DNA from: Asparagopsis taxiformis
Lineage: Eukaryota > Rhodophyta > Florideophyceae > Bonnemaisoniales > Bonnemaisoniaceae
DNA: 64,000 nucleotides
Direction of reading: 5' to 3'
Assembly (NCBI GenBank): GCA_030407315.1
Contig: JALQPE010002300.1
Coordinates: 1 to 64,000 of the forward strand
Shown here: one piece after another, positions 1 through 64,000 of the stretch
Layout of the letters: every line of letters begins with the position of its first letter
How positions within the stretch are numbered: position 1 is the first letter of the stretch
The notes under the pieces: model-generated
The model's database searches: none
What the model was told of the DNA's origin: nothing
Seen by the model: only the letters and a program-made list of their open reading frames with translations
Translations under genes and position numbers: made by a program

Positions 1-390
1 TCCACTTTCTCTAGTACATATGGGGAATACTAGGACCCGACATCCACTTTCTCTAGTACGTTGGCGGAATACTAGGACCCGACATCCACTTTCTCTAGTA
101 CATATGGCGGAATACTAGGACCCGACATCCACTTTCTCTAGTACATATGGCGGAATACTAGGACCCGACATCCACTTTCTCTAGTACATATGGCGGAATA
201 CTAGGACCCGACATCCACTTTCTCTAGTACATATGGCGGAATACTAGGACCCGACATCCACTTTCTCTAGTACATATGGCGGAATACTAGGACCCGACAT
301 CCACTTTCTCTAGTACATATGGCGGAATACTAGGACCCGACATCCACTTTCTCTAGTACATATGGCGGAATACTAGGACCCGACATCCAG
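1..390. repeat. 43-bp satellite, 9 units, open to the left
   Basis: Nine head-to-tail units start at 1, 43, 85, 128, 171, 214, 257, 300 and 343. The first two are 42 bp and the rest 43 bp. Each begins TCCACTTTCTCTAGTAC and ends ACTAGGACCCGACA; a partial tenth begins at 386. Units 3-9 are essentially identical, which implies recent homogenisation. The array runs off the window edge. The words CTAGTA, ATACTAGG, ATGGCGGA and GACATCC also occur in the composite-element terminus at 22.5-22.7 kb, so the satellite may derive from an element end (inference). Confidence 0.97.
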
Positions 391-513
391 TATACAATAT
401 ATCAGCGAAAACCGGGAGGGAAGAAATTACAGCGGATGGTAAATTCAGGGCCCATATCGGACCGTATTTTATTCTCTCATTTAGGAAACTGCTCGTATAC
501 AATACGTCTCTCT

Positions 514-628
514 AGAATAGGGAATACATATCTGGTCAGAATAGGAAATAAATACCCGGTTAGAATAGGAAATAAATACCCGGTTAGAATAGGAAATACG
601 TATCCAGCCAGAATACAAAATACCTGTC
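514..628. repeat. 24-bp short tandem repeat, about 5 units
   Basis: Imperfect units start at 514, 538, 562, 586 and 610 (partial) on the pattern AGAATAGGAAATAnATACCC. The two middle units are identical. The repeat creates an open frame at 436-849, which I do not consider a gene. Confidence 0.9.
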
Positions 629-2033
629 AGCATATCGTCGATCACCCATCTCCCTCACTATCGCGTTCTCCCTACCATCCGAACGCCATGCACCACCATC
701 CGCACATACTGCAAGAACCCTCACGACCTAGATTACAAAAAATACGCTCCTTCCCAATACCATCCCCGCTTTCCTCGACACCACCCCAGCCCATTAAATC
801 ATCAAGACATCAAACACGAACATGGTCAGCAAAATCTTACACCACTTGAAACGCACTCTCACTTCTATCGTATGCCCCAAAATATACACATACCAGAAAC
901 ACCTCACAGCTTCATTCCCCATCTTCCTACATCCCTTCTTCACTCTCCTTCAGTCCTGCCGTTCCTGCTTCACCACTCCTGCATCACATACACAACATCA
1001 GAATCAACCACAACAGTCAGACTCAAAAGCAACGCTTACCACGACAGATATCCTAGAAACTCCCTTACTTACCTCTCCGAGAGGATGACTGAATCATCCA
1101 TCCTACACAAAATACAAACCATGATCCAAAAACCTTGCAATGAATAATCAAAGTCAGCAGTCCATATCTTCGCAAAACAAGTCTTGGTGCTCAGTAAAAC
1201 TTACCTTCTGTCATCAACATTCCTGCATCATCTACACAACATCGGAATCAACCACAACAGTCAGACTCAAAACCAACCTTCCATCACAGCATACTTTCAA
1301 AACTCGCACACTTACCTTCGCTCCACACAATACACACCATGACTCAATAGGCTTCCAATGAAAAATATCGCATCAACGGAAATAGTCAGACTCAAAACCA
1401 ACCTTCCCTCGCTGCTTACTTTCAAAACTCGCACACTTACTTTACCTGTTCCATCCTGCACACAATAAAAACCATAAATCACGTAATCGTGTAGCCAAGA
1501 AAAGTAGTCAGCATTCCGCATCTTCGCACAACCGGTCTGGGCGCCCAATGTGACTTACCTTCCGTCATCACTATTCCTCCATCACCTACGCAACATCGGA
1601 TTCAATCGCAACAGTCAGATTGAAAACCAACGTTTCCCTCGCTACATACCCTGAGAACTCGCAAATGTACCTCTCATCCATCCTACACACAATACAAACC
1701 ATGATCCAAAAACCTTGCAATTAACAATAATCATAGTCAGCAGTCCATATCTTCGCAAAGCACATCTTGGCACTCAATGAAACTTACCTTCCGTCATCAA
1801 CATTCCTGCATCATCTACACAACATCGGAATCAACCACAACAGTCAGACTCAAAATCAACCTTCCCTCACAGCATACTTTCAAAACTTCACGTACCTCTC
1901 TTCCATCCTCCGCTCAATACACACCATCAGTCAACAGGCTTCCCATGAAAAATATCGCATCAACGGAAATAGTCAGACTCAAAACCCACGCTTCCCTCAA
2001 CGCATACCCTCGAGGGTAGAGGATGGAACGAAG
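629..2033. repeat. Degenerate long tandem repeats, no gene
   Basis: From about 940 to 2,010 related blocks recur at about 958, 1,201, 1,555 and 1,784. Each contains variants of TTACCTTCCGTCATCAACAT, then CAACCACAACAGTCAGACTC, then CATACTTTCAAAACT. Sub-blocks such as CCATGATCCAAAAACC (1,120 and 1,700) repeat as well. Spacing is about 230-350 bp with many indels. Short open frames here shift between copies and are not conserved, so I call none of them a gene. The stretch 629-940 is simple AC/TC-rich DNA. Confidence 0.8.
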
Positions 2034-2071
2034 GTACGTGCGCGAATCTTGATCAAGATTCGCGCACGTAC
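2034..2071. repeat. Perfect 38-bp palindrome
   Basis: GTACGTGCGCGAATCTTGA is followed with no spacer by its exact reverse complement. It lies where the degenerate repeat block ends. It could fold as a cruciform or act as a protein-binding site; neither is shown. Confidence 0.95.
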
Positions 2072-2668
2072 AAAGCAAAGTCGGTCAAAGAAGATCAGTC
2101 GGTGATGAGGGCGGAGTGGAGCCTGCGGCGTCGACCGGACAGCTTTCTGCGTCCGCTTAAGTCTTGCTGTGCATACTCGAAATCATCGCCGGCAGTGAGA
2201 TTGAGTATGGCCCAAGCCATGGTCTCTGATTCCCCGAACAAAGAGATCCGGATCGAGAACAACGAATATAAACATATAATCATATATATGAGAATCCATT
2301 TGCTTTCCTTACATGATCTGTGGCATATCCGCTGTAAAGCACATTCAGATTCCACGAAGTTTGGAAATAAAAAAGTTTATTATTACAAATGAATTAATTG
2401 AAAATTCATCTCCCAGGGCAGTCGTTCGTCCTTCCATGCACACGTTGCCAGCACGCAATGTGATGTAACAGTTGGAAATGATTGAACTCTCGGTTAAATT
2501 CCACCGTTGGGATGTCAGCTGGAGTGAGCACAAAACTACTACCCAAAAAACTACGAACACGTTACATTCCAAGTCTCGAAAGCACCACAAAAATAAAATT
2601 GGTCGCATCTGGACGGCACAGTCTCCCCTGTTCAGCTCGCAATCCTCCCTTTTGCGTCAAAACTCGAC
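2072..2668. other. Leader region before the transposase, no assignable gene
   Basis: Open frames on both strands at 2,095-2,392 are short, overlap and match nothing I recognise. The minus-strand frame ending at 2,095 has a plausible coding texture but no family signature. The rest is AT-rich and probably holds the promoter of the gene starting at 2,669. Confidence 0.4.
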
Positions 2669-5600
2669 ATGGAATGCAAGTATGAAGGGTGCTTCTACTA
2701 CTGCGTAGATGCTTATGCGCTCGCGCTGCATGAGCGAACGTGTCGCTACCGTTTCAACCCCTCTCCCCAACATTTCAACAACGCTCGTGTCCCTGCCGTC
2801 ACCCATGAGCCTGCTCGAAACGGCGACCATGATTCCCCGCAACCCAGCTCCCCAGACCCAGAATCTGGTCGTGCTTCCTCCAGCGACTCACCCTGTGACG
2901 CTTCACTGCCACCAACCTCAACCCCCTCCCGCGCAGACCTCCTCGTGCAATCCCTCGCCGCCAGTCTCACAACCCTCGAGTACAAGGCCGGCGCTGGCCG
3001 CGTGAGCGAAGTCATCACCATCCTACAAGACCCCGCATTCTCCCTAGAAAAGTTCAACAGCGCCGTTCGCACCGTAGAAGAATGTCGCCACGTTACCGCT
3101 TCCATGGTCGAAACACATTTCCGCACCGAAGGTTACAAGAGCCACATCATTCCAGACAAAACTGGTAAGTACTCGGCACAGCTGTACCTCCGCGACCCAG
3201 TCGACATGCTCCGCAGGCAGTTAGCACTGGCTAACGACCAAAATACTCTCTTCCACCCCTCCCCACAGACCGCCCCAGACGGCACCGCAATATTTTCTCA
3301 TCCCCTACACACAGAATTCGCGAAAACGCTGCACCAGGTTACTAGACAGCGCGTGCAGCTCTCGGAAGATCCACAGGTCGTATGGGCAGAGGAAAATGAT
3401 CCCACCGCTTCCTCCTTTGCCGGCCTCCTCCAAGTGTACTCCGACAAGAGCAGCACAAGCCTCAAGAGCTCCGCAATCGTCGCATACCCCATACACGTCA
3501 CACTGCTCAACTTCTCCGCCCCCCTCCGTCGCCACTGCATCCGTACCGGCCTCACCATCGTCGGGTATCTTCCGTACATTGTTAACCCTTCGTCCAACGC
3601 CTTGTTCGGTGATGAAATGCCGACAACCTCTAGTTCTGCTAGTCGCGCTCGCAAAATTGATATTCTTCATAAAGCACTCGAAAAAGTGTTTTCGTCCCTA
3701 TCCACCGCGTTCTCTTCCGGGTTCCCCTGCACAGACTCCACTGCAACTGCCCGCCAATGCTTTCCCATCCTAGCCAATTATTGCTGCGACTTTCCAGAGG
3801 CCAAAGAGCTCTCATGCACTCGCAACAGCACTACCACCACACATCCCTGCCACCGCTGCTACATCCCCGCCACTCAACTTGAATCCAGCGCGCCACACCA
3901 GCCCCGCTCCCTCGATGATACACGCTCTGCACGCCAAGAGAGCGCTCAGGAGCATACAACTGCTCCGCTCGAAGCTCTCTCCCTCCTCGAACAACACTCT
4001 GTCCTCGAATCGACCGCTCTTTTACCCACCAACAGTCCCCTAGACCCCTACAACATTTTCTCCTTCGAGCCTCTGCACAATCTCCACCTCGGCATCTCAA
4101 AGCTCATCAAACAGTGCATTGTCCACCGCCTCAGCTCCCCAGACCTCACCACCACTGCCTCCCATTCCGGGACACCTCGCACCTTCAAGAAGGTGAAAAA
4201 ATCCATCCTCGCCGGCTCAAACAGCATTCTGTCCGCTATCGAACGCGACTACTACATCACCGGTCTTCATGTCGACTTCTCCAAGGGTGAGAAGGGCACC
4301 AATTTGAACGGCCTCTTCACGGAGGACGGCATACGCGGCATGCTCGCAGCCAAAGACTATCACCATGTCGACATGGTGTTCCCTTTCATCGCAGCATTCA
4401 TTGACACATGCTGTGACGAAGTAGATACAGCCCCCCTCACTTCCATCTGCACGCAATACTCTGACCTCGTCGCATGGGTCATGAAACGCGGTCGCATCAA
4501 GCACTGGACTGCCGCCGAACTAGAAAGCCTCCAGAACTCCATTTCCTATTTCAAACAATCAATGCTCTCCACCCTCGGCCCATTCCACACCACAGGTCTC
4601 AAAACTTTCAAGTTCCATCTTCTAGACCATCTTCCCGGTGACTTGCAGAGATATGGCGCCCTGGAACACATTGATGCAGGCCCCTACGAACACTCGCATC
4701 TTCTGTTCAAACAGAGTTATAGGAAAACCTCTCGAAGGCGCTCCACAGCCATGGAAGAGACTATTCGCCACATGGAATTCTCCTTGGCCACTCCAACTGG
4801 TCATACCCCATCGAACACATTGGGAAACGCACGCATGATATCGCCCACAGACGGTGCAGTACTCGTTCGCGACGGATTCACCGTTGCACTGCACGACTTT
4901 GCCTCCCTGCTGCCCGATGCAACCCTCCTCGTTGCAGATATCGACGGACAGCCCGATCCTGCCACTCTTTTGCCGCTGCACAACTCCTCGTTCCCGTCTG
5001 GCACCATAACGCTATTCCAGCAACTCGGTGACACAGCTGCACAAGCGTTCCTCACCCTCGCTAGACTGCGCGCCACGGCAGAAGGCCCTCCAATACATGA
5101 CATGGACATTTCCGTCACCGTGGTAAAGTCCGCCTACGTCATGGGAGGGTACGTCCCAGATGCCGACGACTTTGACCCGCACAGTGGCATGCTTCGCCCC
5201 ACAAACGTGTCGAGGCACAAGCAGCAGCGCGTCTTTGCAACTTCATCGTTCGGCCCCGCAAAGAGATCGCAGTACTCCTTTGTCGTCATCTCCGGAACTG
5301 CCGATGACTACAGAACCATATGGGTAGGGCGCGTCCTGGCACTGGTACGCCTGCAGTCTCCAAACCTGTTTCAACCTGTAGAACTCGCTTTCGTTCAGTA
5401 TATGACCTGCTTTGCCCCAAAAACCGCTGTGGAAAAATCACTTGGGTGCATTTGTTTAAAGTGGTCCACATGGGACCCGGACAACGGATCCGTTGACAGC
5501 AATGACACTGCATCCCACAGTGCAGGTGGTCCTTGGTTTGACCTCATTCCTGCATCTACTATATCTGGCACCGTGCACATCGTACGAAGTAACTTTCCAG

Positions 5601-5707
5601 TCAAGCCATTTACGAAACAAATGCACTGGTCGGACCACCGTTTCTATCTCAACCGCTTCTACACCAACACTGATTACCAATTCACAGATGATAATGAAGA
5701 AGAATAA
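2669..5707 (+). CDS. Tnp2/Plavaka-like transposase candidate
   Basis: The 1,012-aa frame is single-exon and starts at ATG 2,669. It opens with a Cys/His-rich stretch (residues 3-26, including CKYEGC and HERTC) that may bind zinc. A CHRC pair lies near residue 394. Around residues 459-475 it reads DPYN then FEPLHNLHLGI, resembling the conserved D-P-x-H-N-L-x-L-G segment of CACTA/Tnp2 and Plavaka transposases. Residues 643-691 hold KFHLLDHL, then E and EHSHLLFK, resembling the downstream K-x-H and E/H motif of those families. I infer a DDE-type nuclease that moves this element, but the catalytic acids were not placed with certainty. AATAAA overlaps the stop codon. It converges on the gene at 5,785-8,070 with only 77 bp between the stops, which suggests a paired gene module. 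The codons are C-rich compared with neighbours. Confidence 0.6.
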   Translation: MECKYEGCFYYCVDAYALALHERTCRYRFNPSPQHFNNARVPAVTHEPARNGDHDSPQPSSPDPESGRASSSDSPCDASLPPTSTPSRADLLVQSLAASLTTLEYKAGAGRVSEVITILQDPAFSLEKFNSAVRTVEECRHVTASMVETHFRTEGYKSHIIPDKTGKYSAQLYLRDPVDMLRRQLALANDQNTLFHPSPQTAPDGTAIFSHPLHTEFAKTLHQVTRQRVQLSEDPQVVWAEENDPTASSFAGLLQVYSDKSSTSLKSSAIVAYPIHVTLLNFSAPLRRHCIRTGLTIVGYLPYIVNPSSNALFGDEMPTTSSSASRARKIDILHKALEKVFSSLSTAFSSGFPCTDSTATARQCFPILANYCCDFPEAKELSCTRNSTTTTHPCHRCYIPATQLESSAPHQPRSLDDTRSARQESAQEHTTAPLEALSLLEQHSVLESTALLPTNSPLDPYNIFSFEPLHNLHLGISKLIKQCIVHRLSSPDLTTTASHSGTPRTFKKVKKSILAGSNSILSAIERDYYITGLHVDFSKGEKGTNLNGLFTEDGIRGMLAAKDYHHVDMVFPFIAAFIDTCCDEVDTAPLTSICTQYSDLVAWVMKRGRIKHWTAAELESLQNSISYFKQSMLSTLGPFHTTGLKTFKFHLLDHLPGDLQRYGALEHIDAGPYEHSHLLFKQSYRKTSRRRSTAMEETIRHMEFSLATPTGHTPSNTLGNARMISPTDGAVLVRDGFTVALHDFASLLPDATLLVADIDGQPDPATLLPLHNSSFPSGTITLFQQLGDTAAQAFLTLARLRATAEGPPIHDMDISVTVVKSAYVMGGYVPDADDFDPHSGMLRPTNVSRHKQQRVFATSSFGPAKRSQYSFVVISGTADDYRTIWVGRVLALVRLQSPNLFQPVELAFVQYMTCFAPKTAVEKSLGCICLKWSTWDPDNGSVDSNDTASHSAGGPWFDLIPASTISGTVHIVRSNFPVKPFTKQMHWSDHRFYLNRFYTNTDYQFTDDNEEE

Positions 5708-5784
5708 ATCTAAATCGCAGCACTCTATTGATAATGTACTACATGATAAACCTTCTAGTCAACGTCACATTTACTGCACTAATT

Positions 5785-8070
5785 TCAACCATCCTCCATT
5801 ACGCCAAAACCGTTATCAGCAGTGGCTGCATGGCGCCGCTCCATGCCCCCATACTGTGGGGCATTGATTTCGACATTCAGGTTTGCAGTCAGGTGTCCAG
5901 CATATGGGTCAACGACGAAAAGTTCTGCGCCAATTAGTCCTTGCGCAATCACACAATCCATTACAGCACCGAGGTTTGACGTAATATGCGATTGAATCCA
6001 ATCCTCGGACACTAGAACAAGTGATGAGCAGCGGTTTACATCATCAACGACATGAACAATTCCAGACCCCTCTCCGCTTTGCCACACTTCAACAGCCTCT
6101 CTCGTCACAGTACGGCTTGCAAACACATGCCGTGACTGTGCACTAGTCCGCTGTTCGCTCTCGACAACGTCCGTTTCTTCCCTTGCTTGCGAGCCTTGGA
6201 GACAAGACATGCAGTACACCACCATACCAACTAATTGCTGAAAAGCTACCCCCACATATTGACTGTACCGCCTTGTAAACTCCTTCTGCCGTGCACCTCC
6301 TTTCCCCTTCGGTTCATCCAAACACTCCACAGTAGTCACTAGCCAAGCATCCAGGCGCGCCAGCGTTAGTATGCTCGTCTCTATGTCCATTACTTGTTCT
6401 GGTCGTATCGAATAACCCCTGAAGATGTCCAGCACATTCACAGCTACTCGGTTGTTAAACCATGCATCACCATTCACTTCCATTTCGAAGCTGTCAGGAA
6501 CCAAGCCTTTGCTGTATCGCAGCTCTGAGAACGGTGCCGTTCGCCACCTCCCCATATCCAAATCACCGTTACTTTCCCGTTTCAAAAGCTTCTCAGACGC
6601 TTCGCGCTTTTGTTCCTCTCGCTCGTCCATCTCAGCTCGCGTCGTCAGCATCGTGCATCTAGACATTAATTTCGTGTACCCCAGCGAACCGAACAATCTG
6701 TCCCTCGCATTACGCTTCCGTGCACTCATCACGTCGGACAGTTTCTGCGTCACCTTCACTTTCAATTCCTTGCTCCCCGCCACAGCCTCTTGACAGCACA
6801 CACGCTGCTCCTCATCGGAAAACACATCACACCACGGACTTTGACGCAGTACGTGTCGCACCAAGTCATTCAGCAGATCACTCTCGTCCCTGTACGAAGG
6901 TGTATACCACTGCAGATTCTTGATGATATAGCCCGGAGGGGTAGCAATATATCCTACACCGTTTTCGCTCCAAAGTGCCCCTTCTACCGGCTCTACCTCG
7001 ATGGTACGTCCAGTCCAACGTCTCTGCGTTTGTTCCGCTATAGGGTCCAGCTCCATAGTCTCGTTCTTGCACCACTTTGTCAGGTTTTCCTCAACCGCCC
7101 TAAGAACTCCAAGGTATTTCACAGGAATGGCTTTCTGTATTTTCGACTTACCGCCACCGTGATCACTGATTCTACCTGTTCTCGCAATTGCAGTAAGGCT
7201 GGCATTTTCCGCCTGCAGAGTCTTCACCTTAGCCTCCAACGCAACAATCTCCGTGGTGAGCGCCTTGTTTGCTATGTCCTGGCTAAACACTTTTTTTTCC
7301 AGCTCCGCGATCTTCTTCTTCTGCGCATTGATGCGACTCGCCATTAAATCGATGGATTCCGGCGGATGCAACCTCTCTGCCCTCACCGTCCCCCCATCTC
7401 CCACGCTATCGGGAATATGATGTCCTCCATCGCCAATAGCCTGACGTCGCGGGGGCGTTACGCGCATATTTGGCACCAATGACACTCTGTTGTGACGAGG
7501 CCCGCACTCCGGCTGCTCTCTCCCCTCAGTACCACCTGACCGCCGATGATAGTTGGCATCCTGTGAACGTTGCTCAGAAACAACATCCCTTGCCGCTATC
7601 CTCGGGTCCCTGACTGCATTACCTGCTGGGGCTGATGTACTCGGCATAGTTGGCGCAGTGGGGGTCACAGCCTCCAGTGTCTCGGGAACCCCCGGCTGGG
7701 ACTCCGTCTGCAGCACCTCCGCATCTGCCAACCCGGGAGGAACTACCTTTGCCATAGCACTCTGCCGCAATTCCAACATGTTTTGAGCCACTATCATGTC
7801 ATCATCATGATGTTCACTGTCCCTGCGAGCACGCTTGCCTCGGTCAAGCCCCATCTCTCTCCGCGCCGTTCCTCCTTCCTCACTTTCTCGCTGCGGATCC
7901 CCAGTTCTGCGCCGGTCCGTCTTGCGACTACCGGACCGCGGTTCAATGCTGCCGGTAGGCCCAGACCGCTTCTTCGCACGGGATTGTCGGGCACTCGATA
8001 CAGCAGCTGCTGACCGGGTTTTCTGGAGGCCCGGAGGCTTTGGAGCTTTCTTCGCAATACGCGGCGGCAT
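5785..8070 (-). CDS. Coiled-coil accessory protein of the composite element, function unknown
   Basis: The 761-aa single-exon frame starts at ATG 8,070. Residues 1-110 are basic and Pro/Ser/Arg-rich, suggesting nuclear targeting or DNA contact. Residues 110-235 are low complexity. Residues about 243-295 form a strong heptad pattern (KKKIAELEKKV, EIVALEAKVKTL), so it is probably an oligomeric coiled coil. The C-terminal 450 residues look globular, with W- and Y-containing helices and a final Cys pair, but I recognise no family. It converges with the transposase and lies upstream of the methyltransferase-SET module. A partner or regulator of the transposase is plausible but inferred only from position. 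No homologue is seen elsewhere in the window. Confidence 0.75.
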   Translation of the reverse strand: MPPRIAKKAPKPPGLQKTRSAAAVSSARQSRAKKRSGPTGSIEPRSGSRKTDRRRTGDPQRESEEGGTARREMGLDRGKRARRDSEHHDDDMIVAQNMLELRQSAMAKVVPPGLADAEVLQTESQPGVPETLEAVTPTAPTMPSTSAPAGNAVRDPRIAARDVVSEQRSQDANYHRRSGGTEGREQPECGPRHNRVSLVPNMRVTPPRRQAIGDGGHHIPDSVGDGGTVRAERLHPPESIDLMASRINAQKKKIAELEKKVFSQDIANKALTTEIVALEAKVKTLQAENASLTAIARTGRISDHGGGKSKIQKAIPVKYLGVLRAVEENLTKWCKNETMELDPIAEQTQRRWTGRTIEVEPVEGALWSENGVGYIATPPGYIIKNLQWYTPSYRDESDLLNDLVRHVLRQSPWCDVFSDEEQRVCCQEAVAGSKELKVKVTQKLSDVMSARKRNARDRLFGSLGYTKLMSRCTMLTTRAEMDEREEQKREASEKLLKRESNGDLDMGRWRTAPFSELRYSKGLVPDSFEMEVNGDAWFNNRVAVNVLDIFRGYSIRPEQVMDIETSILTLARLDAWLVTTVECLDEPKGKGGARQKEFTRRYSQYVGVAFQQLVGMVVYCMSCLQGSQAREETDVVESEQRTSAQSRHVFASRTVTREAVEVWQSGEGSGIVHVVDDVNRCSSLVLVSEDWIQSHITSNLGAVMDCVIAQGLIGAELFVVDPYAGHLTANLNVEINAPQYGGMERRHAATADNGFGVMEDG

Positions 8071-8303
8071 AATGAAGCTTTCCCGGAAGCGATGGAACGA
8101 TTGAGTTGCACGAGATACAAAAAAGATTGCTGTATAGTGTCGGTAACCACAACGGTCTGCGATGAACGTTCAGGTCAGGTCAAGTACCGGATAATACGCC
8201 AACAGCCCAGATTGTATACGGTAGGCAGTCATCAACAGTATTTAATGAGGTACAATTACAGCTGTCGAGCTAGGCCGCGAGCACCCCTATGTCCGGAAGA
8301 CGT
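8071..8303. promoter_or_regulatory. Upstream region of the coiled-coil gene and conserved junction segment
   Basis: The first 170 bp are the leader of the minus-strand gene. From about 8,240 the sequence ACAGCTGTC, AGCTAGGC, GAGCACCCC, ATCCGG matches 45,205-45,270 and, inverted, 14,603-14,670. At those other sites it abuts the ParB/dioxygenase gene. This junction therefore belongs to a module boundary rather than to one gene. Confidence 0.6.
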
Positions 8304-8467
8304 CCTGATTTGAATTAAAATTTGGGCTATTCTCAAAAACATGCACATGTGAACATGTTTTTGAGATGGGGGTGTGCCGTACGGCACAATCGGCCGCCCA
8401 AATCAAGGTTTTTTACAATATTTTTGCTGCCCGAAATTCTACAATTTCTGGGCTGGCCAGTAATGCA
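8304..8467 (+). repeat. Double-hairpin repeat HR1
   Basis: First copy of the roughly 165-bp unit that bounds the gene modules. It contains a 12-bp-stem inverted repeat (CTCAAAAACATG, 10-nt loop, CATGTTTTTGAG), then the perfect palindrome GTGCCGTACGGCAC, then a weaker AAATTCTACAATTT dyad next to GGGCTGGCCAG. Orientation here is called plus. Confidence 0.95.
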
Positions 8468-9562
8468 TTAGCTATGTGCTCTAAACCGATTCTAACAAGC
8501 AGAAAGAATCCTCTCCTTCATGACGATGCTCTCGAATTGAGTGCAATGCAACGGACTCCCTCCAGGAGAACGACAAAGCATCGTCTTTTGCAAGACATTT
8601 TCGTACGAAAAATAATCGAAACACATATTTGACTTTAACCTAACAGCTATCGCGAGCACCGTACTCAGCTAAATTTCCTCTGTAATTTCCTTCCTCCAAC
8701 CAATCAATAGCCGCTTGGTCACAGGCTTAAAAGCCTTCCACTATTTGTCCTATCCATCGAAGAGGGTTCGATCCAGGCCTTGATGGGTGTGGAACCCGAG
8801 AACTTGAAAATGGAACATATTGCGACAGAGATGAGATGTCATTCTCTTTCGTTTACTTTTTTCTAACAAGATTCTAAACGTCTACGCAGCGGAACGAACC
8901 CAATGTCGTCCGTCCGTTTTCAGCCCGGTGAGATGTTTTTGCCATTAACGGAGGTGGAGGCGGCTATGGAGGAAGCCTGCGGTTCGGGTATTCTTTCCAT
9001 TAACGGAGGTGGAGGTGGCGGCTTTGGAGGAAGCCTGGAGAACATGTGAGATGTCAGTACCCATGGATCACAAGAAAAACATGTAGAGGTCCAGTTTGGA
9101 TATTGTTGCCATTAACGGAGGCGGAGGAGGCGGCTACGGTGGAAGCCTGGAGAGCATGTGAGATGTCAGTACCCATGGATCACATGAAGAACATGTTGAG
9201 GTGCGGTTCGGATATTCTTTCCATTAACGGAGGCGGAGGAGGCGGCTACGGTGGAAGCCTGGAGAAGAATAGAATAGTCCTATACCCATGGATCACAAGT
9301 AGACGTAGTTGGGCTCCTTTTCGAAGCCCATTCGTCTCTTGAATAAATTTAGCACCCAAATCATATACGATTGCCGAGTTGACACCCCGTATGTCTCGTT
9401 GGTAGAAATAGCAGGGGTTCCACCACTCAGCTGGCGGGAAGTAGTTACTGATTATATGAGATATGGCTTAGCTCCCGCCAAAACCGATAGCTCTGGGCTC
9501 AGGTTCTCCAAATGTGGTTATACGAATGTGTTCTGACAATGGTAGAAGACGAATATCTGCAT
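8468..9562. other. Spacer between HR1 and HR2 with Gly-codon tandem repeats
   Basis: About 1.1 kb with no clear gene. From 8,936 to 9,270 a unit of roughly 60-110 bp recurs four times around CATTAACGGAGGnGGAGG and GGAAGCCTGGAGAACATGTGAGATGTCAGTACCCATGGATCA (the long form is split here only for reference to 9,030-9,070). The whole spacer is conserved at 45,437-46,557 in the second composite copy, with small indels. A 59-codon frame sits at 9,163-9,342. Confidence 0.7.
9163..9342 (+). CDS. Possible small Gly-rich ORF, conserved in the second copy
   Basis: The frame starts at an ATG within the tandem repeat, encodes a run of six glycines (NGGGGGGYGGSLE) and ends WAPFRSPFVS. The second copy (46,161-46,337) keeps the frame. 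Its Gly-run differences are synonymous or a 3-nt indel, but other codons change the amino acid, so selection is not clear. It lies about 740 bp upstream of the methyltransferase-SET start. It could be a micropeptide, an upstream ORF or chance. Confidence 0.25.
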   Translation: MSVPMDHMKNMLRCGSDILSINGGGGGGYGGSLEKNRIVLYPWITSRRSWAPFRSPFVS

Positions 9563-9726
9563 CCTGCTTTGAATTAAAATTTGGGCTATTCTCAAAAACA
9601 TGCACATGTGAACATGTTTTTGAGATGGGGGTGTGCCGTACGGCACAATCGACCGCCGAAATCGATGTTTTTTGCAATATTTTTTCTGCCCGAAATTGTA
9701 GAATTTCTGGGCTGGCCAGCAATGCA
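9563..9726 (+). repeat. Double-hairpin repeat HR2
   Basis: Same orientation and organisation as HR1, with the CTCAAAAACATG stem, the GTGCCGTACGGCAC palindrome and the terminal GGGCTGGCCAG. The 350 bp that follow (9,727-10,077) are the leader of the methyltransferase-SET gene and match 46,723-47,088 in the second copy. Confidence 0.95.
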
Positions 9727-10077
9727 TCTGAGTCGGACATCCCCACGTCCAGTGGCCGTCCGGATGTCGCTCACCTGGTAAGCGTGAGGCACCTGTGTCA
9801 ACCTATGTGACTGGCGGCCTTGCAGTACAACACTCAAAGGCAGGGAATCACAATCTTTTTAAAATTTTTTCTCTACCACGTATCCGTCACAACTTATTAC
9901 CTACACCGGTTACGGGTTTCAAGACCTTTCCAGTGCTGTGTACCCGTATACTCTGTTCCGTTCGATATCAACCAGTGTTCCTCACGAAAGAGTGCAAACG
10001 TCACGAGATACGTCGTCAAATTTGACTGTCTCGCCGAGCGGTCGCCATCCTGTACCGAATTTTCCACTCATTCCATT

Positions 10078-13000
10078 ATGACGAATAAGCGCAGGCGCAA
10101 CAGCAATCCGATCGTTGACGACGCAACCGTGCCAATTCTGCGCGAACCCGCTAGCCCTTGGGAGGATTCTAGTGACATGGGTACACGTCGAAACGTAGGT
10201 CGCGCCGCCCGCGAAACTACTCTCGCTGGCAAAGACTTCCTCCGCCTCTTGCTGGATTTATTCGCCCACTCAAGTTTCGCAGACTTGACGGACAAGCCGG
10301 GAGGTTTCACATACGCGGACCTTGGCGCTTGGGTTGCGCAGGGCACGGAAGAACAATTTGTGGCGCTGCAAGGTCGACTCAGCATGTCCTTCAGCGGTCG
10401 TTCGAAGAATGCTGGAGTCGAGGCGGATGTTGCCGAAATCGTCATGGCAGAGATGAACGTTGAGCGAGCCAAGCAGATTGTTCGTCTGGCATTACCCATT
10501 GCCGAGTTTTCAAGACAGGATGAGCGTATCGGGCAATGGGTTGAGCACTGCATCCTTTCTGGGATCGTGCCGCAGACCTTCCTTATTGGATGTAACATGC
10601 TTCCTTCGCCACTACAGGCGCCGCAGCGCGGGGAACCAAGCGCCTTCGTTCTTGCTCCACCGGAAACGTTCGAGGTATTGATGTATTTCCAAGCGTTGTC
10701 TATCATCCGAAATCACAACAAGAACCTGCCGCGTCGCCGAATAGGAGATGCGGCCGAAGAGGGGAACGAAGCCGCACGCGTCCCAGCCCATCGGAAAAGC
10801 ACTAATCGAGCTTGTTACGTGGTTCAAGTTTTATACCATGCTTGGACCGATGTGGCCTACGCCGCAAAGTTTTCCAGCTTCGAAGAGTTGATGGCGCCGT
10901 ACATCATTTTCGACAGCAGTGAGCATTGGTTTGACGTGCTCGATGAAGGTCTATTCGCACCGATGGAGCAGAAGCTAGATCTCTACCACAACAAAGCTCC
11001 CCTATCTCATCCTGATGGATATGGTGGAAAAGTAGAGACAAGAACCAGTGCGCAGCACAGTGCATTTAGGGACCTTGTGAGGAAGTTCTTCGACCGGTTG
11101 CAGTTTCTTATCGTCAACCCGGACCTGTACACCTGGCCGGAGTCCGACCGCTGGGGGGCACTGGAAATATACTTCTCAAGCGGAAATCCGGACAAGCTGC
11201 CAGCGTATTTTGACACCCTCGACGAAGACGTTATGGCTGTCCTCCGCCCGGCACCACAAGCCGCGGACGCAGAAAAGGTCCCCAAGCCGGTTGATGACAC
11301 TCCCACTCGTCGCAACACAGGAGGGAGAGGTTTGGTTCCGTCGACAAGACACACAACCAGGCTTCAACTTGGACCTGGGAGGACCAGTCTTACTGCCCAA
11401 GGGCCGTCTCCCCCGTCACCGTCACCCCATGCGACAGAAGAGCAGGAAAGTGAAGGGCAGGCTCTCGCAAAGGACTTTCTTTCGAAAATGAGTCAGTATT
11501 GCCGGGTGTACGACGTCCCTTTCGAAGATTTGGTCAGTGCCGACGAGAGCCGAGAACACGTGCCCATCACGGGCAACGTTCAGCTCATTCTGACTGATCC
11601 GCCCTACAATGTTCGTCGTAAGAGGAACGATTCCAACTCTTCGTACGACAGGCTAACTGCAGAAGATATGCAGGCTAGCATCGAAGTGTTTGACGAGCTG
11701 TTGCGCCCCGGTGGCCACGGCATCGTGTTCTGCTCGGTTTTGCAGTTCTACGAATGGTTCCATTACTTGGAAACGTACAAAGGACCGCAGTCAGAAGGCC
11801 CAACCGATACTGCTGCCAGTGATGACGGGTCGGATGAAGAAGAGGTTACGTCCATGAATTCGGACTCCGAAGCATCGCAGCACAGTGGCGAAGAAAGTGC
11901 GGATGAGGAGGAGGACGAGGAGGAGGAGGACGTCGTTCGGAATTCAGTTTTCTTCGTTGACGAGGTACCTCTGTTGTTTGTCCGACTACCTGGGCACCTC
12001 TATCAAATGCCGGGGCGGAAGAGGTACCAACGCATGAACATGGCAGAGGTCGCTATCCACTTCTGGAAGCGAGGTGTTCCGTTCAAGACCGGAAGCGAGA
12101 TGGTGGCCTATAGGAACCACGGATACATGGACGGCACGTACCCGGCGTGGTGCAACGTCACCATCAATATGCCCGCCATCGATTCGAATGAGATGGTGTG
12201 GCGAACAAGGAGCACAACCGGTGCTACGGTCAGAGTTCGTGCAGAGCAGAAGAGCGTCGCTCTCATGATGGAGTTGATCAGCCAGCATTCACAGCCTGGT
12301 GATATTGTTGTCGATCCATTCTCTGGCACTTTCGCAACGGGAAAAGCAGCTATGAGCTTGCCTGAGCACCGTGTTTTCGTCGGCAGTGACATGGACAAAT
12401 TGTGTGTGGTACGATCGCTTCCAAAGCTGTGTGCAGTCATGTCACGTGTAATTCTTTCAAACAACACTGACATGAGGGTCACGACAGAAGCGAAACAGAG
12501 TGCTGAGAAGTTCTTGGCGTCCCCCTCTGTCACGATGCGTACGCAGAGGGAACGCAGGATCATCGAACCCCCACCTGGCCTTCCCCTGTACCAGAGGTTC
12601 CCGAAATATATTCGGCAGTACCTCTGGCAGCTGTGCCCAGAGTCGATTGCGTCGCGCGAGCACATGGAGAAACCGGTACATTATTGGCCACCTTCCCTGC
12701 GCCGCTGGTTGCAAACTGAAAACCCTCGCGTGATGCGGGCACACGATTGTGTTGCGAAAAAATTGAGCGTTCGACCATCGCTGATTAAGCATCCAAATGC
12801 AGGAAGAGGGCTCTTCGCTGAACAGACATTTAATGTTGGTGACGAAGTATGTGCATACTACGGAACTGTTGTGTACTCTGATATGAGCAAGGAGTCGATG
12901 AGGTTCGCGTACGGAGAGGGTCACATGGCGATAACGAAGGAAACATTCTTGATGTATGCTATCAAGCTGTATGCAACAGCGGAGGACGACGAAAACATCG

Positions 13001-13275
13001 AGCATCCAATTTGGATTGTTCCGGCTCCGTTCTGTTCGGCGCAGTTCATCAACGACCCGCGGTATTTGCGAGGTGAGGACACTCCGGCGGAAGACACCAG
13101 GCGGATGGCCAACGTCGAGTTTGTCGAGAACTACAGCAGCGGTTCGACGGGGAAGAAGCTCAAGGCGAAGGACCTAGAAAATCCGAAGATCATTGTAGTA
13201 CGTGCAATCCGCGATATCCGTCCGGGGCAGGAGCTCTACGTTCATTATGGGACAGCGTTTAGAGCATGGAATTAG
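10078..13275 (+). CDS. Beta-class DNA amino-methyltransferase fused to a SET domain
   Basis: 1,065 aa, single exon. I chose ATG 10,078 because the open frame upstream lacks an ATG and the paralogue at 47,089 has a 1-nt indel just before this codon. Residues about 36-300 are a helical domain; 391-458 are disordered. TDPPY at 506-510 is methyltransferase motif IV, followed by LRPGGHG. An acidic run fills 571-621. DPFSGT at 746-751 is the AdoMet-binding motif, ending in GSDMD. Motif IV before motif I is the beta-class order of N6-adenine/N4-cytosine DNA methylases. Residues about 895-1,065 are a SET domain: GRG at 909-911, CAYYGT, FINDPR near 990-995 where most SET proteins have NHS(C), and ELYVHYG at 1,052-1,058. 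It would methylate DNA and perhaps a histone lysine; dual activity is inferred. An AATAAA lies at about 13,306. Confidence 0.85.
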   Translation: MTNKRRRNSNPIVDDATVPILREPASPWEDSSDMGTRRNVGRAARETTLAGKDFLRLLLDLFAHSSFADLTDKPGGFTYADLGAWVAQGTEEQFVALQGRLSMSFSGRSKNAGVEADVAEIVMAEMNVERAKQIVRLALPIAEFSRQDERIGQWVEHCILSGIVPQTFLIGCNMLPSPLQAPQRGEPSAFVLAPPETFEVLMYFQALSIIRNHNKNLPRRRIGDAAEEGNEAARVPAHRKSTNRACYVVQVLYHAWTDVAYAAKFSSFEELMAPYIIFDSSEHWFDVLDEGLFAPMEQKLDLYHNKAPLSHPDGYGGKVETRTSAQHSAFRDLVRKFFDRLQFLIVNPDLYTWPESDRWGALEIYFSSGNPDKLPAYFDTLDEDVMAVLRPAPQAADAEKVPKPVDDTPTRRNTGGRGLVPSTRHTTRLQLGPGRTSLTAQGPSPPSPSPHATEEQESEGQALAKDFLSKMSQYCRVYDVPFEDLVSADESREHVPITGNVQLILTDPPYNVRRKRNDSNSSYDRLTAEDMQASIEVFDELLRPGGHGIVFCSVLQFYEWFHYLETYKGPQSEGPTDTAASDDGSDEEEVTSMNSDSEASQHSGEESADEEEDEEEEDVVRNSVFFVDEVPLLFVRLPGHLYQMPGRKRYQRMNMAEVAIHFWKRGVPFKTGSEMVAYRNHGYMDGTYPAWCNVTINMPAIDSNEMVWRTRSTTGATVRVRAEQKSVALMMELISQHSQPGDIVVDPFSGTFATGKAAMSLPEHRVFVGSDMDKLCVVRSLPKLCAVMSRVILSNNTDMRVTTEAKQSAEKFLASPSVTMRTQRERRIIEPPPGLPLYQRFPKYIRQYLWQLCPESIASREHMEKPVHYWPPSLRRWLQTENPRVMRAHDCVAKKLSVRPSLIKHPNAGRGLFAEQTFNVGDEVCAYYGTVVYSDMSKESMRFAYGEGHMAITKETFLMYAIKLYATAEDDENIEHPIWIVPAPFCSAQFINDPRYLRGEDTPAEDTRRMANVEFVENYSSGSTGKKLKAKDLENPKIIVVRAIRDIRPGQELYVHYGTAFRAWN

Positions 13276-13536
13276 GGTCACGAAAGATGTTTTCATTTCG
13301 ACTACAAATAAAGCTACGTTCCAGAGTTGAAGTATATCATATAATGCAGAATGTCCAGCCACCATTAGTCCAGGGTGAAACCTATTCGGCAGTACTCGCC
13401 TGTCAAAAACCAATCGTTCACACTCTAGGTGCACTTCGTCCGAGCAGTGAACCTGACTGCTTGGTTGCTGTTATGCGTGCAGATGCAAAATACAAGACCA
13501 AGTTGAAATGGACGCCCGGTGGATGTCCAGCTCAGT
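13276..13536. other. 3' flank of the methyltransferase-SET gene
   Basis: Holds the likely polyadenylation signal AATAAA at about 13,306 and then AT-rich DNA leading into HR3. No gene is seen. Confidence 0.5.
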
Positions 13537-14602
13537 TGCATTGCTGTCCAGCCCAGAAATTCTACAATTCAGGGCAGAAAAAATATTGCAAAAAACATCG
13601 ATTTCAGCGGGTCGATTGTGCCGTACGGCACACCCCCATCTCAAAAACATGTTCACATGTGCATGTTTTTGAGAATAGCCCAAATTTTAATTCAAATCAG
13701 GGTGTCTAATTTGGCCACAACGGCCCCAGGAACCGACCGCCGCCCCGAGTGGGGTTGTCACTGGCTTCTGTAAGCACTAACTGTAAGGCTAAATGGCGTC
13801 TGACAAAGGGTCAATTTCAGGCTCAATACGCCAGGGACAGGTCTTGGTCCTTGTTCCATCATGGTCCCACCCCACTCTCTCACGACCAACCTGAAATGCA
13901 CGTCCGGTGGATGTCCAGCTCGATTGCACTGCTGGCCAGCCCGGAAATTCTAAAATTTCGGGCACAAAAAAATTGTAAAAAATCAACGATTTCAGCGGGT
14001 CGTTTGTGCCGTACGGCACACCCCCATTTCAAAAACATGTTCACATGTGCATGTTTTTGAGAATAGCCCAAATTTTAATTCAAATCAGGGTGTCTAATTT
14101 GGCCACAACGGCCCCAGGAACCGGCCGCCGCCCCGAGCGGGGTCATCACTGGCTTCTGTAAGCACTAACTGTGAGGCTAAATGGCGCCGGAAGATGGGCC
14201 GATTGCAGGCTTCAAGCCTAAGTTATGCTAGGGAGAAATCTTCTTCCGTGTTTCATCATGGTCCCGCCTTACTCCCTCAACAGAAACACTACTCACCCAT
14301 CACGTTACTCATATTCCGTGCACTTTATATTAGTAGTGAACCCGCCTGCTTAGTTGCTGCAACGCGCATTGAATGCGTGGATGTAGGCAGCACACGACCA
14401 ACCTGAAATGGACGTCCGGTGGATGTCCATCTCAGATGCACTGCTGGCCAGCCCAGAAATTCTAAAATTTCGGGCACAAAAAATCTTGCAAAAATCAACG
14501 ATTTGGGCGGGTCGATTGTGCCGTACGGCACACCCCCATCTCAAAAACATGTTCACATGTGCATGTTTTTGAGAATAGCCCAAATTTTAACTCAAATCAG
14601 GG
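13537..14602 (-). repeat. Double-hairpin repeat cluster HR3-HR5, inverted
   Basis: Three units lie at 13,537-13,702, 13,925-14,090 and 14,437-14,602, all inverted relative to HR1 and HR2. Two spacer types alternate, giving start-to-start distances of 388 and 512 bp. The spacers share GCCCCGAGCGGGG, TCACTGGCTTCTGTAAGCAC and GGACGTCCGGTGGATGTCCA. The methyltransferase-SET gene is thus flanked by HR units in opposite orientations. Confidence 0.95.
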
Positions 14603-14949
14603 TGTTCCCCGGATAAAGGGGTGCTCGCAGCCGCCCCAAAAGCCGCCTAGCTTGACAGCTGTAATTTTAACACATTACACATCAAGGACACTGCCTGCTT
14701 CACGCCACCTCGTCAGGTTTCGAGAGCCCGACTCGGGCCCGTTCTGAACGGACACTCACATCTCGATTGCCTGTCTTGCATTCCAGCGGTCACGATAGGT
14801 GTGTACCTAACAAAATTTCGGTTGTATTGTGTTATTATTTCCAGCGATTGGCGTTCACGACCATTCTTCAACTTAACGTGAAACATACCATCCACATCAC
14901 TCGAATACGTCAACGTCAACCATCTCTTTTCCTTTCCAACTCAACAACC
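14603..14949 (+). promoter_or_regulatory. Junction segment and 5' leader of the ParB/dioxygenase gene
   Basis: Starts with the inverted form of the junction seen at 8,240 (ATCCGG, GGGGTGCTCG, GCCTAGCT, GACAGCTGT). The rest is conserved in the second copy at 44,923-45,270, including TTTCGGTTGTATTGTGTTAT. A frame open upstream of ATG 14,950 begins only at TTG and is taken as non-coding. Confidence 0.5.
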
Positions 14950-17900
14950 ATGGCGGATACGCATTTCAGCAGTTTGTTTTCAACGGTTTGCGGCGATCAA
15001 GTGAGCGCGTCAGCGGAGTCGCGCGGACTCAAGCGCGGCGTCGATGTCGACTTGTTTGCGGACGTGGACGGTGCGGCTGTGCATATTGGGACGGCTTCGG
15101 TGAGCACTGCTGGTGGCGATGTTGGCCTTCCGCGCACGCTGCACAACCACAAGCTGCCGGAAACCGACGAGGCCGACTATATCGTCGTGCGCAACATTGC
15201 GACTAAGGACAAGTTCAAGGACCTCCCGTTCCCGTACATGTTTGATGGCGCCGAGGGACCGCCGGAGACGATGGGTGGAGCATACGCCGCGGCGTTTTAC
15301 CCTTGGGATACTCGGATGATGCGCCCCGCTGCGGAGGATGGCTCTAGCGACATTCGTACCCCTGCTGCAGCGTCAAACTTCAACGCAGCGACGAACCAGG
15401 CCAGCTCGGGACGGATGCCCAGTACCGGTCCAGCAGGCGAAATCACTGGTTCGGGGGGTACGAAGCATCCAGCACGCTCCGTCCCGGTTTCGGGAGGCAC
15501 GAAGCGCCCTGCTCGCTCTGCCAGAGCCTCCAGTGGAGGCACGAAGCACCCTGCTCGCTCCAACGTCACCGAAGCTACTACGCAGGACGTAACCGAGGTG
15601 GACGACGAACCGGAGGTGGCGGAAAGCATTCGTGAGCAGCAGGGGACGCAAATTATGGTGCCCAAGTTTGTGACGTCGGATTACGTCGGAGAAGGAGCGA
15701 CTGTGTTGGTGAGGCAGCTAGTGGAACCGGCCGTGACCCTTCGCGATGTCAAAGAAGACCACGTGGAGGACCTGCGCAACAATATGTTGGCGGTGGGGTA
15801 TGTGAGCTCTTCGCGTATCACTGTGACGGTGCTGAGGTCGCAGAACACGCATTTGTCCGCCGACACGCGTCTGTTCCAGAATGGCAAATTCCATGCCAAT
15901 GCGAACGTGACCGTGATCGACGGACTGCATCGTCTCAATGCTATGCATAGCATTGCGGATGACTTCACGCGCCTCACCCGTATGCACAGAACCAAGCTGC
16001 CACAGGAGGCAAACCGCTTGCGCTGGGTTACTCAGCCTCTGGATGTGTACTACCTTCGCCGCAAGGACGACAGTGATCTCCAGCCTCATGAGATCATCCA
16101 CAAGAGTGCAGAGTCGAACCATACGACTGGGACGCAACTGACGGAGCGCTCCCTGGTTCGAATCTTGTCGTCCATCCAGCAGTTCATCCGTACGATTGCT
16201 GTTGCAAACAACGTGGAAAACGCTGGCGACTTGCGTGAGTCTGATGTCATCCGAACATTGTTCGAGGCGCAGTTCATGGGGATGATGAATTCGACGAACA
16301 CGGCTCGGCGGTGGACGCGTTTGGCTATAGCAACGCTGAAGCATCCTGTTCTCGACGACGTGTTGCGTGAGCTGAACAATTCCGAGCGCCGCAACGAGAT
16401 TGGGATAACGCACCTGGACCACAAGATAGTGCGCGAGTTGCTGGAAGAAAACTTTGTCTTCGTCTTGCGTGGTCTTTCGGAGTACTTGAACCCTGCTCAT
16501 GGCGGACGTCCGGATGGACGCTTTGACGTGAACGACTTTTATACATACGTCCGTCGCGTGACTGCAATAGCAAATTCTCTGTACGCTGCGTTTGGGCGCC
16601 CAAAGAGTATTATGCGCAAGTCATTTCTGAGCACAGAGATGGCAATTGGGTCGGTTAAGCAGCCGAAGGAGTTGCAATGGCATCTCACCAATGCCATTGC
16701 AATGTATAGAGGGGACGACCGGAGCAGTGAGGTTCGAATGCGACGGAGAACCACGCGTTTACAGGATTTGGAAACGAACTTGAAAGAGTTTTTCAATCCG
16801 ACATTGAAGAAGAAGACTAAGGCTCGACGCAAACGCCGCCCTTCTGCTGCCAATGTGAGACTCACTCACAAGAAGCAGCGGAATGTCGAACATGAGCCTG
16901 CTTCGCATGGCATCCGCCGCCGTTCACAGCGACTTCGCTCGACGGGGAGCACACGCCTCGAGGAAGAAGAGCCGGTTGTGGTACAACAATCCGCCGGGGA
17001 AGAAGAGCAGGCCGTTGTTGATAAACCCACCGATCAACAACAAGCCACTGCTTCCGGTGATGAGGTTGACGAAGACTCCGCCCGTTCCCCCGATTCTGCC
17101 GTTGAGATTGTCCCCCAAGATAACCAACGTGCTGGTGCGACTCCCTCCAACCAAGAATCTGTCCATACCGCTTCGGACGAGGAAGACAAACAGGGTGCAG
17201 ACGAGGGCCAAGTCGAAAGCAAGGGGGTCCGCGAAGTGACAATTACATTCACTGTTCCGGAAGGAGTGGAAGTCGATGAAGACGGTTACATCGTTCGTGA
17301 CTCTCCTTCTGAAGACGACCTCCTCTTCGACGACCGTATGCCGTCTCTTCCTGACGATTTCGAAGACCGAGCCGAAGGGCATCATCTGGCGCAGCGTCCC
17401 GCGGATGTCATCGCATCGGTGAGGGTTGGCTGTCTGCCCCCGATTGAGCTCAGGTTGTTATTGGAGAGTGTGGAAATCGATGAGGAGGGCAGAGAGGTGA
17501 GGTATTTGAAGCAAGTGGCGATGGACCCTGTGTTTGAGGGGCTGCATATTCCGGAAGAACATCGGGCTCGTGTGCTATTCGAAATCGATCACGTCTATCC
17601 GATGTTCTTCGCAGCGTGGAAGATGGCTGCCAAGGCGATGTGTGAGCCTACATCGACGTTTCTACCCTCGAGGCTGGACTTCGCTCAGGTTGCGCGAATG
17701 TCTACAAGCTGGAAGGATTCGTATGAGGCCGGCACTGGTATGGCGTACTTCCACAATTGCCGAACGGAAATCAACGAGCGAGGGTATACGGTGATGCACA
17801 ATTTCGCGGATGTAAGCTACCTAGATGCGTCGGACAAGTTCCCATTTGACTTGGGTCTCATGGAAGAAATTCCTAACCAGGAATTGTTTCGGTACTTTTT

Positions 17901-18882
17901 GGGAACGTGGGAGGGGGAGCAGGTGCACAAGGACCCTGGGAACCGGCAGCTGTGGAGTCCCATTGTCAATACGGGGGACGATGAAACAGACGAGAAGAAC
18001 CGGAATGAGGGGAGGGCTCGCTTCACGTCTACGCGCCACTGCCTGGTTGACTATGCCGAGAACGATGAGACGCATATCGACCGGTTCAAGTTTGTGACGC
18101 GGCGAGCCCTGCTGGATGTGTGGTTGGGAATCCTTGTCCGGCTGACAGGGCTGGAGGAGTGCGGTTTACCGGGAGAAAAACTTGTCATGCCGGCATCTGG
18201 GGGACGGTTTTTGATAACGGGAAAGGGGTGTCCTCGGCAGGTCCCACACAATGATTTCCCTGTTCCTCCTCGCGACCGCAAAGATCAACTTCCGGGTTAC
18301 TTTGTTATTGCCAACGGAGATGACCCATTCCCTATCTGGGTGTGTCCAGGGTCCCACAAGTACGTCTTTTCCAAAGCGCTGGAATTAGATATGTACGCCA
18401 AGACGATGAAGCTGAAGAAGGTAATCGTTCCGCCACGTTCAGTCTTCATCGGTCACGGCCATGTACAACATGCCGGGGCAGGGCATGTCGACAGAGTTGT
18501 GTCACACACGACAACGAGGTATCACACGTATTTCAGGAATGCGTCGTATCCGATTCCCGACAATGTTTCGTTTGGTTTCATCAGGCGGTTGGGATTCGAA
18601 GAAGAAGTCATCGCCAATGCTCCGCGCCGGTCTGCAAGGCAAAGTCAACCGGCACCTGTCAATGTTCGCCACAAGACAGTTGTTCCCATCCCGGTCAAGA
18701 AAGATGGTAGGCCGAAGACAGGGCAGCTCCGAATGATGCGGATGAAGACGACAGAACCTCGCAAGGATGTAATGCACACACCGAGTGTGGCCCCGGTAGT
18801 GCCTCTTCTGCCGGGACAACCTGGATATCTAGTTCACTATCATAGTGAGGACGAAGAGGAAGAACAGTTTTCCGACGGCTAG
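14950..18882 (+). CDS. ParB-like domain fused to a PhyH-like 2OG-Fe(II) dioxygenase-like domain
   Basis: 1,310 aa, single exon, start ATG 14,950. Residues about 63-126 form a small domain (TLHN, LPFPYMFDG, WDTRMMRP) that also ends the gene at 63,102. Residues 164-206 hold tandem GGTKHPARS-type basic repeats. A ParB-like domain follows, with VIDGLHRLNA at about 321-330 matching the D-G-x-H-R-x-x-A motif of ParB/sulfiredoxin folds, then a long helical region. Residues 681-757 are acidic and disordered. The C-terminal 430 residues resemble PhyH dioxygenases: HND at 1,100-1,102 (HxD), PGSHK near 1,140, and distal histidines at 1,169-1,174 before arginine 1,182. That would be an Fe(II)/2-oxoglutarate oxygenase; the substrate is unknown, possibly a modified base. 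It follows the methyltransferase-SET gene in the same direction. Confidence 0.8.
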   Translation: MADTHFSSLFSTVCGDQVSASAESRGLKRGVDVDLFADVDGAAVHIGTASVSTAGGDVGLPRTLHNHKLPETDEADYIVVRNIATKDKFKDLPFPYMFDGAEGPPETMGGAYAAAFYPWDTRMMRPAAEDGSSDIRTPAAASNFNAATNQASSGRMPSTGPAGEITGSGGTKHPARSVPVSGGTKRPARSARASSGGTKHPARSNVTEATTQDVTEVDDEPEVAESIREQQGTQIMVPKFVTSDYVGEGATVLVRQLVEPAVTLRDVKEDHVEDLRNNMLAVGYVSSSRITVTVLRSQNTHLSADTRLFQNGKFHANANVTVIDGLHRLNAMHSIADDFTRLTRMHRTKLPQEANRLRWVTQPLDVYYLRRKDDSDLQPHEIIHKSAESNHTTGTQLTERSLVRILSSIQQFIRTIAVANNVENAGDLRESDVIRTLFEAQFMGMMNSTNTARRWTRLAIATLKHPVLDDVLRELNNSERRNEIGITHLDHKIVRELLEENFVFVLRGLSEYLNPAHGGRPDGRFDVNDFYTYVRRVTAIANSLYAAFGRPKSIMRKSFLSTEMAIGSVKQPKELQWHLTNAIAMYRGDDRSSEVRMRRRTTRLQDLETNLKEFFNPTLKKKTKARRKRRPSAANVRLTHKKQRNVEHEPASHGIRRRSQRLRSTGSTRLEEEEPVVVQQSAGEEEQAVVDKPTDQQQATASGDEVDEDSARSPDSAVEIVPQDNQRAGATPSNQESVHTASDEEDKQGADEGQVESKGVREVTITFTVPEGVEVDEDGYIVRDSPSEDDLLFDDRMPSLPDDFEDRAEGHHLAQRPADVIASVRVGCLPPIELRLLLESVEIDEEGREVRYLKQVAMDPVFEGLHIPEEHRARVLFEIDHVYPMFFAAWKMAAKAMCEPTSTFLPSRLDFAQVARMSTSWKDSYEAGTGMAYFHNCRTEINERGYTVMHNFADVSYLDASDKFPFDLGLMEEIPNQELFRYFLGTWEGEQVHKDPGNRQLWSPIVNTGDDETDEKNRNEGRARFTSTRHCLVDYAENDETHIDRFKFVTRRALLDVWLGILVRLTGLEECGLPGEKLVMPASGGRFLITGKGCPRQVPHNDFPVPPRDRKDQLPGYFVIANGDDPFPIWVCPGSHKYVFSKALELDMYAKTMKLKKVIVPPRSVFIGHGHVQHAGAGHVDRVVSHTTTRYHTYFRNASYPIPDNVSFGFIRRLGFEEEVIANAPRRSARQSQPAPVNVRHKTVVPIPVKKDGRPKTGQLRMMRMKTTEPRKDVMHTPSVAPVVPLLPGQPGYLVHYHSEDEEEEQFSDG

Positions 18883-19192
18883 ATATCTTAACAACAACTA
18901 CTTTAGCAAACAATTATCGAGAATATAATCATCTCCTTTATCACTTTCAATCTATGAACCTACTATAATGCACTTCCGTTCCATGCTTTCAAACTAGATT
19001 GTCCATTCCCTAGTGGGTTGGAGCATGATTCCAGGACGATTCCCTCACATCTCTAGACTCGATGGTCTATGCTAGAAATAGCAGAACAATTGGGTTTATA
19101 CGTGCTTCATCGCCAACTTGCTTCTGGTAATGGCTGGACGTGCACGATACACGATCACCTGAAATGGACGTCCGGTGGATGTCCAACTCAGA
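18883..19192. other. 3' flank of the ParB/dioxygenase gene
   Basis: AT-rich, no gene. It is conserved, inverted, at 40,627-40,938, so it belongs to the composite element. Confidence 0.5.
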
Positions 19193-21070
19193 TGCATTCC
19201 TGGCCGGCCCAGAAATTCTACAATTTCGGGCACAAAAAAATATTGCAAAAAACATCGATTTGGGCGGTCGATTGTGCCGTACGGCACACCCCCATCTCAA
19301 AAACATGTTCACATGTGCATGTTTTTGAGAATAGCCCAAATTTTAATTCAAATCAGGGTGTCTAATTTGGCCACAACGGCCCCAGGCACCGGAACCGCCG
19401 CCCCGAGCGGGGTCATCACTGGCTTCTGTAAGCACTAACTGTAAGGCTAAATGGCGCCTAACGATGGGTCGATTCCAGGCTTCAAGCCTAAGTTATGCTA
19501 GGGTGACATCGTTTCCCCTGTTCCATCATGGTCCTGCCTTACTCCTCCACGACAAACACTACTCACCCATCACGTTACTCGTATTCCGTGCACTTTGTAT
19601 GAGTAGTGAACTCGCCTGCTTAGTTGCTGCAATGCGTGGATGTAGGCAGCACACGACCAACCTGAAATGGACGTCCGGTGGATGTCCATCTCAGATGCAC
19701 TGCTGGCCAGCCCAGAAATTCTACAATTTCGGGCACAAAAAATCTTGCAAAAATCAACGATTTGGGCGGTCGATTGTGCCGTACGGCACACCCCCATCTC
19801 AAAAACATGTTCACATGTGCATGTTTTTGAGAATAGCCCAAATTTTAATTCAAATCAGGGTGTCTAATTTGGCCACAACGGCCCCAGGCACCGGCCACCG
19901 GCCCCGATCGGGGCTATCACTGGCTTCTGTAAGCACCAACTGTAAGGCTAAATGGCGTCTGACGAAGGGTCAATTTCAGGCTCAATACGCCAGGGACAGG
20001 TCTTGGTCCTTGTTCCATCATGGTCCCGCCCCGCTCTCTCACGACCAACCTGAAATGGACGTCCGGTGGATGTCCAGCTCGATTGCATTGCTGGCCAGCC
20101 CAGAAATTCTAAAATTTCGGGCACAGAAAAATATTGCAAAAAACATCGATTTGGGCGGTCGATTGTGCCGTACGGCACACCCCCATCTCAAAAACATGTT
20201 CACATGTGCATGTTTTTGAGAATAGCCCAAATTTTAATTCAAATCAGGGTGTCTAATTTGGCCACAACGGCCCCAGGAACCGACCGCCGCCCCGAGCGGG
20301 GTCATCACTGGCTTCTGTAAGCACTAACTGTGAGGCTAAATGGCGCCGAAAGATGGGTCGATTCCAGGCTTCAAGCCTAAGTTATGCTAGGTACGCATCT
20401 TCTTCCGTGTTTCATAATGGTCCCGCCTTACTCCCTCAACACAAACACTACTCACCTATCACGTTACTCATATTCCGTGTACTTTGTATTAGTAGTGAAC
20501 CCGCTGGCTTAGTTTCTGCAATGCGTGGATGTAGGCAGCACACGACCAACCTGAAATGGACGTCCGGTGGATGTCCAGCTCAGATGCACTGCTGGCCAGC
20601 CCAGAAATTCTAAAATTTCGGGCACAAAAAATCTTGCAAAAATCAACGATTTGGGCGGTCGATTGTGCCGTACGGCACACCCCCATCTCAAAAACATGTT
20701 CACATGTGCATGTTTTTGAGAATAGCCCAAATTTTAATTCAAATCAGGGTGTCTAATTTGGCCACAACGGCCCCAGGAACCGACCGCCGGCCCCGATCGG
20801 GGGCTATCACTGGCGTCTGTAAGCACCAACTGTAAGCCGGAGCCGGCTGCCGCCCCGATCGGGGCTATCACTGGCTTCTATTAGCACCAACTGTAAGCCA
20901 AAATCGCGTCTCACGAAGGGTCGATTTCAGGCTCAACACGTCAGGGAAAGGTCTTGGTCCTTGTTTCATCATGGTCCCGCCCCACCCTCTCGCGACCAAC
21001 CTGAAATGGACGTCCGGTGGATGTCCAGCTCGATTGCATTGCTGGCCAGCCCAGAAATTCTAAAATTTCC
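19193..21070 (-). repeat. Double-hairpin repeat cluster HR6-HR9 plus a partial HR10
   Basis: Full units lie at 19,193-19,357, 19,696-19,859, 20,084-20,248 and 20,585-20,748, with a truncated unit at 21,035-21,070. Start-to-start distances are 503, 388 and 501 bp, so the two spacer types alternate as in HR3-HR5. At 20,780-20,880 a short piece of spacer (CCCCGATCGGGG, CTATCACTGGC) is duplicated. The corresponding cluster in the second copy has only two full units, so the unit number varies. Confidence 0.95.
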
Positions 21071-22500
21071 GAAAAATCAATTTGGTGGCCCAGCATCTCC
21101 TGTGCCGAAAATTCCCGCACTCAGTTCTGATATACGTCTAGACGTGTTTCCCACTTGTACGCATCAGGGAAGGCGTCACGGAAGGTTGACACTACGCTAC
21201 TTGTGTACCGCGTCGTCTGAAATAGCGAGTAGTGTTTGTTGTATAGTTGTGGAGTATGCGTCTAGTGGTTTGTAAAGCTTGCAGAACGGGATAGGGATGT
21301 GGGTGGCCCTATTTTATGAATACATGAGTACCAATATTCAGGGTTGACAAAGCGGAAAGGCATAGGCTCATACATGTTTGAGATTGCATAGTAGAGAAAA
21401 TATTTTCATCGAAATTTACATGGAGCTGATGGAGGTTTTAAGGATGAGGTATGAGAGGAAGAAAATTCTTCTGTGGTATGAGGATGTGTTCTGTGGGGGG
21501 ATGGAATCTTGGGATGGTACAGGGGGAGGTGGAAATGTACGGAGTGCGGGTTTAGAATGGATTGTGATTCGGAGAGGAGTGCCGACAAGCATATTATGGG
21601 GATTGGGGAGACGCTGCGGGGTGTTGGGGTAGTGAGGGCGGAGGAGGTGTTTAGGTGGGACCGTAGGAGGGTGCGGTTGAAGGCGCCGAGAGGAGGGGTT
21701 TTTAGGAAAGTGAGGAGAAAGAAGGGGAGGGGGTGGCGTCTGTTCTGGCTGTGGTGAGTGGGGATGTGATGGAGAAGAAGGGGGTTATTGTATTTGGGGA
21801 GGGAGGGGAGTGGGAGGAAGGGTGCGAAGTGGGGGGTTGATATGTGTTTCAGAGCGGGGAGGTTTCTGGGGATACGGCGGGGGAGCCACCCCGCAGTGCG
21901 GGAGCGTGGGCCGGTGGTGGTGGTGTATACGGTATCGAAGATGCGGATGGCGTGGGGGCATGGAGCAGCTGAGGGAGGGAGGGGTGGAGCAGGTCGGGTA
22001 CGGGATGGGGAGTGAGAGGTTTTGGAAGAGTAAGCTGCAGGGGAAGTTTGTGTAGAGGGCGAAGGAGAGGGGTTGAGGGTAGAGGAGAGAGGGTACTGAA
22101 GAACAATACGTTTCAAAGGTGATGGGGGAGAGCATGGTCGAGGAGATAGGGGGTGTTTTGCCCTATTCTGAGGTAGTATGAGGACTGGTTATACGAAATC
22201 TGTACGGTAGAGCAGAAAAGTAGGTATGGAATGGAGGTGTGCACCGTGGAAGCGGGGATAGGTATCTGAAAATGCGTGCTAGAGTGGTATTGGGGGTGTT
22301 TGAGGTACAGTACGGGGGAGGTGAGCACCAACAGGAAGGGGGTGTGAGCGAGAGGATGAAAAAATTAAAGACGAAATTGGAGTCGACCGACAAGGAAAAA
22401 TAGAGTGGTCGCCGTGATGGATGCGGACATCCATGTCGAGCACGGCGGCAGAAATTTCTGGGGTCGAAATTTTTGAATTTCTGAACCGGCGCCCGTCCTA
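21071..22500. other. Subterminal region of the composite element, G-rich, no secure gene
   Basis: The region is strongly strand-asymmetric (G/A-rich on plus from 21,400 to 22,100) and is repeated inverted at 38,290-39,700. Overlapping frames are open on both strands. The plus-strand frame around 21,509-21,757 encodes KCTECGF, then CDSERSADKH, a possible Cys/His finger, and stays open in the other copy. It lacks an ATG and would need a frameshift in the G-run near 21,494. I treat it as a possible decayed zinc-finger gene, not a call. Confidence 0.4.
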
Positions 22501-22717
22501 GGTGGACATAGACATGGCGGAAGTCCATCCCGAGGGGGACATCCGTGGTACTAGAAACAATGAATGTCGCCCTAGTAATACTAGACGTACTAGACCGCAT
22601 GGACGTCCGGTTCTAGGCGGACATCCAAAAATACTGGAGAACATGGACGTCCGCCTAGTAATACTAGGTGTACTAGAGGTTGTGGACGTCCGCGTCCATT
22701 TCCGAGAACACAGACGT
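22501..22717 (-). mobile_element. Terminus of the composite element, copy 1
   Basis: Rich in CTAGTA/TACTAG and GGACGTCC/GACATCC words arranged as nested dyads. It matches 38,053-38,290 in inverse orientation, ending CCGAGAACACAGACGT. Beyond position 22,717 the two copies have unrelated flanks, a methyltransferase fragment here and copia pol there, so this is a true element end. Confidence 0.8.
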
Positions 22718-24957
22718 GTGCACGTTTTCGTCGATGGATTGGACGTAAAGCTGTTGGTCGGCGAGATAGCACGACTGGAACACTGTCCACAATCATCTTG
22801 CCAGGCTCGGCATTTCTGATTGCATCCATCCATGCCACGAGTTGGCGCACGCTGGAATAGATTAGAGCATGACCGCCAGGCCGAAGAACTCGAACTATTT
22901 CACACGCAACACTCGCCAACTCTTCCGGCTCCAGAATATCGTACTCCGAGTTTTCTCTGCCGCCTTCCGCCTCGTGTTGAATGGAGGATCAGTGAGCACA
23001 AGCTGAACACTGTCCTCCAACACGCCATCTTCCAGGAAACTAATTTTGTCCTCCACCTCTTTGCTACATCAGTGGCGTCACAATTCACAGTGTGAATGTA
23101 ACGCCCCATCACAGCTTCCAGCTTGGTGACTATTCTGGCTTGGTTTCCTTTCCGACATCAACGAGCGGTGCTTCTGTAGGCGATACAGTGTCAACCTCCA
23201 TAGCGTCATCCTCGGCCGCACCTTCTCTTGTTGCTGTTTCGCTAGCAACCGCCGCATTATCGTCCTCTCCACCACCGCGCTCCAGCCTAGCCTTCTTCCT
23301 CTGTGGCTCCAGACTATCCTCTTCTATATCCTCGCTGCCATTGTTTGGCACTGCTGCGGATATTTCCATCTGCGCAGGTGCACCTTCAAGGATGCCAGGC
23401 TCGGGCGTATCCTCAAGACTGTGCAACTCATCCATGGTCAGAGGAAGCTTTCGTTGCTCTCGGGTTCGCAATAACCAAGCCTTCAGCCTCCTCTGACCAT
23501 CCAGGGCATGAGACGTGTTCAACTTGGCTCGCATGAACGAGTTCAATCCGAACTTGTCAGGAGTGTCGAAAGCAAGGCTCGAAGTCTCTGCATCAGCTGA
23601 CCACGCTCGGCGAACACATTCACCTCAGTGACACATTGGCGTATCGACAGCAGGAAGGCGCTTGTCAATGATCGCAGCCTTGCATCCACAGCCACTGGAA
23701 GGTCGACACAGAACCCGTTTTCACTGTCTACAGTTTTCGGGACAATGGTCAGGTTTTTCCGATGTTCCTCGACCGCGCAGCCATCAGACCGATTCGGGAG
23801 TGACCTGAAGCAAAGGCTCGCAGGATCGAATACCATGAACGGCCAGCACATCGATTCAACATCCTCATACCCCAACACTCTTGCCCCGGTATCCCACGCA
23901 GCTAACACACGGTCGACAACAAATCCAAGCTGGTTGGCTTGCGCACTGGATGTTGCAATTCCAACCATTCCACCACCACCAATGGCCCCGGATGTGGCTC
24001 TGGCCCGCCTAGATGGCACACTGCCCATCTCCTTACTGCGAATAGCCAAGATACACTGGCACATCATAACCATCAGCCTCCTGAACCGCTTCTGGCTAGC
24101 CTGCAAAGAATCTTGCATGTCGGATGTAGCGCCGTCTAGAAAGTACCTGCTCGAAAGCAGTTCGCGGTTCAGTGGAGAGGACAATTCTCCGCGGGGTGTC
24201 TTGCCAAACATTTCGACGGCACGAGAACTAGTCACCCCACCTGTTTCGGAAACTCAACCATCCTCGGAGAATCACCCATCTCTGCATTCAGTCCCCATGC
24301 ATGACAAAACATTTGCCACAGACGCAAATCAATCGAACTCGAATCTTCTGCTCGGTGATACGGCCGAAGCACAGCCAGGATAGACATGCATGAGCTGTAC
24401 TGCGGTTTACCACTCAGGCTTGAAGCAATTTGGCCGCTTGGATCGCAGGATTTGATCCAGCCCAACACATCGGCCATCCTCACAGACGAAATATGAGCGT
24501 ACTTGTACTTTCCTTTTTGGACCCAGTACTCGTCTCTGAGATCAACGGCGATCATCAGATACTCAACAAACATCATGCGCCTTTGCAGGCCTGCAATGTC
24601 GTTGGATGTCGTCGCTCTCACACGGTCCAGCACAACAGCAGTACTGCTGTTGGTGTCCGCCACGATAGACTCTTCTCGCATAGGAATCGTAACGCCAGGA
24701 GGAAAGACGCCCTTCTCCATTCCACGTACAATTGCCATGCAGCGGTGCGCTCCATCCAATATCTCCAGAACGCCTTCTCGAAACCTGCCAGTCACGGGAT
24801 GAGCTGTGTCATAACCGCTGTTGCGAATGCTCTCCATGAGCGCTTCCACATGACTTGCATCAACATCGCGAATCGATACGAATTTGCTGACTTGATTGGG
24901 GTCGATGAACACCCATCCGTCGTGCTTTTCACCGTGATTGTGGAACGTTCCTTCCAT
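22718..24957 (-). pseudogene. Degraded ParB-like / DNA methyltransferase gene
   Basis: Reading leftward from ATG 24,957, the first 241 codons form a ParB-like domain: VLEILDGAHRCMAI (about 24,722-24,766) matches the D-G-x-H-R-x-x-A motif and the following helical part contains ADTNSST. A 4-nt overlap shifts the frame into 24,235-23,543 (helical, Cys-rich), then 23,546-23,130 (acidic with an RKKARLER basic patch). Next comes a beta-class methyltransferase start: VQLVLTDPPFN (about 22,975-23,005) and VLRPGGHALIYSS after a frameshift. It breaks off at 22,717, where the composite terminus is inserted. The order ParB then methyltransferase is the reverse of the intact element, where they are separate genes. 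At least three frameshifts make it non-functional. Confidence 0.65.
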
Positions 24958-25470
24958 GGCGAACAAAGGTAGAGATTTTAAGAAAGGGATAGTTGGTTGC
25001 TGCTTGACCAGGGTGGCGCAAAGCAGAAGTTGGTTGTTTAAAACAAAGTGTCAGCGAGTGGTAGCACTTCGGTGGCTGTTTCCTTTCCACCCCTGTCCGA
25101 ACCTTTACAAGATAACTACATCGACTGTTAGCTCAATAATCAATGTAATACTAAAGTAATACTCAAAATATTTTTCCATGCAATTTATTGGGCCCCGTAA
25201 CATCTCTAAGCGTATCTTTGTAGTCCAATCGTATGCATCCGAGATTCACTTCTAGAACGATTATTCACATCAAATTTTATGCTGCAATCAGTTCATGGCA
25301 GACATCATCCACACTGACGTGTCAATTTTGTCAATTGTCCATTCTATTTCTACACCACCTAAACATCTCTTCTCGACCTTTCCAATCCTCCTAGTATATA
25401 CTACTCTTTAGCAGAAGGTAACGGTTAGGCTTTCACTAATACAACAATTCTATCCCATAGCTATCCCAAC
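24958..25470. promoter_or_regulatory. Divergent intergenic region
   Basis: AT-rich 0.5 kb between the minus-strand ParB-like remnant and the plus-strand gene at 25,471. It probably held both promoters. No conserved motif or repeat is seen. Confidence 0.35.
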
Positions 25471-26832
25471 ATGCTTCCTCTCGCTCCAAACGACCTTATA
25501 GAAGTTCAATGGGAACTTCGGCCGTTTGGGAGGAAACGAAAAATTGTGTGGTGGTCTGCAATCGTCAAGGAAATTACTCAGGTCAAGACTGAAACAGACC
25601 CATTCCTCCATGCATTGCTCGAATACAAAGCTGAATATGTTTTCGACTCTACCCTTTCTCAAGTCAAGATTTCAGATCGTAACGAGCTCGTCGACAAGGA
25701 TTCCGGAAGGGTTCTCCCGTGGCGAAGTGGTGAGCTTCGCAGTATGGACTCACCTGCATCCCCAGCAGAGAGAGACCCGGACTACGGCATTGACCACACT
25801 CGCCACCGCCACCGCGGCATCCTTCAAGATTGCACTGCGGATCAAATGAAGAAGACCATAGCAGAAATGCTGGCAAGATTGGAAAAGCTGGAGTCAGCTG
25901 CCAAACATCCTCTTCCCCCTCCATTCGATTCCAACAGTTCCATGACCTCCTCTGCTCTGACTGTATGTAGCATTCTTTTTCAGAAGCTTGGTGTGTACAC
26001 GGACAAGCCCCTCTCCCTCCGGATGACAAAATCCGAGCACTCCAGGGGAATGCGACAAACATCGCAAGAAGAAATCAGAGTACAGGCTGACTGCTCCCTT
26101 GCTCAATTCCGCACTATTGCCATTCAATGCAAGGCGAAAGAGAATCGTGACGTTCTCTTCCAGCCGTCCTTTGAGGACATCACCTTTCCCTCTGGAAATG
26201 AGTCGGATCTTTCCATCATTTTCCCCACCTTTCAGGCACTATGTGACTCCATAGGTACCTCGCAACACGGGTTCCAGAAAATATTGGTGAAGAGCAGGGC
26301 GGAACGCGATGGAGGCAGCTCATCGATTGTCCGAATTTTAGGAAATCTAGTCGACGTTGACTGCTCTCATGATGCTCCTTCTTCCGCATTTCTCGTCGGC
26401 TCATCTGCTTACGTCCTGTCCAGCCCAGACCAACGTATGACAGTTCTTTGCAGAGACTCCTACGAGTTTGACCATGTCAACAATACATTTTTACATCCCC
26501 TATGTCTTAGCCAACTATCACAGTCTAGCATCGTGGACTCTTTCCACCTACGTGATAAGGCTACTGTTACTTATGGAGCAACGTTTTCGTTACTGTGGAG
26601 ACGTATTCAGCGCCGAGCTTGTTACAGCACTTTCCAGCCTCTATCAACCGCAGAGACGTTTGGTACACTACATCTACGCTTACCTTGCTGTATTTTCAGT
26701 GGTACTACTATATGCCAGGAGCTTGAAGACATTGGCTATGAGGCTATCTCTCGTCTTGGCTTCAATGCGGATTCAGACACTACCCACCCACCCTCTCCTC
26801 CACCTGCCACCTGCAGTCCGGAGCAAAAATGA
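25471..26832 (+). CDS. Unknown protein with a possible Tudor/SH3-like N-terminus
   Basis: 453 aa, ATG 25,471. The first 55 residues (NDLIEVQWELRPFG, IVWWSAIVKEI, LLEYKAEY) have the alternating strand and aromatic pattern of Tudor, Agenet or PWWP-type barrels; this is pattern recognition only. A short heptad stretch (KKTIAEMLARLEKLES) lies near residue 135. The rest is Ser-rich with scattered Cys, and the C-terminal 110 residues look less coding-like, so a frameshift near 26,500 is possible. It converges with the broken gene at 27,149-28,632, echoing the convergent pair at 2,669-8,070, but no sequence link was found. Confidence 0.55.
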   Translation: MLPLAPNDLIEVQWELRPFGRKRKIVWWSAIVKEITQVKTETDPFLHALLEYKAEYVFDSTLSQVKISDRNELVDKDSGRVLPWRSGELRSMDSPASPAERDPDYGIDHTRHRHRGILQDCTADQMKKTIAEMLARLEKLESAAKHPLPPPFDSNSSMTSSALTVCSILFQKLGVYTDKPLSLRMTKSEHSRGMRQTSQEEIRVQADCSLAQFRTIAIQCKAKENRDVLFQPSFEDITFPSGNESDLSIIFPTFQALCDSIGTSQHGFQKILVKSRAERDGGSSSIVRILGNLVDVDCSHDAPSSAFLVGSSAYVLSSPDQRMTVLCRDSYEFDHVNNTFLHPLCLSQLSQSSIVDSFHLRDKATVTYGATFSLLWRRIQRRACYSTFQPLSTAETFGTLHLRLPCCIFSGTTICQELEDIGYEAISRLGFNADSDTTHPPSPPPATCSPEQK

Positions 26833-27148
26833 TAAAGCACACCTATCCGTAGTTATCCTGTTCCTGGGTATTCCATTCTAGAGCTCCTGTGGCCATCAAT
26901 TTCTAGTAAAGACGGATACCCTCGCCCCTTCCTACTTCGACTATTCCACTACCTGTCTCTGCGCTTTTCCTTCGACTTGACACTATCGTCTGACTGGTTT
27001 CCTGATGTCTCGCATCTATCTACTTCCATCTATTACAAAATTCAACTCAACAGAAATTTTATTTCTTCATTCTTCGTCTACTACACCGAAACTGGTTTCA
27101 TCCGATACTACTCCCCTTCATTCTCGATTTCATCATCGACGAATACCT
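26833..27148. other. Gap between convergent genes, nothing recognised
   Basis: TC-rich on plus; short frames only. Confidence 0.4.
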
Positions 27149-28632
27149 TCACATATTCTGCATCTCCTCCGTCCTCTTCCATAGACCTGAAGCTCTCCTC
27201 CAGCACTGATTCCCCCCATCGTCTACATTCAGTTCTTCATATCTATCACGCGATATAGTCAAAACCTCCTCATTCATGAACCGACTACTCACCCGCTCCC
27301 CGGGAAGAAGCAGTTTCACTGCTTCATTGATTTCCCGGATTTGCGCTCCTTCCACCTCTGTTCCACTTTGAAATTTCAAAATCGTTCGGAACCCGTATGC
27401 AAGTATGTAGATGAATTGCAAGGAGTATTCTGAACGTCGCAGGAACATGTTCTTATCAGAACATTGCGTGTAGGCGACTGCAAAGTTCAGTGCAACCTCT
27501 ACTAAATTGATCCTCCTAGTCAAAAACCTCTTGTCCGGTTCTCCAATTATTTGAACTTCGTACTCGACTTTGAATAGCATTTCTTTTCGCACGCAATGAA
27601 GTCGCGAAGAATCTTCATATTCTTGTCATCCATTGCTGCACGCTCCGCTGCATTCATTTTCCTCTGCGCCGAGTACAGACTTGGAACTGACTCAATGTCC
27701 AGCCCACCGTCGTGCAAATGATGCTCCATTCGGACTGAACCTTGAAACCCACTGTATAGAACGAATCCAAGATCTCGGATGAACCGGTTTCGCACATGAT
27801 CTCAGGACTTGTTCATAAACCCGGTCACTGCCGTGAGTGCCGATTTCGTCACAGTGATGCCTACCTCCTTTCTGTGCAACGGCCCATTGTCACCAACCTT
27901 TCTTCGCTTCTGCTTTCGACCGGCCCCATCACTTCCCTCGGACGTCCCATGCATTCCATCCATGCGAGCAGAGTCCGTTCCGCGAATTGTCTCCTCAATG
28001 GTCCCGGTAGTCACATACCCCCGCGCCCTCCACCGTTCGATACCTTCCGACGTTCCATTGGAGCTGGAACGGTCTCCTCCCTCTCTGAAAGAATTGTTTT
28101 GACACCTATTCTTTATTAAAGAGGTCACAACTTGGCAGCGCAATTCAATGTGGTTCCGGCCGGCAAGCGTCCTATTGAACACATCCTTTCGCTCATTGCT
28201 CTGCCTGGCGAACATCAGCGTATTGATTAGCTGGCATCCGTTGAAATGCCTATCCCTCTTATCCACCATTGCCTTCGTGTACGTTGGAACAACAGCACAC
28301 AGCACAGCACACACCATTTCGAACGTGAACGATTTCTCCGCATCCTGCGCAATGCGGAGACGTTCCCTGTCCTTCTCGGAGGCGATCTTCTTCGGATGTC
28401 CTTGTCCTTGGCTCAGAAGCCCATCGACGATGCTCTTGACCTACTGCATATCGGTGTTTAGCATGGAGACAGTCTTGGCGACATTTCCGAGAGTCTCGCG
28501 TAATTGAATGGTGCTCTTCTCGACGGCATCCATTTTATCACTCAGGGCTTTCAACTCTGCAGTGATGTTCGAAAAGCCCTCACGCATTATTTCGGAAAAT
28601 GCGGCGATGCTTACGGAGGTTTCGGGATTCAT
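27149..28632 (-). pseudogene. Broken coiled-coil protein gene
   Basis: Starting at ATG 28,632 one frame runs leftward to about 27,560, interrupted by TAG at 28,441-28,443 and TGA at 27,802-27,804. It then shifts frame into 27,592-27,149. The first 60 residues are a heptad coiled coil (ITAELKALSDKMDAVEKS). The middle is charged and basic (RKQKRRKVGDN), and the last part is globular with the end LWKRTEEMQNM. No family recognised. The stops fall in otherwise consistent coding sequence, so I read this as a decayed gene; introns covering both stops are less likely because neighbouring genes are intronless. Confidence 0.5.
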
Positions 28633-29159
28633 CTTGACCTTGCAATTGGAGTTTGCTAAAAGGAGAATTGCTTTGAAGGAAGGATGTCACGCTTAGTACA
28701 GCAGTGTTGTAGCAAATATCATTTCAGTGGATGCATCCATCCTGGTCTACTCTACATAATAATAATGCTTCTCAGTGCTCCGTAACGGTTATTTTTCATA
28801 ATTTAGTGGTGGATGGTGCGTATTCTTTCCTTTGCCACCACCCACGTCCTGTGCATACCACACCTCGCCACCAGACTGACGTCTCCTACTCGACACTTTC
28901 AATGCAAAGATAGATAGGTATAATTTGAAATGCTAAACTCAACATATTATAGCTACTCTGTACATTCTCTCCTTACGGTGAGACAAACGAGATATGTTCA
29001 ATCTTCCCAATCTTTCATTCTACGTCCTATTCAACATCTAGCTTCCCCGCACCCAACTATCTGTAAAGCACCATCACAATTAATATAGTCGTATACCACA
29101 CACCATTCCAATATTTACCTTCACACCAACACTATGCTCCATATTTCCTCTAAGTCCAC
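28633..29159. other. AT-rich intergenic stretch, nothing recognised
   Basis: No open frame with a recognisable product. It leads into the CAGACAGT array. Confidence 0.4.
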
Positions 29160-29995
29160 TCCACCAGACAGTGTTGTCAAACAATGCACGGTACTACCCG
29201 CAGACAATACAATTTGCTATCTACACTACTGTCTACAGATTTCCCCAGACAGTGCAGTAATACAGTACAATGTATTGTCTCAGACAGTAAAATGTACTGT
29301 CTGCACATACTGTCTGGCGGCAACACTTCCGGACAGTAAAATTTACTGTTCTGGACAGTAAATTTTACTGTTTTTGGTAATGTCCAGATTTCGTGCCAGT
29401 TTACTGCTGCAGCAGTATTCTGAAATTTCCAGACAGTAAATTTTACTGTCTCCGCGCACTGTCTTGGCCAGACAGTAATTTTACTGTCTCAGACAGTAAA
29501 TTTACTGTCTGTTTTCATTCTCAACACCGTAGTGCAGGGCAGTACAAAGTACTGTCTACATGTGCTGCCCAGGGCAGCACAAAATACTGTCTCCAGGTAC
29601 TGGCCAGGACAGTGAAAATCACTGTCTCCAGGTACTACCCAGGACAGTGCACCGTGTTGGTTCCATCTGTTGTCCCAGGCAGCGTATTTCACTATCCGGC
29701 CATGTTGCCTTGGCCAATACAAAACACTATCCGCCAACACTGCCCAGTACAGTAAATTACATCATATCCAACTATTGAATAAATCATTAATTTTTACTGT
29801 CTCCATTCATTGCCTCAGACAGTACGGTGAGACAGTGTTTTTACTGTCTGCAGACAGTGTTCCGTACTGTCTGCCAGACAGTGCAAATCACTGTCTCCAA
29901 GTGTGGCATTAATTTTCATTTGCCGCATAGTGATTTTTACTGTCTCAGACAGTAAAAATCACTGTCTCGCAGTACTGTCTGAGGCCCCCTTTTCA
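29160..29995. repeat. Array of inverted CAGACAGT / ACTGTCTG words
   Basis: More than thirty copies of GACAGT or ACTGTC alternate in opposite orientations about every 15-35 bp. Several join as dyads such as TTTACTGTCTCAGACAGTAAA (near 29,480 and 29,937). The 15-mer TCAACACCGTAGTGC occurs at about 29,520 and again at about 29,992, where the array meets the retroelement gag. It may be the subterminal end of a DNA transposon or a fold-back element. Confidence 0.85.
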
Positions 29996-31764
29996 ACACC
30001 GTAGTGCGTATTCAACCTACGCGTGGTGACCCGTTTCTGCGTAGGTATCAGGGGATTAGTGCGCAGGCGGGAGTGTTGGCGCTGCGTTTCCCGAGCAGTA
30101 TAGCCAAGGCTCTGCGCGCGCATACGAACGTCCTGAAACGTCATACGGGGGTTCTTGGACACATCATCCCGCAAAACGTGTTGTGAATATGATAATAATC
30201 CATCGATGTAAATCGCCATGAGGGAGTGCTCGAGGAATGCGTCACCGCACCTCAGGGCTTCCCTTCGGAGACGGAAGGCGAACTGGTCTTCAGTCTCTGC
30301 TACGCCTTGGCGCATTTGCGTGACTTGACGGTACGCGTGTTGGAGTACCGACTCCTTCGCGTACGCGAGTAACAGCCAGTTGACGGCTTCCGGATAGGAA
30401 TTGATGATATCAATTCCCGGGCGTGCGTCGGCGAAACCCGTACCTCGGCCGACGTAAGAGAGCATCGTTTCACGAGCCTCCCCAGCCATGAAATATTTCA
30501 TGAGCGGGAGGGCTGCTCCTTCGGCCACGCCGGTTTCATCACACGCAAACTTGAAGTTCTTCAAGAACGCCAGAACGGCGATTGGGTCTTCACCAGTGAA
30601 GAGCGGTACGGTCATGACATGCCTGAGCTGTCTTGCCGTCCGGGACAGCCGCTGGGCGAATTCATCGTCGTAGCGGTTGTCTTGGTTCCGCAACCTATAT
30701 GTGCGGTAAGATAGGGCTTTCGTGAAGCGCTCGTTAAGCGGCCTGAATTCGACAAGGCCGGGGTAAGACGAGTCTGGTGACTCTTCCGCCCGGGGGCGTT
30801 CTTGGTGTGGGGCTTGAGCACATGATTCACGCGTGAGGTCCACCTAGCGACGGGCTTCTTCATGTTCCCTATTTTCCCTGCGGGGGTCATGGTTCGATGG
30901 GTCTCCACCGGTCGGTTCCATTCGAACCGGTCGAGCGGCGTCATCGTTCCGTCCCGCCCTGCTGCGAGGAGAGAGCGGACTTAACGGCGCCTCGGCGTCC
31001 TGCATTTCTGTCACGGCGTCCCGGACGAGATGCGGAATTTCGAGCCTTAGGGCCGTCTTGAGTCGCGTGTAAACGCGTTCGGTCACGACCGACTCCAGTT
31101 GTCTGGTCACGATGGGAACGATTTCGGAGATCAGCGAGGCGCGCATATCGTCATAAGCTGCCTGTGGGTGAATGGCGCGGTCGATACGCACCTCCTCGCG
31201 AGCGATTTCACGGGCTACCTCCCGTGCGATAGCCCGGATCTCCTGCGGGGCAACTGCCGTGGCAGGCGGCTGCTTCAAAGCCGCACTAGCAGGGGCAGTG
31301 GCCGTGCTTGGCATCCGTGGGGGCCTGTCCGAAAACAGTCCTGTGGATGGCAATGTGGTCAAGCCGAGGCTGGGAAGCGGGTCAATATGGATAGAGGGCT
31401 CGCGAAGCACTCTCTTCCCCTCGCTTGTGCTGTTCGCTGCAGCAGGCGTCGGCTCTTGAGCCACCGATAATTCATCACCTCTAGGGGTAGGCGCCACTAC
31501 AGGAAGTGTAAGTGGCCTAGCGCCCATCCCTGAGTCCACGCTTGACAGCGAGTGGACATTTTCCGCCGGGGGCGGCGACTTTGGAGGTGTCGCCGCTGAA
31601 ACTGCCGAGGCAGTCTTCTTTCGCGCGTTTGCGCGAGTTCGGGGAGGGGAGCTTCGCGGCACGCTTGCTGCCCTCCTTTTTCTACGACTAGCAGTCGTAG
31701 TGGCCGAGGATTTTCGCTCCTTGGCTAGTGAGCTGGCCGTCGGCTCATCGATGCCGGGGGCCAT
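29959..31764 (-). pseudogene. LTR-retrotransposon gag, truncated, with one in-frame stop
   Basis: From ATG 31,764 the frame runs 306 codons to TAG at 30,844-30,846 and continues in the same frame for 294 codons. The N-terminal part is Pro/Ser/Lys/Arg-rich. Residues about 170-250 are helical (EIAREEVRIDRA type). The part after the stop (RQLRHVMTVPLFTGEDP, then FLKNFKFACDE and YAKESVLQHAYRQVTQMRQG) resembles Ty3/Gypsy capsid proteins. No zinc knuckle, protease or polymerase follows, because the element is cut at about 30,005 by the CAGACAGT array; the last 15 codons come from the array. The TAG could be a nonsense mutation or a readthrough site. Confidence 0.65.
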
Positions 31765-32066
31765 TCTGTTCGCTCACCGAAATGAATATAAATAATTTGG
31801 TTGAGATTATGCTCCTCCGAGCTACGGTGTTTAACGTCTGTCGACGGCTACCTCACACGAATTTTCGTCGATTTACAGGGCCTGCAGCTCCGGGCGTACC
31901 CGTTCTGACTTTCTTCGTACCTCGCGTACGGTATACTTTCCTTTCCTTTGTTACTTTCCTAGTTTTTGACGCTGACAAAGCGGTGTACAATGCTCACCAG
32001 CGGAGATGTTTTAGCAACCTAGGTTGATCAACAGCGTCCCGAACGCTTCTAGGTCGAGAGACCAAA
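31765..32066 (-). other. Leader and primer binding site of the gag element
   Basis: On the minus strand, TGGTCTCTCGACC (32,052-32,064) lies two bases inside the LTR edge at 32,067 and starts with TGG, as expected for priming by a tRNA 3' end. The tRNA was not identified. The rest is untranslated leader. Confidence 0.55.
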
Positions 32067-33055
32067 TGTAGGACCTTAGCCCTTACCTCCGAGGAGGATT
32101 ACAGGATAGGGATAAGGCTTCGAACTCACGAGTGAGAGCGCCGATTCCACGAGGTTGACGCCTCGTGCGATCCTAGTAGCCCGAGGGCTGTGTCGGGTGG
32201 ATCGATCCCTCGGAGCCCGGACACCTGTCTCCCAACCCGGTAGCGGGTGGTAGAGCGGGGTCCGGGACGGCTGGATCTAACCGGCCGGAGGGATCTATCG
32301 GCCGTGGCCGTCCTCAACCCACTCAAGGGTTAACTAGGCACTTAGCGCGATGGATCCCCGCGGGGATTGTGGTCGCCTCCACGCGTGGTTTTCACAAGAC
32401 GTATTCCGCAACTGTGATACCACTGACGGCAGCGGTCGGGACCGTTTGAAAAGCCTGCGGGCGTTGGCTTCGGTTGACCGGCCGGGGGTGCCAACCGACA
32501 GCACTCCCAGCCGGTAGCCTTGTCCCGGTGGGCGGAAGGCCCCTTCCGGTCGCCTAGCGGCGTTGAAAGAAGCGGGAAGGTTCTCCACTACCGTGGAGAC
32601 GAAATGCCCTAGGGCAATCCACGTGCACCCCCGCCGGAGGAGGCTCGCGGCGGGCAATTGGGGAAATGTGCGAGCGATCCCCAATTGGAGATCGAAACGG
32701 AGCAGCGGGTATCCGGTAAGGGAACTGCCGCCGCCGTTTAGTTGTACGTTAAACGACCACGGTCGAAAGATTTGGAACCGAGACGATCTACCTCTATTGT
32801 AGCTTAGTGGTCAATCCGTTGACCTTAAATGGTCAACGAGACTGCCGGGACCGGACCAGGACCAATGGTCCCGGTCCGGCGTCCAATGGACCTTGTGGGG
32901 TGTTTATGCGGCCCAGGGGCCTTACAGAGTAAGCTGCTACGTTGCTACGTGTAAACTAATAGAAACGGCTAGCCGTAACGTACACGCGCACAACTGTAAC
33001 GGGAGAATCCTCCCGCTCGCACACGTGTGTGACTAATCGCTCCTATATCGCTACA
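32067..33055 (-). mobile_element. 5' LTR of the gag-bearing retroelement
   Basis: About 989 bp. On the minus strand it begins TGTAGCGATA and ends GGTCCTACA, so it has TG...CA ends with the inverted tip TGTAG/CTACA. Its position next to a primer site and gag supports the call. It shares the TGTAGC start and some internal wording (TAGCGGGTGGTAGAGC against TAGAGGAAGTGGTAGAGC) with the solo LTR at 52,946-53,628, so the two are probably distant relatives. The matching 3' LTR is absent. Confidence 0.6.
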
Positions 33056-33701
33056 CGTTGCACGCTCACCGAAGGGTCCCGCGCAAGCAATGTGGCCCGG
33101 TGCCAATGCAAGGCGGCACGCGCCCATTCGCCCTTGGGCGACAATTGCCTTGCCACGTCACCGCGGCCATTGATTCCCAACGCGGCTCTTCGCGGCTGAT
33201 TCCCTATCGAGCACCCACTCACGCTCTCGAGCGTACCGCTTAAGCGACCCCTCCTGGCGCCCATTCCAGACGCCTGGAATTGTCCCTCCCGCGACCGCTC
33301 GCAGCGCAATACGGGACGAGTCCCACACGCGGCTCGGACTTGGGTCGACTCAACAAGTTTTGTTTGCAGTCTTTTTTATGGAAACTTTCTTCACCCGCAG
33401 ACGATATCGTCTGCTCTAGTGCTAGTTGCTCTCCAAACCTCCAACGTAGCATGTTTCCAGAGTCAATGTCCTGCAGCGAATTGTTCTTGAATAATTTTGC
33501 TGTAGAGACTGACTAATCGAAACCGTGTTCAGATTGATATTGCAGCGTAACAAACAAGTTTTCAGTCAAACGATGTTCTCCGGACGCGTCCGGCTTGGCA
33601 GTACTCAAAACTTTGGCGCCCTACCAAACCTTTTTCTGTTTCCTTCCTCTCGTTTGTAAACTCCATTCTACTTCAATGACTTATCCTTCGGAGACAAAGT
33701 C
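33056..33701. other. Unassigned DNA between two LTRs
   Basis: The first 270 bp are GC-rich, then the sequence becomes AT-rich. Short frames only, nothing recognised. Confidence 0.35.
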
Positions 33702-34266
33702 TGTTGGTTCTTGCATAATGGGTATTCCCAGGAAAAGAATGGAAGAGGTATCGACTGAGGAAACGGGAAAGATGACGAAACTGTTGAAGCACTGGAATTG
33801 GCCCTGAGGGGCTCAATTACGTGAGAAAACTTTGACCCTCGATTTCTCCTAGGAGTGCTCTAGGCGCTCCGAAACCTATCTCATAGTGTTCAGCGTGCCC
33901 GAATTAGTGGGGTAGCAACTTCTCCGAAGCTTCTACGACCTTTCTTCCTGGAGATAATAGCGTCTGAAGTTTCAATTTGATTGTCATACTTTCAATTAGT
34001 AATTAGAAAAGCCAGGATGGGTTGCCATCATGGCAGAGGGAAAATGTTATGATAAGTGTACACGTGTGGATGATATGATAGAGAAGCCCACGTGTACCAG
34101 ATTGGCAGCGGGTGCTTGCTAGGACAGACTGTCAGTGACAGTCTGTCTGAAGCAGCCATGAACAGGCTGTCCTTAGCACCGCTGGCGCACCTCGGCGAGA
34201 ATACAAATAATGTAGTGAGCTCGCAGATTCAATAAACGCCCGGTAAGCGACCAATTCGTTTCAACA
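33702..34266 (+). mobile_element. 5' LTR of copia element Z
   Basis: The 3' edge is firm: TTTCAACA at 34,266 directly before the primer site. The sequence from about 33,785 onward aligns with the Y-element LTR (GAAGCACT, GGGGCTCA, TACGT, CTCTAGGCGCTCCGAAACC, TGCCATCATGGCA). The 5' edge at TGTTGG is a guess because the first 80 bp are diverged. It contains the near-perfect dyad ACAGACTGTCA-G-TGACAGTCTGT at 34,124-34,146. Confidence 0.7.
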
Positions 34267-34280
34267 GGTTATGGGCCCAG
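34267..34280 (+). other. Primer binding site of Z, half-tRNA-iMet type
   Basis: GGTTATGGGCCCAG follows the LTR directly. It is complementary to the anticodon-arm region of initiator tRNA-Met rather than its 3' end, the arrangement known for Drosophila copia. The same 14-mer follows the LTRs of X and Y. Confidence 0.85.
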
Positions 34281-35017
34281 CGCGCTCGTAGGTCGTTTCA
34301 ATATCTCTCGCGCTTCGGTAAGTGCGTCGCTTGCGTCGGCGTTCTCTTACCTCTTTCGTCTTGTTTTCAACTCGTTTTGTCTTGTTTTCGTTTACTCGCC
34401 TTTCTGCCGTGCTGCGCCTTCCCGCGCGTCCACGCTCTTGCGGCCATCGCCGCGTTCTTCCTTCGCCACCGCGCCACCTCTGTCGCCACCCGGCAACCTC
34501 TGTCGCCGCGCCGGCACTGTGTCATCCTGTCACTGACACTGACATCCTGTCATTCACACTGTGTCACACTGACACTCTGTCATCTTGCCATCCGTCTCTG
34601 GGTCATCGTCATCAGGTGACATCATTCTTTTATCTGGGGTTCGCGTGCGAAGGAAAAAGTTTGGCCAGCGTCGTTGCTGGGGTTTGAACCAAGGATCTAT
34701 ACATCGCCGTGGACCGTCCAACCGACTCGGCTACCGGGCCATTCAAGGCCCAATTACTGGAATCGACCTTTGCTTTTATATTGGCTAGTCTATACCTTTC
34801 TCAACTCGGTCCTGCTCTTGTAAGACAGTGACCTTGTCCTGATCGGTATAGCGTTATAGCCTTTACATATCACCGAATAAACTCATCAAACGTTTGGTTT
34901 TATTGTCAACTGTTTCCACAAGTAAGTTTATACCTTTCACCTTTCGGTCTATTTCAAGGTTTAGACCTTAGTATTGATCGGTATAACTTCTAACTCTCTT
35001 GTTCTCTTCTCTCTGCA
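34281..35017 (+). other. Leader of Z with a likely intron and an antisense tRNA-like segment
   Basis: A donor CGG/GTAAGTG sits at 34,318 and is conserved in Y. A second donor-like CAA/GTAAGT is near 34,919. A pyrimidine-rich acceptor TTCTCTCTGCAG ends at 35,018. There is no ATG on the plus strand between these sites. On the minus strand, 34,680-34,740 contains Pol III-like A (TAGCCGAGTCGG) and B (GGTTCAAACCC) boxes. Confidence 0.5.
34680..34740 (-). other. tRNA-derived segment, antisense to element Z
   Basis: The A box (34,722-34,733) and B box (34,680-34,690) are spaced as in a tRNA, and a 4-bp D-stem and a 7-nt T-loop can be formed. The acceptor and anticodon stems do not pair, so it is not a working tRNA gene. 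The same segment sits at 59,635-59,690 in Y. Confidence 0.55.
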
Positions 35018-35464
35018 GTGTCTAGCAGTGACGAAGACCGCGTGGAACCGCGCACCGACGAGCAGCCTCCCAGGCTTCGTCGCGAGGGGGAGTCTCTTCA
35101 AGACCGGGTCTTCCGCAAAGCCTACAGCATCGCCGAAAGGAGGGATAACAAGAAGAAGTACGCCGCTCACAAGAAGGCAAACCGCTCGAGGTGTCACCAC
35201 TGCAACGTCTTCCTCAACTTGACTCTAGACTCGGCGGAGTTGAACTCCGCCGAGTCTAGAGTCGCACACTTTAGCGGCTCTAGACATAAGAAGACTATCG
35301 AACGCCTCAAGGAAGGTGGTCTCAAGGTCTGCGAGCCCTGCGGTGTCATCGTTCGCACCCAGAGCGAGTTCGACAACCACCTCCGCGGTAGCCGCCACCG
35401 TGGCATCGAAAAGACTCTCAAAGCCGTTAAAGCCTCTAAGGCTTCTTCCTCCTCCGATAAGTAG
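35018..35464 (+). CDS. Extra ORF of copia element Z with two U1-type zinc fingers
   Basis: About 148 codons begin just after the acceptor TGCAG and end TAG at 35,464. The first codon is GTG, so an upstream exon or a non-AUG start must supply initiation. The protein is acidic, then basic (RRDNKKKYAAHKKANR), followed by two fingers: CHHC...H-x5-H, and CEPC...HLRGSRH with 12 residues between C and H and five between the histidines, the spacing of U1/matrin fingers that often bind RNA or DNA. The tail is Lys/Ser-rich. In this copy the first finger carries nine extra residues from a palindromic insertion (35,221-35,263), which should disrupt it; Y lacks them. The ORF sits upstream of gag-pol, unusual for copia. 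Confidence 0.6.
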   Translation: MSSSDEDRVEPRTDEQPPRLRREGESLQDRVFRKAYSIAERRDNKKKYAAHKKANRSRCHHCNVFLNLTLDSAELNSAESRVAHFSGSRHKKTIERLKEGGLKVCEPCGVIVRTQSEFDNHLRGSRHRGIEKTLKAVKASKASSSSDK

Positions 35465-35648
35465 TACTCCTCTTCTCTAGACACAATAGAAATCTAGCTG
35501 ATTTCTCTTTGATAAACCTTGTTTTCTTGTTCTCCACTCATCTTGCTCTTAGCTAAAAGTCTCTATCCTATAGATCCCAGCTTGGTCCTAGACGACTATC
35601 GGTTGTCCACTTGGGAAGGGTCGAACAGATAAGACATAATACAGAACC

Positions 35649-38052
35649 ATGGAGAGCAATTCATCCGGCATTCGCATTGAAAAGCTGGACTACTCCAACT
35701 TCCACTCATGGAAGCAAAAGATGGAGCTCATCCTCGGACACCGCGAGGTGGACGAAATGATCGATCCTGACCTACGTCCTCCACGCCCGGCAGAACAGGA
35801 AGCACTGTCCAAGTGGCTTCGCAAAGATAAGACTGCTCGGATGACCATCGGGATCACGTTGTCTGATGAGATGCTCAAGAACGTCTCACACACCACTACT
35901 GCTCTGGAAATGTGGCAGGAGATCTGTAACGTGCACCAAAGGCACACTCTCCTAAACAAACTAGCTGCAAGGCGTGATTTCTATACTGCCACTATGAAGC
36001 CCGGTGAACAGATGCTCGTCTACATTATTCGTGTTCGACAGATGGCCTCGGTCCTCAGCTCTATGGGCGTGATCATCGACAACAAGGAAATGGCTATGGC
36101 TGTCCTCAATGGCCTTCCTTCTTCCTTCCAGACACTCATTACTGCTCTTGATGCTATAGGTGATGAGGATCCTACATTCACCTTCGACAAAGTCCGCAGT
36201 CTCCTTCTTCAGGAGGAACGTAGAGCTTCTATTTTGAAACCTGGAAGCTCTTCTTCTGACTCGGCTGCATTATTATCCAGGTCTGGGAAACAGCCCGGCA
36301 GTAACCGAAAGAAATGCACTCATTGCGGTCGTACCAACCACACTGAACCGTATTGTTGGCAAAAGTATGGCCGTCCATCCCGCTCTCGGCCTGCACGGTC
36401 TACACCTTCTGCCATGGTTACTCTCACCGATTCAGAAGGCAATCCTCCATCAAACTCTGTTTCCGCGTCTACTTTCCATAATGATGAAGAGAAAGAGTAT
36501 GTTTGCCTCATGTCAACTACTCCTGGATCTCTTCATACATCAACTTGGTACATAGACTCTGCTGCCACCTCTCACATGACCTTCGATCGCTCCATGTTTG
36601 TTTCCTATAAGTAAATAACACCGTTCTCCGTAACTCTGAGAGATAAGTCTACCTCAATGGCAGTCGGCCGTGGTGATGTTCGTTTAATGATCTCTCTATA
36701 TGGGGAAATAAAACAGTGCATACTTCGTGACGTCCTCCACGTTCCCTCTTTTGTATTTTCTCTCATCTCCGTCAGCACCCTCACTACTCGAGGCATATCG
36801 GTGCAGTTCAATAACAATACAGTCATCATCATCCTGACTCAGAACAACAAACCGATAGCCACTGGACGGAGAAGCAAGGGACTCTATGCCATTGATCTCT
36901 TCTCGTCAGAGGCCCCAAAAGACCATGTGCAGCAAACAGCCTGTGTGGCCTCGCTACAGCTCTGGCACGAGCGGCTCGGGCATGTCAACAAGTCCGGTAT
37001 CTCACGCATGGAACAGCTATCTGCCGTGAAGGGCCTCCGAATCAAATCTCAGAAATCAGATGAAGGTGCCCCATGTGAAGGATGCATAACCGGCAAAATT
37101 CCCCGAGCAGCTATTCCAAAGCTCTCCGAAACGAGAGCATCTGAGCTACTCCAGTTGGTTCACACAGATCTGGCAGGGCCGATGGAAGTACTCTCGAAAG
37201 GGGGAGCTCGATACTTTGTGACATTCATCGATGACAAGTCCCGATGGCTAACGGTATACCCGCTCCACCGTAAGTCCGATTGCTTCGACTCCTTGCAGAG
37301 ATTCCTGCGCATTGCTGAAACGCAAACTGGTTGTAAACTCCGCCAACTACGCTCGGATGGAGGGGGAGAGTTCTTCTCAAACGACTTTACCTCCTTCCTC
37401 GACAGCAAAGGAATCAAACGTCAGACCACCTGTGCATACACTCCGCAACAGAATGGTGTGGCAGAGAGAATGAACAGAACCCTCAAAGATCAAATTCGTG
37501 CCATGCTCCATCACAGCAACACCCCATTCGAGTTCTGGGCAGAAGCACTCTCCTGTGCTGCCTACATTCGTAACCCTGTCACCAGCCGCTCCCTGCCAAC
37601 TGGAAATACTCCGTATGAGATCTGGTATGGTAGGAAACCGAGTATTGCTCATATGCGAACGTTCGGAAGTAGATGCTGGTACAAAACGCCTGATAAACTT
37701 CTTCAGACCCTTAATTTGCGGGCAAAGGAAGCAATTATGCTTGGATACGCAAGCTCCCAGAAAGCCTACAAACTGTGGGACACAGCAAATGAAAAGGTCG
37801 TTGTGTCGCGAGACGTAGTGTTCGACGAGCTGCAGAAGAAGAGTTTACCATCTTCTAATACAGACTACAACAGCGTTGATGCTGCTCCTGAGTCCAATAC
37901 TGAGCCATGGGATGGAGACAGCAAGTCTGGTCTCTCTACCAAACAGGATACTCCTCCTTCATCCCATTCGGACTCTGACTCTGACACCAACGCTCCACAA
38001 CCTCAATCTCCTCCACCAACTCCCTCAGCATCTACTGATGAGTCTCTCCTTA
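35649..38052 (+). pseudogene. Copia Gag-Pol of Z, interrupted and truncated
   Basis: ATG 35,649 starts a Gag like that of Y, with the zinc knuckle CTHCGRTNHTEPYC and the protease site WYIDSAATSH. TAA at 36,612-36,614 breaks the frame, which then continues unchanged. After it come the integrase zinc region (LWHERLGH, CEGC) and the DDE core (HTDLAGP, RSDGGGEF, QQNGVAERMNRT). The frame ends abruptly after DESLLN at 38,052, where the composite-element terminus begins. Reverse transcriptase and RNase H are missing. The copy is non-functional. Confidence 0.9.
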
Positions 38053-38290
38053 ACGTCTGTGTTCTCGGAAATGGTCGCGGACGTCCACAACCTCTAGTAC
38101 ACCTAGTATTACTAGGCGGACGTCCATGTTCTCCAGTATTTTTGGATGTCCGCCTAGAACCGGACGTCCATGCGGTCTAGTACGTCTAGTATTACTAGGG
38201 CGACATTCATTGTTTCTAGTACCACGGATGTCCCCCTCGGGATGGACTTCCGCCATGTCTATGTCCACCTAGGACGGGCGCCGGTTCAGA
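38053..38290 (+). mobile_element. Terminus of the composite element, copy 2
   Basis: Begins ACGTCTGTGTTCTCGG and is the inverse of 22,501-22,717. It starts inside the copia pol frame of Z, while copy 1 ends inside a methyltransferase frame, so the shared base at 38,053 marks the element edge. Confidence 0.8.
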
Positions 38291-39699
38291 AATTCAAATA
38301 TTTCGACCCCAGAAATTTCTGCCGCCGTGCTCGACATGGATGTCCGCATCCATCACGGCGACCACTCTATTTTTCCTTGTCGGTCGACACCAATTTCGTC
38401 TTTAATTTTTTCATCCTCTCGCTCACACCCCCTTCCTGTTGGTGCTCACCTCCCCCGTACTGTACCTCAAACACCCCCAATACCACTCTAGCACGCATTT
38501 TCAGCTACCTATCCCCACTTCCACGGTGCACATCTCCATTCCATACCTACTTTTCTGCTCTACCGTACAGATTTCGTATAACCAGTCCTCATACTACCTC
38601 AGAATAGGGAAAAACACCCCCTATCTCCTCGACCATGCTCTCCCCCAACACCTTTGCAACGTATTGTTCTTCAATACCCTCTCTCCTCTACCTTCAACCC
38701 CTCTCCTTCGCCCTCTCCACAAACTTCCCCTGCAGCTTACTCCTCCGAAACCTCTCACTCCCCATCCCGTACCCGACCTGCTCCACCCCTCCCTCCCTCA
38801 GCTGCTCCATGCCCCCACGCCATCCGCATCTTCGATACCGTATACACCACCACCACCACCACCACCGGCCCACGCCGTCTCCCCAGAAACCTCCCCGCTC
38901 TGAAACACATATCAACCCCCCACTTCGCACCCTTCCTCCTAACTCCCCTCCCTCCCCAAATACAATAACCCCTTCTTCTCCATCACATCCCCACTCACCA
39001 CAGCCAGAACAGACGCTACCCCCTCCCCCTCTTTCTCCTCACTTTCCTAAAAACCTCTCCTCTCGGGGCGTTCAACCGCACCCTCTTACGGTCCCACCTA
39101 AACACCTCCTCCGCCCTCACTACCCCAACAACCCGCAGCGTCTCCCCAATCCCCATAATATGCTTGTCGGCACTCCTCTCCGAATCACACTCCAATCTAA
39201 ACCCGCACTCAGTACATTTCCACCTCCCCCTGTACCATCCCAAGATTGCATCCCTCCACAGAACACATCCTCATACCACAGAAGAATTTTCTTCCTCTCA
39301 TACCTCATCCTTAAAACCTCCATCAGCTCCATGTAAATTTCGATGTAAATATTTTCTCTACTATGCAATCTCAAACATGTACGAGCCTATGACTTTCCGC
39401 TTTGTCACCCTTGAATATTGGTACTCATGTATTCATAAAATAGGGCCACCCACATCCCTATCCCGTTCTGCAAGCTTTACAAACCACTAGACGCATACTC
39501 CACAACTATACAACAAACACTACTCGCTATTTCGGACGACGCGGTACACAAGTAGCGTAGTCTGAACCTTCCGTGACGCCTTCCCTGATGCGTACAAGTG
39601 CGAAAGACGTCTAGACTACTACTACTACGATATAGTATATCAGAAGTGAGTGCGGGAATTTTCGGCACAGGAGATGCTCGGCCACCAAATTGATTTTTC
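38291..39699. other. Subterminal region of composite copy 2, inverse of 21.07-22.5 kb
   Basis: C/T-rich on plus. Relative to copy 1 it has an extra (CCA)n run at about 38,847-38,870, lacks about 27 bp containing a palindrome, and has other small indels, some not multiples of three. No secure gene. Confidence 0.5.
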
Positions 39700-40626
39700 G
39701 GAAATTTTAGAATTTCTGGGATGGTCAGCAGTGCAATCGAGCTGGACATCCACCGGACGTCCATTTCAGGTTGGTCGTGAGAGAGTGGGGTGGGACCATG
39801 ATGGAACAAGGACCAAGACCTGTCCGTGACGTGTTGAGCCTGAAATCGACCCTTCGTCAGACGCCATTTAGCCTTACAGTTAGTGCTTACAGAAGCCAGT
39901 GATGACCCCACTCGGGGCGGCGGCCGGTTCCTGGGGCCTTTGTGGCCAAATTAGACACCATGATTTGAATTAAAATTTGGGCTATTCTCAAAAACATGCA
40001 CATGTGAACATGTTTTTGAGATGGGGGTGTGCCGTACGGCACAATCGACCGCCCAAATCGATGTTTTTTGCAATATTTTTTTCTGCGCTGAATTATAGAA
40101 TTTCTGGGCTGGCCAGCAATGCATCTGAGCTGGACATCCACCGGACGTCCATTTCAGGTTGGGCGTGTGCTGCCTACATCCACGCATTGCAGCAACTAAG
40201 CAGGCGGGTTCACTACTAATACAAAGTGCACGGAATATGAGTAATGTGATGGGTGGGTAGTGTTTGTGTTGAGGGAGTAAGGCGGGACCATGATGAAACA
40301 CGGAAGAAGATGTCACCCTAGCATAACTTAGGCTTAAAGCCTGGAATCGAACCTTCGTAAGACGCGATTTTGGCTTACAGTTGGTGCTTACAGAAGCCAG
40401 TGATGACCCCGCTCGGGGCGGCGGCTCCGGTGCCTGGGGCCGTTGTGGCCAAATTGGACACCTTGATTTGAATTAAAATTTGGGCTATTCTCAAAAACAT
40501 GCACATGTGAACATGTTTTTGAGATGGGGGTGTGCCGTACGGCACAATCGACCGCCCAAATCGATGTTTTTTGCAATATTTTTTTCTGCGCTGAATTATA
40601 GAATTTCTGGGCTGGCCAGCAATGCA
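39700..40626 (+). repeat. Double-hairpin repeats HR11-HR12 plus a partial unit
   Basis: A truncated unit lies near 39,700-39,735; full units are at 39,960-40,123 and 40,461-40,626, 501 bp apart. They lie downstream of the minus-strand ParB/dioxygenase pseudogene, as HR6-HR10 do for copy 1, but with two full units instead of four. Confidence 0.95.
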
Positions 40627-40938
40627 TCTGAGCTGGACATCCACCGGACGTCCATTTCAGGTTGATCGTGTATCGTGCACGTCCACCCATTACCGGAAGC
40701 AAGTAGGCGATGAAGCACGTACAAACCCAATTGTTCTGCTATTTCTAGCATAGACTATCGAGTCTAGAGATGTGAGGGAATCGTCCTGGAAATCATGCTC
40801 CAACCCACGAGGGAATGGACAATCTAGTTTGAAAGCATGGAACGGAAGTACATTATAGTAGGTCCATAGATTGAAAGTGATAAAGGAGATGATTATATTC
40901 TCGATAATCGTTTCCTAAAGTAGTTGTTGTTAAGCTAT
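40627..40938. other. 3' flank of the ParB/dioxygenase copy 2
   Basis: Inverse of 18,883-19,192, no gene. Confidence 0.5.
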
Positions 40939-43900
40939 CTAGCTGTCGGAAAACTGTTCTTCCTCTTCGTCGTCAGTATAATAGGGATCTAGATATCCAG
41001 GTTCTCCCGGCAGAAGAGGCACTACCGGGGCCCCACCCGGTGTGTGCATTATATCCTTGCGAGGTTCTGTCGTCTTCATCCCCATGATTCCGAGCTGCCC
41101 TGTCTTCGGCCTACGATCTTTCTTGACCGGGATGGGAACAACTGTCTTGTGGCGAACATTGACAGGTGCCGGTTGACTTTGCCCGGCAGACCGGCGCGGA
41201 GCATTGGGGATTACTTCTTCTTTGAATCCCAACCGCCTGATGAAACCAAACGAAACATTGTCGGGAATCGGATACGACGCATTCCTGAAATACGTGTGAT
41301 ACCCCGTTGTCGTGTGTGACACAACTCTGTCGACATGCCCTGCCCCGGCATGTTGTACATGGCCGTGACCGATGAAGACTGAACGTGGCGGAACGATTAC
41401 CTTCTTCAGCTTCATCGTCTTGGCGTACATATCTAATTCCAGCGCTTTGGAAAAGACGTACTTGTGGGACCCTGGACACACCCAGATAGGGAATGGGTCA
41501 TCTCCGTTGGCAATAACAAAGTAACCCGGAAGTTGATCTTTGCGGTCGCGAGGAGGAACAGGGAAATCATTGTGTAGGACCTGCCGAGGACACCCCTTTC
41601 CCGTTATCAAAAACCGTCCCCCAGATGCCGGCATGACAAGTTTTTCTCCCGGTAAACCGCACTCTTCCAGCCCTATCAGCCGGACAAGGATTCCCAACCA
41701 CACATCCAGCAGGGCTCGCCGCGTCACAAACTTGAACCGGTCGATATGCGTCTCATCGTTCTCGGCATAGTCAACCAGGCAGTGGCGCGTAGACGTGAAG
41801 CGAGCCCTCCCCTCATTCCGGTTCTTCTCATCTGTTTCATCGTCCCCTGTATTGACAATGGGACTCCACAGTTGCCGGTTCCCAGGGTCCTTGTGCACCT
41901 GCTTCCCCTCCCATGTTCCCGAGAAGTACCGAAACAATTCCTGGCTAGAAATTTCTTCCATGAGACCCAAGTCAAATGGGAACTTGTCCGACGCATCGAG
42001 GTAGCTTACATCCGCGAAATTGTGCATCACCGTATACCCTCGCTCGTTGATTTCCGTTCGGCAATTGTGGAAGTACGCCATACCAGTGCCGGCCTCATAC
42101 GAATCCTTCCAGCTTGTAGACATTCGCACAACCTGGGCGAAGTCCAGCCTCGAGGGTAGAAACGTCGATGTAGGCTCACACATCGCCTTGGCAGCCATCT
42201 TCCACGCTGCGAAAAACATCGGATAGATGGTGTCGATCTCGAAAACAAGATGACGAGCCCGATGTTGTTCCGGAATATGCAGCCCCTCAAACACAGGGTC
42301 CATCGCCACTTGCTTCAAATACCTCACCTCTCTGCCCTCCTCATCGATTTCCACACTCTCCAATAACAACCTGAGCTCAATCGGGGGCAGACAGCCAACC
42401 CTCACCGATGCGATGACGTCCGCGGGACGCTGCGCCAGATGATGCCCTTCAGCTCGGTCTTTGACTTCGAAATCGTCAGGAAGAGATGGCATACGGTCGT
42501 CGAACAGGAGGTCGTGTTCAGAAGGAGAGTCACGAACGATGTAACCGTCTTCATCGACTTCCACTCCTTCCGGAACAGTGAATGTAATTGTCACTTCGCG
42601 GACCCCCTTGCTTTCGGCTTGGCCCTCGTCTGCACCCTGTTAGTCTTCCTCGTCCGAAGCGGTATGGACAGATTCTTGGTTGGAGGGAGTCGCACCAGCA
42701 CGTTGGTTATCTTGGGGGACAATCTCAACGGCAGAATCGGGGGAACGGGCGGAGTCTTCGTCAACCTCATCACCGGAAACAGTGGCTTGTTGTTGATCGG
42801 TGGCTTTATCAACAACGGCCTGCTCTTCTTCCCCGGCGGATTGTTATACCACAACCGGCTCTTCTTCCTCGAGGCGTGTGCTCCCCGTCGAGCGAAGTCG
42901 CTGTGAACGGCGGCGGATGCCATGCGAAGCAGGCTCATGTTCGACATTCCGCTGCTTCTTGTGAGTGAGTCTCACATTGGCAGCAGAAGGGCGGCGTTTG
43001 CGTCGAGCCTTAGTCTTCTCCTTCAATGTCGGATTGAAAAACTCTTTCAAGTTCGTTTCCAAATCCTGTAAACGCGTGGTTCTCCGTCGCATTCGAACCT
43101 CACTGCTCCGGTCGTCCCCTCTATACATTGCAATGGCATTGGTGAGATGCCATTGCAACTCCTTCGGCTGCTTAACCGACCCAATTGCCATCTCTGTGCT
43201 CAGAAATGACTTGCGCATAATACTCTTTGGGCGCCCAAACGCGGCGTACAGAGAATTTGCTATTGCAGTCACGCGACGGACGTATGTATAGAAGTCGTTC
43301 ACGTCAAAGCGTCCATCCGGACGTCCACCATGAGCAGGGTTCAAGTACTCCGAAAGACCACGCAAGACGAAGACAAAGTTTTCTTCCAGCAACTCGCGCA
43401 CTATCTTGTGGTCCAGGTGCGTTATCCCAATCTCGTTGCGGCGCTCGGAATTGTTCAGCTCACGCAACACGTCGTCGAGAACAGGATGCTTCAGCGTTGC
43501 TATAGCCAAACGCGTCCACCGCCGGGCCGTGTTCGTTGAATTCATCATCCCCATGAACTGCGCCTCGAACAATGTTCGGATGACATCAGACTCACGCAAG
43601 TCGCCAGCGTTTTCCACGTTATTTGCAACAGCAATCGTACGAATGAACTGCTGGATGGACGACAAGATTCGAACCAGGGAGCGCTCCGTCAGTTGCGTCC
43701 CAGTCGTATGGTTCGACTCTGCACTCTTGTGGATGATCTCATGAGGCTGAAGATCACTGTTGTCCTTGCGGTGAAGGTAGTACACATCCAGAGGCTGAGT
43801 AACCCAGCGCAAGCGGTTTGCGTCCTGTGGCAGCTTGGTTCTGTGCATACGGGTGAGGCGCGTGAAGTCATCGGCAATGCTATGCATAGCATTGAGACGA

Positions 43901-44922
43901 TGCAGTCCGTCGATCACGGTCACGTTCGCATTGGCATGGAATTTGCCATTCTGGAACAGACGCGTGTCGACGGGCAGATGCGTGTTCTGCGACCTCAGCA
44001 CCGTCACAGTGATACGCGAAGAGCTCACATACCCCACAGCCAACATATTGTTGCGCAGGTCCTCCACGTGGTCTTCTTTCACATCGCGAAGGGTCACGGC
44101 CGGTTCCACTAGCTGCCTCACCAACACAGTCGCTCCTTCTCCGACGTAATCCGACGTCACAAACTTGGGCACCGTAATTTGCGTCCTCTGCTGCTCACGA
44201 ATGCTTTCCGCCACCTTCGGTTCGTCGTCCACCTCGGTTACGTCCTGCGTAGTAGTTTCGGTGACGTTGGAGCGAGCAGGGTGCTTCGTGCCTCCACTGG
44301 AGGCTCTAGCAGAGCGAGCAGGGTGCTTCGTGCCTCCACTGGAGGCTCTGGCAGAGCGAGCAGGGCGCTTCGTGCCTCCCGAAACCGGGACGGAGCGTGC
44401 TGGATGCTTCGTACCCCCCGAACCAGTGATTTCGCCTGCTGGACCGGTACTGGGCATCCGTCCCGAGCTGGCCTGGTTCGTCGCTGCGTTGAAGTTTGAC
44501 GCTGCAGCAGGGGTACGAATGTCGCTAGGGCCATCCTCCGCAGCGGGGCGCATCATCCGAGTATCCCAAGGGTAAAACGCCGCGGCGTATGCTCCACCCA
44601 TCGTCTCCGGCGGTCCCTCGGCGCCATCAAACATGTACGGGAACGGGAGGTCCTTGAACTTGTCCTTAGTCGCAATGTTGCGCACGACGATATAGTCCGC
44701 CTCGTCGGTTTCCGGCAGCTTGTGGTTGTGCAGCGTGCGCGGAAGGCCAACATCACCACCAGCAGTGCTCACCGAAGCCGTCCCAATATGCACAGCCAAA
44801 CCGTCCACGTCCGCAAACAAATTGACATCGACGCCGCGCTTGAGTCCGCGCGACTCCGCTGACGCGCTCACTTCATCGCGGCAAGCCGTTGAAAACAAAC
44901 TGCTGAAATGCGTATCCGCCAT
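40939..44922 (-). pseudogene. ParB-like/PhyH-like gene, copy 2, with two nonsense codons
   Basis: Closely matches 14,950-18,882. From ATG 44,922 it reads 692 codons to TAA at 42,844-42,846, where copy 1 has CAA. A second in-frame TAA at 42,640-42,642 replaces AAA. Downstream the frame is intact to the stop near 40,939, and the HND, PGSHK and distal-His motifs of the dioxygenase are unchanged. It has one extra 14-residue basic repeat (RASSGGTKHPARSA type), a 2-residue insertion after PDDFE, and a few substitutions. Both stops fall in the disordered acidic linker between the ParB and dioxygenase halves, so separate half-proteins are conceivable. Confidence 0.9.
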
Positions 44923-45270
44923 GGTTGTTGAGTTGGAAAGGAAAAGAGATGGTTGACGTTGACGTATTCGAGTGATGTGGATGGTAGGTTTCACGTTAAG
45001 TTGAAGAATGGTCGTGAACGCCAATCGCTGGAAATAATAACACAATACAACCGAAATTTTGTTAGGTACACACCTATCGTGACCGCTGGAATGCAAGAGA
45101 GGCAATAGAGATGTGAGTGTCCGTTCGGAACGGGCCCGAGTCGGGCTCTCGAAACCTTACGAGGTGGCGTGAAGCAGGCAGTGTCCTTGATGTGTAATGT
45201 GTTAAAATTACAGCTGTCAAGCTAGGCGGCTTTTGGGGCGGCTTCGAGCACCCCTTTATCCGGGTAAAAC
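44923..45270 (-). promoter_or_regulatory. Leader and junction of ParB/dioxygenase copy 2
   Basis: Inverse match to 14,603-14,949, including the ACAGCTGTC junction. To its right lies the 8.3-9.7-kb type sequence, which in copy 1 adjoins the coiled-coil gene instead. Confidence 0.55.
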
Positions 45271-45436
45271 CCTGATTTGAGTTAAAATTTGGGCTATTCT
45301 CAAAAACATGCACATGTGAACATGTTTTTGAGATGGGGGTGTGCCGTACGGCACAATCGACCCGCCCAAATCGTTGATTTTTTACAATTTTTTTGCTGCC
45401 CGAAATTCTACAATTTATGGGCTGGCCAGTAATGCA
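45271..45436 (+). repeat. Double-hairpin repeat HR13
   Basis: Counterpart of HR1, with the same stems and palindrome. Confidence 0.95.
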
Positions 45437-46557
45437 ATAGCTATCTGCTCTAAACCGATTCTAACCAGCAGAAAGAATCCTCTCCATGACGATGCTCTCG
45501 AATTGAGTGCAATGCAACGGACTCCCTCCAAGAGAACGATAAAGCATCGTCTTTTCCAAGGCATTTCCGTACGAAAAATAATCGAAAAACATATTTGACT
45601 TTAACCTAACAGCTATCGCGAGCACCGTACTCAGCTATATTTCCTCTGTAATTTCCTTCCTCCAACCAATCAATAGCCGCTTGGTCACAGGCTTAAAAGC
45701 CTTCCACTATCTGTCCTATCCATCGAAGACCCTCGGAGGGTTCGATCCAGGCCTTGATCACCCATGATGGGTGTGCAACCCGAGAAAACGAAAATGGAAC
45801 ATATTGCGACAGGGACGAGATATCATTCAATGAAAGAGAAGTTCTCTTTCGTTTACTTTTTTCTAACAAGATTCTAAACGTCTACAAACCCTATGTCGTC
45901 CGTCCGTTTTCATCCCGGAGAGATGTGGATGTGAGGTAAGACGCAGTGGTGATGTTGTGTTGATTCCCACAGACGGAGGTGGAGGAGGTGGCTACGGAGG
46001 AAGCCTGGAGAACTTGTCCGGTACTGACATCTCACATGTTGAACATGTGAGATGTCAGTACCCATGGATGAGAAGAAAAACATGTTCAGGTCCGGTTCGG
46101 ATATTCTTTCCATTAACGGAGGTGGAGGAGGCTATGGTGGAAGCCTGGAGAACATGTGAGATGTCAGTACCCATGAATCACAAGAAGAACATGTTGAGGT
46201 GCGGTTCGGATATTCTTTCCATTAACGGAGGTGGAGGAGGCTATGGTGGAAGCCTGGAGAAGAATAGAATAGTCCTATACCCATGGATCACAAGAAAACG
46301 TTGTTGGGCTCCTTTTCGAAGCCCATTCGTCTCTTGAATAAATTTAGCACCCAAATCATATACGATTGCCGAGTTGACACCCCGTATGTCTCGTTGGTAG
46401 AAATAGCAGGGGTTCCACCACTCAGCTGGCGGGAAGTAGTTACTGATTATATGAGATATGGCTTAGCTCCCGCCAAAACCGATAGCTCTGGGCTCAGGTT
46501 CTCCAAATGTGGTTATACGAATGTGTTCTGACAATGCTAGAAGACGAATATCTGCAT
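45437..46557. other. Spacer HR13-HR14, counterpart of 8.47-9.56 kb
   Basis: Aligns throughout with the copy-1 spacer. It carries extra palindromic segments at 45,730-45,740, 45,759-45,773, 45,832-45,850 and 46,020-46,062 that copy 1 lacks. The Gly-codon repeat and a 58-codon frame (46,161-46,337) are present. Confidence 0.7.
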
Positions 46558-46722
46558 CCTGATTTGAATTAAAATTTGGGCTATTCTCAAAAACATGCAC
46601 ATGTGAACATGTTTTTGAGATGGGGGTGTGCCGTACGGCACAATCGACCGCCCAAATCGATGTTTTTTTGCAATATTTTTGCTGCCCGAAATTGTAGAAT
46701 TTCTGGTCTGGCCAGCAATGCA
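46558..46722 (+). repeat. Double-hairpin repeat HR14
   Basis: Counterpart of HR2. The following 366 bp (46,723-47,088) are the gene leader and contain two adjoining palindromes at 46,803-46,816 and 46,818-46,831 that are absent from copy 1. Confidence 0.95.
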
Positions 46723-47088
46723 TCTGAGCTGGACATCCCCATGTCCAGTGGCCGTCCGGATGTCGCTCACCTGGTAAGCGTGATGCACCTGTGACAACCT
46801 ATGTGACTGCAGTCACAGCCGCCATGGCGGCCGTGCAGTACAACCCTCAAAGACAGGGAATCACAATCTTTTTAAAATTTTTGTCTACCACGTATCCGTC
46901 ACAACTTATTACCTACACCGGTTACGGGTTTCAAGACCTTTCCAGTGCTGTGTACCCGTATACTCTGTTCCGTTCGATATCAACCAGTGTTCCTCACGAA
47001 AGAGTGCAAACGTCACGAGATACGTCGTCAAATTTGACTGTCTCGCCGAGCGGTCGCCATCCTGTACCGAATTTCCACTCATTCCATT

Positions 47089-48210
47089 ATGACGAATAAG
47101 CGCAGGCGCAACAGCAATCCGATCGTTGACGACGCAACCGTGCCAATTCTGCGCGAACCCGCTAGCCCTTGGGAGGATTCTAGTGACATGGGTACACGTC
47201 GAAACGTAGGTCGCGCCGCCCGCGAAACTACTCTCGCTGGCAAAGACTTCCTCCGCCTCTTGTTGGATTTGTTCGCCCACTCAAGTTTCGCAGACTTGAC
47301 GGACAAGCCGGGAGGTTTCACATACGCGGACCTTGGCGCTTGGGTTGCGCAGGGCACAGAAGAACAATTTCTGGCGCTGCAAGGTCGACTCAGCATGGCC
47401 TTCAGCGGTCGTTCGAAGAATGCTGGAGTCGAGGCGGATGTTGCCGAAATCGTCATGGCAGAGATGAACGTTGAGCGAGCCAAGCAGACTGTTCGTCTGG
47501 CATTACCGATTGCCGAGTTTTCAAGACAGGATGAGCGTATCGGGCAATGGGTTGAGCACTGCATCCTTTCTGGGATCGTGCCGCAGACCTTCCTTATTGG
47601 ATGTAACATGCTTCCTTCGCCACTACAGGCGCCGCAGCGCGGGGAACCAAGCGCCTTCGTTCTTGCTCCACCGGAAACGTTCGAGGTATTGATGTATTTC
47701 CAAGCGTTGTCTATCATCCGAAATCACAACAAGAACCTGCCGCGTCGCCGAATAGGCGACGCGGCCGAGGAGGGGAACGAAGCCGCACGCGTCCCAGCCC
47801 ATCGGAAAAGCACTAATCGAGCTTGTTACGTGGTTCAAGTTTTATACCATGCTTGGACCGATGTGGCCTTCGCCGCAAAGTTTTCCAGCTTCGAAGAGTT
47901 GATGGCGCCGTACATCATTTTCGACAGCAGTGAGCATTGGTTTGACGTGCTCGATGAAGGTCTATTCGCACCGATAGAGCAGAAGCTAGATCTCTACCAC
48001 GACAAAGCTCCCCTATCTCATCCTGATGGATATGGTGGAAAAGTAGAGACAAGAACCAGTGCGCAGCACAGTGCATTTAGGGACCTTGTGAGGAAGTTCT
48101 TCGACCGGTTGCAGTTTCTTATCGTCAACCCGGACCTGTACACCTGGCCGGAGTCCGACCGCTGGGGGGCGCTGGAAATATACTTGTCAAGCGGAAATCC
48201 AGACAAGCTG
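47089..48210 (+). pseudogene. Methyltransferase-SET gene, copy 2, 5' fragment
   Basis: 374 codons, about 97% identical to the start of the protein at 10,078, covering only the helical N-terminal domain. It is cut after CCAGACAAGCTG by the LTR of copia element X. The methyltransferase and SET parts are not found elsewhere in the window as a continuation. Orientation relative to its ParB/dioxygenase neighbour is divergent, whereas copy 1 is tandem. Confidence 0.95.
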
Positions 48211-48622
48211 TGTTGATGTGGGCACCTCAGAATGGCTTGTGGTTTCCAGCTGGATTCCAAGTGTGAGTACTATTGGAATTTGATACAATATGGATTATTG
48301 ATTACTTGCATTGTTGTGCCTGTAGCGAAGGATCTAGTGGACTATGTGAAATCTAACCCCGTAGACTTTGTTCAGGGCAATGAGCTGGTGATTTTACCAT
48401 TTTGGTCGAATCGGGATTGACACGTGGATACCGATCCGGATTCGGGCCATCTAGGGTTACGCCGTCGTGTATGCGGCGCGCTGCAGGTTGGAACTCTGAA
48501 AATCGGAAATTGTAAATTCCAGTAGTATAAGTAGTGGTGTTGCGAGGCGATCCGATAGTAAACCAAGTCAAGCGACATCTTTCCTTCTCTTCTCAACCTC
48601 TCCAACTGTCTCAACCTTCACA
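48211..48622 (+). mobile_element. 5' LTR of copia element X
   Basis: 412 bp, TGTTGATG...CTTCACA. The left edge is exact by comparison with the uninterrupted gene in copy 1. The possible target sequence AGCTG precedes it, but the 3' end of X is missing, so the duplication cannot be verified. GGTTATGGGCCCAG, the half-tRNA primer site, follows at 48,623-48,636. Confidence 0.85.
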
Positions 48623-48636
48623 GGTTATGGGCCCAG

Positions 48637-49422
48637 AGTATCAACTATAGCAGATTCAATCGCTTCCTGCTTCGGTCTCAGTTCTCAGTTTTGTTGCTCG
48701 TGTTGCTCTATCTCAGTGTCCGGTCTCTGTTTGTCTCAGTTTTGTCTCAGTCTGTCTCTGTTGTCCGTGATTGTCCCTATCGATCGTGTTGATCTTGTCT
48801 CTGTGTCACCACCTCGGCTCGTCTCCGCACGAATTCAGTTCCGCCCGTCTTCGTGTGGCCCGCCCGTGTGTGTTTGTCGTCTCCGGTGCAAGTAACTTCG
48901 GTTCTTCACCGGTCCGCCAGTGACTTTGTTGACCTTGTGATTGACTGTCCCAGTATCCCAGAGCAGACTGAGTGAGTGTCCGAGTGTTCCTGACCCTTCC
49001 GTGTTCTCGTAGAGTTCACGTGCCGCGCACCCTTCCTGCAAGAGTCTAGCTTGGATTTACTGGTGAAAGCTTATGCTCAGTGAGTAACCTCCTTGGGACG
49101 ACTCGTAAGGATTATATGCGCTTGTGTCTGTGTGCGCACGACCAAGTGAGGCAGCTGTAGTCGCATCTCGCCGGGAGAGTGCGTTCCCGGGGTCACAGAG
49201 TCCGACTCTGAGGGGGTGTCCTTATTTCCCCGATACCAGAACCAACCCAACTCTCTGCTTCTATTGGTGTCGAGACATCTCCACCACCACATCACCATCC
49301 CAAAATTTTGAACGTCGAGACTATCTCCGTTCGAGTCGATTCACTGCTTCTACAATCGAATTGTTTGCCTCCGCTCACGTGCTTTTCGTTTCATCTGCAC
49401 CCTGCTCCTCTACTTTGGCACA
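48637..49422 (+). other. Leader of element X
   Basis: TC-rich with repeated TGTCTCAGT/TCTCAGTTTTGT wording near 48,680-48,760. No gene. A possible donor AGTGAGTAACC lies near 49,080. Confidence 0.4.
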
Positions 49423-50565
49423 ATGTCCGACACCGACAATGACGTTGGAACCTCTGGCTCCATCAAACTTCCCCGCTTTCACGGTCGTCGTGATGAGGAC
49501 TATGGCTTGTGGCGTCTTCGCCTCCGTGCTGCATGTCGTGTCAGGGGTGTCTGGTCTGTTGTTGACCCCAATGCTGCCTCTTCTGCAAGCTCCGCTTCCA
49601 CTGCCGACTCCATCATCGACGCTTCCAAACGTCTCTCGAAGCGCGAAAAGGCCTCTGGAATCATCATTACCGCCCTCGGCGACTCTCCTCTTCGCGTTGT
49701 CATTGATGCCGACGATGATCCAGCTCGCATGCTTCAGCTTTTGGATGCCCGGTATGCTTCCAGTCGCACTGTCTCTCGCATCGTAGTGCAAACACAGCTG
49801 TTTCGTATGAGGTACTCTGGCCAAGACATGGCCGCGTATGTTGACCAGTACACATCTCTGTTTGCTCAACTGGAACGCATGGGTAAGGGCGCTGGCATTC
49901 CGGAGGCTCACAAGGCACCGATGCTGCTTGCGTCTATCGATCCTTCGAGTGAATTGGAAGTCACTGCTGCCGCATTGCGCACTAAGGACGTCGAAGAGCT
50001 CACCTGGGACTATGTTGCTACCACCCTCATCGATGAGTACAACGCAAAAAATCTCAATATGGCTGAGTCCAAACGTCGCCGCCGAAAGAAGAGAGCTGGC
50101 ATTGCTAAATCAAACCAGCAAGCTCATCTTTCTCATCTCTCCGACTCCGACTCTGACGTTCCATCCGATCTCCGGGGTGCCGCCAAAGCATTTGCTGCTG
50201 CTCTCAACGTCTCCAAAGCATCCTCATCAAAGCGCAATGCCGTTCGCTGCGACTTCTGTGAGCGTCCTGGACACACACAAGACCGCTGCTACATCAACCC
50301 CCACAATCCAAACAACCATCTTTCTCCTGATATCATGAAGAAAATCATTGCATCTTCATCAGACACAAAACATGACACCTCTCTTGTCAGTGTTGAGAAG
50401 AAGGTGAACAAATCCGGGAAGGTTGAAATTGCTGCAGTCAGTGTGGAACGAACAACAGTGAAGCCGCCATGCGACAATCGGTGCTATGCAGACTCCGGAG
50501 CAACCACCCATGTGTGCCACTCATTGTCTGTATTCGTCCCTGGCTCCATCTATCACATCATGTGA
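49423..50565 (+). CDS. Copia Gag and start of protease, element X
   Basis: 380 aa from ATG 49,423 (MSDTDNDVGTSG). The N-terminus (KLPRFHGRRDEDYGLWRLRL) matches the Gag of Ty1/copia elements. The zinc knuckle CDFCERPGHTQDRC (C-x2-C-x4-H-x4-C) lies near residue 277. The protease active site YADSGATTHVC is near residue 356, shortly before a frameshift ends the ORF. Sequence and LTR differ from Y and Z, so X is a separate copia family. Confidence 0.85.
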   Translation: MSDTDNDVGTSGSIKLPRFHGRRDEDYGLWRLRLRAACRVRGVWSVVDPNAASSASSASTADSIIDASKRLSKREKASGIIITALGDSPLRVVIDADDDPARMLQLLDARYASSRTVSRIVVQTQLFRMRYSGQDMAAYVDQYTSLFAQLERMGKGAGIPEAHKAPMLLASIDPSSELEVTAAALRTKDVEELTWDYVATTLIDEYNAKNLNMAESKRRRRKKRAGIAKSNQQAHLSHLSDSDSDVPSDLRGAAKAFAAALNVSKASSSKRNAVRCDFCERPGHTQDRCYINPHNPNNHLSPDIMKKIIASSSDTKHDTSLVSVEKKVNKSGKVEIAAVSVERTTVKPPCDNRCYADSGATTHVCHSLSVFVPGSIYHIM

Positions 50566-53500
50566 GCCACGCACAATCAAGCTCGCGGACAACTCCTCTG
50601 TCACTGCTACACAGTCTGGAGATGTTCTGATACCGTTCGAGCATGTCAACTTGCGTCTCTCTGATGTACTATTGGTGCCGGGTCTCGGATACAATCTTGT
50701 GTCAGTTGGTCGAATGTGTGACAAAGGAGTCAATTCATCTTTCGACTCTGGTCATGTGCATCTCTCTCGAGCATCGGATGGAATGGAAATCGGGAGTGGT
50801 CACCGTGACAGACAGTCCGGGTTGTATGTTTTGCCACAACCGGAGGAGGCTGCACCCATTTCTGGAACTGCCCTTGTCTACTGCTTCCGAAACGGAGTTA
50901 TGGCACAGGAGACTCGCACATGTCAACTTCCGAGACCTGTCTGATGTGCACAAACACACGACTGATGTTCCACAATTGCAGCCTTCCAGCGATGTATGTC
51001 GGGCGTGCCGTCTTGGCAAAGCACACAAACTTCCGTTCACCAGCCACTTTGCTACCAGCTCCAGTGTCGGGGACATCCCGGACATCATCGGACATCATTG
51101 GTCCTCTTCCGCTATCGTTCCCCGATGGTCACCGCTATGCAGCCTCGTTTCTGGATGATCATTCACGGTTTCTGTTCTTCGGAATGATGCAGTGCAAAAG
51201 CGATATAGCCGATGTGTACACGGGAGTTTGCAACCAACTGGGAAATGCAGGTTTCAACGTGGGTCGTGTGCATTCGGATTGTGCAAAGGAGTATGTGAGT
51301 TTGCAAGATGCCTTCCGGGGGGAGGGAGTGGAAAAGACATTCTCTCCACCATACACTCCTGAGCACAATGGAATTGCCGAGCGTGCCAATCGCACCGTTA
51401 TTGAGGCGTCCAGGTCTCTGCTCATCCAGGCTAATCTTCCGAGTTCATTGTGGCCGTTTGCTCTGAAACACGTTGTGTACGTCCGCAACCGCATCCCACA
51501 CTCTGCCATTAAGTCGACTGCATTCGAGGTTGTTCATGGTACAAAACCATCACTGAAGGATATCAAAGTGTTTGGATGCTCGGCATACGTGCTACGTCTT
51601 CCGCGAGGATCGAAGTTTGAGCCTCGAGCGGTGGAAGGTGTCCTTCTGGAGTGTCTGCCACACGGGATCTACAGAGTGTTGGTGATTCAGGACTCGTCTG
51701 CAAACATTATTGAGTCTCGCCATGTCACCTTTGACGAGAATCGCTTCCCTGGAGCACCTGACCTTGAGCACTGCATTTCTGACGAAGCCGATTCAGACTC
51801 GGATGTATCCAGTGACACTGTTTCAGATGTTGGCATATCATTTGACGATTTGACGGTACCCATGAAGCTAGGAACCCTCCCGTCACGGATCAGGACTCCA
51901 GCTCGCACAAATCTATTGGCAAAGATTCATTCACCAGCGATGAAGATGAGTGGGATGACGCAACTTCCAATGATGATGATGCATGTGGTGATGGTGCTAC
52001 CGAACCTACGCAAAACAACGATACTCTGGGTGATGGAGATGGTTCACAAAGGCGTTACCCGGTCCGAGAGCGTAAACGTCCTCAGGCGTGGTTCATGCTA
52101 ACCTCTGCTCAACGTGATGGTGCAATCGAGGTCACTACTAGCGATGAACCAACCCTTCGAGAGGCAATGAACGCCACTCCTTCCGAGTGTGACTTGTGGA
52201 AGCAGGCCATTGATGACGAGTTCAAGTCATTGAAATCCAAGTGCACATGGACTCGAGACGACTCACCGGGTGCACAGCCTCTACCTACTCATATTGTTCT
52301 CAAGGTGAAACGCAACTCGGATGGTACAGTGGATCGGTTCAAAGCACGCATCGTTGCTGGTGGTAACTTCCAGACCTATGGCACAGACTACATGGAAACG
52401 TATGCCCCTGTGGTGTCCTTCAGCCTCGTTCGCACATTCCTCTACATTGCTATCATGCTGCAACTCTATGTGGCACAGCTGGATGTGAAAACAGCTTTCC
52501 TCAATGGAGACCTGGACGAGGATGTGTGGGTAATGTCTCCTCGCGGAGTACCCGGTGTGCGGTGTGAGAGCTATCGTCTGCTCAAAGCACTTTACGGTCT
52601 GAAGCAAGCTCACCTTGCGTGGCACAAACGTCTGTACAGTGACTTGGAGACGCTCGGATTCACAGAACTTCCCAGTGCCCCATGCGTGTTTGTCAGGGCA
52701 TTATCACCCGGAAAATGCTTTGTCCTGGTATACGTGGATGACTTGATTGTGATGAGCACTTCAGAACGTGAGTTGGGCACAGTGGTGAACTGCCTCAAGG
52801 AGTTGTACGAAGTTCGAGTGAGTGACAACGCCGACTTCTTCCTTGGAGTTCAGCTTGAGTGGAAACGTGGAAGGGATGGCCAATCTCAGTTGTTGCGTCT
52901 GTCTCAGCCCTTGTACACCCGAAGCGTCCTTCGCCGATTCGGAATTGTAGCAGGTAGAAAATCCGCTAGAGCGGCAAACCACCCGACAGGTGTCCCGAGC
53001 CTCGGTAGAGGAAGTGGTAGAGCAGATGAACCTTATAGTATACCCAGCGGGTAGTCTCGTATGAGAGAAGGGGATCGCTACCCGGAAGGGGTTAGGCGAA
53101 TAGGAATGCTCACGCTAGGGGCGTATAGATGGAGCGAGTGACGTAATCCGTCGAGCTGTTAGCTAACCCTAAGGTTGTCCCTGAGAGGGTTAAACACTAG
53201 GTATGCAAACACAGTTCCAATGGGTCGTAATTCCACTTGAGTTTACGTTACTCTAGAAACCGTGCCTACTGGCTATTCCAGTGGCGGTTTTATACTAAGT
53301 CTACTGTAAGCTAGGGTTAGTGGTTAGGAATAAATATCCAGTTAGTGACCAATCAGAACCCAGTTACTGGCGCCCGCCTACCCGCGAGGTTATTGCCAAT
53401 AGGCTTACATTGTAATGTATGGCTGATCAGCCTAAGTTAAAGTTTGCCCCTTGTGGGGTCTTGGCCGGGGCCGATAGGCCCGAGTGGGGTATTTGCAGCC

Positions 53501-54046
53501 TTGCGCTTGTCCCAATTACAGGAAACACGTCCAGTTGGCTGGTGCCTTGTGATTGGCACGTCCCTTAAGTGGGTACCCAATAGGGAAGCGACACGCTCAG
53601 ATTGGGAGGACCGCCAGGCGGTACGACAGGAATGTGCGGGTCTAGACCGGCAATCACTCCAATGGTTGAATCGTTCTTCACTGGTTTGGCTTCGGAGGAG
53701 GATAAAAGTGCTGTCTCGGCTGAGCTCTACCAGCAGATGATTGGGTCCCTGCTCTACCTTGCTCTCCGCACTCGACCGGACATTCTTGCACCCGTCCTCA
53801 TCCTAGCTCGTTTCCAAAAGGCCCCACTGCATATTGCCGTCTTGGCGTTAAACGTGTTCTTCGGTACCTAAACGGAACATCTGACCTTGTGATATGTTAC
53901 TCGGCTTCGGGTCTCGCAATGATAGCTCACGTTGACTCTGACTATGCCGGAGACACCATGGACCGCAAATCAATGTCTGGGTACCTTGTGAAAATCGGAG
54001 GAGCTATGGTCATCTGGGGTGCTAAGAAGCAGAATGTTGTGTCCTT
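50566..54046 (+). pseudogene. Copia Pol remains of element X
   Basis: Pieces in three frames: the protease end (50,566-50,900), the integrase zinc region (LWHRRLAHVNF, CRACRLGKAH), the integrase core (DIIGPLPL, HSDCAKEY, PEHNGIAERANRT) in 50,920-52,101, and reverse transcriptase in 52,095-52,940 (QLDVKTAFLNGDLDE, LVYVDDLIVM). A solo LTR interrupts it at 52,946-53,628. The frame then resumes with RTRPDIL, shifts near 53,840, and gives RNase H (DSDYAGDTMDRKSMSGY, KKQNVVS). It stops at 54,046 against the LTR of Y; the 3' end and 3' LTR of X are absent. Confidence 0.9.
52946..53628 (+). mobile_element. Solo LTR with perfect 5-bp target duplication
   Basis: 683 bp, TGTAGCAGG...GGTACGACA. The 5-mer GGAAT occurs directly before (52,941-52,945) and directly after (53,629-53,633). 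On either side lies contiguous copia reverse transcriptase: RRFG before and SRPAITPMV after. The orientation is not determined beyond the TG...CA ends. Confidence 0.95.
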
Positions 54047-54662
54047 TGTTGAAACGAAATGGTCGCTTGCCGAGCGTTTATTGAATCTGCGAGCTCACTA
54101 CATTATTTGTATTCTCGCCGAGGTGCGCCGGCGGTGCTAAGGACAGCCTGTTAATAGCTGCTCCAGACAGTCTGTCACTGACAGTCTGTCCTGGTATGCA
54201 CCTGCTGCCAGTCTGGTACACGTGGGCTTCTCTATCATATCGTCCACACGTGTACACTAATCATAACATTTTCCCTGTGCCATGATGGCAACCCATCCTG
54301 GCATTTCTAATTACTAATTGAAAGTATGACAAACGAATTGAAACTTCAGACGCTGTTATCTCCGTGAAGAAAGGTCGTAGAAGCTTCGGAGAAGTTGTTA
54401 CCCGACTAATTCGGGCACGCTGAACATGATGAGATAGGTTTCGGAGCGCCTAGAGCACTCCTTTTAGGAGAAATCGAGGGTTAAAGTTTTCTGACGTAAC
54501 TGAGCCCCTCAGGGCCTATTACAGTGAGTGCTTCAACCGTTTTTCAACGAGGAACACGATGAGCCATATTTCAAGGCTCCTAGAGGACTCCTTTATCGAG
54601 ATTTTCACAGAATATTCTCGAGATTGAGTGCTTCTGTTGCTGCGACTCAATTATTCGCAACA
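54047..54662 (-). mobile_element. 3' LTR of copia element Y
   Basis: 616 bp, plus-strand TGTTGAAACG...CGCAACA. It differs from the right LTR at roughly 8-10 sites, so Y inserted fairly recently. A polypurine tract (AGAGGGGGAG on the minus strand, 54,663-54,672) adjoins it. Confidence 0.95.
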
Positions 54663-57600
54663 CTCCCCCTCTGTGACAAGCTCGATGAAGCACCAGATGT
54701 AGGGAGGTTTTGAAGTCCGATGAGGTCTTTGAATTTGTGAAGGAGAAGACGGGGAAGAGGTTTTGTGAGCAAGTCGGCAGCCATTTCTGATGTGGGGCAG
54801 TATTGCATTGTGTAGAGGTTTTTGTCGAGGCTATCGCGTACGAAGTGGTATTGAATGTCAATGTGCTTTGTTCTAGTTCCGGACACATCATTTCGAGCCA
54901 TATTGATAGATCCTTGGTTATCGACGTTGATGCAGATCGGCTCGTATTCTTCGCTTGCTGTGATTGAGCGGAAAATGTTGCTAAGCCAGATTGATTCTTT
55001 TACAGCTGCACACAGAGCCATGTACTCCGCTTCGGAGGAGGAAAGAGCAACGCAACCTTGTTTGCGTGACTTCCAGCTGACGGCCCCTCCCGCCATTAGG
55101 AAAACGTAACCACTGGTGGATTTTCGATTGATCGTGCAGCCACCCCAGTCGGAGTCACTGTACGCGATCGGGTGGAACGGTTTATCGGCTTGATAGAGCA
55201 AGCCCAGATTCCTTGTTCCATTCACATAGCGGAGTACGCGCTTAACTGCTGTCCACAGTCTTGTTGTCGGATGTTCCACATGTTGGGCAAGCCGTCCCAC
55301 AGCGAAGGATATGTCGGGGCGAGTCCCGACCGAGAGATACATGAGGCTACCAACAGCGCTTCGATATAGTGTAGAGGCTATAGGTTCCCCTTCGAGGTCT
55401 GCAGGACTTATCTGCGATTCCATTGGGGTGACTACGGGACTCGAGTCAAGCATCCCGAAGCGTTCTAGCACCTTGTGGACATAACGACTCTGGCTGAGGT
55501 GCAGAGTTCCTCTTGACGAGCTGCGAACGATCTCGAGTCCAAGACAGACCTTGGCTTCTCCGCAGTCTTTCATTGAGAACCTTTTATTGAACTCCCCTTT
55601 TAGCCAATCAAGTAGTCGGCGATTACTTGATGCCATGAGTAGGTCGTCAACGTAGAGGGTAATGATCACCATTGCTCCTCCTTCATACTTGACGTAAAGG
55701 CATGGATCATACGGAGAAGTCTCGAATTTGAGGATACCGATCACGAATTCGTCGATCTTTGCGTGCCACTGTCTCGGAGCTTGTTTAAGACCGTAGAGTG
55801 CTCTTTGCAGTTTACACACATGGTTCGGGTATTGCGGATGAACGAACCCTTCTGGTTGTTCCATGTAGATAACTTGATCGAGATCACCGTATAGGAAGGC
55901 TGTCTTGACATCCATTTGATCGCAATGGAGGGATTTGTGAGCAACTATAGCGAGGAACGTGCGGAGAGTGCATAGTTTTACAACCGGAGCGTATGTTTCT
56001 TCGTAGTCAACACCGTATTGTTGTTCAAAACCACGAGTGACAAGTCGTGCTTTGTACTTCACACCGTTCGTTCCGTCGCCGTTGACAACATCCTTGATTT
56101 TGAAAAGCCATTTGCAGGAGAGAAGATTGCGGGCTTCACTGCGAGGGACAAGAATCCAGGTCTGGTTGGTGTAGAGAGATTCCATTTCGGAGTCTATTGC
56201 TTTGAGCCAGAGCTTTCTATCCTCCCCCTCTGTCGCGGTAGTGAAGGTGAGGAGTTCCGGAGCAATGCTAACGAGTGCAGTCGGTTTCCACCATTGAGTC
56301 GGGGGCTTTCGAGGTCTTGAAGACTTCCGAGGAGCAGATGGAATGGAGAGGTTGCTCGGGGAAGCCGGTATAGTAGGATGAGCAGGACTGCTTGGAGAAG
56401 CAATAGGGCTCGATTCTCCCCCGGAGATGCTGGGAGACTGTGGAGGCGTGGGCGACTCGTCATCCGATTTTTGCATGCGGGGTTGAGGATGTTCCGGTAT
56501 GTAGCTCAAGGTGTTGTCGTCATCAATATATGTAGAGTCTTCAACAGAGCGAGGTTGAGTGGTTTCATCCGATGCCGATTCGTCGAAGACGACGTCCCTT
56601 GAGATTACCACGGTGTTCGTTTGGTCGTCCCACAGCTTGTACGCTTTCTGGGTTTTGGAGTAACCGATCATCATGGCAGGAGATGAGCGACTGTTTAGAG
56701 ATGTTAGGCGTATTTGTGGGACCTTGTACCAACACTGACTACCGAACACTTTTAGATGGGAGATATCAGGTTTACGACCCATCCATAATTCGAACGGAGT
56801 TTTATCTGAGGGTATCCCACGGCTTGTGACACGATTTCGGACGTATGCTGCGCAGTCAAGGGCTTCCGCCCAGAAGTCTGCAGGGACAGAATTGTGATGG
56901 AGCATGGCACGAATGAGGTCTTTTAGAGTCCGGTTCATCCGTTCCGATACACCGTTTTGCTGCGGGGTATAGGGAGCGGTAGTCTGGCGAGTGATTCCGT
57001 GAGTTATGAGGAACTCGCTAAACTCGTTTGAGAAATATTCACCGCCACCATCCGAGCGAAGTTGGCGGATTTTTCGTCCTGTGTGTGTCTCTGCAGTATT
57101 TCGAAAGTGCTGGAAAGAGCTGAAGCTGTCTGATTTCAGTGCGATAGGATAGACGGAAAGCCAACGGGACTTGTCGTCGATAAAGGTAACGAAGTAACGT
57201 GCTCCCCCTTTTGAAGATGTTTCCATAGGTCCGGCTACATCAGTGTGGACAAGGTCAAGTAAACCGGTTGCTCGAGTATCAGATGCATGGGGGATTGGTG
57301 CTCGAGCCATTTTACCGGCCAGGCAGCCTTTGCACGGTTGCTGGGTTGTCGTCCCACCGGCAATTTGGAGACCTTTAACGAGGGAGTGTTTTGCCATATG
57401 CGAGATTGCTGCATGGTGTACGTGTCCGAGGCGACGATGCCAGAGTTCCAGGCTGGCCACACATGCCACCTCAACGTTATGTTCGTGAGGAGTAGTGTGT
57501 AGAGTATAGAGTCCATGTCGACGAATCCCTAAAGCAACTATGGAGTTGTTCTTTTTGATTTCGACAGTGTCATTTATGAAGGAGAGGGAGAGACCACGAC

Positions 57601-58747
57601 TGGTGAGGGTGGAAACTGAGATAAGGGAGAACACGAATGAGGGTACGTGCAGCACGTTGCGGAGTATGCACGTTGAAGTGACACCTTTTACTATTATAGG
57701 TAGGTGGATATCTCCTCGACCGATGGCTATGGAGGAGGACTTGTCGCCCATGGTAACGTTGAAAGGGATCTCTGACGTATACGTTTTGAACATGGATCGG
57801 TCGAAGGTGATATGTGAGGTGGCCGCAGAGTCAATGTGCCAGACTGTTGCCTTGCGTTCGTGAGAACTGTTGCACGCCTCGATAGCACTGCTGAGTAAAC
57901 ATACGTAGTCGACTTCTTCTTCGGATGGTTCCATTGCTACTGCTGCGGTTTGCATTGGAACGCTGGTTGCTGGAGATGTGGATCCTCGAGGCTTGTTACT
58001 CCGAGAATGATTGGGACGACCATGCTTTTCCCAGCAATAGGGTTCGGTATGGTTGGTTCTGTGGCAGTGAGAGCAGTATTTTCGATTGGCACGACGTGGT
58101 TGTTTCCCAGATAAGTTGACTAATGCTGATGCTTGTTGAGATGTGTGTGAAGAGTTTCGAAGCATGCTAGTTCTTCTTTCTTCCTGCAGTAAGCGGCTGC
58201 GCACCTTGTCAAAGGTGAACGAAGGGTCGTCATCTCCAATTGCATCGAGTGCCGTGATCAACGTTCGGAAGGATGATGGGAGGCCGTTGAGTACAGCCAT
58301 GGCCATTTCCTTTTCGTCAATCTTGACGTCCATTGACTCGAGGTGGGAAGCCATTTGACGTACACGATTGATGTATACAAGCATTTGCTCCCCCTGCTTC
58401 ATTGTTGCAGTGTAGAAGTCACGACGAGCAGCGAGCTTGTTCAGAAGAGTGTGACGTTGATGGACGTTGCAGATCTCTTGCCACATTTCTAGGGCGGTAG
58501 TAGTGTGGCGAACGTTCTTCAGCATTTCGTCTGACAGACTGATGCCGATTGCCATGCGAGCAGTCTTGTCTTTACGAGTCCATTTAGACAATGCCTCTGG
58601 ATCCTCTGGAGGAGGGCGGCATAGAATGGGATCGATCATGTCGTCCACCTCGCGGTGGCCGAGGATGAGCTCCATCTTTTGCTTCCATGAGTGGAAGTTG
58701 GAGTAGTCCAGCTTTTCAATGCGAATGCCGGATGAATTGCTCTCCAT
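54647..58747 (-). CDS. Intact copia Gag-Pol polyprotein, element Y
   Basis: 1,366 aa, ATG 58,747; the stop TGA lies 16 bp inside the 3' LTR. In order: Gag with the zinc knuckle CSHCHRTNHTEPYC (about 225-238), protease WHIDSAATSH (about 305), integrase zinc region LWHRRLGHVHH...CKGC (about 440-475), DDE integrase (HTDVAGP, RSDGGGEYF, QQNGVSERMNRT, about 503-605), a Pro/Ser-rich linker, reverse transcriptase with MDVKTAFLYGDLDQ and YVDDLLMA (about 1,030), and RNase H (AYSDSDWGG about 1,196, SSSEAEYMAL about 1,236). All motifs are present and no frame is broken, so the element may still be active. It is the same family as Z. Confidence 0.95.
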   Translation of the reverse strand: MESNSSGIRIEKLDYSNFHSWKQKMELILGHREVDDMIDPILCRPPPEDPEALSKWTRKDKTARMAIGISLSDEMLKNVRHTTTALEMWQEICNVHQRHTLLNKLAARRDFYTATMKQGEQMLVYINRVRQMASHLESMDVKIDEKEMAMAVLNGLPSSFRTLITALDAIGDDDPSFTFDKVRSRLLQEERRTSMLRNSSHTSQQASALVNLSGKQPRRANRKYCSHCHRTNHTEPYCWEKHGRPNHSRSNKPRGSTSPATSVPMQTAAVAMEPSEEEVDYVCLLSSAIEACNSSHERKATVWHIDSAATSHITFDRSMFKTYTSEIPFNVTMGDKSSSIAIGRGDIHLPIIVKGVTSTCILRNVLHVPSFVFSLISVSTLTSRGLSLSFINDTVEIKKNNSIVALGIRRHGLYTLHTTPHEHNVEVACVASLELWHRRLGHVHHAAISHMAKHSLVKGLQIAGGTTTQQPCKGCLAGKMARAPIPHASDTRATGLLDLVHTDVAGPMETSSKGGARYFVTFIDDKSRWLSVYPIALKSDSFSSFQHFRNTAETHTGRKIRQLRSDGGGEYFSNEFSEFLITHGITRQTTAPYTPQQNGVSERMNRTLKDLIRAMLHHNSVPADFWAEALDCAAYVRNRVTSRGIPSDKTPFELWMGRKPDISHLKVFGSQCWYKVPQIRLTSLNSRSSPAMMIGYSKTQKAYKLWDDQTNTVVISRDVVFDESASDETTQPRSVEDSTYIDDDNTLSYIPEHPQPRMQKSDDESPTPPQSPSISGGESSPIASPSSPAHPTIPASPSNLSIPSAPRKSSRPRKPPTQWWKPTALVSIAPELLTFTTATEGEDRKLWLKAIDSEMESLYTNQTWILVPRSEARNLLSCKWLFKIKDVVNGDGTNGVKYKARLVTRGFEQQYGVDYEETYAPVVKLCTLRTFLAIVAHKSLHCDQMDVKTAFLYGDLDQVIYMEQPEGFVHPQYPNHVCKLQRALYGLKQAPRQWHAKIDEFVIGILKFETSPYDPCLYVKYEGGAMVIITLYVDDLLMASSNRRLLDWLKGEFNKRFSMKDCGEAKVCLGLEIVRSSSRGTLHLSQSRYVHKVLERFGMLDSSPVVTPMESQISPADLEGEPIASTLYRSAVGSLMYLSVGTRPDISFAVGRLAQHVEHPTTRLWTAVKRVLRYVNGTRNLGLLYQADKPFHPIAYSDSDWGGCTINRKSTSGYVFLMAGGAVSWKSRKQGCVALSSSEAEYMALCAAVKESIWLSNIFRSITASEEYEPICINVDNQGSINMARNDVSGTRTKHIDIQYHFVRDSLDKNLYTMQYCPTSEMAADLLTKPLPRLLLHKFKDLIGLQNLPTSGASSSLSQRGSVANN

Positions 58748-58930
58748 GGCTCTGTATTATGTCTTATCTGTTCGACCCTTCCCAAGTGGACAACCGATAG
58801 TCGTCTAGGACCAAGCTGGGATCTATAGGATAAAGACTTTTAGCTAAGAGCTAGATGAGTGGAGAACAAGAAACAAGGTTTATCAAAGAGAAATCAGCTA
58901 GATTTCTAGTGTGTCTAGAGAAGGGGAGTA

Positions 58931-59350
58931 CTACTTATCGGAGGACGAGGAAGCCTTAGAGGCTTTAGCGGCTTTGAGGGTCTTCTCGATGCCACGGTGG
59001 CGACTACCGCGGAGGTGGTTGTCGAACTCGCTCTGGGTGCGAACGATGACACCGCAGGGTTTGCAGACCTTGAGACCACCTTCCTTGAGGCGTTCGATAG
59101 TCTTCTTATGTCTAGAGCCGCTAAAGTGTGCGACTCTAGACTCGGCGGAGTTGAGGAAGACGTTGCAGTGGTGACACCTCGAGCGGTTTGCCTTCTTGTG
59201 AGCGGCGTACTTCTTCTTGTTATCCCTCCTTTCGGCGATGCTATAGGCTTTGCGGAAGACCCGGTCTTGAAGAGACTCCCCCTCGCGACGAAGCCTGGGA
59301 GGCTGCTCGTCGGAGCGCGGTTCCACGCGGTCTTCGTCACTGCTAGACAC
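58931..59350 (-). CDS. Extra U1-type zinc-finger ORF of element Y
   Basis: 139 codons just after an acceptor-like CTGCAG, ending about 180 bp upstream of the Gag-Pol start. First codon GTG, as in Z, with no ATG in the same frame. It has two C-x2-C-x12-H-x5-H fingers (CHHC...HFSGSRH, CKPC...HLRGSRH), basic linkers and a Lys/Ser tail. Without the nine-residue insertion of Z, both fingers look intact. Being conserved in two copies, it is probably a genuine element protein made from a spliced RNA, perhaps binding element RNA (inference). Confidence 0.65.
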   Translation of the reverse strand: MSSSDEDRVEPRSDEQPPRLRREGESLQDRVFRKAYSIAERRDNKKKYAAHKKANRSRCHHCNVFLNSAESRVAHFSGSRHKKTIERLKEGGLKVCKPCGVIVRTQSEFDNHLRGSRHRGIEKTLKAAKASKASSSSDK

Positions 59351-60019
59351 TGCAGATTGAAAGTAGAGAGCGTGTTAGAAGTTATACCGATCAATACTAA
59401 GGTCTAAACCTTGAAATAGACCGAAAGGTGAAAGGTATAAACTTACTTGTGGAAACCGTTGACAATGAAACCAAACGTTCGATGAGTTTATTCGGTGATA
59501 GGTAGAGGCTATAACGCTATACCGATCAGGACAAGGTCACTGTCTTACAAGAGCAGGACCGAGTTGAGAAAGGTATAGACTAGCCAATATAAAAGCAAAG
59601 GTCGATTCCAGTAATTGGGCCTTGAGTGGCCCGGTAGCCGAGTCGGTTGGACGGTCCACGGAGATGTATAGATCCTTGGTTCAAACCCCAGCAACGACGC
59701 TGGCCAAACTTTTTCCTTCGCACGAGAACCGCAGATGAAAGAATGATGTCACCTGATGACGATGACCCGGAGACGGATGGCAAGATGACAGAGCGTCAGT
59801 GTGACACAGTGTGGATGACAGGATGTCAGTGACAGGATGACACAGTGTCGGCGCGGAGCGACGACAGAGGTGCGCGGCGGCGACAGAACGGAAGAAAAGC
59901 GCGCAAACGAAGAGACGAGAAAACGAGGCGAGAACGAGACGAAATAGGTAAGAGAACGCCGACGCAAACGACGCACTTACCAAAGCGCTAGAGAATAAGA
60001 AACGACCCGAGCGAGCGCA
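59351..60019 (-). other. Leader of element Y
   Basis: Mirrors 34,281-35,017: donor GGTAAGTG at about 59,975 and an acceptor near 59,351 on the minus strand, and an antisense tRNA-like segment on plus with A box 59,635-59,646 and B box 59,678-59,688. Confidence 0.55.
59635..59690 (+). other. tRNA-derived segment, antisense to element Y
   Basis: TAGCCGAGTCGG and GGTTCAAACCC about 43 bp apart, nearly identical to the segment in Z. The D-arm folds and the T-arm has one mismatch, but the acceptor and anticodon stems do not pair. Confidence 0.55.
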
Positions 60020-60033
60020 CTGGGCCCATAACC
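60020..60033 (-). other. Primer binding site of Y, half-tRNA-iMet type
   Basis: GGTTATGGGCCCAG on the minus strand, directly next to the LTR. Confidence 0.85.
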
Positions 60034-60647
60034 TGTTGAAACGAAATGGTCGCTTGCCGAGCGTTTATTGAATCTGCGAGCTCACTACATTATTTGTATT
60101 CTCGCCGAGGTGCGCCGGCGGTGCTAAGGACAGCCTGTTAATAGCTGCTCCAGACAGTCTGTCACTGACAGTCTGTCCTGGTATGCACCTGCTGCCAGTC
60201 TGGTACACGTGGGCTTCTCATCATACGTCCACACGTGTACACTAATCATAACATTTTCCCTGTGCCATGATGGCAACCCATCCTGGCATTTCTAATTACT
60301 AATTGAAAGTATGACAAACAAATTGAAACTTCAGACGCTGTTATCTCCGTGAAGAAAAGGTCGTAGAAGCTTCGGAGAAGTTGCTACCCGACTAATTCGG
60401 GCACGCTGAACATGATGAGATAGGTTTCGGAGCGCCTAGAGCACTCCTTTTAGGAGAAATCGAGGGTTAAAGTTTCTGACGTAACTGAGCCCCTCAGGGC
60501 CTATTACAGTGAGTGCTTCAACCGTTTTTCAACGAGGAACACGATGAGCCATATTTCAAGGCTCCTAGAGGACTCCTTCATCGAGATTTTCACAGAATAT
60601 TCTCGAGATTGAGTGCTTCTGTTGCTGCGACTCAATTATTCGCAACA
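60034..60647 (-). mobile_element. 5' LTR of copia element Y
   Basis: 614 bp with the same TGTTGAAACG...GCAACA ends. Flanking bases (CAATC to the right, TCCTT to the left of the other LTR) do not match, so there is no target duplication. Confidence 0.95.
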
Positions 60648-63102
60648 CAATCCAGGAGTTAATGGATGAGAACCGGAGATGTGGGACCTTTTATGTGGCC
60701 TGTCACGATACTGAAAGGAGGTCATTCTATCCAAGTTCTGAAACAACTAGGCAGACATCAGAACCGAAAGCATGATGCAACATTATATGTCGAAACCACG
60801 TTCTATGATATCCTGAGCGGAATGAAAAGAAGCCCACCGGATGCAGAGCATGACCTCAAGGCCACCTACAGCCAAACAAGTTGCTGCCGCATATGATGGT
60901 TGCTCCCACCTCAAGGATAACACCGTCAGACAGAATGCTGCGACGGCATTGCGCCTTCCTGCGCGAGTGATCGAAGAGATTGGAACAATTATGAATTCGG
61001 AGCATCCAGACTTGGCAGAACCTCCTTCTAGCAACAGTATGGCATTGAAAACTCGGAGAAAGGGTACTAATACCCCATGAAAAGCGTTGAATGTCGCGTG
61101 TATCGCAAATTTTTGAATATAACATCTTTGAAATCTGCATCCAAATTCATGAATGCTTCGAGTACTGATGCTAAAGAAGTTCAAGTTCATACTCTTTACA
61201 GGCTTCGGGAATCTCCAGATTGAATAAATTCAAACCAGTATCATACAAAGATACCCTCCATCAATACGAATACACATGCGCAGCGATGAAAGAAGCGCGT
61301 AAGTTCGAGGTTCTTCATGAAGGACAGGTATGGCCAAAGGGCATGGAATCAATCAAGCTGAATCTACTTCGCTCATCAAAGTTCGATACTGATGTTATGG
61401 AGAACATGGGAAATGATTAAAATATTCTGGATGCTCTTTTGAAGCAGTACCGGAAAGTTTGCCCTCAAATTGCTCCCATGAAGGAAAAGAAAGTATCGGG
61501 AAAGCCATCGAAAAGACCCAGATCCCGATTCTTTCTGTCAGGAAATTGGCAAGACGGCAGCCGATAACGAAAATGCAGATACAAGGGACGCGAAAGAAGA
61601 GAAACAAAAAGATGTCTCGAAGGAAGATAGTGTGCCTCAACTAGGCTCCGAAATATGTGATGAGGATATAGTCTCGGTACCGAAGATGAGCCAGATAACG
61701 CAAGAATCTGTACAAGATGAAGTTGACGCTTCTGAAAAGTTTATCACCAGACCGAAAACTTCTATTCCAGTCGACCGAATGATAACAGAGAACGATGTCT
61801 CTGCTTCACCTAGTATCAACTCAGACCGCCTCAACCTTCATTCTAAACGCGGTTCATCTGGTACGAATGAGCCAGAAAGAAAAGACTACGTTCTTGAAAT
61901 GGGAATTACATGCTATCAGATGAAATGGCAGGACTTCGACAAGGAAATATGGACAGATGGGTACCCTCTTCAGGATTTAGTTCTTACCGACCCTCCGTAT
62001 GGAACTCCGAATTCTAAATCCCTTCGTAATACCGCATATAACAATTTCATAAGTGATAAGGAAATCAATGCATTTTTTGCAAGGAGAACCTTGAGGCCAG
62101 GTGGCTGGTTTTTCTGTTTTGTATCATTCCGAAACTTTCCAGCATTCCTGCATGAGCTGAGAAACGTCGGTTTCGACGGTCCGGAATACCCTTTCGTATT
62201 CATGAAAGACACGAACACTGTACAAGCACATCACGGAGATATGTTCCCACAAAACGCGTGCGAGTTTGCAGTTGTTTCCAGGGCTCCCGGACATCGTAAG
62301 GACAGTTTCAAGCCAGACCTTCGAAGTCAATATCACCTCGTCCCAACAGAAACGAAACGGAAATTCGCTGCAATGTCCAGAATTACCGTTTCGAAAGACA
62401 CACTTCTCCAGGAACAAATCTCCAGTTCTAACAGAAGAGAAACATATTGGAATTTTATCCGAGATAATCAACACGTTTTGTCCTGAGAGGGGTTCAGTTA
62501 TTGATGTTTACGGAGGAACACTTACTACTGCGATCGCAGCGATGAAGACAGCCCGTTCATGTGTGGTTGTGGAAGCTAGTACCAAGATTTTCCGTCTCGC
62601 TCATGAAAGACTTCGTTCTATTGCCGATGCTTTGTATCATAATGATCTGAGATCACGTATCGGATCGAAGAAGAGGAGAACAGGGAATCATGCAGAGGAT
62701 GGCGTTCTGCTAAGCCAACCGAAAATCTGTTCGCTACAGAAAAAGGGAAAAGATGATAATACAAATGCCGGTAAATCCACTATCGAAGGAATAGAGAGAG
62801 TACTGAAAGGAGGAGATTCTGTTGAACTATACATTTTGGATCAGGTCGTCGGAAAAGCGTCTCTCCTTTGTGCAGGAACTAGTGATGAGAGGTTCCAAAC
62901 TACAATACACAATGTACCTCTAGCGAACTTTCAAGGTGAGGATCAGAAACTTGTATCTTGTTATATGTTCGAACCGAACGAATGTTGTTTGGATTGTCCT
63001 TACCCGTACAAATACGGTGGTATTGAACCTCCTCCTGGAACTTTGAAAGGGCTGAACGGGATATTCGCATGGGACTTGAACAAGATGAGGCCGTTGTCTT
63101 AG
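60648..63102 (+). pseudogene. Degraded DNA methyltransferase gene of the composite family
   Basis: Coding-like pieces start near 60,660, but the secure part is 61,490-63,102. After an acidic linker (KEEKQKDVSKEDS) comes LQDLVLTDPPYGT (about 61,972-62,010) and LRPGGWFFCF, a beta-class motif IV. After a frameshift near 62,470 the AdoMet motif reads SVIDVYGGTLTTAIAAM, then VVVEAS. The C-terminus (TIHNVPL, CPYPYKYGGIEPPPGT, FAWDLNKMRP) matches the small domain at residues 63-126 of the ParB/dioxygenase protein, so methyltransferase and that domain were joined here. A stop at 61,418-61,420 and at least two frameshifts break it. No SET or dioxygenase part is seen. Confidence 0.7.
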
Positions 63103-63495
63103 TCTTATTACGTATAGTTTCGCTGGACAGATTTGAACAAAACCGCTGCAATAAACCTTTAGCTCTGTTTCGTACCATTTGTAAACCTTCAGAGAGGAAA
63201 GATTGTTGTCATTTTTCCCGTAATCATGGGCGCAAGAGCACAAATCAACCAATCAGCCGTACTCCATTCACAACAGAGATTGATTTGACATAGGTATTTG
63301 GCGCTGTATCCTGGGCCAACTATCGCCGTCTAGGAGGCCACTCTGCTTCCATATTAGATGAACGTCTCACCGGTGTCATTCCTACTCACCATGCATCTTG
63401 ATCAACCGATATACTCGTCTTGCAGCCATCTCTTTTCCACGCTACCTGCAAATCTAACTACCGTTCAGAGATAATTCGTTCTGCTCCCACTGCAG
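63103..63495. other. Intergenic, nothing recognised
   Basis: AT-rich; presumably the 3' flank of the remnant and the promoter of the gene at 63,496. Confidence 0.4.
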
Positions 63496-64000
63496 ATGGC
63501 TCCGCGTTTTCATCTCGCCGAAGCTAGGAATGACGCACTGGAGAAAGCCGAAACATACATGAAATCTCTTTCTAGGGACTCCGAATCAGAACACGCTCCT
63601 TCTGTTGAAACCATATATATGCCGCGTAGCCACGATGAAGTGATGCATGGAATAGTGGGTACTTCTTCTGACTCTTTCCGATCCACGGCTTCGATGTATA
63701 AACCATTTTCACGACTACAACACAGGAAGAATTATGAAAGTGTGACGAGGTCCAGTTCAGTTCGTCGAAAGAGCAGCATGCTAGAGAGGCGGGTGAAATT
63801 CAGTTTGTCACTGCCCAAAACAGATATAAGAAGAATACCATGCTGCAATAAGGGATGCTTCAGAAAAACCGACCATGTTTTCCTTCGGAATGAAGCAGAA
63901 CGAGTTTTGTTGTACAACAAGGACGATCGCCGCAGGTATCTGCACGCTCTACTGGAACCAAACAGTAACCGGTTCTACTTCTCTGGGAAGCCTGTGTGTT
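63496..64000 (+). CDS. Partial gene, possible transposase N-terminus
   Basis: An open frame of 168 codons runs from ATG 63,496 (MAPRFHLAEARN) to the window edge with no stop. The first 110 residues are polar and disordered. From about residue 116 it reads IPCCNKGCF, then RRRYLHALL and RFYFSGKPVC, a Cys-rich block with a final G-K-x-V-C. That layout resembles zinc-binding N-termini of some eukaryotic DNA transposases; I cannot name the family. The C-terminal part lies beyond the window. Confidence 0.5.
   Translation, partial: MAPRFHLAEARNDALEKAETYMKSLSRDSESEHAPSVETIYMPRSHDEVMHGIVGTSSDSFRSTASMYKPFSRLQHRKNYESVTRSSSVRRKSSMLERRVKFSLSLPKTDIRRIPCCNKGCFRKTDHVFLRNEAERVLLYNKDDRRRYLHALLEPNSNRFYFSGKPVC

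Follow-up and report, generated by a model that had tools for sequence, protein, structure and literature searches.

A giant Plavaka-type transposon of the red alga Asparagopsis taxiformis carrying a DNA methyltransferase-SET fusion and a ParB-like/dioxygenase-like protein

The window, that is, the whole stretch of 64,000 nucleotides analysed here, begins with four genes whose products resemble a transposase, a coiled-coil protein, a methyltransferase-SET fusion and a ParB-like/dioxygenase-like protein. The arrangement raises the question of whether the four genes belong to one mobile element and, if so, what two putative modification enzymes would do for it. The original prediction proposed that all four are part of a giant transposon. 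The features of the window are given below (coordinates, strand where there is one, description).

1..389: left-end subterminal 43-bp satellite, which follows the left terminal inverted repeat (TIR) CGTCTGTGTTTTCGGAAGTGGACGCGGACGTCC in other copies
2669..5707, plus strand: Plavaka transposase, 1012 aa (PF18759, E 1.6e-24, 87.2 bits against a cut-off of 26.3)
5785..8070, minus strand: coiled-coil protein, 761 aa, its gene running towards that of the transposase (coiled-coil matches weak and all under the cut-off)
8298..9751: hairpin repeat units (8298-8468 and 9560-9751) with a tandem repeat of about 112 bp between them (8982-9266)
10078..13275, plus strand: DNA methyltransferase-SET fusion, 1065 aa (N6_N4_Mtase and SET)
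13484..14677: array of hairpin repeat units
14950..18882, plus strand: ParB-like (IDGLHR) and 2OG-Fe dioxygenase-like (HND...H...R) protein, 1310 aa (called from motifs)
19141..21069: further hairpin repeat units in an array that follows the ParB/dioxygenase-like gene
21070..22716: right subterminal region and right TIR ending in ...GGACGTCCGCGTCCATTTCCGAGAACACAGACG (end comparison across copies)
22718..26832: fragment of a relative of a second family, with a ParB-methyltransferase gene and a 453-aa neighbour gene
38054..48210, minus strand: second copy of the element, truncated, its methyltransferase segment inverted relative to the first copy
61482..63099, plus strand: DPPY methyltransferase pieces of a third, decayed family (below Pfam cut-off)

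Positions 1-22716 are, with very little doubt, a single giant Plavaka-type transposon of about 23 kb that is truncated on the left. The start of the element, which had been placed out of view, lies to the left of both the window and the start of contig C2174, and the left end is visible in other copies. The TIRs, read from the window and from other copies, are imperfect: CGTCTGTG (left) ... CACAGACG (right). Complete copies measure 20.0-23.7 kb. The predicted right terminus is real, with its last base at 22716, one less than the proposed 22717. Aligning genomic copies, as had been suggested, also revealed a 2-bp target site duplication (TSD) in 7 of 12 copies, compared with 13 of 132 mismatched flank pairs; a matching duplication is absent in the other five, and TSDs of 3 to 8 bp were found in none of the same 12. 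One empty site, located for the C12 copy, agrees with a 2-bp duplication. This site and the 12 flank pairs ruled out CG as the target duplication: CG lies inside the TIR and the 2 bp outside it are duplicated. The satellite was correctly said to share words with the terminus. In the complete copy C1778, all 24 occurrences of CTAGTA and 27 of the 28 of TACTAG are in the outer parts (left 1100 and right 400 bp), most of these outer occurrences within the 43-bp satellite. The hairpin repeats common to the gene block are units of about 170 bp, found at all the positions listed above.

The transposase-like, coiled-coil and methyltransferase-SET genes were all recognised as such, the coiled-coil matches being weak. 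All 1007 hexamers of the transposase frame are identical in five of the seven copies compared. Plavaka transposases are expected to have C(2)C and H(3-4)H ahead of the last catalytic E; CHRC and HLLDH, read by eye in the translation, are tentative candidates for these motifs. In the coiled-coil gene a single-nucleotide indel at 7684 sets the window copy and L013 apart from L010, L016 and L025, which leaves the frame uncertain in its N-terminal part.

The four genes recur in the same order, co-linearly, on other contigs with 99.3-100% identity, and the protein frames are identical across contigs. The element has spread recently as a unit. In the 141 Mb assembly the two end words are matched exactly 1232 and 1195 times, the methyltransferase word 931 times and the ParB word 887 times, all exact-word counts being lower bounds. 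Five units contain both ends together with the transposase, the methyltransferase and ParB, and thus bear out both the single-element proposal and the co-occurrence that had been put forward as its check; two were established from sequence (C1778, 23.7 kb, and C1593, 23.1 kb) and three from exact marker words (C52, C164 and C138). The transposase word was found in 357 copies, which is a lower bound: the idea that only these carry the gene was rejected, because some copies have mismatches to the 30-mer. In the three long elements without the word that were checked, the transposase and coiled-coil genes are present with 93-99.5% protein identity, some of their frames being broken. As predicted, the second copy in the window repeats the last two genes and the terminus: its right end is at 38054, its ParB/dioxygenase-like gene (44922-40939, minus strand) is split into two frames, and its methyltransferase gene is truncated (47089-48210).

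The methyltransferase domain of the fusion (N6_N4_Mtase, PF01555, Pfam E 3.4e-15) is of the bacterial/phage beta-class type, with DPPY followed by DPFSGT in agreement with the (D/S)PPY then FxGT criterion for N6/N4 enzymes of this class. The SET domain (PF00856, 1e-6, above cut-off) occupies residues 909-1058 and has INDP at the position of NHS, the usual SET motif; its best PDB match, a weak one, is KMT2B (2.8e-4). Six other proteins in the database are related to the fusion at 27-33% identity. SET is annotated in four of them and was found below cut-off in a fifth; their catalytic motifs are variable, the DPPY position being altered in five of the six. AlphaFold2 modelled the fusion only in part (mean pLDDT 52.6), best in the helical N-terminal region, at about 50-390.

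The ParB/dioxygenase assignment stood at the level of motifs, IDGLHR and HND...H...R, and found no Pfam match. From these motifs and weak profile matches the protein looks like a ParB-dioxygenase fusion. IDGxHR is conserved in all four ParB/dioxygenase-like proteins compared, as are H1100, D1102, H1174 and R1190 of the window protein (HxD...H...R). One hhalign match (probability 52%, E 1.4e-4) points to ParB. A protein of the second family matched SerK (0.0063) and DndB (0.11), and the window protein matched neither in the same profile searches. The dioxygenase-like part had no relevant match in profile searches and no Pfam match to a TET/JBP domain up to E 10, remote homology still being possible; its AlphaFold2 model showed no usable fold (pLDDT 29.7). 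Compared with PDB profiles, the dioxygenase and ParB parts gave matches at chance level only, and a protein database search with the four sequences recovered only one of them.

The same domains are found in other combinations. A second multi-copy family, which lies near a different candidate transposase, encodes a ParB-methyltransferase-SET protein (ParB-like match to phrog_1033, 6e-6) and two ParB/dioxygenase-like proteins. Of 28 occurrences of the word for this candidate transposase, 11 have the methyltransferase word 10-20 kb upstream. That domains are fused differently in this family suggests that they were reshuffled between families and that the enzymes form one functional system. The window element is inserted next to a relative of the second family and interrupts its ParB-methyltransferase gene (24966 to about 22718, minus strand), the ParB part of which is 38% identical to that family. 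The neighbouring 453-aa gene (25471-26832, plus strand) is 33% identical (E 9e-75) to a 462-aa gene of the second family; at this identity the fragment was rejected as a copy of the family and is regarded as a relative. In locus L049 the methyltransferase pieces of the third family are followed by a DUF7869 protein.

The termini CGTCTG..CAGACG differ from TGT..ACA (PlavakaA) and CATCA..TGATG (PlavakaB). Therefore, the element falls, as judged from its sequence, in neither described Plavaka lineage and is Plavaka-type by its transposase only. The fungal KDZ parallel drawn at first is no more than an analogy, since the host is a red alga, and Plavaka and KDZ are different transposase groups (PMC12730594). 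A fungal host was rejected on the strength of a contig that holds 11 of the 13 phycobilisome matches and of ten match rows for light-harvesting proteins. KDZ membership is ruled out by the 2-bp TSD, as opposed to 8 bp in Zisupton, and by the Plavaka domain in place of a KDZ transposase. The closer comparison is with the TET/JBP-carrying Plavaka transposons of Agaricales (Kojima 2025, PMC12730594), which share the Plavaka transposase, a short TSD (2 or 3 bp) and an oxygenase gene with a presumed role against silencing. The element described here differs in its red-algal host, its termini, its added DNA methyltransferase-SET fusion and its dioxygenase-like part, which is not recognised as TET/JBP and is joined to a ParB-like domain. 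The Phytophthora HarbingerS and MuDR elements cited in PMC12730594 are also DNA transposons with a SET histone methyltransferase gene, whereas the red-algal element has its SET domain in one protein with a DNA methyltransferase, and its transposase is of another superfamily. Phage proteins that fuse ParB to an N6/N4 methyltransferase (PMC12704722) resemble the second family, which joins ParB and N6_N4_Mtase in one protein, but that family is eukaryotic and has SET added, and the window element joins ParB to a dioxygenase-like part instead. Rotifer N4CMT with SETDB1 (PMC8885841) likewise connects a bacterial-type amino-methyltransferase, histone methylation and transposons in a eukaryote; however, N4CMT serves as a host factor and combines a chromodomain with SPPY, while the red-algal protein is transposon-borne and has DPPY and SET within the same chain. 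Transposon-borne TET/JBP or SET genes are already known; no paper describing the combined set was found in the literature searched.

Taken as a whole, the locus is probably best explained as one cut-and-paste Plavaka-type element with self-directed anti-silencing enzymes. The transposase, probably with the coiled-coil protein, would act on the TIRs and subterminal repeats. The methyltransferase-SET protein would methylate both DNA, where DPPY makes adenine a likelier target than cytosine, and, at the same site, a histone lysine. The second protein may be loaded onto DNA through its ParB-like part, and its oxygenase part would there remove or oxidise methyl groups, and both enzymes would keep the chromatin of the element open against host silencing. 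Such an activity would help explain the high copy number. The chances that the enzymes help the element to escape silencing are about even. CpG observed/expected is 0.81-1.67 across the elements examined, with no strong depletion in any, and thus gives no sign here of 5mC silencing as the opponent. In favour of the anti-silencing role, 6mA coincides with H3K4me3 in several eukaryotes (PMC12695648); against it, DNA methylation coupled to histone methylation can equally lead to silencing, as with rotifer N4CMT/SETDB1 (PMC8885841).

A possible but somewhat unlikely alternative is that the enzymes of the same element regulate transposition, methylated ends or copies governing transposase binding, copy number or self-recognition. 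The ends are indeed rich in shared short words, very many copies have identical end words, and En/Spm-type elements link subterminal repeats, a helper protein and methylation. However, the high copy number argues against effective self-limitation and the SET domain suggests a chromatin target beyond DNA alone.

It is doubtful that the modification genes are passive cargo with no role for the element. Captured genes do occur in large transposons, and units of 10-12 kb use the same ends as the long element: 14 of the 25 paired units in C1-C196 are of this size with none of the three marker words, and the single one read lacks all four genes. Against this, dN/dS between the two window copies is 0.23 for the methyltransferase part and 0.33 and 0.50 for the two parts of the ParB/dioxygenase-like gene, which indicates some coding constraint in both, and the linkage of these domains to another candidate transposase in the second family, as well as the methyltransferase pieces beside the DUF7869 protein in the third, also count against mere cargo.

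It is highly improbable that the transposase pair and the modification pair are independent elements, adjacent or nested by chance. Hairpin arrays do flank the methyltransferase and ParB/dioxygenase-like genes like cassette borders, and 27 of 42 linked pairs have an inverted methyltransferase segment; yet a single TIR pair brackets the four genes in complete copies, aligned copies have no internal end word, none of the copies read has TIRs and a target duplication enclosing just the modification genes, and both the co-linear recurrence of the genes and the presence of the transposase in all three apparent exceptions speak for one element. A phage, virus or bacterial contaminant is the least credible explanation. 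In its favour are the bacterial/phage beta-class type of the methyltransferase and 78 viral-contig loci with matches to it. Against it, these matches reach the methyltransferase domain at most (mostly 50-90 residues of it), no relative of the ParB/dioxygenase-like protein was found among viral contigs, a SET domain is present, and the assembly has more than 1000 end words, their flanks lying within other family copies.

The preferred reading, a transposon with anti-silencing enzymes, can be extended, tentatively and at less than even chances, to a phage-derived, transposon-borne system in which a methyltransferase-SET writer and a ParB-loaded oxygenase eraser, modules swapped between transposon families, mark the DNA and histones of the element itself and drive its expansion to about one tenth of the red-algal genome. 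If the enzymes work as read, one transposon protein places both a DNA mark of bacterial type and a histone mark, with a matching oxygenase aboard. This would suggest one way for DNA modification enzymes of phage type to enter eukaryotes and acquire chromatin domains. If true, the old question of whether a transposon can determine its own epigenetic state would be directly testable on many hundreds of near-identical copies.

The four genes of the original prediction, encoding a Plavaka transposase, a coiled-coil protein, a DNA methyltransferase-SET fusion (MT-SET) and a ParB/dioxygenase-like protein, were all found in the window at the predicted positions. The assembly (141.5 Mb in 3156 contigs, the window being bases 1-64000 of contig C2174) was searched with a probe spanning the MT-SET end and the spacer that leads to the ParB/dioxygenase-like gene, which matched the window and at least 39 further places at 99% identity. 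Twenty of the fetched stretches (L numbers), lying around seven of these places, were aligned to the window. The gene order of block 1-22716 was kept in the other copies, with 99.3-100% identity. The C1747 copy is without the part past 16884, one C1778 copy (73875) is without the part left of 5448, a second C1778 copy (168715) and that in C1717 have other sequence in place of the left end, and the C1579 alignment leaves out the right part, which lies outside the fetched stretch. Complete copies measured 23.7 kb (C1778) and 23.1 kb (C1593) and, at over 20 kb, count as giant by the measure used in PMC6431247. A Sel1-repeat protein gene (L014:2561-4378, E 5.9e-19) lies next to the truncated C1747 copy.

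Aligning the copies, the check suggested for finding ends and target duplications, defined both termini. The left end is CGTCTGTGTTTTCGGAAGTGGACGCGGACGTCC and the right end ...GGACGTCCGCGTCCATTTCCGAGAACACAGACG, an imperfect inverse of the left; the window copy stops at base 22716 on the right, and its left end lies off the contig. Exact 30-base end words occurred 616 + 616 (left) and 595 + 600 (right) times in the whole assembly, and the control 0 times. Twelve copies had both flanks. The 2 bp just outside the terminal inverted repeats were identical in seven of them, compared with 13 of 132 mismatched left-right pairs, indicating a 2-bp target duplication; flank matches of 3 to 8 bp were found in 0 of the 12. 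An empty target for the C12 copy was found in L009, with one AA where the insertion shows two. The other five copies (C164, C88, C11, C1778 and C1593) lack the 2-bp match, and recombination between element copies is a likely candidate cause. C164 has a 22-bp filler between its two flanks, the flanks of C88 match different sequences, and C11 has MT-gene sequence on the left and a right flank without a match in the fetched stretches.

The alternative is that the genes belong to separate elements, with the modification genes always on their own or the transposase pair always on its own between its own ends. Neither was the case in the copies examined, and the prediction of a single element held. 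Exact words placed on contigs C1-C196 gave 92 left ends, 100 right ends, 38 transposase, 63 MT and 75 ParB places. A left end lies 3.5-6.5 kb upstream of 29/38 transposase words, and a right end 3.5-9 kb downstream of 47/75 ParB words. An MT word was found 3.5-9 kb downstream of just 14/38 transposase words, a low figure in which contig ends, word mismatches and, possibly, true absence are mixed together. When pairs with another end in between were excluded, 25 left-right pairs (mean length 15.9 kb) remained: 14 units of 10.0-12.0 kb without any transposase, MT or ParB word, and 11 of 14-29 kb. Among the latter, three contain all three gene words (C52, C164, C138), one contains none (C103) and seven contain one or two; in the three of these seven whose sequence was read at the expected transposase position (C88, C12, C113), transposase and coiled-coil genes were present although the exact word was absent. 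In C157, the short unit that was read, the left side is shared with the long element (88% for 1.4 kb and about 74% beyond). Hairpin units and some 1.9 kb of right-hand sequence are shared as well, and no part of the unit matched any of the four genes. Its 4.7-kb centre (L029:3391-8084) has no long frames and is bordered by a 132-bp inverted repeat (99%) adjoining the hairpin units. Whole-genome word counts are at least 357 for transposase, 931 for MT and 887 for ParB. As a rough figure, about 1200 elements of this mean length would occupy around one tenth of the assembly. Contig C469, taken as plastid, holds 11/13 PF00502 phycobilisome matches; the 10 PF00504 match rows are on other contigs. 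The 5.8S rRNA does not resemble fungal ones, and together these findings identify the host as a red alga.

Among 42 linked MT-ParB pairs in C1-C196, MT is inverted in 27, the arrangement of the second window copy, and the other 15 follow the window order. The inversion ends coincide with inverted hairpin units on both sides of the MT segment, which points to recombination between those units. The transposase frame equals the window in every hexamer in 5/7 fetched copies, and the ParB/dioxygenase-like frame likewise in 5/7. The MT frame equals it over its full length in C1778 and over the 969 hexamers of the fetched part in C1747, C1717, C1778-73875, C1593 and C1579; MT and transposase frames are interrupted in C1778-168715. 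Between the two window copies, dN/dS was 0.23 for the MT part (373 codons) and 0.33 (678 codons) and 0.50 (547 codons) for two parts of the ParB/dioxygenase-like gene, values that partly reflect decay because the second copy is broken.

Related genes occur in two further families:
C1778:85565-109332, family 2 locus
window 61482-63099 and L049:277-1547, a third family, decayed, with pieces of a DPPY methyltransferase
The family 2 locus contains a 462-aa gene and a ParB-MT gene (824 aa), whose remaining MT and SET parts lie about 1.5 kb away downstream. It also has two ParB/dioxygenase-like genes and encodes a 1233-aa protein, and partly palindromic tandem repeat arrays lie between the genes. 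Long satellite arrays with units of roughly 104-118 bp lie at L022:8129-9364 and L128:3144-4782, both partly palindromic, and at L128:8879-9807. The 1233-aa candidate transposase, which has no Pfam match, weakly resembles the Plavaka transposase by BLAST around its D...CxxC region (E 2e-4). Family 2 words were counted 164 times (MT) and 56 times (candidate transposase), and from this copy number we infer that the family is mobile. Among the 28 transposase places as far as contig C1983, the range of the complete MT list, 11 have a same-strand MT word 10-20 kb upstream, against 0.006 expected each. Two family-2 MT pieces gave a dN/dS of 0.52 (343 codons). The window element is inserted beside a diverged family-2 relative, whose ParB part (24966-24235) is 38% identical to family 2; its 453-aa gene (25471-26832) is 33% identical to the 462-aa gene (L022:768-2153), and neither has a Pfam match. 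Several copies have inserted into genes of the same family or of related ones, with sites at window 22716-22718, L020 near 1991 and L023 near 1984 and in flanks L045 (C11) and L037 (C164). In the window the copy adjoins the family-2 relative, C1778-168715 is in a family-2 MT gene, C1778-73875 and C11 are in an MT gene and C164 is in a transposase gene. In the third family, a stretch that resembles (32% over 107 aa) the ParB/dioxygenase-like protein in its N-terminal region precedes a DUF7869 protein (E 2.3e-22). A figure legend in PMC12115072 includes two DNA methyltransferase genes, possible genes of this element, on the A. taxiformis bromoform-cluster contig.

MT-SET matches PF01555 and PF00856 and has the beta-class motif order, DPPY before DPFSGT; its nearest solved structures are DpnA and CcrM, and KMT2B for the SET part. 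Seven proteins were matched among 7999 candidates scored, one 98% and six 27-33% identical. SET is annotated in four of these six and falls below the cut-off in a fifth. Five of the six differ from DPPY at this position, reading DPPQ, APPQ, DPPL, DPPF and YPPY, so not every one may be active. The ParB/dioxygenase-like protein had a single distant homologue, P0001 (about 34%, 7998 candidates scored), and a further protein search added nothing new, recovering just a family-2 protein from its own query set. The window protein had no match in Pfam, PHROG or NCBIfam; four such sequences share the set IDGxHR and HxD...H...R.

In fungi, TET/JBP genes have been described in eleven transposon lineages, Plavaka and ten others (Kojima 2025, PMC12730594); the same paper cites HarbingerS and MuDR elements with SET genes. 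PMC12704722 describes fusions of ParB with N6/N4 MTase in phages, and in its main text no word starts with dioxygenase, transpos or fung. Searches of open-access PMC, covering listings with abstract beginnings, showed no paper with the present gene combination. The strongest argument that MT, SET, ParB and oxygenase would act together, as one putative system, is their linkage across families. Its effect could be to open or to close chromatin, and both have support: closing from rotifer N4CMT with SETDB1 (PMC8885841), and opening from the high copy number and from 6mA sitting with H3K4me3 in several eukaryotes (PMC12695648).
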